A DNA stretch of 62,138 nt from Scenedesmus sp. ARA3 (Eukaryota; Chlorophyta; Chlorophyceae; Sphaeropleales; Scenedesmaceae): assembly GCA_004335835.1 (NCBI GenBank), contig RWJK01001816.1:1-62138 (forward strand), given 5' to 3'. A program made the translations under genes and the position numbers. Numbering within the stretch: the first letter of the stretch is position 1; each line of letters begins with the position of its first letter. The notes beneath the pieces are model-generated. The model saw only the letters and a program-made list of their open reading frames with translations, searched no databases and had not been told where the DNA came from. This document shows positions 1-62,138 of this stretch, piece after piece.

Positions 1-1076
1 TCGAGTTTAATGGCATCTTCAAGCATCAGCAGTCGGCGACAGGCATATAGACCAAGTTGTTGGGTCGCGGAAATCATCAAAATCAAGTTCAGTCCGCGAG
101 CTGTGCGCGGTGTCTGCCAAACTGCGCCGGCCACCGCATCTCACACTTTTGCTGCAATGTTCGCAGGAAGAGCCGAGTGTAGCAGTACACAAGTTCATAG
201 GAAGTTGCAGCCTCACAAGTGTGAGATGTGAAAACTTCTGGCACTGAATTTGCACACGTCTCATTTGCTGTTACGTACCAAGGTGTCACGACACTGGTTT
301 GTCATGCATAGGTGATATCTTGCGCTGTACCACCCAATACACCGATGGCAGCACAACACCCAGCAGTTATGCTGCCGTGCCAGCTTGCAACGAGCCCTGC
401 GCTGTAAGGGGCTCAGCCAACAAGCTGAGAAATCCTCGTGCCAATGCCTTGTGATGTACAGAGCTTGGAATAAGGCTGCTCATGACGCTACGTGAGGGCG
501 ATTGCTGCACAATGATTCCGTACCAGGAACTTCATTTTTCGTCCGAACCTGCGTGCTTATAGCTGCGATGCAACCCTGTCAGGCACAGCAATGGCCGTCA
601 TGCAGGTTTTGCCTGTACGGTAGTAACCAAGCTCATTACAACAGATGTGACTTTTGAGACACACAGTAATGCTCCAACTGCTGTCAGCTAAACAATCTTT
701 TCTAAACCGCAATGTGTTCAAAGTGTATGGTCTTCCAACGATGTCTAGACAAACAGATCTCAGTCCGCAGCTGCAGCTGCAAAAGCAAGCAGTGCTGCAA
801 ACTGCAGCCGAATGCCGCACCACCAGCAAGCGCTCGCCACATCCCGCCAATTCATACAAAGCAGCTTGCTATTCAAAAAAAGTGACGATGATGCAGTAAC
901 CAGGCCAACTGCCAGTGCACATACATGGTGCATCACTCGCCGCGCTGCCGCAGTGGTCACGCACAGCATCTTAGAGGTATATTACACTAGGGCCGCCTTA
1001 AGCCAGTTGTACGGGCAAAAGCACCCAGGCTTCTACTCCATATACACAACAGCCTGTCACTGAGTGTAGCATCAAA
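1..1076. other. left edge, no gene supported
   Basis: I see no splice-consistent coding exon or recognisable protein here. The stretch lies downstream of the 3' end of the minus-strand F-box/WD40 gene, so part of it is probably that gene's 3' UTR and flank. Open frames present are short and Cys/Ser rich, as expected for random frames in CTG-rich DNA. Confidence 0.5.
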
Positions 1077-4000
1077 TCACGCCCTCCAGAACTTGTAAAA
1101 AGGCTGAGGCTCTCCAACCTGCACTGCCCCTCCAGCCACCACAGCTGCTGCCGCCTCTGCTGCTGCAGCCGCTGCTGCTGCCCTTGGCTGCCCTGAAACA
1201 CCCACAGCATTGCTGCTGCTGCTGACTCCAGTGCTGCTGCTAGAAATGGCTTCGCTTTCTGTGGAGGCTGCTGTGATGCTGCTGCAGTAAGGCTGCATGT
1301 GATGCGGCCTGGGGTGCCCGCGCCGGAAGTCACGCAGCAGTATGTTGCCTGCAAGTACAGAAAGTGCAAGAGCAACGGCAACACAAAAGAAACAAGCTAT
1401 TGTGGCGGTTGTGATGGGAATGCAAGTGCGTTAGCAGTTTGCCTGCAGGGCAGACTGCAGTACATGAGCAGGACGTACAAGCACTTGTGTCACGTGGCGG
1501 CATCTGTGAAAGCAGTAAACGATGCGCTCACCAAGGGTATCCACTGTGGCCAGCACAGGCCCTGCTGCTGCCACAGCCACAGCCCCAGGCTCAAGCCTGC
1601 CCCAGCTGCTGCTGACGCCGCTGCCAGCACTTTCTGCATGACTGCCAGCCTCGCTGTCATGGTCAGATGCCCCATCACCGCTTGCATTGGAAGGCTCCGA
1701 TGCATCCTCAGGTCCTGGCTCTGACTCTGCTGTGCCTTCTGATCCTGCTGCTTCAACTTGCTTGGCAGCAGCGGCAGCCTGCTGCTGCTGCTGCTGCTGC
1801 TGCAGCTGCATCAGGTGCTGCTGCAGCGGGTGTACTGCTGGCTCCGCTGCGCCTACATCCAGCACATCGAACCACGGCTGCTGCTGCTGCTGCAAGCCCT
1901 CCTCTGCCTGCTGCTGCTGCTGCTGCTGCTGCTGGTGTATGATGCGTATCGCCTCATCGGCATCAGCCTCACCCAGGGCCTGAATCAGCTCCCATGCGTC
2001 ATTGGCTGCCTCGCTGTCTTGCCAGAAGGCACCGCCTGCCCTGCCCAGCACTTGCAGCTGTATGGCTGACGCCCTGCAGCCAGGCCACAGCAGCCGCGAA
2101 TCATCTGATGAACGCTGGCTCTCAGAAGCTTGGAGACCTAAGGTTGGGTGGTGCTGCAAATCAGGTGCATGGCTTGCAAGGTGTTACCGTGGCGGCAGCT
2201 GTACTGCGAAGCAACCAACTTACCTGCAGCAGCATGTAAAACATGTGAAATAAGCTCCCGCAACAGCATGCCAAGTGCGCTGTGATGCAGGAAACCAAGG
2301 AACCCTCTGTCCAACTCACGTTGATGACAGCCGCTGCAGCCTCTGCCATTCAGGGATGATCCAAACAGTCACACTGGCAGCAGAGTGCAGCGCTACTCTG
2401 CTGGTGGCTGCAACCAGGCGCACCCGACTCAGCTGCAGTGCCGTGACCGGCTCGTTGTCTGGCATGTGGGCGCTGAACAACACTCTGCTGCTGCCGCTGC
2501 TGGTGCTGGTGGGCGCAGGGGTGGCTGCTGCTGCTGCAGCTCTCCTTGCACCAACCACAGCATTGCTTGTGCTGGGTTTGCTGGCTCCTGGGCCATTGTT
2601 GCTGCTGCCGCTGCTGTGCTGCTGTGGCAGCATGCGTGCATCCCACACCCGCACGCCCCTGCGCCCGCCACCTGCCAACATGCTGCCATATGCTGCAGCG
2701 CAGTTCAGGCTACCAGACGGCCACTGCAACCTCAAAACCCCAGCTGCCGCAGACTCTCTAGAACCGCCTTTAATTTGCGTATCAAGAAGCATGATCGCAT
2801 GCGAGCCGACAGCAGCAATGCAGCTGCCAAGATCTAGGCCACTTAGCAGCTGATGACAGGGGCTTGTCATCTTCCATGTTATAACACATGACTGGCTGTT
2901 AACATCCCACAGCTTGATCCTGCAGTCCCGGCTACAGCTGAAAAGCCTGCTGCTGCAGCTGCTGCTGCAGCTGCTGTCGGGCGGCAGCAGCAGATCCGTC
3001 ACGCAGTCGCTATGGCCACGGAGGGTGGCTAGCAAGGGATTGCGCCCCTGCTGCTGCTGCTGTTGTAATGAATTGCTGCTGCTGCTGCTGCTGGCGTCAG
3101 GAGTCAGGGACGCAATGCTCCACAGCTTCACCGTTTTATCTGCACTGGCACTAGCCAAGACAGCAGGTGGACAGCCATCACCACTGCTGCTGCTGCTGCT
3201 GTCACGGCAGCCGCCAGCAGGCAGCACCAGCAGCGCCGTCACACTGCCGGTGTGGCCTCGCAGTGTGCGCACAGGGCGCACCATGCCGCTTGTTGTCCTG
3301 AAGCTGCTGCTGCTGCCGCTGCTGAAAGGCGCCCACAGCTTGACTGTCTTGTCTCGCGAGCCGCTGGCATACCTGCAGCAGCAGCAGCAGCAAGTCGAAG
3401 CGTGTGCACGTAACACACATGTGACACGCCGCTGCTGCATGTCCTTACAGCAATTATACAGGCGCATCTGCAGGAAGCCTGCAGCGTGCGACACTTCCTG
3501 TCTTGCTCACTCTCCTATTCCCTCTATTTCTACACCAATCACGCACTCCTGCTGCATCCAAACCCTAGCTTATGAACCTAGTTTATGAACTTACCCAAAG
3601 CTGCTGCCACCGGCAGCTGGCAGCTCCACCAGGGCATCAACAAACACTGTGTGGGCATGCTGTGAGGCCAATGCATCTGAACTGCATCTGAACTGCATCT
3701 GAAGTGCATCTTGACGGTCTGGTGAACTTCACCCACTCACCCAAAGCTGCTGCCACCAGCAGATGGCAGCTCCAGCAAGGCATCAATGCATGCTGTGTGG
3801 CCATGCTGGGGGTCACTGCATCTGAACTGCATCTAACGTGCATCTTGACGGTCTGGTGAACTTCACCCACTCACCCTAAGCTGCTGCCACCAGCAGATGG
3901 CAGCTCCAGCAAGGCATCAATGAATGCTGTGTGGCCATGCTGGGGGTCACTGCACAGCCTTGTGGCAATATCGCTGCAGCGCAGCAACCGCTGCTGCTGG

Positions 4001-4880
4001 CTGCCGCCTTCGTCTGCACCTGCACTACTGCAAGTAGCTGTGTTGGGAGAATCACTGCAGCTGCCGCTGCTGATGCTACTGCTATCCATACGCCACCACA
4101 CAAGGTGCTGGTCCAGCGCTGCTGCGATGCTGGGCGGCTGCCAGGTGGGCTGCACGCTTGCAGGAAAGCGGCGGCTGCTTGCAGGAAACTGGGCGCTTGC
4201 AGGAAAGGGTGCGCTGATCACCAGTTGAGCCACAGATGGTGGCTCTACTGCTTGTGGTCGGCGTATGTCGGCGCTCCAAGGGTCTTTTGTGGACAGCTGT
4301 GCTTGCAGGCAATGTGCAAAGACAGCAGAAATTGCGGAGAGGCTATAACACAACCCGATCAGATGGTGGCAGTACATACTTGCATGGAACCCGGCCCCTC
4401 TCTCAGGCAGCTGATGCATGCTTGCTGTTTGCACAGGTTTGCAAGGCAAGCCATTTTTGCGAGTGGAGGTGATGGCAGCTGTCAGTGCTGCTGTGCATGT
4501 GCTTGGCAAGCAGGTCAGTCATATCAAGTGTTTTCATTCAGGATTTGCTGCAAAGCAGTACAGCTGGGCCAAACTGAGCAAAGGCAGCACATTGCTGTAC
4601 AACAGAGGCAGCAGCAGCAGCGCACCTGGCATGCTGCAAGCACTGACTGCTTGTACAGCCCGGGCCAGTCGTGCACTCCAGATGTGTTCTTGGCAGTTTC
4701 TGACCAGGAACGTTTGAACTTGGAGCTCCAGAGGCTGTGGTTGTGGGCCACCTGCTGGTTCGGGCTCTTGCAGGCAGCAGACACCTGTGCGAGCGCGTTG
4801 CAACCCAGATGACTGCTGATGGCAACCCATGCGTCTGCACTGAGGTCCAGGATGGTGGTGCTGGGCTCGCAGGCTTCCAT
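1077..4880 (-). CDS. F-box/WD40-repeat protein (821 aa, 5 exons)
   Basis: Exons run 4880-4626, 4296-3875, 3372-2320, 2073-1532 and 1270-1077, and all phases close to an 821-residue protein. Residues about 8-55 form an F-box (ILDLSADAWVAISSHL, then LWSSKFKRSW), the part that binds SKP1 in SCF ubiquitin ligases. From about residue 205 there are WD40 repeats with clear GH and WD ends: ASGSRDKTVKLW, LRGHTGSVTALL, SASADKTVKLW, LRGHSDCVTDLLL, CSRDCRIKLWD and GVRVWD, with a weaker last blade ending VTVW. This build suggests a substrate receptor of an SCF ligase; the substrate is unknown. The C-terminal about 240 residues are Gln/Ala/Ser rich and have no domain I recognise. Blades are interrupted by Ser and Gln runs. 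The gene is divergent from the Tubby-like gene at 5435. The acceptor of exon 4 and that of exon 5 were chosen by phase and are the least certain. Confidence 0.85.
3590..3955 (-). repeat. donor echoes of F-box gene exon 2
   Basis: The last about 75 nt of exon 2 with its GTGAGT donor (3869-3953) recur twice downstream in the intron, at about 3741-3815 and 3590-3672. The nearer copy is almost identical; the farther one has more changes. The gap between them holds a repeated 'actgcatctgaactgcatctgaa' type spacer. Neither copy has its own acceptor. Confidence 0.85.
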
Positions 4881-5434
4881 CCAGGCAGTTCATGAACTCC
4901 GGAAGCAATTAGTGGCATGAAGGACATCACACACAACAGCTGACGACCGGCATCACTCGGCATTTGATCAAACACATGCAACGTGATCAAACCACAACAC
5001 AACCTGCCCTCCATGCACTTCCATGGCACAGCTTGCAAGGCATAACCTTCTGTCTTACGGACTCGGGTATTAGCACAATGAATTACAGTGCCTCTGCCCG
5101 TCGCCGACATGAAGACCATATTTAGGAGTATCCTTAACCCTGTGCGCTTTTCGAGGGCTTCTACGCATCAGGTGACAGCCAGCCAACTGCAACCGTTGCT
5201 GGGTGAGCACCCTGCAAACTCCTGCTACACTGCTTCACTGCATAGGAATTCTGCAAACCTGCGACGCTATCAATACAAAGAATCATGGTGCTTGAATGTC
5301 TCCTGAACCCCTGAGTCGCTCGCTGCACTTGCATCTACTGCGCAGCATCTACTGCGCTGCTGCTGTTGCTGGTGCTCCAGGTGAATGTGTTGCAAACACA
5401 TTTAACGTTCCAGCGCATACAGCAGCTTACAGCA
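4881..5434. promoter_or_regulatory. divergent promoter, F-box gene / Tubby-like gene
   Basis: These 554 bp separate two ATG codons pointing away from each other, so they must hold both 5' UTRs and both promoters. I see no convincing TATA box or repeat. The assignment rests on gene layout only. Confidence 0.5.
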
Positions 5435-7927
5435 ATGGCATCAGAGCTGCAGAGGCTGTCTGACCCCAACTACGCCATATCCCTGGCGGTTGGGCCTCCC
5501 TTCCCAGACCTGAAGCCGCAGCAACCTGGCAGTGGCCTGATACTGAGCAACCAGTGCAGCAGCCAGCCACGCAGGTGAGTTCTTCCTTGCTGACACTTCA
5601 CTACACAAAGGAGATATTGCTTTCAATCATCTAGCACCTTCCATGAAGCTATGCCTAATTGGTGCAGTGGACCTCAGGTAGGCAGGCTGCCGCTGTAAGC
5701 AGTGGTTGGGGTGGGCTGTTGCATGTTGTACTGTTGACAAGCACAGGAATACAACAGCGCATCATGAAGCTGTCGCTTACACCAAGTGAAGCAGCTGCAC
5801 TTTGTGTGCGCAGTTAATGCTGAAAACATATGATAGACGGCACCAGCCACTCAGCAGCAGTGCTGAGATCTATGTACACTGGCACATCCCAGCAGCACCC
5901 CACTGCACTCCCACGCGTCAATTGAGATGTTGCAGCCCAACAAGAACCTGTCAACATGCGTGTGCGCCGCATGTATCTTGCACGCCGCAACACACAGATT
6001 TGTCTTCAAGAAGGCGCACCTATCACGAGATGACTTCCGGATCTTCGACGGCAGCAGCGGCCGCCCAGTGGCAGTGTTGCACCACTTTGGCAAGAACCCC
6101 TACGAGAAGCTGGACCCGCTGTCACTCGGCAACTTCAGCGACGCACACCAGCACATGGTGAGTTGGTAGATGTTGCGCTCTGAACATCACATGGACATGT
6201 AAGCAACGCACACCATCATATGGTAAGCAGATGTTGTAGAACATTGCCAGGCGACTGCAGCAATGTGCATCAGCGCGTGGTGAGGTGCAGCAAGCCTGTC
6301 TCAGCTGCTTCAGCAAGGCCGCCCAGTGGCAGTGCTGCACCACTTTGGCAAGAACCCCTACGAGAAGCTGGACCCACTGTCACTTGGCAACTTCAGCGAC
6401 GCACACCAGCACATGGTGAGTTGCTATGAGAGCGCTTCTGCAAAAGTTTGTTCACCAAGAGTGAGGCATGAGCATCTTCTGCGGGTGCTGCTAAGCAGCC
6501 TTACTGTCATCGGCGCAAGGGTTATGCACTGCAGCGTACAGCACATCACCGTGTCGGGCACCAGCCAATGTGTCGACGTTGTGGTTGATGCGCACTGCTG
6601 ACATACCTGCTGTTGCCGGCCGCTGCTCTGCTGCTGCTGCTGCTGCTGCTGCTCCTGTCTGCTGCAGCTTGGGGAGTGGGAGAGTGTGTGCACAGTGACA
6701 GGGTACAACGGCATGCCCAGGTGAGCTGCTGCTGCTTTTGCGGCTCTGTTTGAAAACCTATGCCAGCCTGACAACCGCCAGCACATCAACTCTGCACTGT
6801 TAGTTGCTGCTAATCTGGCTGCTGCTGACGCTGCTGTTGTGCTTCAGCAGGGACAAACTGCATGTAACAGCTGCTGCTGCTGTTGCTACTGCTGCTGCTG
6901 CTGCCAGCCTGAAGATCCGGCCCAAGGGCATCAGCAGGCACGGCAGGCAGAACGTGTACGATGGCAGCGGCCAGCGGCACCTGTTCAACATAGGCAAGGT
7001 GTGTGACAGCTGTGTCGTGGGTGTAAGAGAGGGTGAGGGAGAGAAAGGCATGACATGTTGATCCAGGCACATGCCTGGGATGTCATGGGCTGCTTCAGTC
7101 AGCTGCTGTACAACACTGATGTGGTGCACTCACGGCAGCCATGTTGCCAATAAGAGAGGATAGTTACATGCGGGTCCTGGCACCATCTTAGATGGCATGA
7201 GCCGCAACAGGGTGAGCACATGGTCTGAGACCAGAAACGAGAGTGAACACAATAGAACATTATGCACACTCTTGCACGCCAGATCTCTCATCTTATATCC
7301 AAAGACGTCTTACTGCGGTGCCCAATGGTGCTGCTGCTGGGTGATTGCAGGACAGCAGCTGCGGACGTAAGCACACAGACATGTGGCAGCCTCACTACTA
7401 TTAACATGGAAGAATAGAGGTGGCTGCTGCTGCAACTGCTGCCATTGATACAGGAGAGCAAGCCGAAGGCAATGGCGCTGCGCTCTAATCGTGCAACCCT
7501 ATGTTGTGCTCCCATAAGAACGTTGCCGCTGCTGCTGCTGCCGCTGCTGTTGAGCTTTGCAGGAGAGCAAGCTGAAGGCGATGGCGCTGCGCTCCAACCT
7601 GGCAGTGAGGGGGCCGGGAGACAACAAGGACGTACTGTACAGGTCTGTTGTTCTCAGTATGTTGGGGGGTTTCTGTGCATCCACGGCACACAAGTACATG
7701 AAAGTGGGGGTGCAGGCGCATGCGGTTGGCAAGCGGCATGCAGCAATGCACGCCTCATTCACACACAGTAGTAGGTGTGTTCGCACACACACCAAGCTTA
7801 CACTGCTTGATGGACATTGCTGCAGGGTGCTGCCTGACCTGATGGGGCGCACGCTGTAGCAGGACCTAGTGCGACAACAACTTGAGTGCTTCTGCTGCAC
7901 TCATTGTTGGCTGCTGCTGCTGCTGCC

Positions 7928-7959
<32 letters not shown>

Positions 7960-8245
7960 AGGGTGCTGCCTGACCTGATGGGGCGCACGCTGCAGATCGT
8001 GACCCCCAATGATGAGCTGGTGTGCTTCGTGCAGAAGAGCACCAAGGCGCTCATCCAGGAGGTGAGACAGCCATTGCTGTTGCCCATGCAGTGTTGTGAC
8101 GGGTTTTTTTGCATGTCCCCAACCCAGCAGGACAGTAGATGAGCTGGTGTGCTTTGTGCAGAAGAGCGCCAAGGCCCTCAAACAGTACGTGGGTTAGCTG
8201 AAGCTTATCCCCATGTGGCAGCTGCTCATCATCATCATCATGCCA

Positions 8246-8291
<46 letters not shown>

Positions 8292-9166
8292 CAGCAACAG
8301 CAGCATCATGCTGCTCTATAATATGGTACCATCCATGTTCTGGAAGCTGCTGCAAACCGCACAGGACAGAAGAAGGCTGCAGTGCAATGATGGCATTACT
8401 GCTTTGCCGCTGGAGCACCTGAGGTTCCAAATTTTGAACTGTATGCTGGTCTGTACTCACAATGCTGTGCTGTGCTGTTCTGCACTGTGCTGCACCACGC
8501 CGCAGGCTGCGCTGGGCTCAGGCAGTGAAATGATTATCGACGTGGCACCTGGCGTGGATCGGAGCGCCATGATTGCAGTCATCATGGCAGTGCAGCAGGT
8601 GAGGGGGGCCGCTTGTTACATGCTGCGCACACAATGTGTGTGATGCAGGTTTCATTGCAAATCTCCTTGGTAGCCAACAGGCTTTGAGCAAAACAGGGAC
8701 AGCCAGTTTGCCGTCGTTGTAGCAGTGCAGCAGGTCGCACGGGGCCGTCTACTCACGAGCATGCTAGGTTACGTTGCGTTATGTTACGTTACATCACTAC
8801 TCACGAACATGCACCATGCACCCGGCGCATCACGCAGGGTAATGATGGTTGCGCAGGTGGGTGCGCTCTTCTGTGCGGGCTGCGCTGGCGGTGTTTCTGC
8901 TGGGGCCCCTCACTGCACTTCACACCCCTGTCTGTTCACCCTGAACTTCAAACCATCCATGTTTTCTGTATTTGCAGGTGGGCGCGCACTTCGTGAAGGA
9001 TGCTCTCGGGAACTTTGTGCTGGACCCCCTCATGGACTCAGCAGTGCAGGCAGCGCTGCAGGGCTCAGGCATGGATGGCGTGGCAAACAGTGCGGGCTCA
9101 AACATCGATGGAGCGCTGCAGTTTGTGCGCAAGATGCAGATGATCCAGCAGATGTTTGCGCAGTAA
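5435..9166 (+). CDS. Tubby-like C-terminal fold protein, LURP-one/scramblase type (301 aa, 8 exons)
   Basis: Exons are 5435-5574, 5998-6157, 6668-6720, 6908-6998, 7563-7642, 7962-8061, 8506-8598 and 8978-9166; every phase fits and the stop is TAA. The order of short strands and the motif GVDRSAMIAVIMAVQQ near residue 230 resemble LURP-one-related and phospholipid scramblase proteins, whose 12-stranded barrel ends in a buried hydrophobic helix following a G-V-D motif. Other likely strand segments are FRIFDGSSGRPVAVL, GRQNVYDGSGQRHLFNIGK and MGRTLQIVTPNDELVCFV. Members of this superfamily bind membranes or phosphoinositides, but a function cannot be assigned here. There is no signal peptide. 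The start ATG begins the only frame that joins to exon 2. The family call is inferred from motif memory, whereas the exon structure is read directly. At least six boundaries have partial duplicate copies in the neighbouring intron or 3' flank. Confidence 0.8.
6312..6421 (+). repeat. donor echo of Tubby-like gene exon 2
   Basis: About 100 nt from 6318 to 6417 repeat 6058-6157, the second half of exon 2, at roughly 98 percent identity, and are followed by the same GTGAGTTG donor. An AG lies just before the copy (ttcag at about 6309-6313), so it could in principle be spliced as an extra exon, repeating about 33 residues. Confidence 0.9.
7153..7282 (+). repeat. dispersed repeat, copy 1
   Basis: About 125 bp in an intron match 58444-58574 in the same orientation. 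Shared words include tcctggcaccatcttagatg and catggtctgagaccagaaa, the latter holding a palindrome (tggtctgagacca). There are no coding frames or obvious terminal inverted repeats. It could be a short non-autonomous element or SINE-like unit. Confidence 0.75.
7451..7500 (+). repeat. acceptor echo of Tubby-like gene exon 5
   Basis: The sequence from 7453 (acceptor cag then gagagcaagc) copies the first about 40 nt of exon 5 at 7563 with a few substitutions. It lies about 110 bp upstream of the true exon. Confidence 0.85.
7820..7862 (+). repeat. acceptor echo of Tubby-like gene exon 6
   Basis: The sequence ctgcagggtgctgcctgacc and the next 15 nt repeat the start of exon 6 (7958 onward). The copy ends in TGTAG where the exon reads TGCAG, so reading through it would meet a stop. 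Confidence 0.9.
8130..8196 (+). repeat. donor echo of Tubby-like gene exon 6
   Basis: The end of exon 6 (8007-8061) is repeated with changes at about 8135-8188. The donor-like position reads acgtgggt rather than ggtgaga. Confidence 0.8.
8850..8905 (+). repeat. acceptor echo of Tubby-like gene exon 8
   Basis: From about 8853 the sequence gcgcaggtgggtgcgctctt resembles tgcaggtgggcgcgcacttc at 8972-8991. It is more diverged than the other echoes. A second weak echo, of the exon 7 donor (gcagtgcagcaggt), lies near 8722-8736. Confidence 0.6.
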
Positions 9167-12100
9167 CAAAACACCTGCTGCAGGATTACCCATATTCCGG
9201 ATTAGAGGGAGATGGGGGAGGGGCAGATTGCGCCATAGGGGCAGCGACCTGGACCGTGGCCCAGCTGCGGCGCCATCTAGCCTTCCAACGTCCAAGAAAA
9301 ACAACTAGATTGGCGGTGGTGGCCGATGTGTAGCAGTCAAGTTGTGGCGCCCACGTGGTTTCTGCTGCAGCTTGTGCGCAAACTGCAGGTGATCCAGCTG
9401 CATAGTATGTTCTCCCTGTGATGGTGCACCACGTGCAGGTGTTTGTGATATATCATTGGCTTGAAATATCACTGCTGCTGTCGCGTGCTCCAGCAAAGGT
9501 TTATGCAGCGATCCAGTCGGTTGCTGAGTGTGTGATAATGCGCATGTGATTAGCTTGTGAAGGGAGATGCTGCTGTTGGGTCATGCGGCGTGCTTTGCGC
9601 AGTGGAATGACAGATGCTGGCGCAGTGATGCGCCATATGTTGGCGCAGTGTGTGGCGCTTGCAGCCTTGCGCCGAGCGCCCAAATAGGGGTTGCACCTGC
9701 CTTGATCACTGTGGGATTTGGCGCAGAGATTCAGGGGGCGGTGGTCCACCGTTTCACCACATGCCAGCCGTGCGCTAGTCTCCTCAGGAAGGCTTCACTG
9801 CAGTAGGGGGCGGGGCAGATGCGTTGTTGTTATGGCTTCCATTGTGAAGGGAAAGCCTCAAGTTTCAATTTTTGTGTGGTAACATCACCATGAGGTGCCA
9901 CATGCAGTACCTTGCACGCCAAGTCTCCACATGCCTCTCGCCGCCTATCTCCTCTTGCATTGCGAGACACAACCCCAGGTGTTGAGTTTCAAGCTTTACA
10001 CGAATGAATCTTGCTGTCACTACAGCCAACGTGTCGCCTCGAATTGGTTTAAGACCCTGATGCACCCAGCAGCAGAGGACAACGCAAAGCCCTGCATCCT
10101 AGCTGCACACAGAGCAATGGGATGAATGCATGGCGCTCACCATCCAGAGGATGATGAATTCCAACCTTCAATATAATTAGCCGCCCTTCATTCCAGCGTG
10201 TGTCAGGCCAATGGCGACAAGGATGTGGCTGCGACAGCAACATGCATGATGACAAAAGGAAGCCACAAAATCATGAGACGCAGTTAGAACTCGCGAGGCC
10301 AACACTGGTAGCAAAGCAAACCTTGTGCCAGAGGCTACCGGCACAGTCCCGGCGCGGGGAGCCAAACCTAACTGACAAAATGGGCCTGCCAAGGCATGCA
10401 AACCACATGACGAATGAAATCCAACAAGCCTGAGCACTGCTTGCCGCTCTACCTGAGCAGCTGCCAACCCACACCAATCAGCGCACCAGCAGGCAAGCAT
10501 TCATGCACAACGCTGCAGAGTCTCAAAGCACAGGAGAAGTCCACATGCAGCATGCCACATTGCGGAGATCCCGCCGGTAAACAATTGCATACCGGCAGCA
10601 GAAATATCATCTACCACTGGCTGACATCTGCACTTTTAGCAGGTTAGCAGGCCATCCGTCACCAAGCCACCAACCTCACGCTCCGAGCAATCGATGAGGT
10701 CCCCAGAAGCAATGCTCACAGGCGGTCAGGCAAGCGCTGAACAAAAAGTGGATGCAGGTGTGTTTGCCAAGACCAGGGCTGACAAGAAAAGACACCAGCA
10801 CAAGAGGGGCAAGAGTCACGGCCTGCTAACACTGTCAGATGACACTTGCGCAGATGACATTTGCGCAGAACAAGCAACAGCAGGGCTGCTCCATTGTGCA
10901 CCACGGGAAGTAGAGTGTTTAAGCCCCATCCCACACCACTCCTGCCTCATGCTGCCTTTCACGGCACCTGACAGTAGCACAGCACAGACATAACACGGCC
11001 AGAGGGGCGAGGCACGCACATGACGGTTTGGCTCCCCACATGGATTACCACGTACCAACACGAGCCCTGGCTTAGCAGGAGTAAGCAGGCGCTGACCTAG
11101 CATGCACACCCGCTATCGAGTGCACTGCTGCTGCTGCTGCATGCTGCCTGACCAATACAAAGCCGATCTCATGCAGCGCTGCTGGCTGCATGCCGCGATG
11201 CAACAAACTGCAGGTTGACTGCTGCATCAAGGCAGCCAGTCAACTGCAGCTCATGCACGCCACAAGCTACCAGGTGCACCACATTCAGAACCCATGAACA
11301 CAAATATCGAAACACGGTGCAGCAAACACACACAGCCGCAGCACTGGATGTAGGCCATGTAGACTTGAAGACCCTGCCACTACTGCCTGCAGCTGGCTGC
11401 CGCTGCACATGACTAACAACACACTGAAAACACTATCAGTGGCCTTGCACCACGCACTACTACAAAAGGGGCGGGTCCAAGCTGTCGGGTTGCAGCACAG
11501 CTTGCATGGCACGACAGGCCAATCAATCCCAAAGCAACAGAAGCAGAAAACTGGGCTGCCTAGTCAATGTGTCGAGGACAGCAGGCAACCACACGGCTGC
11601 GGCTGCTGGCCAGTCAAGGAGCGGGGAATAGCCGCCGCAGTTTTGAGGTCAATATGCAGACAACATGTTACAGGAAGCAAGTCGAGACGTATGAGTAGAG
11701 CAAAGAGCGACGCATGCAAGCAAGCCGCATGTCCTAAACCTGGATTGGGGTCTATGCACACACATCACACACACCACCACACACAAAGCTCCGAGCAAGG
11801 CTCCGATGCAAGCAGCCAGCACCAGCTGCTGCTTGTACACACACAAACACTCACGCCAACCCCCGCACATGCAACCTCGCTTTCGGCTGAGCAAACAGCA
11901 GCATAGCAGCTTGAGGACACCGCTCACTACTCAGGCCCAAGCCCCAGTATCCTGTCACCTTGCAACGCTGCGCGCCAGCCTACATGATAGTGACGCCCCA
12001 TCCACCCACCCCCGACCCCCCCACACACAGTCTTTCACAGTGCTCTAGCAAGTGCTGGGTGCTGCAGGGGGCCTGCGTTGCTGTTGCCAAAACAGCTGCA

Positions 12101-12737
12101 GTAGGCCATTGGCTTAACCTGCAACAGCAGGCAGCACACCAGGCGCCACAAACACAAGCCACAGCAGCCACCAAAGCACGCTGCAGCAGGCAGGGCTGGC
12201 TACACTCACAGCCCCCTGCCCCATAACGCCGGCAAAACACATGCAAACACATGCATAGCACATGCACGCCACAGGCTCAATGAGCTCCTGCCATGCAAAC
12301 CGTAACAGCCACAGCAGCAGCTGCCGTGCTTGCATGAGCGGCAGCGCACCTGCTGCTGCTGTGCTGCATAAATAGTGAAGCATAAATAGCATAGTATATA
12401 CCCCGCCTAGTTCCAAAGGTAAAAGTTTCGACTGTACAAGACACAGTGCCGCCGCGCATCTCTTCAGCAGCATGCGGCAGCGCAGCAACATAAGCCACCA
12501 GGCGCGGCACCAACCCAGCAGCCACAGGTGCAGCACAGCCAGCAGCACACACAGCCGCAGCATGCAGGAGCCGGCACACCAAATCAATCAATAGCCCGCG
12601 CACAAGCACCAGCACCAGCGCCGGCTGCTGCGGCTGCCAGCCTGCACCCGACATGACATCCAACTGCACATGCGCCCACACACGCCAACCATGTGCAACC
12701 AGGGGACATGTGCCTCCAAAGCCTACCAGCTGGCAGC
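9167..12737. other. 3.6 kb convergent intergenic region, no gene supported
   Basis: It lies between the 3' ends of the Tubby-like gene and the S40-like gene. I found no pair of splice-compatible exons and no recognisable domain. A long minus frame through about 12277-13230 is out of frame with the real S40-like exon and was not accepted. An AT-rich stretch at about 12367-12405 (cataaatag, tatatac) looks like a promoter element, but no gene could be tied to it. Confidence 0.5.
9365..9410 (+). repeat. echo of the last coding exon in the 3' flank of the Tubby-like gene
   Basis: The sequence cagcttgtgcgcaaactgca plus about 20 nt resembles cagtttgtgcgcaagatgca at 9118-9137, the end of the last exon. 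It lies about 200 bp after the stop, so this duplication is linked to the end of the gene and not to a splice site. Confidence 0.7.
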
Positions 12738-14579
12738 TCACGCCTCGCCAATCGTCGTCAGCGCCGCAGTCAGCGTGGACTGCACCGGCGTGCGCGCAAC
12801 AGGCAAGCTGCTGTCGCCGCTGCCGCCCAGTGCCTGCGCCGGAATCGGCACTGCTGTGGCTGTGCCCTGACCAGGCTCCAGGAAGCCAGTGCTGCGCAGG
12901 ATTGCATTGCGGGTGCGCAGGCGCTCCCGCTTCAGCGTCGCGCTGGGCGAGGCGCCGGTGAAGCTGCGGGACGCAAGGACAAGCAGCAGCAGCAGCAGGC
13001 GCGGACAGCAGCAGCAGCAGCAGCAAGTTGAGTGGTGCTATGCCAGCAAAATCGCTTCGAATAATCAGCCGCAGGCGCGAAGAGCAGCAGTAGCATGGTG
13101 TGAGGCATGGTGTTTCTCGCTGCTTTCCGCCATCGGCAAAAGGGGTTGCAGGACCTTGCCACACATGCTGCCACGTGCGACAATGGGCACAACTCAACAC
13201 AAATGAACACGGCTGCAAAGACCCACCCAAACGTGTTCACCATGTTCAACTGCTAGCTGCTGCTAGCTGCAACAGCGCCATGCCAGCTGCCTGTCTGCTG
13301 TTCACCCTGTTAGAGCACTACTGCCTGCTACTAGCTGCAGCAGCAGCAAGCCTGCCGCGCCATACCTGACCAGCAATCGCGCTGCTTGCTGCACCAGATC
13401 ACACATGCTGCTGGCTGCTCGCTGCAGCAGCACCAAGCCAGCTGCCATGCCACTCCTGCAGCGCCGCACCTGAACATGAAGTCGTCCTGCTTGCTGAGCT
13501 GGTGTGGCGGGATGAAGGTGCTGGCTGCCTCCTGCTGCCCGCCCGCCTTGCCGTCGCTGCGCCAGCGGTTCATCATGTTAGGGATGGCGATGGGAGCAGA
13601 CGTGCCCTGCAGTCACGACAGTCGCCACGAGACACAATTCAGACATGACAGACGTGAAGGAGCATGAGCGAAACACAGCCGATCGGTTGAATGGCAAAGA
13701 ACAGCAGACAGAGATAGACTCCGAGCACAGATGATGTTCTGGTGGTGATAACCCTGCATGGGCAGGGCAAGGCACGCTGGAGTTGCGGTGCCTGCCAGCG
13801 GGACTGCTGCTGTTGCGGTACCGCTGCACCTTGGATCAACTGCGCAGCGACTGACGCTGCATCTGCTGGTGTAAGCCCGTAACTCGCTGCTAGTGTAAGA
13901 ACACTGCATCCTCAACGAAAACTACACAAGCATGCATGCATGCATGCATGCTGCTTGATGGTGCGGTGCACAGCCCGTCGGCAGCAGCCGCCGGCACCTC
14001 TTCTGCTGCAAGCTGCACATGCACGGCCTTGAAGGCAGGTACTGCAAAGGCAGTTCACATTGATTCACAAGGCAGTGACTTGGTGCTTGCATGCAGCCTT
14101 AAACTCACCAGCCTTGGATACTGCTGATGAGCCCTTGCAGGATGAACACTGCTGCTGAGCTGTGCTGCCCGCCTGCTGCTGAGCGCAGGCACATCTACCG
14201 GGGGTGACGCTGGGGGCAGGCTGCTGCCTAGCTCATCATCTAGGCTGGCGTGTAGCGTGCTGCTTTGGTGGCTGGCACTGCTAGCACCTGCACATGTATC
14301 AGCACACAACAGAGGTGGCCAAGGCGTGGGTGGGGAAGCACGTCACACAACACAACAATGCAGGCCAGGCAAAGGACCGCCGCGCTTGGTAGATATCATA
14401 GCATGAAGTGTAGCCGAAAAGGTACCTGTGATGTCAACGCCCTTCTGCTTAGCCCCTGGGAGGCTCTGCCTGCGGTCCTGCTGCTCTACGTCCTCCGCGC
14501 TGCCATCGCTGTGACCCTCGTCATGGCCCTGCTCGTCTCCACTGAACAGCTCCTCCTCATTGAACTCGTCGAGGGCCAT
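12738..14579 (-). CDS. S40-like (DUF584) protein (231 aa, 4 exons)
   Basis: Exons 14579-14426, 14287-14109, 13606-13470 and 12963-12738 join in phase to 231 residues. The pieces follow the order seen in plant senescence regulator S40 proteins: an acidic N-terminal motif (ALDEFNEEELFSGDE), a segment SAPIAIP followed by STFIPPHQLSKQ, then the C-terminal block TLKRERLRTRNAILRSTGFL, which matches the plant pattern in which a short aromatic segment is followed by TLKGRD, then RVRNAV and TGF. In land plants these proteins act in the nucleus or cytosol in senescence and stress responses; the role in an alga is unknown. The start ATG directly precedes the acidic motif. The family call is from pattern memory and could be tested with a PF04520 profile. 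Confidence 0.75.
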
Positions 14580-15635
14580 CGCCAGCAAGCAGCCTTGCTG
14601 CTTAACCACTGGCGTGGCGCTGGAAGCCCCGCAAGCTGATGAGCGCAGAAGTACTTAGACGCAACAAGGATAAAAGAAAAACACTAGGAAGCGATCGATG
14701 CTGAGCAATGCCACCGAGACTGAGTCCGACAGGAACAATCCACGAGTGTGCGACGAGTGAATATGCCAACAAGCGCAGTTGTGATGAAAGCTTACGTGGT
14801 TGTGATGTATGGAAGGGGGTGGCTGCCAACAAGGTAGGCTGCCAAGCATGACCAAGCATGCAACAGGTTCCAGCCACTGGTGCATGGTCAGTCATCTGCA
14901 AAATCTTTTACAGTAAACCTCGTGAGGCCAGTGAACATCAAGACATGCTGAAACATCCAGTTGAGAAGTGCAAGCGCCACAACAACAGCAACGCTGGCAA
15001 ACCACCATGCCACGCACACGCATGCATCTAGTCTTGCACACTCTCCTGCTCTGGTGCCCAGCTGAATTCTTGTTCATCCACCAGATGCAGGCACATCACG
15101 TTGGGCATCAAATTGCAGTCAAGTCAAACTCAAATTGCACTTCTGCCTCACTCAGCCAGCAGCCAGCCTGACATTCAACATGGCAGCTGGTCCCAGATCC
15201 TCGGACTTGCACCATGCAACAAACGCTGCCAGCTGAAAGGCTACAACTGCCAGGCAGGTCACTTACCAACCCAGGAACGGCACTCAAACTGCAGAAGTAA
15301 CAAACAAACAGCATACCATTTGAGTTGAGCCATGCATGTGTATGAGCTGCACCACAGTCTCAACGTCCAGTCTGCTTGCTGACTCACCATGGCAGACGCC
15401 GCACATCAACAACATCAATAGCATGCTGCAACGACAACTGAACCGTTTGTTGCATATGCCTTGCTGCGACAGCTCTCGCCATGCAGCAGCAGCACCTAAT
15501 CTAAAGCGGCAACGTGTGCAACACCGCAGCAGCATCACTTGCAGGAACATCTGGACAACCTGGACAACACTCACCCACTGGACATCAGCATGAGTACTTA
15601 TTCAAAACATTGTACTTCTTGTTATTCGTCATCTG
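14580..15635. other. intergenic, S40-like promoter and upstream gene's 3' flank
   Basis: About 1.06 kb between two minus-strand genes. It must contain the promoter of the S40-like gene and the 3' UTR of the small membrane-protein gene. No distinct box or coding exon was seen. Confidence 0.5.
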
Positions 15636-16296
15636 TTACTTCTTGTACTTGTCCATGATCCGGCGAGCCTCGGACAGGGGGTCATCCAGGTCACCATCAA
15701 CTGCCCGCTTGCTGCTGCTGCTGCCACCGCCACCACTGCCAGAGCTGCCCCCATCACCGCTACCTCCAGCATACTGGAAGTAAAACCAGGCTGCTCCACC
15801 CAGCAGCGCTATTGTCAGCACTGTGGACACCAGCTGCAGGCAGCAGGTGCAGCACAGAGCAGCAACAATGGGTGACAACAGACTCTGTGATTTGTTTCAA
15901 GCTGCATACTTCCACCCACGTGGCATGCACATGCTGTGATTTTCCACCTCAACGCTGCATGTGTCGCGCACGTTGCAAACACGGTGACTCCTGCAAGCAT
16001 GCCTGCAAGCTGCACTCCCTTCACGAGCAGCACGCTCCTCACTGCAGCACCACCACTGCAAACCACACACGCTCACTGATCCAGCAAGCGTCGGTTCCGT
16101 CTTACACCAGTTCTTTTCGCACCTTTTGCAGGACCCAGAATGCCACCAGGCCTGTTGCAACAGCCACGCCAGTCTTGGCCACTGGGCGTGGCACGTTTTC
16201 AGGGACCATGTTGGAAGCTGACTCAACAAAGCCCTGACCGGCACTGATGACAGCTGCAATGCCAACAGCCACCGCACAAGCGACCGACAGACACAT
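15636..16296 (-). CDS. small two-helix membrane protein (128 aa, 2 exons)
   Basis: Exon 1 is 16296-16108 and exon 2 is 15833-15636 (stop TAA); both are phase 0. Exon 1 opens with a hydrophobic stretch (LSVACAVAVGIAAVISAG) and has a second (TGVAVATGLVAFWVL); exon 2 begins with another (VSTVLTIALLGGAAWFYF), followed by a Gly/Ser linker and the charged tail DLDDPLSEARRIMDKYKK. The DDPL-EARRIMDKYK tail seems to be a conserved feature of small plant and algal membrane proteins, but I cannot name a function. It might sit in a plastid or mitochondrial membrane. The donor is GTGTAAG and the acceptor is CTGCAG. The first ATG in frame was taken as start. Confidence 0.65.
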
Positions 16297-19200
16297 GGGG
16301 CAGCGACAGCAGCATGCACCAAGTTTTGATTACCAACTGAGAGTGTGGAAGTTGGTGTTTACAAGGTGAAAGTTTGTAGCGCTCTAGCGCACAGCAGGAC
16401 GCCACTGATGGTTCAGCACGCATGTATGTTGCTCTGCCTGTGTGGAAGCTCTTGCTAGTGCCGATGTGGGTGTAGCAACACATGCATGCGCTTCCTGCAA
16501 GCTCGTCATCAGCAAGGGCCAGATGACAGCAGTGGCTTGCTGGGTACTTGCTGCAGATGGATGTGCTGCATGTATGGGGGCTAAGGCATGGTGTTCACAG
16601 CTGCAAACCCTACTTGCTCAATGCCCTTGAAAGTAACAGCGCACTTACTGTCGAGTGCAGCATTCCCTGTTGTCCTGTCCTTTGCCTGCACAATCAAGGC
16701 TGACCTGTGTCTGCATGCGCTGCGACTTGTCCAGCACAGCTGCTGCCGTGTCCTGCAAGCGCATGCATGCACAAATCAGGTGCATGTGTTACAACCATCT
16801 TATGATCAATAGGGCCAATCAATATCAGGTGATCTTTGTGCACTCAGTATGCCAAACTGGTTGCAGTGCCTGAGGCACCAGTGCAGCAGCAGCGGTTGCA
16901 AGTTGTTACCTGCCAGGGGTTGCGCTGACGCAACGCATTCGCTGGCCTACGCACGCCTGCGTAGCACGAAATACATGGTGAGTTCGCAGCAGCTTCAACA
17001 GCTTTCGCAAGCAGATCTCTTGATACGTGTCGCACCTGCATGGTGAGAGTGCTTCAAACGTTGCTTAGGATATGAGCTACGATGATTTTTTTATTTTTCC
17101 AGCTAGTACAATAAGGTAGTCTTGTAAGCACGAGATCCGCTTGGCTGCTTGGCAACCTAGACACAACCTGTTCAGCTTTTCAGAACCTATTGTGCCGTGC
17201 AAGTGCAGGAGTGCTCAGCCACGTAGCCCAAAAGATGCATTTTGGATTCCTGTAGTTGAGTGGTGCACTGACACATACAAGCGTCACTTGCAACAGCTCA
17301 CACAGGGTTCAACCATGGGGCTTAGTCAGGCCAGTTCTCTGCTGGGCTGCAGCAGCGCGAACGTCTGACTGCAGCCGTGCTGCAAAATCACCAGATCACT
17401 TGAGGGAAAGGTTACAGCAACATTCTATACTTGAGATATCAAGCTGCCAAGCCAGGAAGTCAAGTCAAAAGTAACACAACAAGTGCAATCGCCTCAACTC
17501 GAACCTCGAGCAGTGCACTGCACGCAAATTGCAGCCGGTGATGGGTTTCTGACAGGACATACACATGCCGACGAGCAGGGCGCCACCCAGCAACAGCCAG
17601 CAGATGACTGTATGACTGACTCCCACGCCACAGAATGCAGAGTCAGCACTAATAAGGTAAGCAGCAACAACTTCATCAACCTGCCAGTGGACGTGCTGAT
17701 AGAGCTAGGATGGCCGACTGGAGTGCAGCATACCCTGCAGCTGCAGCATATGCGGCTGGCACCCGCAGGACCAGTGCAGCATACCCTGCACCAAAAAATT
17801 ACACAAGAATTCAAGTGCACAGCTCGCCCCCTGCTGTGCACACCTGTGCCCAAATGTGATTTTGGACAAGGCCAGGGCAGACGCTGCTGCAACACCAGAC
17901 AGCACCACAGCCAGAATCAGGAAGCTTCTCTGTAAGCAACTCTGCAGTCTCGCGTACTTGACCAGATTGCAGACCCAGACAAGATAGAGCAGCTGCAGCA
18001 TATGCGGCTGGCACCCGCAGGACCGCCAGCTGCACAGTCACAGCAGCGCTCCCACACACCCCTACCAGAGGTGGCCAGTGGCTAACACAGATCACACACC
18101 AACAAAGACAGCAGATCTGCGCAGTAGGTGGCCGCCAGGCATACAGTTGCCCAGTGGGGACCTCTGTCACTGCAGCCACAACGCATCGCTGGCAGCTGCT
18201 GTAATGTTTACAGATGGTTTCACACGCTTTTATACCCACGGCTACTGCTAGCCACGCAAAGCACCACCCTGGAGATCTCCTGCAACAAACGCATCCGCAC
18301 GATGCAGATGTTGCAAGAAACCTCAGATTACTTGATACCATGCCATGGCAGCACGCTGTGCCATCTCGCAGCTGCCACCCCGCAATCACCACCTTCCATT
18401 CTGCAGGGCACGCCTTTCTGCTGCTTGATAGCAGGCTCCGGCCTTCAAAACAGCCTGCACCTTCCATGCAAACAAAAGCGGGGCTAGCGAATGTATGCAA
18501 ATGCTTGCAACTCACAGCGTATGGCGATCCAAGCAACTCAGACAGCAGAACGCCAGTGCGCACTGCTACATAGACACGACCTGTTCAGAACAAAGCATTC
18601 AAAGAGCAGCCGCGCTTGTGTGCACGCTGCACATGTGTCCTGGGAGCATAGTGACACACGCTCGAAGTTATGAAACACACGCCTATTGTGGCAACCCAAG
18701 TCGGGAAACCAGCAAGTGTGCAGCTTGACAGCAGCCAGTTGGTCACCAGTTGACAAGGCGGTGCCAATTTATCAAACAATGTTGATCTATTGATCCTAGC
18801 TCGTCAACGCTGCTAGGTTCAAAGCATTGGACTTCACACAGGAGCATGCCAACGTCTACCTCGAACAAGAGGCACAGCTGAACCTGTGCAACGTTAGAGG
18901 ACGCACTGTGCAACAAACAGCCACTGTAGCTGACTGGGATCTACCCTGTTGCAGCGCACGTCCAGATTGCGGCCCAGGTTTGCTGTGACAGCCATACACA
19001 AAGCTATCCAGAGGGACAAGTGCTGTGCACTGCACTGCAGAACTGAAACCTGAGACCCTGATAACATCAGTGTTGCAATGCCACATTACTGCACCAGTAC
19101 ACACAGTCCTGCACCGACACATGGGCAGCTGCGCCAGCCAAAGCCACATGGTTGCTGCATGCACCATATCCACAGCAAACTGCATCAAGCAACTGACAGC

Positions 19201-21009
19201 AAAGCAGTATCACCATGATGCACACACAGCTTTGACATTAAGGTCTGAGCAGCTGGGGCAGCTAGGATGCAACTGCTTGAGTTGCTCAGCATTGCTTGCC
19301 GCATGTTTGCTGTCCTGCTGTCATACTTCCATCCGGAGCCACAAACGAACAAGCAGCCGCCGCAGCTGGCACGGTCGCCGCAAAAAGTAAACACCTGTGC
19401 AGATTAACCACAAAGGGTACAGTTTACACCCCACCCGCGCCAACAGCAGGATCTGTTTAATTTCCACTCTTTGCACATGCCGCCAACTGCAGCAAGCTGT
19501 GGCACCACATATGTTACATGTGAGTGCCACAAAAGGGTTTTGCCCCGCACCGTACTCAATGCCAATGCAGCAGTAAGCAATCAGAACAATGCCAGGCAAT
19601 CGAGGCATCCATTTGGCAGAACCGTACAACTCGGCAAGTACCAGTACTCCGACCTGTGTCCAGACCACCCCCGACGCAGAACAATGCCAGCCAACATGCG
19701 CAGCAAGTACGGCGCGCACAGCCAGCCCACATTTGCCTCCGCAGCATGCACTAATAATGGCAGCAGTTGAGCAGCCAGATGTCTGTGCCAAGACTGTTGT
19801 GATGCACGCATATGCACATGCAATGCCTGAGCATGAGAGCAGCTCAATTGGTGTGGGTGTGGCACAAAAACACCTGTCCAGGCGACAGCAGGCAATTGCC
19901 ACGTGTGCCAGGGTTGATAGTAGATGCTGCCGGCACACAACACCCAATCCAAAGATTGTGGCACATGTATATATGCTGCACAGTTGAAAAACGCAGCACG
20001 GACATCTGTGGCACTGCATGCTGCTGCTGCTGCTGCTGTGCATGCGTGCTGCTTACCGCAACATATAGGAAGCGCACAACAGCAACTGCATGCTGCATTG
20101 GAAGCAGGGGGTGCAGCCATATGTCTGCATACCCTGGGGCCTGCACCAGCCATGCACAAAGCAACATCAAGAATGCTTCTTGCATGCTGTAGGAATATGC
20201 AACACCAGCAGTACAGGAGGAAGAAGACAATGCAGCCAAAACACAACAGGATATGACGACAGTAGCTCAAAACATGCAAGAAGCAACACACAGCTCATGC
20301 ACATGCATGCAGCTGCCACAGGCTGAGTGCGCCAGACGCCATGGCAGAAAGTAGGGCACGTGACAGCACGTATGTACACAGACGGATGCCCTGGGATGCC
20401 GCACAGGCGCCGCTCTGAGTCAGGAAGTGGGACAGGCTCTGAGTCAGGAAGTGTGACAGGCTCTGAGTCAGGAAGTGTGACAGGATGCCAGTCGACTTCA
20501 GCAGGCCCCCACGTGTAACAAACCTACTAGCAGACCGCTGCAGCTGCAGACAGCGCCACAGCACCAAAAGTTCAGGTACACCCCCCACGCGCTTCCGCGA
20601 CACTCAGACCTCCGTGCCAACTGCACAACGTCCCACACACACACACTGTCAACCACTGCCGCGCCCCACAGCAGAGTAGTATCCTTGCTGCTACGCAGCC
20701 AAAACCACCGAAAGTTCAAGCACTCTCTGTTCACGACCGTTTCCAGCAACCAACAAAGCCTCTCTCTCCTGGGACACCTGCCAAATGGAGTGCACCAGCT
20801 CACCCACAACAGCTGAGCCGAACAACTCACATCGGCAGCTTCCAGCGTGCACGCAGCGTGTGCAGCTCACTTGCAAACTGCAATGTCACTGTTGCAAACT
20901 GCAATGTCAGCGTGCACGCAGCGTGTGCAGCCTACTTGCAAACTGCAATGTCGCTGTTGCAAACTGCAATGTAATTGTGCAGGCAGCGTGTGCAGCCTAC
21001 TTGCGAACA
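16297..21009. other. 4.7 kb region without a supported gene
   Basis: It lies between the start of the small membrane gene and the 3' end of the kinase gene. Two long minus frames occur (about 18563-17811 and 20043-19321). Both are Cys/Ala/Val rich, lack recognisable domains and lack splice partners. Tandem repeats at 20413-20484 and 20843-21010 lie at its right end. Confidence 0.45.
20413..20484. repeat. 24-bp tandem repeat, 3 copies
   Basis: Three head-to-tail copies of ctctgagtcaggaagtgtga plus cagg; the first copy has one change (ggg for gtg). The unit is a multiple of three, but no coding frame could be tied to it. Confidence 0.95.
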
Positions 21010-21010
21010 T
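20843..21010. repeat. 65-bp tandem repeat next to the kinase stop codon
   Basis: Two full copies (20843-20907, 20908-20972) and part of a third. Each unit holds cagcgtgcacgcagcgtgtg and two copies of the 12-mer gcaaactgcaat. It abuts the kinase stop on its 3' side, so it likely forms part of the 3' UTR. Confidence 0.9.
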
Positions 21011-21839
21011 CACCATCCTGTGGGCCCCTTCTGAACTGCAGCACCCCCCGGCAAGCTCCAAGCACCAGTTAACTCCAAGCCAGCAGACCCAGCACCGCCT
21101 GGCGACTGCTGCTGCTGCTGCTGCTGCATGTGCTGCTGCTGCAGCATGTCCACAGCCGCCACAGCCGCCGCCTCAGCTGCTGCAGCTGCAGACGCATCTG
21201 GCACCTCTACATCTGGCGCTGCTGCAGACTGCACAGCTAGCCCGAGCTGCTGCTGGTGCTGCTGCTGCTGGTACGCGTGCGTCCAGAGCGCGCCTCCGTT
21301 GTGCAGCTCATCCTGCGACAGCTGCATCAGCTGCTCCAGCCGCGCAACTATCTGCTGGAAGGAGGGCCTGCAGGGAGAAAAAGAGCGCACATAACAACAC
21401 ACATATGAGCAGGGGCTGATTCTATCCTTCTAGTAACGCAAAAGACAGTTGATTGGTCAGTCGCTCAGCAGATGCCGACATTTGATCCAATCACTATCAT
21501 GAACGATGCACAGGACGGTACGACCAGCAAGTACAGGTAGGTGCGCTGCTTGTACTCAAAACTAGCTAAATGCAACTGCGCATCACCTTGCAGCTGCCTC
21601 CTGCGCCCAGCACTGCTCCGTCAGCAGCCGCAGCGGCGCAGGCACGCCGGGCGGCCAGCCGGGCCGCCAGCGCTGCTGCACCACATTCTGCGCGAGCAGC
21701 GCAACTGGCACGCCCTGGAAGGCTCTCCGAGCGGTGAGCAGCTCCCACAGCAGGATGCCGTAGGCGTACACGTCACTGGCTGAGCTGGCGCGGCCGTGCA
21801 GCAGCAGTTCCGGCGCCATGTGCGTCAGCGTGCCCTGTT

Positions 21840-21877
<38 letters not shown>

Positions 21878-23932
21878 ATGAGGGGAGCAGGGCATGTCAA
21901 AAGGCATACACATCACTGGCTGAGCTGGCGCGGCCGTGCAGCAGCAGCTCTGGTGCCATGTGCGTGAGCGTGCCCTGTGGAATGCAGAGCGCGCGAGATG
22001 ACGGCAGATGGACATGTTTAGGGTGTGCAGCTTCAAGCAGAAGACAAAGACAACAGCATGCGGCATCAGCTGGAACGGATGGGCGGCATCTGGCACAAAC
22101 AACGCTGTGATGCTGCTGCCGCGGCTTGTATGACTGGGCACTGCTGTGCAATGTAAGATCTGAATGGTTGGACGCAAGGATGCATTGAAGTGCAAAGATA
22201 AATCATCAATGTGGGCAAGCACAAACACGCGCGAAAGCAATCAAGACAAGAGTGCTAGCACTTTGCAAGAGCAGCAAAAGCAGCGACAGCTGCAGCTCAC
22301 CGCGTGCATGTGAGACACGTGGGTGTCTCCAGGGTCCAGGCTCAAGCTCAGGCCAAAGTCAGCCACCTGCAGGCGCAAAATGACAACACAGAGCAACATA
22401 GGAACATGGTATCAGCTTCAACAGACTGTGCCAGTGAACCCACATTCGACCCTGTAGATGTAGCATCTCACATGTAAAGCTAGCACTGACCAGCGACTGC
22501 TGACAATGGCGTGAGCAACAGCAGCCAACAACCATGCAAGCAGCTAACAATAGTGTGTGTTGTAGGGCAAGCTGGAGCACGCCTGCCCCAGTCAACAATG
22601 CCTGTCTGCAGCACTTGTGCATCCAATTGCACACCAGGGCAGAACACGCTTTGCATCACTTAGGCTCACCTTAGCTATGAGCCTGCCTCCTGCTTTCGAC
22701 TGCGCAGCCGCCAGCAGCGCCGCACACGACGCATGGTCACCCGAGCCGTACCCAGCGCCAAACTCCTGCTGCAGCTGCTGCTGCTGTGCGGCATAGCCAC
22801 CAGGTGACATCAGATCTGCAGCGCTGCTGGCGCCAGTGCTGCTTGCTGCTGTTACTATTGGCGCAGTGCCGCGCGTGAGCAGAACATTGCTGGCTTTGAG
22901 GTCCGCATGAATCAGATGCTCGCTGTGCAGGTGAAGCATCGCGCATGCCACATCATGTGCCAAAGCCAGCACCAGATGCAGCGCAGGCAGGGGAGCAGCG
23001 CTGCTGGCTTGGTCTGACAGCCGGCCCTGGTTTAGGGCTTGGCGCAGAGAACCCTGCGCATACACAGGCAAGCACAGGCAGCAGGCGCACCGTGCAAGTC
23101 AACATGGTTGGGAGTGCTCAAAGCTTCCCATGCTCCAGCAAGCACAACAAGCTCTGCGATGTGATGTGATGCTGTGGACTATTAGATTCAATGAACTTTG
23201 CCCCGCTCACATGTTCATAGAGGCTGTACCAGTGAGCATCTGGCAGTCACATGTCGCAGCAGTACACACATGCCAGCGCCCCCAAACCCAAAACCCAACA
23301 GCACGCACCTCATCGCAGTACTCCATGACCAGCTGCAGCTCCCAGCCGCTGCCACATGCAGCGCCCTGCTGCTGCTGCAGGCCCTGCTGCTGCTGCAGCT
23401 GCTGCAGCTGCTGTTGCTGGCTGGCTGCGAGCGTAGGCAGCGGCTTCAGCGCAAAGGTGAATACCTGTAGGCACCACAACACATCAGCGCAGCGTGACAC
23501 TTGGCTATCACTGATCAGCACACATCATCTTCAACCAAAGCAGGCGAATCTCGCACATCAGGTGCCGTCTGGCAGGCAGCTTCACTCCAGTCCTTGTTGC
23601 TGGCTTTAATGGTCCACGCACCTGCATGATGTTTTGGGTGGCTCATAGTGATGCTGACCACCGCCTCCACGACTGCCATGCCAATTCAACACAAGCAGCG
23701 GCACTACACATCATGGCAGTTTCATTGCTAGCTTGTATTTCTACAAGCGCACCTGCACGATGTTGGGGTGGCTCATCGTGATGCTGACAACTGCCTCCAT
23801 AACTGCCATGCGCTCGCGCGTGAGCAGCGCAGCATCGCCGCAGGGGTCAGCGCCTGGCTCGATGGCCTCAGCCGGCAGCTGCACCACCTTGACAGCCACG
23901 CAGCGGCCGCGCCAGATGGCTCGATACACACT

Positions 23933-23969
<37 letters not shown>

Positions 23970-24954
23970 GGCCCGCGGTCAAGAGTGTCTTGCTGGGATG
24001 AGAGGCAGCAATCATGACAACTGTACAGCAGCTGAGGACTTCGCCTGTCCGCACCAACATGCTGCTGTGCAAATCAGTTGAGGGAGCAGGCGAAAAGCAG
24101 CAGCAACTGCTGCAGCAGTGCGGCATGCATTCCCAATCAACACACCGGTGATCTGACAGCAAGCATACATCGGCCGGCCTCACCTGGCGAAGCTACCCCG
24201 GCCCACCATATCCAGCAGCTGCAACTGCGGCGGAGCGCCCGCTGCTGCACCGCCCTGCAACCGCAGCGCGCTCTGCTGCCCGTGCTGCTGCTGCTGCTGC
24301 TGCTCCCCGGCTGCCTCGCCGCATTCAGCTGCTGCTGCTGCTGCAACGTTGCCTGATGTGGCTGTGGCTGCCCTGGTCACTTCGCAGCTTGCTGCAGCAG
24401 CTGTGCCAGAGCCTGAGGAGGCTGCCTGGCTGCCTGCTGGAGCCATGCCGGCTTCCAAGCGCCGCTGCGTGATGCCGTGCTGCAACAGACTGCACAAAGA
24501 GGAGTGCGAGAACATGAAACAACAGCAGCAGCAGCAGCAGCAGCAAGAGGAGACGCAAGGTGATGTTTTGAGGGGCGGACGGCGGATCAGCTGCTGCCAC
24601 ATGCCATAAACATGGTTTGGCGAACGCCATACTCTTCCACAGGCTGCTAAATAGGCGCACGGCAACTCTCAAAGGCACGGTGCTGCAGCTCCCACCTGAT
24701 GCCGCATGACACAAAGAGCAGTGAGCCCACATCATTCAACAGCAGCAGCAGTAGCAGCAGAAGCAATATAGGCACATAGTTTCGGGTAGCCTTGCTGCCA
24801 GCTCTCACCTGATGGCGCATGACATGCGCTGCCACGGCTTGGAGGCTGCCTGTGCAAGCGAGCCTGCAGCAGCCGGAGGGCTGGCAGTGCTGGCAGCGCC
24901 TCCAGTCAGCTTGGTGCCGCGACTGGCTACCGCTACTGCAGCTGTCGGAGTACC

Positions 24955-24987
<33 letters not shown>

Positions 24988-27900
24988 AATGTTCTGCTCC
25001 ACAGGCGGCCCCTGCTCTTCTACTGCTGGCAGCTGTTTCTGCTGCTGCTGCTGCTGCTGGGTTGGGCTCACCAGGGCTGCTGTCGCTGCACTAAGGAAGC
25101 GTGTCTGAGTGCCGTACACACCAGCCACACGCTGCGGCTGCTGTTGCCGCTGTGAGCTGCTGCTGCTGCTGCTGCTGCTGCCGCCCTGGCTCAGTGCTGC
25201 TGCCGGCTGCTGCTGCTGCTCACCCGCCACGAAGCAGCCCATGGCAGAAGCAGCCTCTTGCGCTGCCTGCCAGTCATGCATCGGCAGGAACTGCAAGCAG
25301 CCTGCTGCTGCAGAGCTGCTGTAGCTCAAGCCGTCCTGCACGGCGCTGCTGCTGCTGTGCGCTGCTGATCCCTCCGCCCAGGCAGAGCTTGTCTGATTCA
25401 GATGAGTGCTGCTGTCAGGCCCAGCAGCCTGCACCCCTTCAGGCCAAGCCTGATGATCCACAGCTGACCAAGTAGAACCTAAGCCCTGTAGGCCGAGGGT
25501 GCCAACAGGCCACGCGCGCAGCAGCTGCAGCCCATGCTGCTGCAGCTGCTGCTGCTCTAGGCTGCATGCGTCGACGTCAGTGTCAGACTGCTGCTGCCGC
25601 TGCCGCTGCTGCTTCTGCTCTAAGAACAGCATGTCATTCTCTACGTCAGAGGCGAGTGCCCCTGCTGCTGCAGCTACTCCTGGAGCTGATCTATGCCGCT
25701 GCTGCTGCTGATCATTGGCTGCAGCGCTGCCTGAATCCCGCAACCCCACCTCCCAGCTTACTCTGCGGACCCTGTGCTTCCGCGGAGGGCCACCAACCTC
25801 AACGCAGCCAACATCTGCTGCTGCTGCCGGCCCTGCTGCTGCGCCTGCAACTGCTGCCTCGCTGCAAGCAGAGCACACCGCCGCAGCGTCCTTGCTGCCA
25901 CTGAGTAGTCTGCTGCTGCTGGCGTGGCTGCTGCTGTGTATGCGCGAGGCTGCAAGGTACTGCTGTTCACTGCTGGACTGCGCATCCGCAGCCTGCGGCA
26001 GCAGCTCTGGCTGCAAGCTAGAGCAGCGGCTGCATCTGCTGCCAGGCCCTGCAGGCAACAGCTGATCATCGTAGCTGTAGCGGGCCTTCTCTTCGTCAAG
26101 CTTCTTCTGCTGCTGCTTGCGCTGCCGCCGCCGCCGCTTGCGCAGCAGCAGCAGCGCTGCTACAGCGGCACCCGCAACAGTCATCACCACCAGCGGGACA
26201 GCAATCGCTGCTGCAAGCGTTTGCCCTGCCAGCTTGCCACTTGCAGTGAGAACTCTGCTGTGCACTTCGCCGCCTGGCCAGTAATACCCGCCAGGAATCT
26301 GAGCTGCTGATGGCAACGCAAGCAGCGTGAGGTTGCTGCAGTTCAGGCCGTGGCCAGTCAGGCTGCCGATGCGCATGCTGCTGCTGCTGCTGTCAGCTTC
26401 TACGCCGTTGAGTACGAGCAGCCCGTCACCGTTCTGGCGCACATCACCTGCAGCAGCAGCAGCAGCAGCAGCAGCCGGGTCAGCAGCGTCGTGATGCAGG
26501 CCAGTGCACTGGCAGCTACTGCCCTGCAGCACAGCTGATCACTCGCTGAACCGCCAACAGCTGCTTTTGCACTCTTCCAAGGCTTTCCCTCTGGCTGGCC
26601 TGCACTCACTTGCAAGCTTCAGCACGATCTGCCCCGAGCCCTCCACTGCCAACTGCCGCAGCTGCTGGTACTCCTGCGGAGGCAGCTCCAGAGTGGTGCC
26701 GGACACTGCCACGCTCGCAACAGCGCTCCTGCGCAGACCAATAACAATAAACATGCACTGTAAAGATTCGTCCTGTTACAGATGACAATGCACGTGGAGA
26801 TGGCCCGCACGGCACAGCAGAAGATGATGGGTAGCAGCAGACTCGCCTGCGCCACGTGCATGTTGTCTTCTACTTTGCTGCCAGGCGTCCATGCTGTCAT
26901 CTTCAGGTTCAGAAACTGCCAGAGCAGGCGCCATGTGACTGCTACCACATATCGCCCATCAATTAACAGCAGTACAGCTGTGTGGCTACAAGGCATAAGT
27001 TACACAGATGCTGCAAAAAGCGCAACAGCCCCTGCCACACTGCCGTGCTGCGCCGTATGATCCGAGCTGCAGGGCCCTTGCGTAGCAACACCAGCATAGC
27101 CCAACACAAGCGCAGCCACGCACCTGTTGACAGCCCACAGCAGCAGCGTCCACACATCAGGGCTGTTGATGGAGGGTGCTGCTGCTGCGCCAGGGCCCTG
27201 AGCCAGGCCCCGCAGCACCAGGTGCTGCACCTGCAGGCACAATGTTCAAGGCAGGACAGCAGTAAGCAGCACTTCCAGCACAGGGCGACTGCCTGCACTC
27301 AGCTGAAGCGCACCATGCACACAGTCGCTGCCATTGCACAGCGTCTGCAGTGTCAGCAGCGCCCTGACTTGCCAGCACCCAACTCCCCACAATTCTATAT
27401 CAATATAAAGACTACAAACAATGCTGCCACCAAGTTACAAGCGGGAATATAGTACAGCACCAGCCCACCTGCAGCTGTCCATCCTGTGCATCTCCTAGGA
27501 CAGACAGCAGCGCGCGCCGGAAGCCCACATCCAGCTCGCTGCTGCGATGCGTCGCAACATCGCTCAGCAGGCTGACAGGATATGGCACAGGCACACCGCC
27601 AGGAGGGACGCTCAGCAATGCGCTGTTATGCTGCTGCTGGCTGCCGTTGCTGCTGCTGCTGCTGTCGCTGGCTGCTGCTGGCGGCAACGAGATGTTGGTG
27701 CGCAGCAGTATCACGTGCTGCCTGCCTGCTTCTGCACCGCCCAGCGGCTCCAGCTGGTCCTGCAAGTAGCAGCAAGCAGCAGCAGCAGCAGCAGCAGCAG
27801 CATTGGTTCCTCAATCAACAATTGTGACACGTCCCATTGTTGGGCACAGAAGCCGCAACACCAAGCACAATGACCACTGCAGGTTTCAATGGACGGCCAG

Positions 27901-30900
27901 TGCACATGCACAAGCTACTGCCCTAGCTCCTGGTGACATTAGACAACAACCAGCTAGGGCCTGGCCAGCCTCAATCACCACAAGGTATATTCATTGCAGG
28001 GTTCGCTGCTATGCGTGCAGCTGCTGGTGACGTTTGGGCCACCAACCAGCTATAGCCTGGCCAGCCTCAATCGCTGCCTGCTGCGCAACCCCACAGGCAG
28101 CCACCCACCAGCAGCATTGAGGCGTTGCTGACTGCCGACACCAGCGGCGACTTCTGCGTCTGCTGCAGCTGCAGCTGGGGGTCCAGTGCTGGCACAGGCA
28201 GCGGCGGTGCCACTTTGGGCAGCACTGTGTAAAGCGTGTCTTCAATCACGCAGGAGCCTGCGTCCTGCTTGACCACCATCACTGACTTGTCATTCTCGCT
28301 GTCAGCCAGCTGCACGCCACACCAAATAGCAGCCAAGGCACAGTCAATACAAATGATTTACATCAGGGCATCAGCAGCAGCAGCATGGATGCGACCAGCG
28401 ATCGGCGATGCTGTAGGTGCAAGCATGCTGGGCAGGCATGAGCAAACGCTCACTGGAGTGTCTGCATACAGTCACAGGTTGCCTCCCAGCCACAGCTCCT
28501 GCCATACAACAACCAGCTATGCCAGACATGGCTGACACAACAACTGCATGACAATGCATCCGCATGCACAAGGGACATGGATGGGGCAGCTGCGCATTGC
28601 ACCATAAGCTACATGTGCGTGGTCGGCGCACCTGCCACTTTCTGACTTGGATTACATCCCGGATGAACTTTGCCAGCTGCTTGAAGTATGGCAGCGAAGA
28701 CTGATACACAGTTGCCCTGCAAGACGCAAAACAACTCAGCAACATTGGATGAATGCAGTTGCAGCAACATATGCCAATGGGCTGGTCGCCGGTGCCGCAC
28801 CTGCTGCCATGCACTGATAAAAGCAACAACAGAGCCGCAGCCAGACTGACAGCTGTGACCTGCCAACCGGCAGAGGTGCACTGCATCAACTAATTGTTGC
28901 ACAGCCTGCAGTCATCGCATAATTAGTGCAACCGCACCAATGGTTGACTCAAACTGCTGATCTGCGGGAAACCTGCTGCTGCGCGCCGCCTCACCAATAC
29001 AGATAGTAGTCCAGCTCAGTCTGCGAGCCCATCACAAACGTAACGTTGCGCAGCAGCAGCCGCTGTTCGCCCCGGGGATAATACAACGCCCATAGGTTGT
29101 TGGCGCTGCTGACGCTCAGAGGCCGTGCCACCTCAGCGCTGCGTGCATCACCAGGCGCCATGTTCTCTAGCACCAGCGAGTCAACAGTCATGTTTGACCA
29201 GCTGCAGGACAGCAGGCAGACACGGCAGGTGAGTTAAAGCGCATTCAGCTGATAGCTTGCTGTTGAATGTACAGCTGGGTGTATGCTCAGGTGCTGCGCC
29301 TCAGCATGCAGCAGTGTGTGCCTGACCGCACGTGCTGCTGACTGCATGGCAGTGGCGACTAAGCCCTGCATGCAAGGTATTTGTGTGTGCAAGGACGTCA
29401 GCCACCTGCTGGAACTGCTGCTTCCGTGTAACACTTGTACATGCGCTTGCATGTGTGTACTGCATGCATGTTTGCACTGAGCTTACCGGCCGGGTGTCGC
29501 TGCACACAGAGCAGGCCACATGGCATTGGCACTGCAGCTGCTGCATGCATGTTCTGCACAACAGCATGCTTCGACAGGAGGTCGTGCTGCGCCTGTGGAC
29601 CTCCCACACGCACGGTCAAACAACCGGCTGCGTTGACCTCACTCACGTGGAAGACATGATTATGCTGTTCCTCTGCATAGCCAGGTCAAGGCCGGTTAAA
29701 GTGAAGGACAGGCCCACAAGCGCCAGTGGCCGCTCCATTAGCATGCCTGTCTGAGGGACAGGTGGCTTCGACAGCGTCACATTCCCATCTACGTACAGCA
29801 GCGACTGCACAGGGGTGTCAACCCCACCCAGTCGCTCAAAAAGCGGCACAAACGTGGCGTTGCTTGCCGAAAGCACATAGCCGTACTTTGGCGGCGGTCC
29901 GTACTTTGGCGGCGGTCCTGCAAGCGCCGCGCTGCTGCTGTTGCTGCTGCCGGTCAACCCTGCTGCGCTGCTGGTTGACCGAGCATCCTGCAAGCTGCTC
30001 GCCAACAGCAGCCCGACAGATTGCCAGCTTGCCTGCGGCATCCACACATAGTTGACATGCAAGAATGTGGCAGAATCCTGCAAGCAACGGCAGAGCAGGA
30101 TAGCATGTCAGTGCTTGACTTTGGTGGGCCCAGCACAGAGGGCAGCACATATGATAGTTGCGTTGAAGAAGCCGGCGTCTCCTGACAGCAACGTTGCTCA
30201 CATTTGTGGGCATGCTATCAGTTGCTGCTTGATGTTGCCAGCAGGCACATGGCACAATGGTGATGCAACGCAATCGTGCAAAACACATGCGACCTAAATG
30301 CGAATGCAGTCTTCAACCTGTATGCACAACATAACGACAGCCTTTGCATAGCTGATGTTCTGTGAGTGATGCTTGGATTGAATATCACACACTGCTGGCC
30401 AGCGGGCGCTTGCGGCAGCTGCTGCTCACCGTGTATATCTTGACTTTGCCTTGCTGGCTGAAGTACTCAACATGCTGCTGCAACGTGCTGCTGTCAACCA
30501 GGATCCGCACGTCCTGCAAGGCAACATGCCCCCCACTAGCCGTGGCACTGCTGCTGGCTCGCAGGCCAACTGGTATAAGGCCTGCAGGACTGCGTGGATC
30601 TGGCAGCTCAAAGCCAGCCAGCACCACATAGGTACAGCTGATGGATGCAGCTGTGCCTGCAAGGAACACATGGGATCATAATTTAGCTGTTGCTGGATTG
30701 GTGGGGAGCAACGCCGTGCATGTAAGAGGTCCCATTGTCGTGCACCAAGCAATGCAGTGCACGCCTGCTAACAGGGCTACCAGGATAGCACTGCAGGCGT
30801 GCAAGGGCCTTACCAGATGCAGCTGCAGCTGACGTTTCCGTGCCAATATCCTTGATCAACGCTGGCGGGCCTCCCGGGAGCCCAAGCACGCCTGTGAAGG

Positions 30901-31078
30901 AGCTCAAGCCAGGCGTGTAGCGACAGTCCTGCGATACGCTCACATCGCCTCCAGCAAGCTGAGTTGCTTCGGATACACAAGGGGAAATAGCGGCTGCTGC
31001 GGGCGGTGCTGCTGGCAAGAGCAGGAGAATGGGCAAGCACAGCAAGACCGCCCTTCGCCTGCTGCCAAACGGCCTCAT
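21010..31078 (-). CDS. receptor-like protein kinase, TKL type (1819 aa, 18 exons)
   Basis: Eighteen exons join in phase: 31078-30814, 30656-30430, 30077-29647, 29201-28995, 28716-28632, 28309-28109, 27759-27469, 27230-27124, 26985-26794, 26728-26610, 26447-24809, 24489-24184, 23930-23753, 23464-23309, 23053-22670, 22366-22301, 21834-21587, 21367-21010. The protein starts with a signal peptide (RRRAVLLCLPILLLLPAAPP). The about 750-residue ectodomain has repeated short N-glycosylation-type segments (GNVTLSKP, SNMTVDSLVLENM, LLLRNVTF) like the beta-helical ectodomains of volvocine algal receptor kinases. One helix follows (about 786-809), then RKRRRRQRK and a long Ser/Gln/Ala linker. Kinase marks: GRGSFA loop, VAVKV lysine (about 1371), HADLKASN, DFG (about 1599), MAPELL and a C-terminal RPSF. 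The HRD arginine is alanine (non-RD), and about 60 low-complexity residues sit between the catalytic loop and DFG. The ligand is unknown. The acceptor and donor of exon 9 are the least certain. Confidence 0.88.
21895..21985 (-). repeat. acceptor echo of kinase exon 17
   Basis: The first about 70 nt of exon 17 (THMAPELLLHGRASSASDVY) are repeated upstream with a few silent changes, including an AG acceptor. Reading on from the copy meets a stop a few codons later. A (CTG)n tract at 21841-21876 (sense strand) lies between the copy and the true exon. Confidence 0.9.
23620..23690 (-). repeat. donor echo of kinase exon 13
   Basis: The end of exon 13 (HPNIVQ and upstream codons, 23753-23815) is repeated with substitutions at about 23621-23684, downstream in the intron. 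Confidence 0.85.
24690..24722 (-). repeat. donor echo of kinase exon 11
   Basis: The exon end tcatgcgccatcaggtgaga (sense) recurs as tcatgcggcatcaggtggga about 110 bp downstream. It is short but lies at the expected spacing. Confidence 0.7.
27915..28085 (-). repeat. intronic tandem duplication beside kinase exon 6
   Basis: Two copies of about 65 bp (about 27917-27985 and 28020-28082) share ccagct, gcctggccagcctcaatc and neighbouring words. They lie in the intron just downstream of exon 6. Confidence 0.65.
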
Positions 31079-31382
31079 GACTCTGGCATCATCCTTTCGA
31101 TCTTTCACTTCAACAAAACAATCAATCGTATTTCAGCCCCGCCTTCGAACAGTGTCCAGAAGATTGCCCTCGAGAATCAACATCCATGTCTCGCCCGATA
31201 TTGTCAAATCCGCGTACGTTTGTCAGCATAACACGATTGCTATGCACTGTGTTTTGCTTACATGGCGTTCAACTGCTATGCACTGTGTTTTGCTTACATG
31301 GCGTCACCCTTGGACCACACTATGCTGAGCCCCGCCACATGCAACACGTGCCACTGCAATCCAGAGCTGCTTCAATCTTCGC
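31079..31382 (-). promoter_or_regulatory. RPB7 3' end and kinase promoter region
   Basis: These 304 bp lie between two minus-strand genes, so they hold the RPB7 3' UTR and the kinase promoter and 5' UTR. A 30-bp segment (31239-31268) is repeated at 31275-31304. Each copy holds TGTAA on the minus strand (31262-31258 and 31298-31294), the usual polyadenylation signal of green algae, about 85-125 nt after the RPB7 stop. Confidence 0.6.
31239..31304 (-). terminator. duplicated polyadenylation-signal segment of RPB7
   Basis: Two copies of gctatgcactgtgttttgct plus tacatggcgt at a 36-bp period each bring a TGTAA pentamer in the RPB7 sense. It is the gene-end version of the boundary duplication seen at splice sites. 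Confidence 0.6.
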
Positions 31383-33551
31383 TTACGCCCCCTCGTTGAT
31401 GACTCCCAGGTAGTCCTCCTTCATCGTCCCGATGCAGAACTGCAGCATCGCAGTAACAGCAAGTATAGGTCATTCAAGGCACGGGTATGCATCAGTACCC
31501 CTGCACAGTGATGCTGGCGGGCTGTGTAAGCTGCTTTAGGAGTAACAGAGCAGGATATGTAAGCATGCAGTACCAGAGCAGTGTACAGCAGCAAGACATT
31601 GACCTCAGGCTGCCCATCATGGCAGCAGTGCAACGCTCTGGACATGAGACTCGAACGGTCAACACATGGGGTCACGCTGCAAAACAAAACAGCAGCAAAT
31701 TTGCACTACAAAAAGGCAGGCAACTGCAGCATGTGGGAGAGCACAATCAGCAGTGCAGGGGTGGCGCACCATGTCGTTTAGGTCTGTCCTCACTCCCAGC
31801 ACTTTGATGCGGACCTCACTGCCCTCCTTGATCTGCACAGCACCAGCAAAGGCACCATAAGATGTTTTGAAATTTGTGACAAAGCTTGCAGCCAGCACTG
31901 CAGTACACACACGGTTGATGAAGCTACAGGCAACGGGATCCGTGGTAGCAGCTCTCGGCTGCAGCCTGCAGCAACTGCTTGCAGGACATGCCCCGTGGTC
32001 TGCAGTACAGGATATTCTGCGCAGCGTGGCGTAAGCTGCACCCAGCCACACCGCTTGTGGTCTATTCAGTAGCAAGTCCCAGCACCACCCCCGCCTGTTT
32101 GCAGCCAGCCTCCCTGCCCTATCCCTGCTTGTGTGTTCTGTCCACGTTTCACTGCGCACCTGACTGGTGGCGTCCAAAGAGAGGAAAGCGTCGCCGTTCA
32201 CTGTGGAGTACTCAAAGTCGTCCGGGATCAGCTGCAAGGTACAGAAGCCAGCAACACAGCAACAGCACCAGTGGGTGCATACTAGGGTGACTGGATTAGT
32301 GGAGTACTCAAAGTCATCCGGGATCAGCTGCAGCATGGAAAGTACAGTAACACAGCAACAGCACTAGTGGGTGCATACTAGGGTGAGTGGAGTACTCGTA
32401 AACATCCAAGCTGAGGGTACAAACTTTGTGCTGCAGTGCAGTAAGACAGCAACAGCATCAGTGGGTGCATACTGGGGGGAGTGACGCAATCGTACTCCTG
32501 CAAGATGAGCTGCAGCCCAGAAAGCGAAGTTCAGAGCGCAGGTTTCATAGGTGCATTGTGCAACGAGCTGGACCTGCTCTAAAAGTGTGGACTTTTAGGC
32601 TAAAAGTCCACAGGGAAACAAGAGCAATTCCATGCAATTTGTGAGATGTTTTCAGAAGTGCAGCTGATTTTGGCTGCTGCCTGCAGCTGCACAACTACAC
32701 CTGCAGCTTCCCTGAGCTGCACAACCTTGTGGCAGCAGCACCTGGCAACGCTGATGCTCTTGTCAAAACTGTCTTACTGCCTTAATCAAACGGTTTGTAC
32801 CGCACCAAGTGTCTTGCTCAAACTGCTTCAGCTGCCTTTTTGCAACTCACGTGGCTCGACACGAAGATCTGGACAGGCCCAGCATCAGCAAAGAAGCCCA
32901 TCTGCATGAGCACATATGCAACGCACCAGCGACAGCAGCAGCAACAGTATAAGAAGCAGCGGGGGAAGCTCAGCAGTTTGAATGCAGCATGCCGGGGTTT
33001 CAGCGTGCTGGCTGAATCTCTCGAGCAGCTTTTTGTGGAGCCTGCTTGGCTGTCACAGCAACCCTAGGATGATGCAGTTACGTGTAGCCCGTGTTTGCCA
33101 GGCACTGCTGCTGAAAGCACGTGCGCCTCCTTTTAAGAGCCAGCTGGATGCGGCGCATGGCCACAGTTGCCGCTGGCAGCCGCGCCTCGTTCACGCTGTT
33201 CACTACGCAGCCCAGCACACTTGGGAGCCGTATACATGACCCCTTCTTCACTGAAATATAATAGCACAGAAAGGGCAAATGCAGTTGGCACACCCTGTGG
33301 CCATTGCTATGAATATCATTAGTCCCTGACATCATGAAATGACGATAATAGACAGATCAGCATTGCTTGCAGGTGAACGGTTGTGCATTTACCATGCCTG
33401 AAACTGTCTTATTACACTTAAATTGTCATCACCTTGTTCACGCTGTTCACAATGCAGTCCAGTACTTCGCCCTTGAAGGGCCTGAAGGTGATGCACTGGA
33501 AGTTGGCCTTGAACGTGGCCAGCCCGCTGCCATCCTGCCGGATCTTGCCCT

Positions 33552-33601
<50 letters not shown>

Positions 33602-33672
33602 CCTGAGTACTGTGCGATTTAAGTTCGCCTTGAAGGTGGCCAGCCCGCTGCCGTCCTGCCGGATCTTGCCCT

Positions 33673-33706
<34 letters not shown>

Positions 33707-34579
33707 GTGGCAGGCCAAGAAGCTGAGAAGAAAGGGCATCAGCAGCAGCAGCAGCAGCAGCAACAAGGTACAGCAGTGTCGCGTTGTTGACTCTGCCTTG
33801 ACATCATTTAGCTCGTTGCCGTCCTCCCAACAGCAGTGCTGCTGTTGCTGCAACAAAAAAAGGCAGCCCAGCTGCAGCTGTTGCACAGCGCTGTGACTGG
33901 CAGCATCTTCGGCTGCCTGCGTGATTCCAGGCTGCTGATCACCCCGGCTTTTGATGAGAGGTCGGCTGATATGACAGCAAAATAACAGTAATAACAGTTG
34001 TAACAATCACATGTGATGCTGCACACCTTGGAGATGTCATCCACTGCCAGCACTGACAGCACATAGCCATGCTTGGCACTGCATGTGCCCTCCACCTGCC
34101 GTTGCAGCACATGCAGAGCAGGACACATGAGTTGCAGCACAAAAACGCCACGCCACATACATGAAGGTGCTGCTGCTGGTCAGCAAATGATGAGTCGCAT
34201 AACAGCAGTTCTATTCACTATCAGTGGTGGTGAACGGATGTGCATGCAGCACTGGACGTGCCTTACGCGCATGCAGGCTGTAGCGTCAACTGCCGCTGGA
34301 TGCATGCTGCTGGGCACAGCTGCTGCTGGCCTCTGAGTGCGACCGCTGGCACCTGCAGCAGTTGCAATTAAGCCGGCTGTTCTCTGTTGCTTCTGTTGGT
34401 GCTGCTGTTGCAGAAGCCGCCAAAATATGCTTGCAGGAACACGGTTGCTGCTGCTGCTTGTGCTGCAGGCAGCAGCACACCTTGTCTACAATTTTGAGCC
34501 TGATCGTCTCCCGCAGCTTAGGCCCGAAGTACATCGGCTCGAGGTCGATGTTCTGGCTGATGGTGACATGATAAAACAT
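31383..34579 (-). CDS. RPB7: RNA polymerase II subunit RPB7 (175 aa, 7 exons)
   Basis: Exons 34579-34481, 34095-34027, 33549-33433, 32901-32851, 32231-32160, 31832-31770 and 31439-31383 are all phase 0 and give 175 residues, the usual RPB7 length. The order matches the family throughout: MFYHVTISQNIDLEPMYFGP and LRETI in the tip domain, EGTCSAKHGYVLSV, FRPFKGEVLDCIVNSVNK, MGFFADAGPVQIFVSSH at the start of the S1/OB domain, LIPDDFEY, GSEVRIKVLGVRTDLNDM, and a C-terminal IGTMKEDYLGVI. RPB7 pairs with RPB4 as the stalk of RNA polymerase II and binds emerging RNA. A paralogue for a plant-type Pol IV or V is possible but less likely given the close match. Three of the boundaries have echo copies in the introns. 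The gene is divergent from the Lon-domain gene. Confidence 0.95.
32160..32515 (-). repeat. acceptor echo array of RPB7 exon 5 (three decaying copies)
   Basis: The exon 5 start with its intron flank (32196-32290) is followed upstream by copies at about 32299-32385 and 32390-32480, and a last trace at 32485-32515. The first copy keeps the codons for LIPDDFEYST with one change; the second has many changes; the third is barely recognisable. The period is about 95 bp and the flank word agtgggtgcatactagggtg is shared. Confidence 0.88.
32586..32612. repeat. perfect 12-bp hairpin in an RPB7 intron
   Basis: Arms tgtggactttta (32586-32597) and taaaagtccaca (32601-32612) are perfect inverted repeats around the loop ggc. 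It lies in the intron between exons 4 and 5. No element ends were seen around it. Confidence 0.85.
33194..33216 (-). repeat. donor echo of RPB7 exon 3
   Basis: The sequence gttcacgctgttcacta matches gttcacgctgttcacaa at 33436-33452, the exon 3 end coding NSVN. It lies about 240 bp downstream in the intron. Confidence 0.7.
33618..33710 (-). repeat. acceptor echo of RPB7 exon 3 with its (CTG)n tract
   Basis: The start of exon 3 (33505-33549) recurs at about 33628-33672 with a few changes, again preceded in the sense strand by a (CTG)n run (33675-33704) ending in the acceptor. The duplicated unit therefore contained both the tract and the exon start. Confidence 0.9.
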
Positions 34580-35156
34580 CCTGCCACTGTGCCCCTGAGG
34601 GCGCCAGGGCGCCTACAGGCCCTGCGCTGCTGCTACTGCTGCTGCTGTTGCTGGAGGCGTGCCTCAGCAATGGAGCTGTGACACGGATACTCTAGCAAAA
34701 GCCGTAAAGCTCAGCCACTCAGGTATAAGAACCGGTTGTCGCGGACACAGCTTTGAGAAGGATCAGCAGGCAGAAGTACTGCTCACAGAAGAGCAAGCTA
34801 CTGCTATGACACAGGTCCAACGAATCCGGCCACCAGTAGCCGTGACACAAATACGTCAAGCTAAACTACCATGCGCGAAGTTTTCGCTTATGCGGATGCA
34901 CATGCAATTCAAAGACACGCGGGGTCCAGGACTGTCACTTTCAACTAGAACCGAGAACCGCTTCCGATTTCTCCACAGTCAAGGGTAAGGAAGGCGATCC
35001 TTGTCTACAATTTTGTATCGTCAAAAGCCACGTATTTCGCCTCCGCTGTTCACTGGCAGTATTCCAGCAGCACTCTCTTGCCACACTCTCAGTGCACCAC
35101 ACATCAGTCATTAGCACCACGGCGTCTGCAGCCACCCATTGCCTGCAACAGCCCAC
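34580..35156. promoter_or_regulatory. divergent promoter, RPB7 / Lon-domain gene
   Basis: These 577 bp separate two opposing start codons. A 17-bp match to the end of RPB7 exon 1 (ccttgtctacaattttg, 34480-34496) recurs at 34999-35015; this is the one echo found on the wrong side of its gene. No clear TATA box was seen. Confidence 0.5.
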
Positions 35157-36111
35157 ATGATTACTGCTCATCAGACACGCAGCCATTGTGCCAACAATCA
35201 GGGCAGTAGCAGGCCTGTGCTGCTTGCTGTTAGGCAGCTCAGGCCACACCACAGGGCGAGGGCAGTGCAGCAGTTGGTCAGGGCAGCAGCAGATGACAGC
35301 ATGGGAGGGGACCCTCTGGACGAGCCTTTCCTGAACAAACTGGACATGAGTGTTGTGTTCTCTCAGCAGAACAGTAAGTTTCTGCCTGCTGGGTAGCTGG
35401 CACACCCCTGCGAAGCTTTAGACACGGCTCTCTGAAGGCAAGAATTGCATGCAATGGCCAGGGCCGACCGTAATCAGAGCATGCGTGGCTTGCACCAGAG
35501 CAGCAGCAACTTACACAGTGAAACAGCGTGAGCACAGCTGCTGATAACAACTAAACGATCTGCTGAGCCTGCTGCTGTTGCTGCCTGGCTGTCAATGCTG
35601 CACCAGGTGACTTGCAGGAGGCTGTGCAGTTCCCTATGGCGGTGCCGCTGCTGCCTTTTCCAGTGGAGGAAGTGTTCCTTCCAGGTGAGACCCTTTTTTT
35701 AAACCAGTCAAATATATATTTATTTCTTCATGCAGCTATCAGATATGTCAGGGGGTGGAGCCATGTTTCTGTGGAGGAAGTGTTCCTGCCTGGTAAGGAG
35801 AGTACTGTGGAGAGCATTGTTGCAGCTTCAGGGTTTGCGGGGGTACTAGGTGACGTCTGTGCAGGTGCATGTACGCACAGGCATGTTTCATCGTGTCATA
35901 TGTGTCAACGCAGCAGGCACTCTGCTAGATGACGATGCTGGTTTCACAGACTTTAGGCAGTCGTTCCACGCCAGCACTAGCAGCAGCCTCCGTAGGCTGG
36001 CGTGCTTGCTGCTGCTGCTGCTGCTGCTCCCTGCGCAGGCTCTGTCAAGACGCTGCACTTGTGCGAAGCCCGCTACCTGGCGCTAGCAGCAGCCTAACTA
36101 CGCCGCCGCGC

Positions 36112-36145
<34 letters not shown>

Positions 36146-36226
36146 CTGCGCAGGCTCCGTCAAGACGCTGCACTTGTGTGAAGCCCGCTACCTGGCGCTA
36201 GCAGCAGCCTAACTACGCTGCCGCGC

Positions 36227-36260
<34 letters not shown>

Positions 36261-38790
36261 CTGCGCAGGCTCCGTGAAGACGCTGCACCTGTACGAAGCC
36301 CGCTACCTGGCGCTAGCAGCAGCCTAACTACGCTGCCGCGCTTGCTGCTGCTCCTGCTGCTGCTGCTGCTCCCTGCGCAGGCTCCGTCAAGACGCTGCAC
36401 CTGTACGAAGCCCGCTACCTAGCAATGCTAGAGGAGGTGCTTTCGAACCCCGGGCGCAACAAATTTATTGGCCATGTGGTGGTTGAGCAGCTGGGAGACC
36501 CTGTCGGCAGCAGGGCATCTGCATTCCCACACGCCTTTGTGGGTGACAACTTTGTGATGCTCATGGGCACACTGTGCAGGGTGAGTGTACAGTGAGGCGG
36601 CGCAATTTGTTAACAGCTGGGTCCGGAGTTTTGGATTTGGTCAGCAACAGAAGGTTACTGTGGAAACAACATTGTGATGCTCATGGGCACTCTGTGCAGG
36701 GTGAGGCGGCACAAGTTGTGGCTAGTGTCAGCTGAAGCTGTGTCCAATTTATAACTAATTTTAAGTGATTGGGCGGCAGATGTTGTGAATGTGATGGGTG
36801 GCAGATGTATTGCGCCGAGGACAACTGTGTGATGCTGATGGGCACACTGTGCAGGGTGAGCCGGCACAACTGTTGCTAGCCGCTGCAGCTGTGGCCTGAT
36901 ACTGTTGAAAGGAATGATCCAAGTCCTGTGTAAGGCGCAACTTTGTGATGCTCATGGGCACGCTGTGCAGGGTGAGGCGGCACAACTGTTGCGGTTGGCC
37001 GATGCTGGATTGTAAACTTGTTCTTTGTAATCCACCCAACAAACTCTGTGGACAGGATGCAGACTGTGTTCAATGCATTAGCTGCCGGTCAGCTTCGTGG
37101 CCACTGCACTTTGGTGTACCAGTGCTGATGGTGACATGTACAGCTGTGTGATTCACCGTAAAGCTGCTGCTGCTGCTGCTGCTGCTGCTGCAGGTGCTTG
37201 AAGTGAAGAGCCTGCAAGTTGGTGCGCTTGTGAAGGTCCAGGCAGAAGCCCGGATTGCAGTCACACGCGTCACCCAGGTGCAGCCGTTTGTGCGGGGCAA
37301 TGTGGAGGCGGTGCAAGATGGCCCGCTGCAGGACAGGCAGGCGGTGCAGCAGCAGCTGCAGCAGCTGCAGACAACAATGCAGGTGAGCAAGAGCGTTTGG
37401 ATCTGTTGTGGGTGCAACTTCACTGTAGGTTGTTGAGGTGTTGCTGGTTTGTACAGCACATGATACAGTGAGGCACTTGCAGATGCCACAAACACCGGCC
37501 GTGCTGCCCACACACCTTCACAGCTGGCTGCTATGCTCACTTTGTACGCGTCTCTCATCCGCATGCGGTCGCAAACGCCACACAATNCGGCCGTGCTGCT
37601 CACACACCTTCACAGCTGGCTGCTATGCTCACTTTGTACGCGTCTCTCATCCGCATGCGGTCGCAAACGCCACACAATTCGGCCGTGCTGCTCACACACC
37701 TTCACAGCTGGCTGCTATGCTCACTTTGTACGCGTCTCTCATCCGCATGCGGTCGCAAACGCCACACAATCCGGCCGTGCTGCTCACACACCAAAACACA
37801 GCTAGCTGCTGTACTCACTTTGTACGCGTCTCTCATCAGCCTGCTATGCATCTTGTTGACTGTGCAATTGCCTGCCTCTCATCTTGCTGAGTGTGCAATC
37901 ACTGTGCGGATAAGCTCTGACCAGACCACAGCACAGCGCAGCATTCTTTGTTGTGGAAGTGTCACCTGTGCGCTTCTCCTTCTGCTGCTGCTGCTGCAGG
38001 ATCTTCAAAACCTGTCAATGAAGTTCAGGTCAAAACACACAGCAGCTTTGCAGCATGCCATGTACTGGTGGCCAAAAGCACCCCTCATACCAGCAGCAGC
38101 AGCAGCAGCTGTTGAAGTTGAGGCAACACCCAGCAGCAGCAGCAGCAGCAGCAGCAGTCCTGACAGCGCTGTATTACTTAAGGAGGATCAATCCAGCACA
38201 TCAGAAGCAGCTAACAACAACAGCAGCAGCAGCAGCAGCAGCGGCAGCAGCCCTGCCGCAGATTTAGCAGAGACAGCAGCCCGGCTGTCTTTTGCTGCCC
38301 TGCAGCATGTGCCTGAAGCTTCACCCAAGGTGCGCGGCAGCAGCAGCAGGAGCAGCAGCAGGAGCTCAAATGTTGGATGTGCATGGCAACGGTTGCGGCC
38401 GCCATGCCGCCTTCGACCTGCGCATACATGGGATGATGATGCTCAGTGTCAGCTGACTGCCTCTAGTGACCTACGTGAAGCTGTTACAAATAGACTTTGC
38501 CGAATTGTACTGTGTTACTGCCTGCAGGAGCAACTGAAGCTGCTGCGCTGCAGCGTAAATGCACTCTGCAGCACAGCAACTTGATGCGATTAGGCCCTAC
38601 TTGTGTGACCACGGTTATGTTGCGCTGTCCAATCTGCCTGCAGGAGCAACTGAAGCTGCTGCGCTGCAGCGTGAATGCCCTTGAAACAGATGACACCAGG
38701 GCACGGCTGGCGCTGGCGCAGCAGCACATGGGGGAGAGCCTGCAGCTGCTGGCGGCAAAGTGTGCGCTGAAGTCGCTGCAGCTTAGCTGA
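35157..38790 (+). CDS. Lon N-terminal (substrate-binding) domain protein, probably plastid (386 aa, 6 exons)
   Basis: Exons 35157-35373, 35607-35684, 36381-36580, 37194-37382, 38000-38329 and 38644-38790 join in phase. The first about 50 residues are rich in Arg, Ser, Ala and Gln and poor in acids (QTRSHCANNQ, RQLRPHHRARA), as in a plastid transit peptide. Residues about 82-215 fit the Lon N-terminal domain: VPLLPFPVEEVFLPG, then KTLHLYEARYLAMLEEVL and KFIGHVVVEQ. There is no ATPase or protease part, so it is a stand-alone LON domain protein like several in plant plastids, where a substrate or protease-adaptor role is assumed but not proved. A Ser/Ala-rich linker (exon 5) leads to a helical C-terminus ending SLQLS. 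The ATG at 35157 is the first one in frame. Confidence 0.85.
35755..35800 (+). repeat. donor echo of Lon-domain gene exon 2
   Basis: The sequence gtggaggaagtgttcctgcc, then tggtaaggag, copies the end of exon 2 at 35662-35690 about 105 bp downstream and keeps a GT. Confidence 0.85.
36010..36425 (+). repeat. acceptor echo array of Lon-domain gene exon 3 (three copies)
   Basis: Four units at a period of about 110 bp each hold a (CTG)n tract, ctccctgcgcag, the first about 40 nt of exon 3 (VKTLHLYEARYLA), then gcgctagcagcagcctaact. Only the last, starting at 36381, continues into the full exon. In the three upstream copies the frame runs into TAA a few codons after the shared part. Confidence 0.95.
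36655..37000 (+). repeat. donor echo array of Lon-domain gene exon 3 (three copies)
   Basis: The exon end tttgtgatgctcatgggcac, then actgtgcagg and GTGAG (36551-36585), recurs at about 36671-36705, 36828-36862 and 36948-36982. Each copy keeps the GTGAG donor. Together with the upstream array, exon 3 is flanked by echoes on both sides. Confidence 0.95.
37499..37845. repeat. 92-bp tandem repeat in an intron, 3.8 copies
   Basis: Units start at about 37499, 37591, 37683 and 37775; the first three are almost identical and the fourth has decayed. The shared text includes gctgctatgctcactttgta and catgcggtcgcaaacgccac. An N at about 37587 lies in the first unit, so copy number here may be an assembly estimate. 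No nearby exon boundary is included in the unit. Confidence 0.95.
38516..38576 (+). repeat. acceptor echo of Lon-domain gene exon 6
   Basis: The sequence ctgcctgcaggagcaactga and the following about 35 nt copy the acceptor and start of exon 6 at 38635, at a spacing of about 118 bp. Confidence 0.92.
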
Positions 38791-38847
38791 CTCAGCACTC
38801 GGAGTGCTGCGCATGCAGGCTGGTGATGGCACTGTTGTGATTGGCCG

Positions 38848-38938
38848 GCCGGCTGGCGCTGGCTCAGCAGCACATGGGGGAGAGCCTGCAGCTGCTGGCG
38901 GCAAAGTGTGCGCTGAAGTCACTGCAGCTTAGCTGAGA
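38848..38938 (+). repeat. echo of the terminal exon and stop codon of the Lon-domain gene
   Basis: The last about 85 nt of exon 6, including the stop (GCTTAGCTGA), recur after the gene at roughly 98 percent identity. There is no splice site in this unit, so boundary duplication is not limited to introns. Confidence 0.92.
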
Positions 38939-41634
38939 GTACTGCGCAGATTGGCTGATGGCGATACTGTTATGATTGACGGCCGGCCATCATGTTTTGG
39001 GGCTGGAGTGTGCTGTGGTTTGACCATGTAACATCACAGCGCCATTGCATTTAGTTTGGGCAAGCCCAAGCTGTACCGTATCAGCGACCATACTGTCTGA
39101 CACGTCGCCTCAGGCTGGTTGGTTGCAACGGAATGCGTAGTTGCTTGTACAACAACATGTTGTTAGAAGGCTGGGCCCCCTCCAGTCAGGCAGCGGCCGC
39201 CTATGACTCAAAGCCTGAGGCTGAGTCGTCTTTTAGGGCCTGCTCAATTACAGCAGCTGACGGCACAATCAAAAACTATGAAAACTCAGGTCTGCAAAGC
39301 AGACGAAAGCAGCAACGCCAGACAAGAAAGCACAACACAGCTTGGGGCACATGCGTATAAACCTTGGTTCAAGGTGTGATACGCTCTCGTGCACAAGAGC
39401 TTTTGGCTGCACACTAAAATGGATCTGCCTCTCCCTTGGGGGGCTCCTACTGAGTAGGAACAGAGCCGTGAGTCACAGGCTGTCTCCCATGCCTCTGGGT
39501 GGTAGTACCACAAACACAGCCAGAGTAGCTGTGCAACATCACAGCACGCCGCCATATTGTCAGGTGGTCACAACTCAACAGTGGCATCATTGTTGTGCAT
39601 GCTTCGCCGCGACAGACAACGCCACTGCAGTGCTGCTTGTCATGGATTGCATTACATTACATTACATGCTGCACTCAACGAGGAGAAGGAACCCCAATCA
39701 TGCAAGTTCACAAGCGAAGCATCCATCACAGCTGCTTGCTTAACCGCTCCCTGCGTGCACTGCGCATGACTAGCTTACGCATTTTGACAAGAGTACAGTG
39801 ACAAAGGAAAGGCACAGTGCATGCACAGTGCTGTGCCAGCGAACTCAGTCACTGGCTTTTTGCATGCAGGCTGGTAGACCTATTGAACAGCTGCTTGTTG
39901 CTTGCCGCATTAAAGTGGCTGGCAGAACGCAGCAGCCGCCTCACCACATCACCCCTTCACATTCACCTATTTGTTCGTGCAGTATGGTGTCGTGCAATGC
40001 CGCCCTGTGTGCAATGACAGGACCCTTCCAAACATGATCATACATGTGAGCTGTCATGGGATCATCCCCAATTGCGTTGATGCGTGTGGAACATCAACCA
40101 TACTGTGCACAACTGCACCATGAAGGGTTTTGTTTAATCGTATGCATGATGCGTGCACGGCACACGACGTGCATTACAACGTGACGTTTTATGACTTGGG
40201 TAATGACGAGGGAGATGACCTCGGTTCAACAATGCAGCAGTGCCTGGCTCAAGCAGCAACGTACGTCAGCCTTTGTCTGACGGAATAGTACTGCACGCAC
40301 GCTCACCAGCTGGTTGAGGCTGATTTGAACAGCTTAGGTCCGCTGCTTACGTGTACAATGACAATCCTCTGTCCGCAACAGTTTCTCGCGCTTGTCTGTG
40401 CAACTAGGATACAAGAGCTCTGCCCCACAGTCCCTGTCACTGCTAGCTCGCAGTCGGTGCACGTTCAACAGATGTACAATCCACAACTTGTCAGATCCAC
40501 ACATTGAAGCCTCGTCAGTGCACGTGCTGGCTGCAGGGCAGCAGCACGCCTCACCAAATCCTCAACCAACCTTCTGTGTGTCGCAGTTTGCACTGCAGGG
40601 CTTGATCGCCAAACAGCAGCTCTTGCATGCGGCAGTGCTACAGCTTGAAGTACACGAGCGCGCATGTGCAGCAATCACAAACATCCATGCCCACACCGAT
40701 GCTGCACAAGGCTTTCATCCTTCAAGTGCCATACAATGCACACTCCTGGATCGCCTGACAAACGGTGTGTGTTCTCATCATCACCACTGATACTTGTACA
40801 TACTTGCCAACGCAAAACATGCCCCACACACAAAACAAGTTAAAGCCCTGATCCACATGCACACGCCTGTACCCAGTCATCTGGTAGACCCAGCTACTGC
40901 AGCTTCAGCTGTTAAGCTTGGGTGCTTTTGGGATCAGTTTAGGGCAGGTATGGTGCCAGGCGTTCAGCCATGTCAAACGTTGCCTGGCCAGCGCCTGCAC
41001 TGGGGTTGCTTGCGGCGCTTGCAGAAGCCCAGCTCATGAATGAGCCGACCCTGCCTGCCCTTGCTGTGAGGCGTGGGTTGGCGCCCGCGTTGACAGCTTC
41101 TTCAAAGGACTGCATTGCAGGGTTGCAGGGTGGCATGGGTGCAAGTGAGGGCAGGTCGCACACAGCTTGTCAAAGGGACGCAGTAATGTTTGAAAGTGAA
41201 GCCACTTCTTGAGCAGCGGTGCGGTGCGGCTGAGCCTCTCTCGCTGCTGCGCAGGCTTGTATCATCAGGATACGTGCTTTGCACACCGTGGTTCAAACAC
41301 CCTGCCTCACCCCTGAATCAGGCTTGATCAGGCATAGTGTGAGGTGATAACAGATACCTCGATTGCCACTGCGAAGCAGCTACATGCAGCATCAGCCCCT
41401 GTGACATGCCATGTGGCAGTGTTATTGTTTGTTTCAGTTGGGGTGCTGGCTACTGTCTCTGTGCAGCAGCAGTACATCGGCAATCCGGCAAAAACACTTG
41501 TGCAGCTGCTGCTGGTCAGGCCTGCTGCTGCTGCGTCAGCACACGCGGTGATGCCGCAGCAGCGCCCTATCTTTCAGCCACTCCAATCTTACAATCTCAA
41601 GTGGCGTGTGGTTACCGATAGGAGGACGCTGCTG

Positions 41635-41958
41635 CTATCTCGAGCTTTTACCTGGGCGGTTGTAGCCTGAGCACGCTGGTTGTTCGCCATCATCTGCTCC
41701 GGGCTTATGCGGTCGACGCCCAGCAGACCTCTGACGGTAAACTTGTTCATGGGTCGAGCTGTTCATGAAAGAACCCACGAAGAAGGGGTTTGGCTGTGAG
41801 TTACGCCACTTCCGGAATTGCAGCCATCCTCTGTGGCCCGAGTCCGATCCGGATAAAAGCATGCGGACAACACAATGGTTTTTGCAGTTGATATGCCCAC
41901 CTTGTGCGGCCAGCACGCACGCCAGCAGCACCATGACCATCACTGCTTTTCCAGACAT
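41635..41958 (-). CDS. possible small secreted protein (107 aa)
   Basis: A single ATG-started frame codes for 107 residues, opening with a clear signal-peptide pattern (GKAVMVMVLLACVLAAQ) followed by a basic, Ser/Arg/Asn-rich stretch with three Cys residues (two in INCKNHC). About 80 bp upstream lies a TATA-like palindrome (gctatatatagc, 42037-42048), and ccaatcacaa lies between it and the ATG in the same sense. I recognise no family. It might be the first exon of a longer gene, since a GTTTAC could serve as a donor inside it. Support comes from the signal peptide plus TATA spacing only. Confidence 0.4.
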   Translation of the reverse strand: MSGKAVMVMVLLACVLAAQGGHINCKNHCVVRMLLSGSDSGHRGWLQFRKWRNSQPNPFFVGSFMNSSTHEQVYRQRSAGRRPHKPGADDGEQPACSGYNRPGKSSR

Positions 41959-42036
41959 GTTGTTCTATGCTCTGTGTGATTGACGATTGAGTTGGAAGGT
42001 CATTGTGATTGGATTCCACTCAAATCATTTGCGAGC

Positions 42037-42048
42037 TATATATAGCCG
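42037..42048. promoter_or_regulatory. palindromic TATA-like box
   Basis: The sequence gctatatatagc reads the same on both strands. It is 79 bp upstream of the ATG of the possible secreted protein, and could also act toward the plus strand, where no gene was found. Confidence 0.45.
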
Positions 42049-43213
42049 ACGTGTGCAGCAACTCCCCTTCCTATGACCCTGTTCTAACACCTTCAACTGC
42101 AGGTCAACTGCAGGTCAACTGCAGCTCAGGTGAACATCATCAGAACGACTTTGATTCACACCAACATGCGCCATTCATATAAAGCAATTTACCGTGCATA
42201 CACTCGTGTTGTGAATCGAGTTGCTGCATCCTTCTGCTTACACTGGCACCACCTACAGCACCTTGTCACCAAACCGCAAGTGGTAACCGGGCACAGCCGC
42301 CGCCCACCCGCAGCTGCAGCGGCAGTGACGCAGCTCACAAGGCCACAAAGCACTCAACAGCGACAAATCGAAACAAGCATTGCTTACTGCGTAAGTGAGC
42401 AGTGGAAGAATGTTACACGTCGGAAACACCACACCTCCGCAGCAGTAACCGTTGGAACAGTCATACAGTCCCCGTGCCAAAAGAGAGCATTATGCAGCAT
42501 GACCAGCAGCCACACGTGTGGCTGTGCACAGTGAACAGCCACCTGCCAAGCGTTATGCTGCTGCAGTATCTCGCTGGAGTCGCCACACAGGCCGCACTTC
42601 TACGCTAAAACACAAGGAGGACACAAACACCTCGTGGCCCTAGCCAGTAGCTCCTGCAGCAACGTTGCATGCCCGCAATTGCTGCCTCGCGTGAGTTTAC
42701 AAGCTGTGCACGTAACTGCGCCGAGTGCAAGCGCCGCGCACGGCGCAAGACTTTAAGACCATAAAAATGAGCAGCACCGTGACCGCAGCAGTCAACTAAG
42801 TGTGTGTGTGGCATCAACTAAACCAACCAACCTCCAGGTGTACCACACACACCACCCCTTGCCTAAAAGAGGCACCAGGCCGCAACTTGCTCAGCGACGC
42901 ATCTCACGCAACCAGCCACTAACCAGAAAATACTAGCCCAGCTCCCTAGCGGCGGCCAGACAGCAAACAAGACGAGAGTAATGATACACGCTGCAGCAGC
43001 AGCAGCTGCGACAGCAGCCTGATGATGCCTAAGCAGCTGCAAATCTCATGCAGAGCAACCAGGTGCCAGTGCGTTGCACACTTCTGGCACACACTGCTTG
43101 CTTGCAATCGACCTTCCGGCCAGCCCATGCATCTGCCGCTGCTGCTGCAGCCGCCCCCAGCAGCAGCTGGCCTCCAGCAGCAGCAGCAGCAGCGCCAGCA
43201 ACAGGTGCTGCCG

Positions 43214-46151
<2,938 letters not shown>

Positions 46152-46643
46152 GATGCTGCCTGGCCCTCTACCCAACGACAGTGGTGCTGTTCACTAGGGC
46201 TGGTGGGGCGTTATGGGCAGCGTGCCCTGCTGTGTCGCACTCAGGCAAGTGAAAAGAATAGCTGAACTCTGGTAAGCAGCGTTGTGAATGATTGGCTACG
46301 GAGTTTGCTGTTGTGCACTTCAGTCTGTTGCGTGTCTCGCGCTCTTGGTATGCAGTAGCCCCTCAAACGTCGAAACACAGCTGTAAGCGGGGGATCAATC
46401 TGCATCGACACAAGAAGGAGCTGCAATAGCTGGAGATACTTGTGACACGACAGGTTTTGTTCATGACATTGTCCTATTAAAACTTGAATTTGAATTGCTC
46501 AACAGCATCATACAACTGTTTTGAAGCCTGCATAGGTCGGTTGCAGCTGATAAAGGCCAGACCTTCTGCTTGGCGTATGCTGTGCAGTGCATGGGTCGCT
46601 GATCAAAGTTCACTCGACCATAGTAACATTGTACTTTTTGCAA
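46152..46643. promoter_or_regulatory. divergent promoter, Rab2 / RCC1 genes
   Basis: These 492 bp separate opposing start codons of a small GTPase and an RCC1-type protein. No definite core element was recognised. Confidence 0.5.
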
Positions 46644-49173
46644 ATGGCCACCAAACGAAAGGATGCGGGTGCTGCACCAGCGGACAGGGCTGCTCAGAGC
46701 GCGATGAGGAAGCGAATGAAGGAGTTCCTGCTGCCTGGTGTTACGCCTGGATACTGCTTCACACTCGGAACCAATGGTTTTGGTGCTTTAGGCCTTGGGG
46801 AGGACGTAGTGGAGAAATTCAGGGCAGCACATGTAGATGTAGAAGGCAAGCGTCTGCTGGGGGTTGCCTGCGGCGGCATGCACACCGTAGCCCTGGCAGA
46901 GGACGGCAGCATATACACATGGGGTGTGAATGACGAGGGAGCGCTGGGCAGGCCAACGTCAGGCACGGCTTGGGAACCAGAGCCCGACAGCAGCAAGGAG
47001 GACCCGTATGTGCCAGGTGCGCTTTCAGCAAGCTTGTATCCAGTGGTTAATGTTGGAGTGAATCTTGCAAGTATAGAGCCAGCTGAGATGTTGACTACAG
47101 CGGCTACTCAGCAGGCCGTCAGCCGCAGCACGCCAGCAGTTGCTGTACAAAGGTCTGCAGTCGCTATCCTTTGAGCAGGCACACCTGCTCACATGCGCAG
47201 CAGCTGGCAGCAGAAACCATGTGTGTCTGGTTGAGCTCATGCAGCTACAGCAACTGCTATGTGCTTTGTGGCACGGCGGCCCTGGAGGACGCCAGAGCTG
47301 CTTGCAGGACGCTGTGCAGTACTGAGTGGCTGCAGCTGCTGTCTAAACAGTAGTCAGTCGCTGTCATGCTCGTGCTGCTGACACAACAGTAGTCTGGTCA
47401 CAACGAGACATTCAAATCAGCCCACAGGCAGCATATGATGTGCTTGCATACGCTTCTCTCACAGTCAATGCTTCCCTGCTGTCACCTTGGTCCTGCAGGC
47501 AAGGCGCGCCTGCCTGACGGCGTCACCTGCGTGCAAGTTGTGGCTGGCGACGGCTTTACATTTGCGCTGAGCGACGCAGGGGCCATCTACGGCTGGGGCC
47601 AGTTTAAGGATGACCTCAGCAGCTTCTACAGCTTCGGCCCGGGCGTGAAGGTGCAGCGGCTGCCAGCACTGGTGTACCAGCCTGAGGTGTGTTGCTTGGA
47701 TGGATTATAATTTGTGGTGTGGGTAGACGTAATGGGAGCTAGCATGTCGTCAAGGGCAGTAGTTGCTGGGCTGATTGGTGTTAGCAAGAGCCATAGTTTA
47801 AAAGCTCAAGTCTTTTCAGCCGGCAGGCCATCACCACTTGCAGTGGCACTTGCTCCTGCTCAGTTTCACTCCCCATGCTGCTGCTTTGTTGCCTGTTTGC
47901 TTCCCCTGCACTGCTTGCAGGACGTGCGCGACCGCTTGCGCTGGCAGCAGGCGCGCGGCACATGCCTGGCTTCTGCTCTCGTACTCATCTCGTTTTACTC
48001 ATCATGCTGCTGTGTGTCTACTCTTATTACGCATTGCAGGACGTGCGCGGCCGCGTGCGCAAGCTGGCAGCAGGGGCGCGGCACATGCTGGCGCTCACGC
48101 GGCGCGGGGAGGTGCTCACCTGGGGCATTGCAGGCCAGGGGCAGCTGGGCCGCGTGCCGCGCTTCAACAACGAAGAGTACCCAGCAGCAGACATGCTGCT
48201 GCAGCCAACAGCAGTAAAAGGCATCGCAGCAGCAGTTGGCCCCGAGGTGGTAGACATCGGCGCTGGCAGCTATGCCAGCTTTGCAATTGGGCGCAGCGGC
48301 GCTGTTGCGGCGTGGGGCTTGAACAACGGCGGCCAGTTGGGCTTGCCGGTAGCAGCGGATAAGGATGCTGAGCAGTGTGTGTGGGCGCCCGCAGCAGTGC
48401 CGGCGCTGAGTAAGGGCGTGGCAGCGATTGCAGGCGGCGAGCACCACTCGCTGGCGCTGACAAAGCAGCACAAGGTGCTGAGCTTTGGCAGCAGCAACTA
48501 CGGCATGCTGGGGCGCAGGGACATCCCCAAGCCTGTTGATAAGGAGACGATCTGCCTGCCGGACCCTGAGCCAGTGGACGAGAGCGATGGGCTAGCAGAA
48601 GAGAAGGTGTCTGGCATTGCTGCTGGCATGCATGTTTCGGCATGCGTGACGCAGTCCGGGAACGCATTCACTTGGGGCAGCAATGTGAACTACCAGATGG
48701 CTAAGGGCCAGGACGAGGATGATAACGAGCAGCCCACGCGCATGCGGCGCCACAAGGCGTTTGGCAACAGGCGCGTGCTGCAGTTCTGCTTTGGGGGGCA
48801 GCATGCGGCGCTGCTGGCATCAGCAGATGAGGAGGCGGAGGCAGCAGCAGCAGCTGCTGCACCTGCAGCAGCAGTACCCGCAGCAGCAGCGGATGGTGCA
48901 GGCACGTCTGCAGCAGCTGAGGCAGGCGCAGCGGTTGCTGAGAAGCCGGCAGCAGCAGGCAAGAAGCGGAAGGCGGCAGCAACAGAGCAGCCAGCAGCAG
49001 CAGAAGAGCCAGCAGCGGCGGAGGAGCCAGCAGCAGCAGCAGCAGCAGCAGAGGAGCCAGAGGCAGCAGGTGAAGAGGCAGCGCCAAGCAAAGGCAAGAA
49101 GGCACGCAAGGCGCCAGCAGCAGCAGCAGCAGCCAAGGAAAAGGCACCGGCAGCAAAGAAGAGGAAAGCATAA
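46644..49173 (+). CDS. RCC1: RCC1-type beta-propeller protein, likely Ran exchange factor (564 aa, 3 exons)
   Basis: Exons 46644-47016, 47499-47686 and 48040-49173 join in phase. RCC1 repeats follow one another: GYCFTLGTNGFGALGLGED, HTVALAEDGSIYTWGVND, FTFALSDAGAIYGWGQF, HMLALTRRGEVLTWGIAG, YASFAIGRSGAVAAWGLNN, HHSLALTKQHKVLSFGSSN and a last SACVTQSGNAFTWGSN, giving seven blades. No extra domain is present. An N-terminal TKRK and a C-terminal Ala/Glu/Lys tail of about 110 residues with KKRK, KKARK and KKRK clusters suggest a nuclear protein that contacts chromatin. This points to RCC1, the nucleotide exchange factor for Ran, over other RCC1-repeat proteins. The C-terminal tail is CAG-repeat derived poly-Ala. 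One acceptor echo precedes exon 3. Confidence 0.9.
47915..47972 (+). repeat. acceptor echo of RCC1 exon 3
   Basis: The sequence cttgcaggacgtgcgcgacc and the next about 35 nt copy the start of exon 3 at 48034, with indels. It lies about 120 bp upstream. Confidence 0.85.
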
Positions 49174-50480
49174 TGTGCTGGATTGGCAGCTGATTAGTCG
49201 GACACACCCAGCAGGTGCTGCCCCCAGTTGTCTGTTCTGGGCAGCAGCAGCAGTGCCCAGCAGCAGCTGCAGCAGCACCATCATCTTGGGTGCAACATGA
49301 CAGTTTCAGGCATGGGTGCACAAGTGCTAGGTTCGGACAAGCTATTTGGCACTGCCGTTCTGTCCTTGAGCGTTTGAAGCTGCCAGGACCATTGACCAGC
49401 CACTGAGCATCAGTAGCTAGCATGCATGGTGTGTGCCGCAGCTTGCATGTATTGTTTGCTGGCGTACGATTTTGCCGCTGGCCATGCATGTGCATTGCTG
49501 TTTGCTGCAACAGGGCATTCATGCTACCTTGGCAAGCCTTGGACTGACACTATTCTAGCACCAGTGCTTTCTGGTGATTCAAACAGGATGTGCTTCATTT
49601 GATTGTGATGCGCATCATTCAGCCAGTGCCACTGCATGCTGTTGGCAGGACGTTCAGCGCAAGCCTAGTGATCTGTGACGTATTGCATTGTTAGTGACTG
49701 TGTTGGGTGAATCACCAGAGGCAAGCTGTGGTATGCTGTTCACCATCGGCATGCTCATGCAATCATTGCATGGATGATCCATGGTTGTATGACCAGCAAT
49801 CGCAGTGGTAAAGTCGCCATTCGCCCTTCATATCGTTGCCTCCCAAAGGACACACGTGTGTGCTGCCATGGCATATGCCATGCATGCCACAGGCCAGGTT
49901 CACGGTGGCCGTACACGGCGCCAGCATGCATGCAACTGCAGCATGAACTTCACAGCCCCTGAGGTCAAGCGTGCACATGTGACCCCTGCCATGCGCTGCC
50001 ACGAAACTCAACTACCTGCGAAGATTGCCTGAACGCATACAAGCTTGTGTACAAGTCCGGCTTGAGTTGTACGTGGTACGTACGGCTTGAGGCACAGTCT
50101 GCGAACGCTGATCAGACATGCAATGATGACTGCACAGGCTGCAACCATTGCCTAGCAGGCAGTGTGGCGTCTGCCTTCAGAAGCCTGTACCGTGTGCAGG
50201 CTGCACAGCAATCTCCCTGTCAACAACAACGGCCGCCAGCCGCTTCAAGTTGGTGCTGTTGACCAGAATGAGTACGGTCACACACCCTGCTCGCTTGAAG
50301 TTGAGGACCCTGTCACTGACAGGGCCTTCTCTTTGTGATTGTTCACGTGCCCTAGTGCATGCCTGTTACACCACCACCCCGGTGCACATGCACAGCACTG
50401 CATGAGTACTCTGCATACCTACAGCGCAGCCGCCTGCATCAGCTGCAGCTGAACTATTAGCTGAACCATTAGCTGAACTA
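49174..50480. other. 1.3 kb convergent intergenic region
   Basis: It holds the 3' ends of the RCC1 gene and the plastid-type gene. No gene was recognised. A short tandem repeat (ctattagctgaa type, four copies) at about 50455-50493 overlaps the stop codon of the minus-strand gene. Confidence 0.55.
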
Positions 50481-51968
50481 TTAGCTGAACTCCAGCTGCG
50501 CCTTCATGACTGCCAGGGCATCTGTGGGCAGCATGAGGAAGGTGCTGAGGAATGCGTCATCCACCTTGGGCACACGCGCTACGCCAACCAGCCTGCAGCA
50601 GCAGCATTAGCAATGGTGGCAGTGGCAGTGTGTCAAATGACTGTCGAGCTGTAGAATCGCAAGGCTTCTGTACTTTTCAAAGCCATCCTCGACACACACT
50701 TGCAGTCGAGCAGCAGCTCTAGCACTGCACAGTGCGGTATGCACATTCGAGCGCATGCCAGCAGACATTCTGGTGCGGTCTGTGCGCCTGACAACACCTC
50801 AAACCCCACAACTTCAGTATTTTTGCAACATGCTGCAGCCCGCCCCAGCTACTCACTTGACCTGCCCATTGCTCAGCCGCTGCCCGTCTGCCTTGTGTAT
50901 CTGCCCGGCCGAGTGCTCCGTGGTGAGTGTGGTGGCTACTTTGAGTGAGGGTGCTTTGTACAAACTTCCCACTGTGAAGTCAAAGTCTGCTGAGAAGTTC
51001 ATGTCCAGCTGGCCAGTGGTGAGGTCCAGCACACCCTGCAACAGTGAAGACATGAGCCACAGTAGCCGCAGTGAACATGTTGCGTGAAGGTGCTCTGTAC
51101 AGACTTCCTACAGTGAACTTAGAAGTCGGCGTAAAAGTTCATGTCCAGCTGGCCGGTATTGAGGTCCAGCACACCCTGCAACAGTGAATACATGGCACGC
51201 AGTAGCCACAGTGAACATCATGAGTCAGTGTGCTCTGTACAGACTTCCTACTGTGAACTTACAAGTCTGCGGAGAAGTTCACGTCCAGCTGGCCGGTGGT
51301 GAGGTCCAGCACACCCTGCAACAGTGAAGACATGGGCCGCAGTAGCCGCTGTAGCTGCAGTGAGCTTTTCAAGTGAGGGCGCACGGTGCAGACTTTCTAC
51401 TCTAAATTGGAATTCTGCTGAGTTCATGTCCAGCTGGCCGGTGGTGAGGTCCAGCACACCGTGCAGCCAAAGTTCACGTACCATCCAGTGCATGCAGTTC
51501 ACTCAGGAAACACCGGGCGGGTTTTTTTTGGTCCAGCAAACTTCCTTGAAGGAGCGTAAATATGCAGTTACCTTGGTTTTTTTTAAAACCCAGGAGCCAC
51601 ATAACCCCCCCCCCCATTACATTGTGGTGGCACCCATTGCATGTGCCCTGTTGCAACTAAGGCAGCGATGATGACCAATGATATGCACGGCCGCTGCCGC
51701 CGGCTTAGTTGCACAGCCAGCAAAGTAGCAGTAGTAGGTTGCTGTGCAATGGTGCATGTAGTGAGCCTGCCGCAGCTAGCCATTCTGCAACATCGTGCAA
51801 TCCTGTCATAAAGTTTAAACGCTGCTGTCTCTGCTGCTGTTAACATCTGTAACACTTGCTCTGCCCACCTCAAACTTGTTTGGCCTGATTGCTATGTTCA
51901 ATGGCGGCGGGATTGGCACCCCAAACACAGAGGCAGTGCGCCAGTTCAGGTCGGGTATCAGCAGCTCT

Positions 51969-52006
<38 letters not shown>

Positions 52007-52820
52007 GCTTTTAACAAAAGGCAGTCACTGCTGGGTAGGTGTGAGCACCTGACCAACTGGAACACACTCATGCACATACTTCAGCGCCCGCTCACACTTG
52101 CACCCATGCAAGCTTCTACAATATTTTGCACAGTATGAATGGGAGTCCTGCCATTTTACAGTTGCTGCTGGTGTACGGCCGCTGCTGTGAATTCTGCTTT
52201 CCTAACTTTTTACGTGTACCTCATGCAAGGCAACTGCTGACGCACGCCGGACACGCTCACGCACGACCACCTCATGACCAACAGCAGCATGATGTGCTAA
52301 CCATTCATACGCACACGGACACATGCTGGGCGCCTCACCGTCAGTGTCAAAGGTTATCTGCAGCTTGTTGTCACCCAGCTGCTGCACTGTGCCGGTGCCG
52401 CCGCCGCTGCTGGCGTTGTAGGCAAACTTTGGGTAGATGCTCACAGCCAGCTCGCAGTCTGCAGCTGTGATCAGCTTGACCTGGCATGCAGCAACAGTTA
52501 TTGGGTCGTTTATAGCTAGTGATGTGTTGTTATGTGAAGTAGCGCCAACAGTTGTTTATACCAGCGGTAGTAGCAGTTGCAGTTGCCATAAGTTCTCAGC
52601 ATCAAACAAGCTGTCACCGCACTGCTGTGTCATGTGTGTCAGGGGACATTGTTGCTATAGCGAGCTTTGTGATGCCAACTTTGTGGAGGTGATCTCTGCT
52701 GCTTACTTTGGTTGCGCTGCTCATGTCTGCAGCAGCAGCGCTCTGCAGCTGCGCAGCATGGACTGACACGCATCTGCTTCTGCAGCTGTGCTGGCTAGGG
52801 AATTGCCTCAGCGATCTCAT
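50481..52820 (-). CDS. conserved protein of unknown function, probably plastid (214 aa, 5 exons)
   Basis: Exons 52820-52707, 52480-52339, 51966-51869, 51035-50857 and 50592-50481 join in phase. The first 38 residues (MRSLRQFPSQHSCRSRCVSV and on) look like a plastid transit peptide. The mature part has blocks that resemble a plant plastid family I remember only by pattern: FGVPIPPPLNIAIRP, DLTTGQLDMNF, DFTVGSLYKAPSLKVATTLT, LVGVARVPKVDDAFLSTF and LMLPTDALAVMKAQLEFS. I cannot give a function. The donor of exon 4 is GTGAGT, chosen over a GTCAAG two codons earlier because only the former keeps the frame. The gene is divergent from the AsmA-like gene. Four copies of the exon 4 start, one real and three echoes, lie at 51000-51470. 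Confidence 0.75.
50940..51470 (-). repeat. acceptor echo array of exon 4 of the plastid-type gene (three copies)
   Basis: The exon 4 start (coding GVLDLTTGQLDMN, up to 51035) recurs upstream at about 51130-51180, 51275-51318 and 51424-51465. Each copy keeps gaggtccagcacaccctgca or a close variant on the plus strand, and the unit reaches back to gagggtgctttgtacaaact. The period is about 135-145 bp. Confidence 0.95.
51966..52001 (-). repeat. (CTG)n tract ending in an acceptor
   Basis: On the sense strand about eleven CTG units run directly into the CAG acceptor of exon 3 of the plastid-type gene. It is one of the clearest minus-strand examples of the intron-end CTG tract. Confidence 0.9.
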
Positions 52821-53231
52821 TGGTCTAGCACATTCATTCAACTGCCTTTGACAGTTGAGTTGTTGATGTTCTGCTGCTGCAGCGCTGCAGTGATGCCGGG
52901 AGAGCATCTGGGTGTGCTGATGTGTGGTGTGGGTGACTAGCACTGCTGGGTGGGATGGTTTGATGCAATACAAAGGCACAAATAAAGCTGTAAAGCGCAA
53001 AGTGTTTGACGGGTTCGCCACCGTGCAACTGCAATTGCCAACATGCCTTCGCCCTACGTGCTGACCGGGGGTAGGGCTCTGTCACTGTCAAACAAGACGG
53101 TTCAAACGACGGGTGGTGCAGCTGCAAGGAAAGATGAAACATTTACGTACCAATGCAATGTCATTCAAATGGATTGCAAACTCATTGCGAGTTGCTAGCT
53201 GACCATGACGCGGTGAACGACGTGTTATTGC
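52821..53231. promoter_or_regulatory. divergent promoter, plastid-type gene / AsmA-like gene
   Basis: These 411 bp separate opposing start codons. Both products have plastid-type N-termini, so shared control is plausible. No defined element was seen. Confidence 0.5.
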
Positions 53232-54456
53232 ATGCAAAAGGCTGTGATCGCCCTTGTGGTGATTGTAATAGCTATAATGATTTCCAGCTTGCGAATGAAA
53301 TGCAGCAGTACAAGCATGCAGCTCTGCAGGCAGGCCCGGAGCACTGTCGGAATAAAACTGCAGCAGCTACACCATCAGCTTCCTGCAGCGTTGCTTAAGT
53401 CAGCCCGCCCGGTATCTGTGAGTTTAAACCCAAGGCTGCCTTTGCTATTCAGCAGACCGCTCACAACTACTACTGCAGCAGCAGCTGGCCACAGCGAAGC
53501 AGGCGACAGCGGCAGCAGCAGCTCCAAACCCCGCAGGACATCCCTCCTGCAAGCAACAAAACAGCTCATCAGTAAAGCAGCTCGCACGCTGCTCGCTGTG
53601 CTTCTTCTAGTTGCCGCTGCGCCATACATCCTGTCCAGCAGATGGGGAACAAGCGCAGCCTGCAGGATTGCCAGCAGGGCATTGCCAGGGGATATTCATG
53701 TGCAGCGGGTGCAGCTGGGCTGGGCGCAGCCGCTAGCAGTGGAAGGGCTTGTGATGCATGAAGGCGCAGCTGGCAGCAGCAGGCAGCTGCTCAGCTTGGA
53801 GCGCATGTCGACCGCAGGTGCGCAGTTGTCAATGCGTCAGCATGAGTTAACAGACGTGACATGGTGTTACGCCTAGCGTAAGGTGCTGCAACCCTGTTGC
53901 GAACCAAAATTGCAGCATGCATTCAGAGGGTGTGGCGTCCATGCGGATCCAAAGTGTTTTGATTGCAGATTGCAGTGGCAGCGGCGGCGGGTAATACCGA
54001 CATTCAACTCCATCTGCCGTGCTGCCCCTGCTGCCTCCTCTGCTGTGCAGAGCCGCTGTACGCAGTGTGCAGGGGCAGCGGCCTCACACTTACGCTGACA
54101 CGGCCGGCCATTGACTGCTCACTTGATGACAGCGGAGAGACCTCCAGGCTACTAAACTACCTGCAAGCAGCTGGGTTATGGAACCTGATCACAAACCGAC
54201 TGCGCAGCAGCGGCAGCGCAGCCAAGGGCAGCCAGCAGCACAAGGAGGGAGCAGCTGCTGCTACACAAAGAGGAGCAGACAGCACAAGCAGCAGCTTGCA
54301 CAGCAAGCAGCCGCAAGCGAGCAGCACGATTGGCGCCGCAATAGCAGACAGCATACACAGCCACCCTATCCTTACGCATTCAGACAGCCTAGCAGCCATA
54401 GAGGCAGAACCCCCATCTGCTACACCATCTTCAGTATCAGCAGCAACAGAACCTGT

Positions 54457-54487
<31 letters not shown>

Positions 54488-55528
54488 CCTGCGCTGTCAC
54501 CCGTACGGCAACGGCTGACTCAGGTCGATGCATCTGCGCAGCTGTCTGCAGAGCTACGGCTGCCGCGACTGTCTGTGTATGTGCCGGATGGGCTGCTGCT
54601 GCTGCCGCAAGAAGTCAGGTGAGCGGCTGGTGTGCATAAGTGTGCTTCGCGCTAGGCTGCAGCTGCTGTACTGTTATGTGTGTGTGCCTGATGGGCTGCT
54701 GCTGCTGCCACAAGAAGGCAGGTGGGCGGCTGGCATGCATAAGTGTGCGTCACGCTGGGCTGCAGCTGCTGCACTGTTATGTGTATGTGCCGGATGGGCT
54801 GCTGCTGCTGCTGCCACAAGAAGTTAGGTGAGCTGGCATGGCGATGTGGGGCTATACTGCAATTGTTAGTGTCTCTGCAGAGCTGCGGTTGCCGCGGCTG
54901 TCTGTGTATGTGCCGGATGGGCTGCTGCTGCTGCCACAAGAGGTCAGGTGCGCGGCTGGCATGGTGCTTTGGGGCTGTACTGCAGCTGCTGTGTTTACAT
55001 CAGCAGTGATGACTGAATGGTGTGCTCACAGATGAGAGCGCTGGTGCTGCATATGGGTAATGGCGACGTGCCAAACAACATGTGCTACTTGTGGTCAATG
55101 CTCTGCGAACACAACTGCGACATTGGCATGGTTGCTGGCTGCTGCTGCTGCTGCTGCTGCTGCTGCAGGGCTGCGCTGGGTGACCACATCCAGGCAGTGA
55201 TGGCAGCAGGCAGGCAGCAAGCCATGTGTTCTGTGCTTTCTGGACACTGAAACTGTGAAATTGTCATCCGGCTGCTGCTGCTGCTGCTGCTGCTGCAGGG
55301 CTGCACTTGGTGACCACATCCATGCAGTGATGGCAGCAGGCAGGCAGAAAGGCGTCCGGTTTGTGCTTTCTGGTCTCTGACTGCTCAGACTTCTGAGTTT
55401 GTTTTTATCCTGCTGCTGCCATGCAGGGCTGCACTGGGTGATCACATCCATGCGGTGATGGCAGCAGGCAGGCAGCAGGTGGAGGAGCTGGCAGAAGAGC
55501 TTGATGAAGACTGCAGCTGGCTGGCAGC

Positions 55529-55577
<49 letters not shown>

Positions 55578-58500
55578 TCTGACGCAGCAGTCGACGGCAG
55601 CAGCTCGGAAGGAGGTCATAGCAGTGGTGACGCGGCAGCTGCAGCAGCAGCAGCAGCGGCTGCATCAGATGCAGCAGGCTGGCGCATACCGCCTGATGGT
55701 GTGAGCAGCAAGCGCTGGAGCATGGCACTGCCTGTGATGCTGCAGGTAGGTGTGCAGCAGTTTACAGTACAGAAACCTTGATCGAATGGCAAACAAGTGC
55801 TCAAAGCAGGTGGAGGCAGAGAATTTGTGTGCTTTCATGTAGTAGAAAGCAAACTGCATTATTTCAATTTGGGTAGATCCACCAGCTGAGAAGGGTTGAG
55901 CGGTGAAGTGGCACCAATAACAATTGGTTTCATCCATATGATGATTGTGCAAAGCATTGTCAAGATCAAAACCAGGTTTGCTTCAATATCCACTGCCATG
56001 CAGGTGTCAGGTGACCGCATGCAGGGCCTGCTTCGGCAGCGGCGGCTTCGCCCCGATCTGCCCTCATTCCATGTGCATCATGTTTGACGCACCAAAACCT
56101 GGCTGTAACATATTTTGCAAGTGCAGGTGTCTGGCGAGCGCGTGCAGGGCCTGCTGCGCGGCTGGCGGCTGGGCTTTGGAACTTGCCATCGATCACATGC
56201 ATCACATCCGAATAACTGAAATTTTGCTGTAATATATCGTTTGAATGCAAGTGTCCGGCGAGCGCGTGCAGCGCCTGCTGCGGGGGTGGCGGCTGGGTTT
56301 TGGAACTTGCCATCGATCACATGCATCACATCCGAATAACTGAAATTTTGCTGTAAAATATCGTTTGCATGCAGGTGTCTGGCGAGCGTGTGCAGGGCCT
56401 GCTGCGCGGGTGGCGGCTAGGCTCGCAGAGCTACCTGCTGCAGCAGCCGGCACACGTCACGTGGCAGTTCAGCCCGGAACTCGCTAGGTGCGTGCAGAAA
56501 TGCATTGCTGCAGGTTCTTTGTCATTTTTTATCTTTATCTTCAAGGACATGTGGCCCTGCAGGAATGCTGCTGTTGGGTGCATGTAGCGTGGCAGTTCAG
56601 CCCAGAGCTGGCCAGGTGCGTGCAGAAATGCATTACTGCAGGCTATGTGACATTAGAGACATGTGTTCCCGCAGGAATGCTGCTGTTGGGTGCTTGTAAC
56701 GCGGCAGTTCAGCCCAGAGCTGGCCAGGTGCGTGCAGAAATGCAGAATCATGCATCATTAGAGACATGTGGCGCCGCAGGAATGATGCTGTTGGGTGCAT
56801 GTAACGCGGCAGTTCAGCCCAGAGCTGGCCAGGTGCGTGCAAAGATACAAAGTCACGCACCATCAAAGACATGTGGCGCCGCAGGAATGCCTGTGTTGGG
56901 TGCATGTAACGCGGCAGTTCAGCCCAGAGCTGGCCAGGTGCGTGCAAAGATGCAGAATCGCGGCAAGGTCTGTATCATCAAAGACATGTGGTCCCGCAGG
57001 ACTGCTGCTATTGAGTGCATGTAGCGTGGCAGTTCAGCCCAGAGCTGGCCAGGTGCGTGCAGAAATGCAAAGTCATGCATCTGCATCATGCACGACATAT
57101 CATCCCGCAGGTGTGCTGTTCTTGATTGCATGTACATGTCAAGCGGCAGTTTGGTTTGATGCTAGGCAGGTGCTGCTGCATGCAAAATTTCTTTCAAGTT
57201 TTGGGTTTGTGACCTCTATGCAGGCTGTCGCTGTCCCAGTTCAACCCCATGTTGGAAGGCGTGGTCCGCACACAAGAAACCGTTTGCTTTACCTGAAGCC
57301 AGTTTGTGACGCAAATGTGTGACCTTCTCTGCAGGCTGTCGCTGTCCCAGTTCAACCCCATGCTGCAAGGCGTGGTCAGCATCATTTATGTTTTCAGATG
57401 CTTCTATCTATCCTTGAACCCAGCCAGTGATCCTGAATTCATGTCAATTTCTGCCGTGCAGGCTGTCGCTGTCCCGGTTCAACCCCATGCTGGAGGGCGT
57501 GGTCAGCGTCAAGGTTTTGAGAAGATGCACTTTGTTTTCCTGTAGGCCAGTCAATGAGACATGTCTGCATCCTGCTTGACCTCCCTGCAGGCTGCCCCCG
57601 TCCCACTTCAACCCCATGCTATAAGGCATGGTCAGCATACAAGAAACCTTTTGCTTATCCTTGAAGGCAGTCTTTGTCGCAAATTTGTGACATTCTCTGC
57701 CGCGCTGCAGGCTGTCGCTGTCTCAGTTCAACCCCATGCTGGAAGGCGTGGTCAGCATCACTTATGTTGTCAGATGCTTCTGTCTTTCCTTGAACCCAGC
57801 CAGTGATCCTGAGTTCATGTCAACTTCTGCCGTGCAGGCTGTCGTTGTCCCGGTTCAACCCCATGCTGGAAGGCGTGGTCAGCACACAAGAAACCTTTTG
57901 CTTTTACCTGAAGCCAGTTTGTGACGCAAATGTGTGACTTTCTCTGCAGGCTGTCGCTGTCCCAGTTCAACCCCATGCTGGAGGGCGTGGTCAGCACACA
58001 AGAAACCTTTTGCTTTTACCTGAAGCCAGTATGTGTTGCAAATGTGTGACGTTCTCTGCAGGCTGTCGCTGTCCCAGTTCAACCCCATGCTGGAAGGCGT
58101 GGTCAGCATCACAGATGCTTCTGTCTTGCCTTGAACCCAGCCAGTGATCCTGATTCCATGTCAATTTCTGCCGCGCTGCAGGCTGTCGCTGTCCCAGTTC
58201 AACCCCATGCTTGAGGGCGTGGTCAGCATCAAGGAGGGAGGCCAGCTGCTGTCAAGCTATGAGCCAGAGGGAGGGCAGCTGCCGGCACTGAAAGGCCAGG
58301 TGAGGTGTGCTTTTTGTGTTGCCTTTTTGTGTTGCCTTGCAAGCGCTGTCGAGGCCAGCTGCTGTCAAGCTATGAGCCAGAGGGAGGGCAGCTTCCGGCA
58401 CTGAAAGGGCAGGTGAGGTGTTGCTTCCTTTCTTTTAATTTTTAGAGAGAGAATAGATGACATGTGGGTCCTGGCACCATCTTAGATGGTTAAGCCACAA

Positions 58501-59026
58501 CAGGTTGAACACATGGTCTGAGACCAGAAAGGAGAGGGAGCACCGTAGAACACATTGCACACCCTTGAACGCCATGTTTTTGTGTTGCCTTGCAAGCGCT
58601 GTCGAGGCCAGCTGTTGTCAAGCTACAAACCAGAGGGAGGGCAGCTGCCAGCACTGAGAGGGCAGGTCAGCTGTTTGTGTTGGTGCTTCTTCATTGTGTA
58701 TTGTGTACTTGATTGGGCGATTGACACCACCACAAAAAGCTACAGCATAACTGAAGCAGTGCATTGTAAGCTGCATCAAACCAGTATCAGCACCAGCGGC
58801 GGCATACTGTTGCATGATAGCTGTGTCCACACTACACCGCTACTGCTGCTGCTGCTCAACCTGCTGCCTGTTTTCAGGTGCATATTGCGCCCATAAACTC
58901 GTGCATGTGCCAGTGCAGCTTGCAAGTTTGCTGCTGAACCTGCTGCTGCTGCTACTTCTGTCAGGTGCATGTGGCGCCCATAAAGCTGCGCATGTGCCAG
59001 TGCAGCTTGCAAGTTTGCTGTTGAAC

Positions 59027-59061
<35 letters not shown>

Positions 59062-59121
59062 TGCATGTGGTGCCCATGAAGCTGCGCATGTGCCATGGCA
59101 GCTTGCAAGTTTGCTGTTGAA

Positions 59122-59157
<36 letters not shown>

Positions 59158-61441
59158 TGTATGTTGCGCCCATGAAGCTGCGGCTTGTGCCAGGGCAGCC
59201 TGCTGCGCCAGGTGCTGATGTTGTGGCTGCTGCTGCTGCTGCCGCTGCTGCTGCTGCTGCCAGGTGCATGTCGCTCCCATGAAGCTGCGCATGTGCCAGG
59301 GCAGCCTGCTGCGCCAGGTGCAGCGGCTACTGGAGGTGTCCAAGGTGCGGTCACCATACTTCAATGCACACCAGCGCAAGTCTTTTGTTGCAGCAAGTGT
59401 TGTGCATTATGCTTGACTGCAGACAGTGGCAGCTGCAGCGGCTGCTGGAGGTGTCCAAGGTGCGTTGTGTGCAGCCAACACACTGCGCATCCAGTTCAAG
59501 GGTGTATCGGTTTCATTTGGCTGTGTGGGAGTGACTGTGGGTGGTGGCACTGGCGACCGCATGCACTGCACCTGTTTGTCAATCTTGCGTCGTCCGATCG
59601 CTTTTATTGTGATCTAGGCTTGATGTAAGCGCACCCTTCCTTTCTTTCAGGGCGGCGGCACTGGCGGCTTCATGCGCCGCTCCTGGCTGTCCAATGAGCC
59701 AGCAGGCGTGGACGTGTGGACGGGGCCGCTGCAAGTGTCGGTGGAGGGACCGGGGCTGTACCGCACGCAGCGCACTGACATGATTATCGGTGGGTGATGA
59801 TATGGCGGCAGCTGGGTCTGTGTCACTACTACAGCCCTGTAGGGCTTACTACTACAGCCTTGTAGGGCTTGTGTCTGTCATGTGCAGCGTGTGATGTTTC
59901 GCCTGGCAGGGTTGGCGTAAGCCAGCAAGACTTTGAAAGGGGGTGGGTAATGCAGTCAGGCCGCATACCAGGGTGGATGTGTGGACGGGGCCGATGCGTG
60001 TCTGTGGAGGGCCCGGGGCTGTACCGCACGCAGCGCACCGACATGATTATCGGTGGGTGTTGTTGCGATGGCTGGGTGGGTTGGATGATTATACAGGAAC
60101 ACGGGGATGGAGCACTGGACAACAATCAAAGACGGATGACAAGGCTGCTAGCGGCAAATTTTTAAGAGTTGCCAACATTGGACATTGGATCAGCTTTGTT
60201 GCGTTGAGCTGCTGACAGCATGCATCTCACAGCTCTATCAGCCGCCTGTACCTTTGCTGGGGCTGCGACGGGTCGGCACAGCCACCAAGAGGAAGCAGGC
60301 GTTTGGAAACACCCCTGCTGCTGCTGCTGCTGCTGCTGTAGGATTTGCATTCTTCGCGCTGTATGTGGTCGTATTGGGTGGAGTTGAACAAACGCTGCTG
60401 CTGCTGCTGCTGCTGCTGCTCCTCCCGCTGCTGTAGGCTCCGGGTCATCAGCTCTGCATGTGGCTGTGTGGGGCCTGGTGGACACCACCACGGACAAAAG
60501 TGAGCATTTTGCGTTTGAGATATGCTGGCTGTTGAATCAAAGTAGCTCACTGGTTGATGTCAATGTCAGTTGACTCAACGCACACCTCAACTGCAGGTGG
60601 AAGTGTCCTTGTGTGTGTGGCTGCAGTGCAAAGCAGCGGGTATGATTAGTTGCTGGTGAGATTTGTGTTTACATGCTGTGGGCTGTGTGGGGCCTGGTGG
60701 ACACCACCACGGACAAGTGAGCGCTTGGCGGTTGTGCATGTCGTTGAACTGCAGTGCAAAGCTGCAAAGTTGCCTGCTGCTGGTTGGGAAGTATTTTGGC
60801 ATTGCTGCCGTGACACTGCAGACGGCTGAGGGTTGCCAGCAACTAGACATGTCTTGCTGGGTGCCACCATTGCATCGGTGCGATGTGTGCGGCACACACA
60901 GCACATGTGGTAGTTTAGTGGTACGTCCGTGGCTTCGTGATTGTTGCACTGAATGGGCCAGATTCTCTGTCAATGCAATGACAGCTTGGTGTCTTACAAG
61001 ATGGACATTGCTGGTACGGTGGCTGTATTTTGTGGCAGAGAGTATGTTGTGGCAGAGAGCATGTTGTCCTGCAAGTCGCTGAGATCGCCCACATATGCAC
61101 GACTCGCTGCTGCTGCTGCTGTTGGCGGTGATGTGCTGTCCCCTGCTCTCTCTGCTGAGCATCCATTGTGCAACGCACGCTCTAACCCCACCCTTGCTTT
61201 CTGTAACACTTTTGCCCATGCAGTTGACATGCGCATCGGCCTAACTGCAGCAACACTTGCTAAGGCCGGCATACGCGGCCTACCTGCAAGCTACGTGCTG
61301 CCTCTAGCAGTGACCGGCCCCCTGGACTCTCCCCAGATAGACTGGCAGATTGCTGTGCGCAAGCTGGCTGTGCTCTCTGCCATGCAGCTTGGAAGAGACG
61401 CAGTGCAGCAGCAGCAGCAGCAGAGCCTAGGCACACCTGGC

Positions 61442-61479
<38 letters not shown>

Positions 61480-62033
61480 TTCTGGACAAACAGCAGTTGG
61501 CAACAGTGCTAATGTTGGATATGGAGGGGGAGGAGTTGCTGGTCTGGTGCCAGGGCTGTTTGGTGCTGCTAACAGAGCCCTGAGCAACGCAGCGAGCTCC
61601 TTTATCGGTCAGGTGAGCGCTGCAGCAGCAGCAGCAGCAGCAGCGGCTGCTGCATTGCCATACTCCTGGGCGGTTTGGTGCTGCTAACAGAGCCCTGAGC
61701 AACGCAGCGAGCTCCTTCATATGCCAGGTGAGCGCTGCCGCAGCAGCAGCGGCTGCTGCATTGCCATAATCCTGGGCTGTTGGGTGCTGCTGATAGAGCC
61801 CTGAGCAACATGTTGTTATAACGTTATGTTGCTGCAGGTGGACCAGCGGCAGCTGCGCGAGCTGTCATTGCTGAGAAGCATGATATCTTTCAGCGGCGGC
61901 TGCCTCTCTGTTTGTTAAAACATGTTGTAACGTTATTATGCTGCAGGTGGACCAGCGGCTGCAGCGCGAGCTGCAGGAGGTGCCGCCTGCTGCGCAGCTG
62001 CCTTGGGAGCGGCCTGGAGGCAGCAAGCACTAG
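53232..62033 (+). CDS. AsmA/TamB-like protein, probably plastid envelope (820 aa, 10 exons)
   Basis: Exons 53232-53817, 54051-54618, 55427-55745, 56375-56487, 58182-58299, 59264-59344, 59651-59789, 60437-60499, 61224-61612 and 61947-62033 join in phase to a TAG stop. The start could also be 53295, which gives a better transit peptide (MKCSSTSMQLCRQARSTVGI). A membrane segment (TLLAVLLLVAAAPYILSS) precedes a domain start typical of AsmA/TamB-like proteins (LPGDIHVQRVQLGWAQPLAV, LLSLERMSTAEPLY). The C-terminal block (ATLAKAGIRGLPASYVLPLA, TGPLDSPQIDW) is also of that style. Such proteins form long grooves that move lipids or help outer-membrane assembly; the plant TIC236 is a larger relative. 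This protein is short for the group and interrupted by Gln, Ala and Ser runs, so the role is inferred only. Its introns hold the densest echo arrays in the window. Confidence 0.8.
54620..54960 (+). repeat. donor echo array of AsmA-like exon 2 (three copies)
   Basis: The exon end coding VYVPDGLLLLPQEVR recurs at about 54676-54722, 54782-54832 and 54878-54950. The third copy is the longest and starts as far back as the codons for AELRLPRLS. GT follows the shared part in each copy. Confidence 0.95.
55140..55480 (+). repeat. acceptor echo array of AsmA-like exon 3 (two copies)
   Basis: (CTG)n, cag, then ggctgcgctgggtgaccaca and on appear at about 55140-55229 and 55271-55350 before the true exon at 55427. 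All three continue in frame through AVMAAGRQ. In the true copy the CTG tract is the shortest. Confidence 0.95.
56000..56440 (+). repeat. acceptor echo array of AsmA-like exon 4 (three copies)
   Basis: Copies of the exon start coding VSGERVQGLLRGWRLG begin at about 56004, 56127 and 56251 before the true one at 56375, at a 120-125 bp period. The third has lost the AG (gcaag for gcagg). The two nearest share the spacer tttggaacttgccatcgatc. Confidence 0.95.
56488..57070 (+). repeat. donor echo array of AsmA-like exon 4 (five copies)
   Basis: The exon end coding WQFSPELAR with the GTGCGTGC donor (56461-56495) recurs at about 56591-56622, 56703-56735, 56808-56840, 56914-56946 and 57028-57060. Four spacers hold a variant of gacatgtggcgccgcaggaa. 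Confidence 0.95.
57215..58240 (+). repeat. acceptor echo array of AsmA-like exon 5 (eight copies)
   Basis: The block ctgcaggctgtcgctgtccc, then agttcaaccccatgctggaa, occurs near 57222, 57334, 57462, 57587, 57710, 57836, 57949 and 58061 before the true exon at 58182. The period is 110-128 bp. Spacers fall into two types (one with cacacaagaaaccttttgct, one with cttgaacccagccagtgatc), which suggests that blocks of more than one unit were duplicated together. Confidence 0.96.
58300..58672 (+). repeat. donor echoes of AsmA-like exon 5 (two copies)
   Basis: The exon end from gaggccagctgctgtcaagc to GGCAGGT recurs at about 58351-58413 and 58605-58667. A dispersed repeat (58444-58574) is inserted between them. 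Confidence 0.95.
58444..58574 (+). repeat. dispersed repeat, copy 2
   Basis: Matches 7153-7282 in an unrelated gene, in the same orientation, at roughly 80-85 percent by eye. It lies within the donor echo array of exon 5. Confidence 0.75.
58870..59345 (+). repeat. acceptor echo array of AsmA-like exon 6 (four copies)
   Basis: (CTG)n, then caggtgcatgt/gcgcccat/aagctgc type starts, occur near 58879, 58965, 59058 and 59157 before the true exon at 59264, at a period of about 90-105 bp. The tract before the acceptor is present in all the later copies. A donor echo of the same exon follows at about 59433-59462. Confidence 0.95.
59535..59565 (+). repeat. possible acceptor echo of AsmA-like exon 7
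   Basis: The sequence ggtggtggcactggcgaccg resembles ggcggcggcactggcggctt at 59651. It is short and diverged, and the AG is lost. Confidence 0.5.
59965..60060 (+). repeat. donor echo of AsmA-like exon 7
   Basis: The second half of exon 7 (coding VDVWTGP, then GPGLYRTQRTDMII) recurs with GGTGGGTG at the end, about 265 bp downstream. A few indels are present in the first part. Confidence 0.93.
60668..60724 (+). repeat. donor echo of AsmA-like exon 8
   Basis: The sequence tgtggggcctggtggacacc, then accacggacaagtgagcg, copies 60468-60506, with two A residues missing before the donor. Confidence 0.93.
61613..61870 (+). repeat. donor echoes of exon 9 and acceptor echo of exon 10, AsmA-like gene
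   Basis: The exon 9 end (ctaacagagccctgagcaac and on to CAGGTGAGC) recurs at about 61680-61735, and in part at 61788-61812. The exon 10 start (gctgcaggtggaccagcggc) recurs at about 61834-61866 before the true exon at 61947. Confidence 0.93.
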
Positions 62034-62138
62034 CAGCAGCAGCACCAGCAGCAGCAGCAGCAGCAGGTGCTGGCAGAATCCATGGATCTGGCCAGATCTG
62101 CCAGTGGCCACCATAGTGTGTGTATACGTGTGTGTGTG
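62034..62138. other. 3' flank of the AsmA-like gene at the window edge
   Basis: It holds a CAG tract just after the stop (62031-62065) and the start of a TG repeat (62115-62138). No polyadenylation signal (TGTAA) is seen before the window ends. Confidence 0.5.

Follow-up and report, generated by a model that had tools for sequence, protein, structure and literature searches.

Introduction

In plants, repair gives local duplications of about the size considered here, as in patch-mediated or paired-nick tandem duplication, for which we know of no specificity for splice junctions. The nearest described mechanism, in the parts of the paper cited here, is the repair-mediated duplication of Pace et al. 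2009 (PMC2671141), where local duplications are ascribed to synthesis-dependent strand annealing, possibly off the homologous chromosome. In those parts, exons and splice sites are among the copied sequences, as they are here; of the 824 donors, 4 fell in the partial exon/intron class, and tandem cases had been excluded. The nearest models of intron gain are AGGT tandem duplication and break repair, as given in parts of PMC3443670. The passages cited from these two papers give no account of existing introns that lengthen with precision at the exon edge. Direct repeats are also tied to intron borders in Rogers and Bendich 2025 (PMC11782384), as they are here; in the part cited, those repeats are 4 to 30 bp long, with an average of 11.4 bp, and connect the 5' border of an intron with its 3' border. 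The words "intron" and "tandem" do not occur in the accessible part of the main text of PMC7590803, nor does "intron" in that of PMC7955037. A literature search by title or abstract start, in which subscription journals were thinly covered, returned no description of copies like those reported below.

Here we analyze the window, which is the whole stretch of 62,138 nucleotides under study (bases 1 to 62138 of contig C1406), and compare it with other loci of the same genome. A preliminary description had pointed to decaying copies of exon ends in the adjacent introns, which are called echoes below. The echoes are real, recurrent in the sampled part of the genome, and unusual.

Materials and methods

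The assembly comprises 87.3 Mb in 1,567 contigs. The sample consisted of 28 sequences (240 kb, 0.3% of the genome), namely, the window, 13 random loci, and 14 chaperonin gene pieces. Fifteen random loci had been drawn, and the N-filled L011 and L014 were left out. Genes were predicted with a hidden-Markov gene finder that was self-trained on the same 28 sequences. It covered 7,098 of the 7,890 bases of PF00118 exon matches, a figure that is not independent, as most of the matches seeded the training. Most gene models are ab initio, and some predicted junctions are off by several bases; the CCT5, RPB7, Rab2, RCC1, clathrin heavy chain, and eIF4A genes are backed by homology.

The boundary-probe test used 60-nt probes from exon edges, and its reference set was the 237 exons that were 100 nt or longer. 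Among the 123 arrays detected, 27 were not assignable to an exon edge, and the other 96 yielded 98 junction records (50 acceptor and 48 donor). Four records had no echo above the probe threshold, leaving 94 echo-bearing junctions; four of these had too little intron for the intron-homology test, which was run on 90 pairs. The uniform-placement model used a 118-bp unit on collapsed sequences.

Results

Echoes in the window

Self-BLAST of the window gave 67 local (<1.5 kb) direct-repeat pairs against 3 distant ones. An automated pass with the self-trained gene finder recorded 40 echoes at 22 of the 23 junction records of the window, and four were added by eye, two in Rab2 and two in a WD40-like gene at an exon missed by the finder. 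Echoes are thus present as described, but their count of about 44 falls short of the roughly 60 estimated earlier by eye; older echoes drop below the detection threshold used for the counts. Of the 40 window spacings, 36 were 96 to 155 bp; the other four, at 219 to 263 bp, look like double steps. Echoes were carried by 8 of the 11 gene-finder models and, after curation (protein kinase and RPB7 genes un-fused, Rab2 rejoined), by 9 of 11 genes: the WD40-like gene, a LURP-one-related-like gene (an assignment below Pfam's cut-off), the protein kinase gene, RPB7, a LON-domain gene, Rab2, RCC1, and two further genes at 50.5 to 53.2 kb and 53.2 to 62 kb. They occurred on both strands and at acceptors and donors alike.

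The WD40-like gene holds a donor-type array, found by eye, at 3589..3954 on the minus strand, with three copies, of which the most upstream is the exon's own; the array ends in GGCAGCAGCTTTGG followed across the junction by GTAAGT, at an exon missed by the finder. On the plus strand, exon 6058-6157 has a donor echo at 6415 (6059..6426), 258 bp away and 96% identical, which spans the whole exon and is possibly a whole-exon copy. Nearby on the same strand are acceptor 7563 with an echo at 7454 (7423..7597), acceptor 7962 with an echo at 7826 (7818..7995; 34 nt of exon, intron homology undetectable), and donor 8061 with an echo at 8188 (8011..8191). On the minus strand, the protein kinase acceptor 21834 has its echo at 21974 (21762..21978), third codon positions holding 6 of 6 differences, and donor 23753 has an echo at 23622 (23617..23811). 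RPB7, also on the minus strand, has acceptor 32231 with an echo at 32327 (32203..32509), which the finder called an exon and which is missing from the public Tetradesmus obliquus RPB7 protein P0121. A second RPB7 acceptor echo lies 121 bp upstream of predicted junction 33534 (33500..33705), and P0121 places the true junction 15 nt further out.

The LON-domain acceptor 36381, on the plus strand, is preceded by echoes at 36039, 36154, and 36269 (35974..36423), in which the full unit is repeated together with its intron part. It is followed on that strand by donor 36580 with echoes at 36700, 36855, and 36971 (36545..36992) and acceptor 38644 with an echo at 38528 (38518..38681). In Rab2 on the minus strand, exon 44146-44247 has, by eye, a donor echo ending at 44003 (44001..44201) and an acceptor echo starting at 44360 (44211..44379). 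RCC1 has acceptor 48040 with an echo 119 bp away at 47921 (47915..48092, plus strand), and acceptor 51035 has echoes at 51175, 51315, and 51460 (50941..51465, minus strand). The large gene at 53232-62033, two searched pieces of which gave no Pfam match, contains donor 54618 with echoes at 54721, 54827, and 54947 (54545..54992, plus strand). Further along the plus strand are acceptor 55427 with echoes at 55169 and 55299 (55141..55477), acceptor 56375 with echoes at 56127 and 56251 (55998..56423), and an array at donor 56487 (56453..57134), which has a period of about 105 to 128 bp and no echo above the probe threshold. Acceptor 58198 has seven echoes, from 57351 to 58078 (57208..58234), and the donors 58299 (echoes at 58412 and 58665; 58238..58682), 59789 (echo at 60052; 59703..60062), and 60499 (echo at 60718; 60462..60734) follow. 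At 61550..61973, donor 61612 (echoes at 61727 and 61833) and acceptor 61947 (echo at 61838) share the same intron.

Other repeats were also present in the window. A 92-bp array of four copies at 37479-37844 lies off all predicted junctions and contains the only N of the window (37587), and an array at 20843-21008, with its 65-bp unit, departs from the usual step. The Rab2 gene region contains a 16-bp minisatellite at 43468-43606 (8.7 copies, 95%). At 7153-7281 and 58446-58574 are two copies of a dispersed, roughly 129-bp element, which are 85% identical to each other and both lie in predicted introns; the part at 58435-58500 had 39 genomic matches at 86 to 93% among the matches listed. Rfam at gathering thresholds and ARAGORN gave no matches on the window.

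Controls and occurrence beyond the window

Edge probes matched the adjoining intron in 36 of 182 cases at acceptors and 32 of 182 at donors, 68 of 364 in total (about 19%). The same probes matched introns of other genes in 0 of 675 cases and block-shuffled introns in 0 of 364, and exon-middle probes gave 0 of 60. The reported copying of exon boundaries into adjoining introns on both strands was therefore upheld by the adjoining-intron matches against these controls. The statement that nearly every gene is affected applies to 9 of the 11 window genes but to only about 19% of junctions. When the intron at the opposite end of the exon was probed, matches numbered 0 of 85 and 1 of 101 (1 of 186), which agrees with the earlier observation that acceptor copies lie upstream and donor copies downstream, a rule that is partly definitional in that a copy on the other side would be exonic. 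Among the 13 usable random loci, nine contained arrays, with shortest spacings mostly of 79 to 159 bp, and four contained none.

The CCT5 gene lies on another contig of the same genome. Apart from an insert, its 520 residues are identical to the public T. obliquus entry P0001; the entry also has 16 first residues that are missing from our model. On these grounds we take the species to be T. obliquus (Scenedesmaceae). The insert in P0001 is 15 residues long and differs at a single residue from an echo in our assembly. Echoes thus already reach gene models. Public CCT5 models are odd at introns that bear echoes here, both in P0001 and in P0093 of Scenedesmus sp. NREL 46B-D3, which ends early and has one segment replaced. 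In addition, a chaperonin profile search exposed echoes as overlapping matches, as at C1492:3212-3295 (profile positions 45 to 72) beside 3475-3642 (positions 45 to 100).

An assembly artefact was ruled out by the divergence of the copies (68 to 100% identity among junction repeat pairs), by the unrelated spacers, and by the echo-like insert in P0001.

Most arrays lie at predicted exon-intron junctions

Across the 28 sequences, 110 of the 123 arrays overlapped a predicted junction, so that the pattern extends beyond the window; this is an upper figure, as the gene finder often makes exons out of echoes and thereby inflates the count. Six arrays were intron-interior, one was intergenic, one was exonic, and five had a mixed label off junctions. 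Under uniform placement, 34, 43, and 23% of nonexonic units would be expected at junctions, in intron interiors, and in intergenic sequence, respectively (chi-square test, P of about 2e-41). With predicted exons of at least 100 nt only, 83 junction arrays were left (P of about 4e-16 against 34% of 117). At least one "interior" array (3589-3954) is actually a donor echo of an exon that the finder missed. In the homology-checked CCT5 gene, which has 11 introns (7,564 nt), 10 arrays lay over 11 junctions and none was interior (P of about 7e-7 by its own geometry). The bias of the gene finder cannot account for this placement in CCT5. Placement independent of splice junctions, as expected of a simple tandem duplication or minisatellite, was not observed.

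Anatomy of echoes

The 94 junctions held 170 echoes above the threshold, with 1 to 7 each. Spacings below 200 bp had a median of 121 bp (SD, 19; n = 153). Single-echo spacings were 120 ± 15.6 bp (n = 45), and seven more at 204 to 263 bp are read as double steps. A donor array with five echoes at C1492:8163-12481 (merged L034 and L036) had steps of 165 to 191 bp, longer than the usual 120. Spacings showed no helical periodicity (best power, 3.5; null 95%, 5.3). Those divisible by three were under-represented (39/65/49, P = 0.03), and selection against in-frame inclusion is possible. The exon part measured 17 to 195 nt, with medians of 50 at acceptors and 56.5 at donors. Echoes stay in register, with acceptor aligned to acceptor and donor to donor, and the splice dinucleotides were kept in 139 of the 170 (AG in 69 of 85, GT in 70 of 85). 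The acceptors favor CTGCAG^G (^ marks the junction), several of them behind (CTG)n tracts instead of a plain pyrimidine stretch, and the donors favor CAG^GTG(A/C)G.

Over the 30 exon bases beside the junction, the identity between true copy and echo was 0.82 to 0.93. At intron positions 10 to 40 it was 0.29 to 0.54, against 0.24 to 0.29 for unrelated introns, and this intron-side profile is a mixture of pair types. Among the 90 pairs, intron-flank homology was undetectable in 44, present in 30, and intermediate in 16; for the 50 single-echo pairs, the figures were 31, 10, and 9, respectively. The earlier view that the copies include the intron flank holds for the 30 pairs, and in the 44 the flank is not detectably part of the copy. 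In the unrelated-flank class, copies stop at the splice junction and no whole-unit repeat is detectable, while in multi-copy arrays the whole unit is repeated head to tail, intron part included. Examples with unrelated flanks are the clathrin heavy chain gene (45 of 45 exon bases identical), eIF4A (55 of 56 and 43 of 44), and a CCT gene (46 of 47), in all of which the likeness of the flanks was at chance level.

Divergence at codon positions 1, 2, and 3 was 0.045, 0.040, and 0.158 with unrelated flanks and 0.043, 0.043, and 0.142 with homologous flanks. In the homologous-flank pairs the intron mismatch was 0.136; because this equals the third-position divergence of 0.142, faster intron decay is not the reason for the unrelated flanks. 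Splice contexts in the unrelated-flank class were scored for echoes retaining AG or GT (20 of 21 acceptors and 18 of 23 donors). Acceptor scores were 2.88 for echoes, 2.56 for true sites, and -2.17 for random intron AG, and donor scores were 2.20, 2.47, and -1.48 for random intron GT. Since the echo flanks score as splice contexts, the old splice site was real, and so is the intron end that the spacer now places beside the exon. The old splice site and the spacer are linked by a single novel joint within the former exon. The exon part (x) and the spacer (N) sum to about 120 bp; they were anticorrelated in the unrelated-flank class (r = -0.56; 37 pairs with spacing below 200 bp) and hardly so in the homologous-flank class (r = -0.16).

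Constraint and decay

Changes common to all echoes of an array relative to the true exon numbered 4, 1, and 32 at codon positions 1, 2, and 3, which shows constraint on the true exon. Those confined to a single echo numbered 65, 72, and 151, with positions 1 and 2 hit about equally, as expected without constraint, and indels were present in 39 of the 170 echoes. These counts agree with the earlier suggestion that selection continues to act only on the copy attached to the exon body. The divergence between echo and true exon at positions 1 and 2 relative to position 3 had a ratio of 0.28 (95% interval, 0.22 to 0.35), whereas at least 0.5 is expected for a neutral echo compared with an exon under constraint. 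The third-position excess is thus too large, and either there is some constraint on the echoes or the copies had already diverged as alleles do when they were joined. Third-position shares were 0.55 to 0.69 before the classes were split. In young pairs, differences at the three positions were (2, 0, 10) with unrelated flanks and (3, 6, 9) with homologous flanks, which is not a significant difference (P = 0.12).

Discussion

The echoes are exon-end copies in decay, and we tentatively propose that they stem from DNA-break repair copying across the exon-intron junction, followed by end-joining; we regard this origin as quite possible, short of probable. The exon would break at a distance x from its junction. 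The exon 3' end on the exon-body side would invade the homologous exon, probably on the other haplotype, and synthesis of about 120 nt would run through x into the intron of that haplotype (N) before displacement. The displaced strand would meet no matching intron and would be end-joined to the other break end without annealing, giving body-x^N-x^old intron for donors and the mirror image for acceptors. The reading frame and message would stay intact, the intron would gain about 120 bp, and the old splice site would be stranded as an echo. Scars would form where the copied tract moves from matching to nonmatching sequence, hence at junctions, and breaks in introns or intergenic sequence would have no such matching template, which would account for the near lack of arrays in those regions. 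The multi-copy arrays would result from subsequent tandem duplication of the N+x unit.

Break repair is favored because of the junction specificity, the edge precision, the unrelated flanks, and the near-constant sum of x and N. A template with the same exon and a different intron end is required, and a diverged template is favored because the ratio of 0.28 lies below the neutral 0.5. As for synthesis-dependent strand annealing, the exon part has a template, the true exon, and the 29 spacers had no source within the 240 kb. A sister strain is likely diploid with separable haplotypes, according to the accessible part of PMC7955037, and T. obliquus strain assemblies are about twofold apart in size (208 against 109 Mb; PMC5552973). 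No second haplotype was found in our assembly, where 0 of 59 PF00118 matches represented a near-identical second gene copy, so that the putative template on the homologue was not seen, which counts against this origin. Among the matches listed, no allelic contig appeared for two spacers and four longer stretches; three of the longer loci gave only repeats and short pieces among those matches, and the eIF4A stretch gave one 79% piece. Several observations weigh against break repair. Unalignable introns are odd if haplotypes are about 5% apart at silent sites, unless such sites are strongly favored; x and N hardly anticorrelate in homologous-flank pairs; and the silent-site excess is equal in both flank classes, so that it is not specific to the unrelated-flank class and could instead reflect weak constraint on the echoes. 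In addition, we know of no repair tracts as uniform as the step of about 120 bp, which we count against this origin.

The preliminary description had explained the copies by repeated tandem duplication, and ordinary slippage or unequal exchange of a unit of about 120 bp spanning the boundary, with selection retaining the body-joined copy, seems somewhat unlikely to us as the whole explanation. The duplications do span the junction and add intron length, as had been supposed; the full unit including the intron part is repeated in multi-copy arrays and likewise in 30 of the 90 pairs, and the young homologous pairs (3, 6, 9) fit a neutral echo. Such duplication, however, should place 34% of arrays at junctions, 43% in intron interiors, and 23% in intergenic sequence, against the 110, 6, and 1 of 123 observed, and it is already strained by the 44 of 90 pairs whose flanks are not detectably related despite equal silent divergence. 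Nor does textbook tandem duplication explain why the step stays so close to 120 bp or why the copies are so precise at exon edges. The unrelated flanks could be accommodated if the duplications were old, their intron parts diverged past recognition and their exon parts kept alike by gene conversion. This account, which we consider unlikely, is consistent with exon divergence being equal with or without intron homology and with the likeness of the exon parts between echoes (mean identity, 0.87 and 0.90). Long decay should add indels, yet spacings in the unrelated class show no extra variation (SD, 16.4 against 20.6), and many genes would have to have undergone conversion over tracts of about 50 nt with unrelated sequence on either side.

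Selection on the echoes themselves, as decoy splice sites, alternative exons, or splicing enhancers, would explain why splice dinucleotides are largely intact, why contexts score like real sites, and why positions 1 and 2 diverge less than full neutrality predicts, and the deficit of spacings divisible by three points the same way. Nevertheless, the near-equal hits at positions 1 and 2, the indels, and an identity that grades downward from 100% make this explanation distinctly improbable. The x-N-x arrangement also resembles an insert between direct repeats, as would be left by introners or mobile introns whose insertion creates long target-site duplications. With microsatellites masked, all 29 spacers matched only their own place or array in the 240 kb (two had a further short piece of 27 and 39 nt in the same array), and two spacers searched genome-wide gave only self-matches. 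The repeat edge would, moreover, need to coincide with a splice junction every time. An introner family is disfavored by this lack of a dispersed family of similar spacers among the 29 compared with the 240 kb, and we find introner insertion hardly credible.

If break repair did produce the echoes, exon breaks repaired off the other haplotype could feed intron growth as a repair ratchet, an extension that we put forward with less assurance still than the repair origin. Exons would serve as homology anchors, and each repair would run about 120 nt into nonmatching intron that is welded in place, so that foreign intron sequence would form the new exon boundary while the old splice site would remain as an echo. 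The process would feed itself, as greater intron difference between haplotypes would lead to faster divergence. The echoes are a countable and datable record of intron lengthening with exons intact, at about one in five tested junctions, and they would make intron growth and the replacement of intron ends testable by comparison of strains or haplotypes.

In relation to known systems, the simple model of repeated tandem duplication accounts for only part of the phenomenon. In contrast to the duplications in the parts of Pace et al. 2009 cited above, most arrays here lie on junctions, with a near-fixed step and often with exon-edge precision. As in the AGGT tandem genomic duplication model of intron gain, to the extent that PMC3443670 is cited here, a short duplication is tolerated and one copy is spliced out; unlike in that model, existing introns grow, and the donor of one copy is not aligned with the acceptor of the next. 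Direct repeats flank new intron sequence both here and in break-repair intron gain as given in the same passages, but the repeats described here consist of about 30 to 100 exonic nt and have an existing splice junction as one of their edges.
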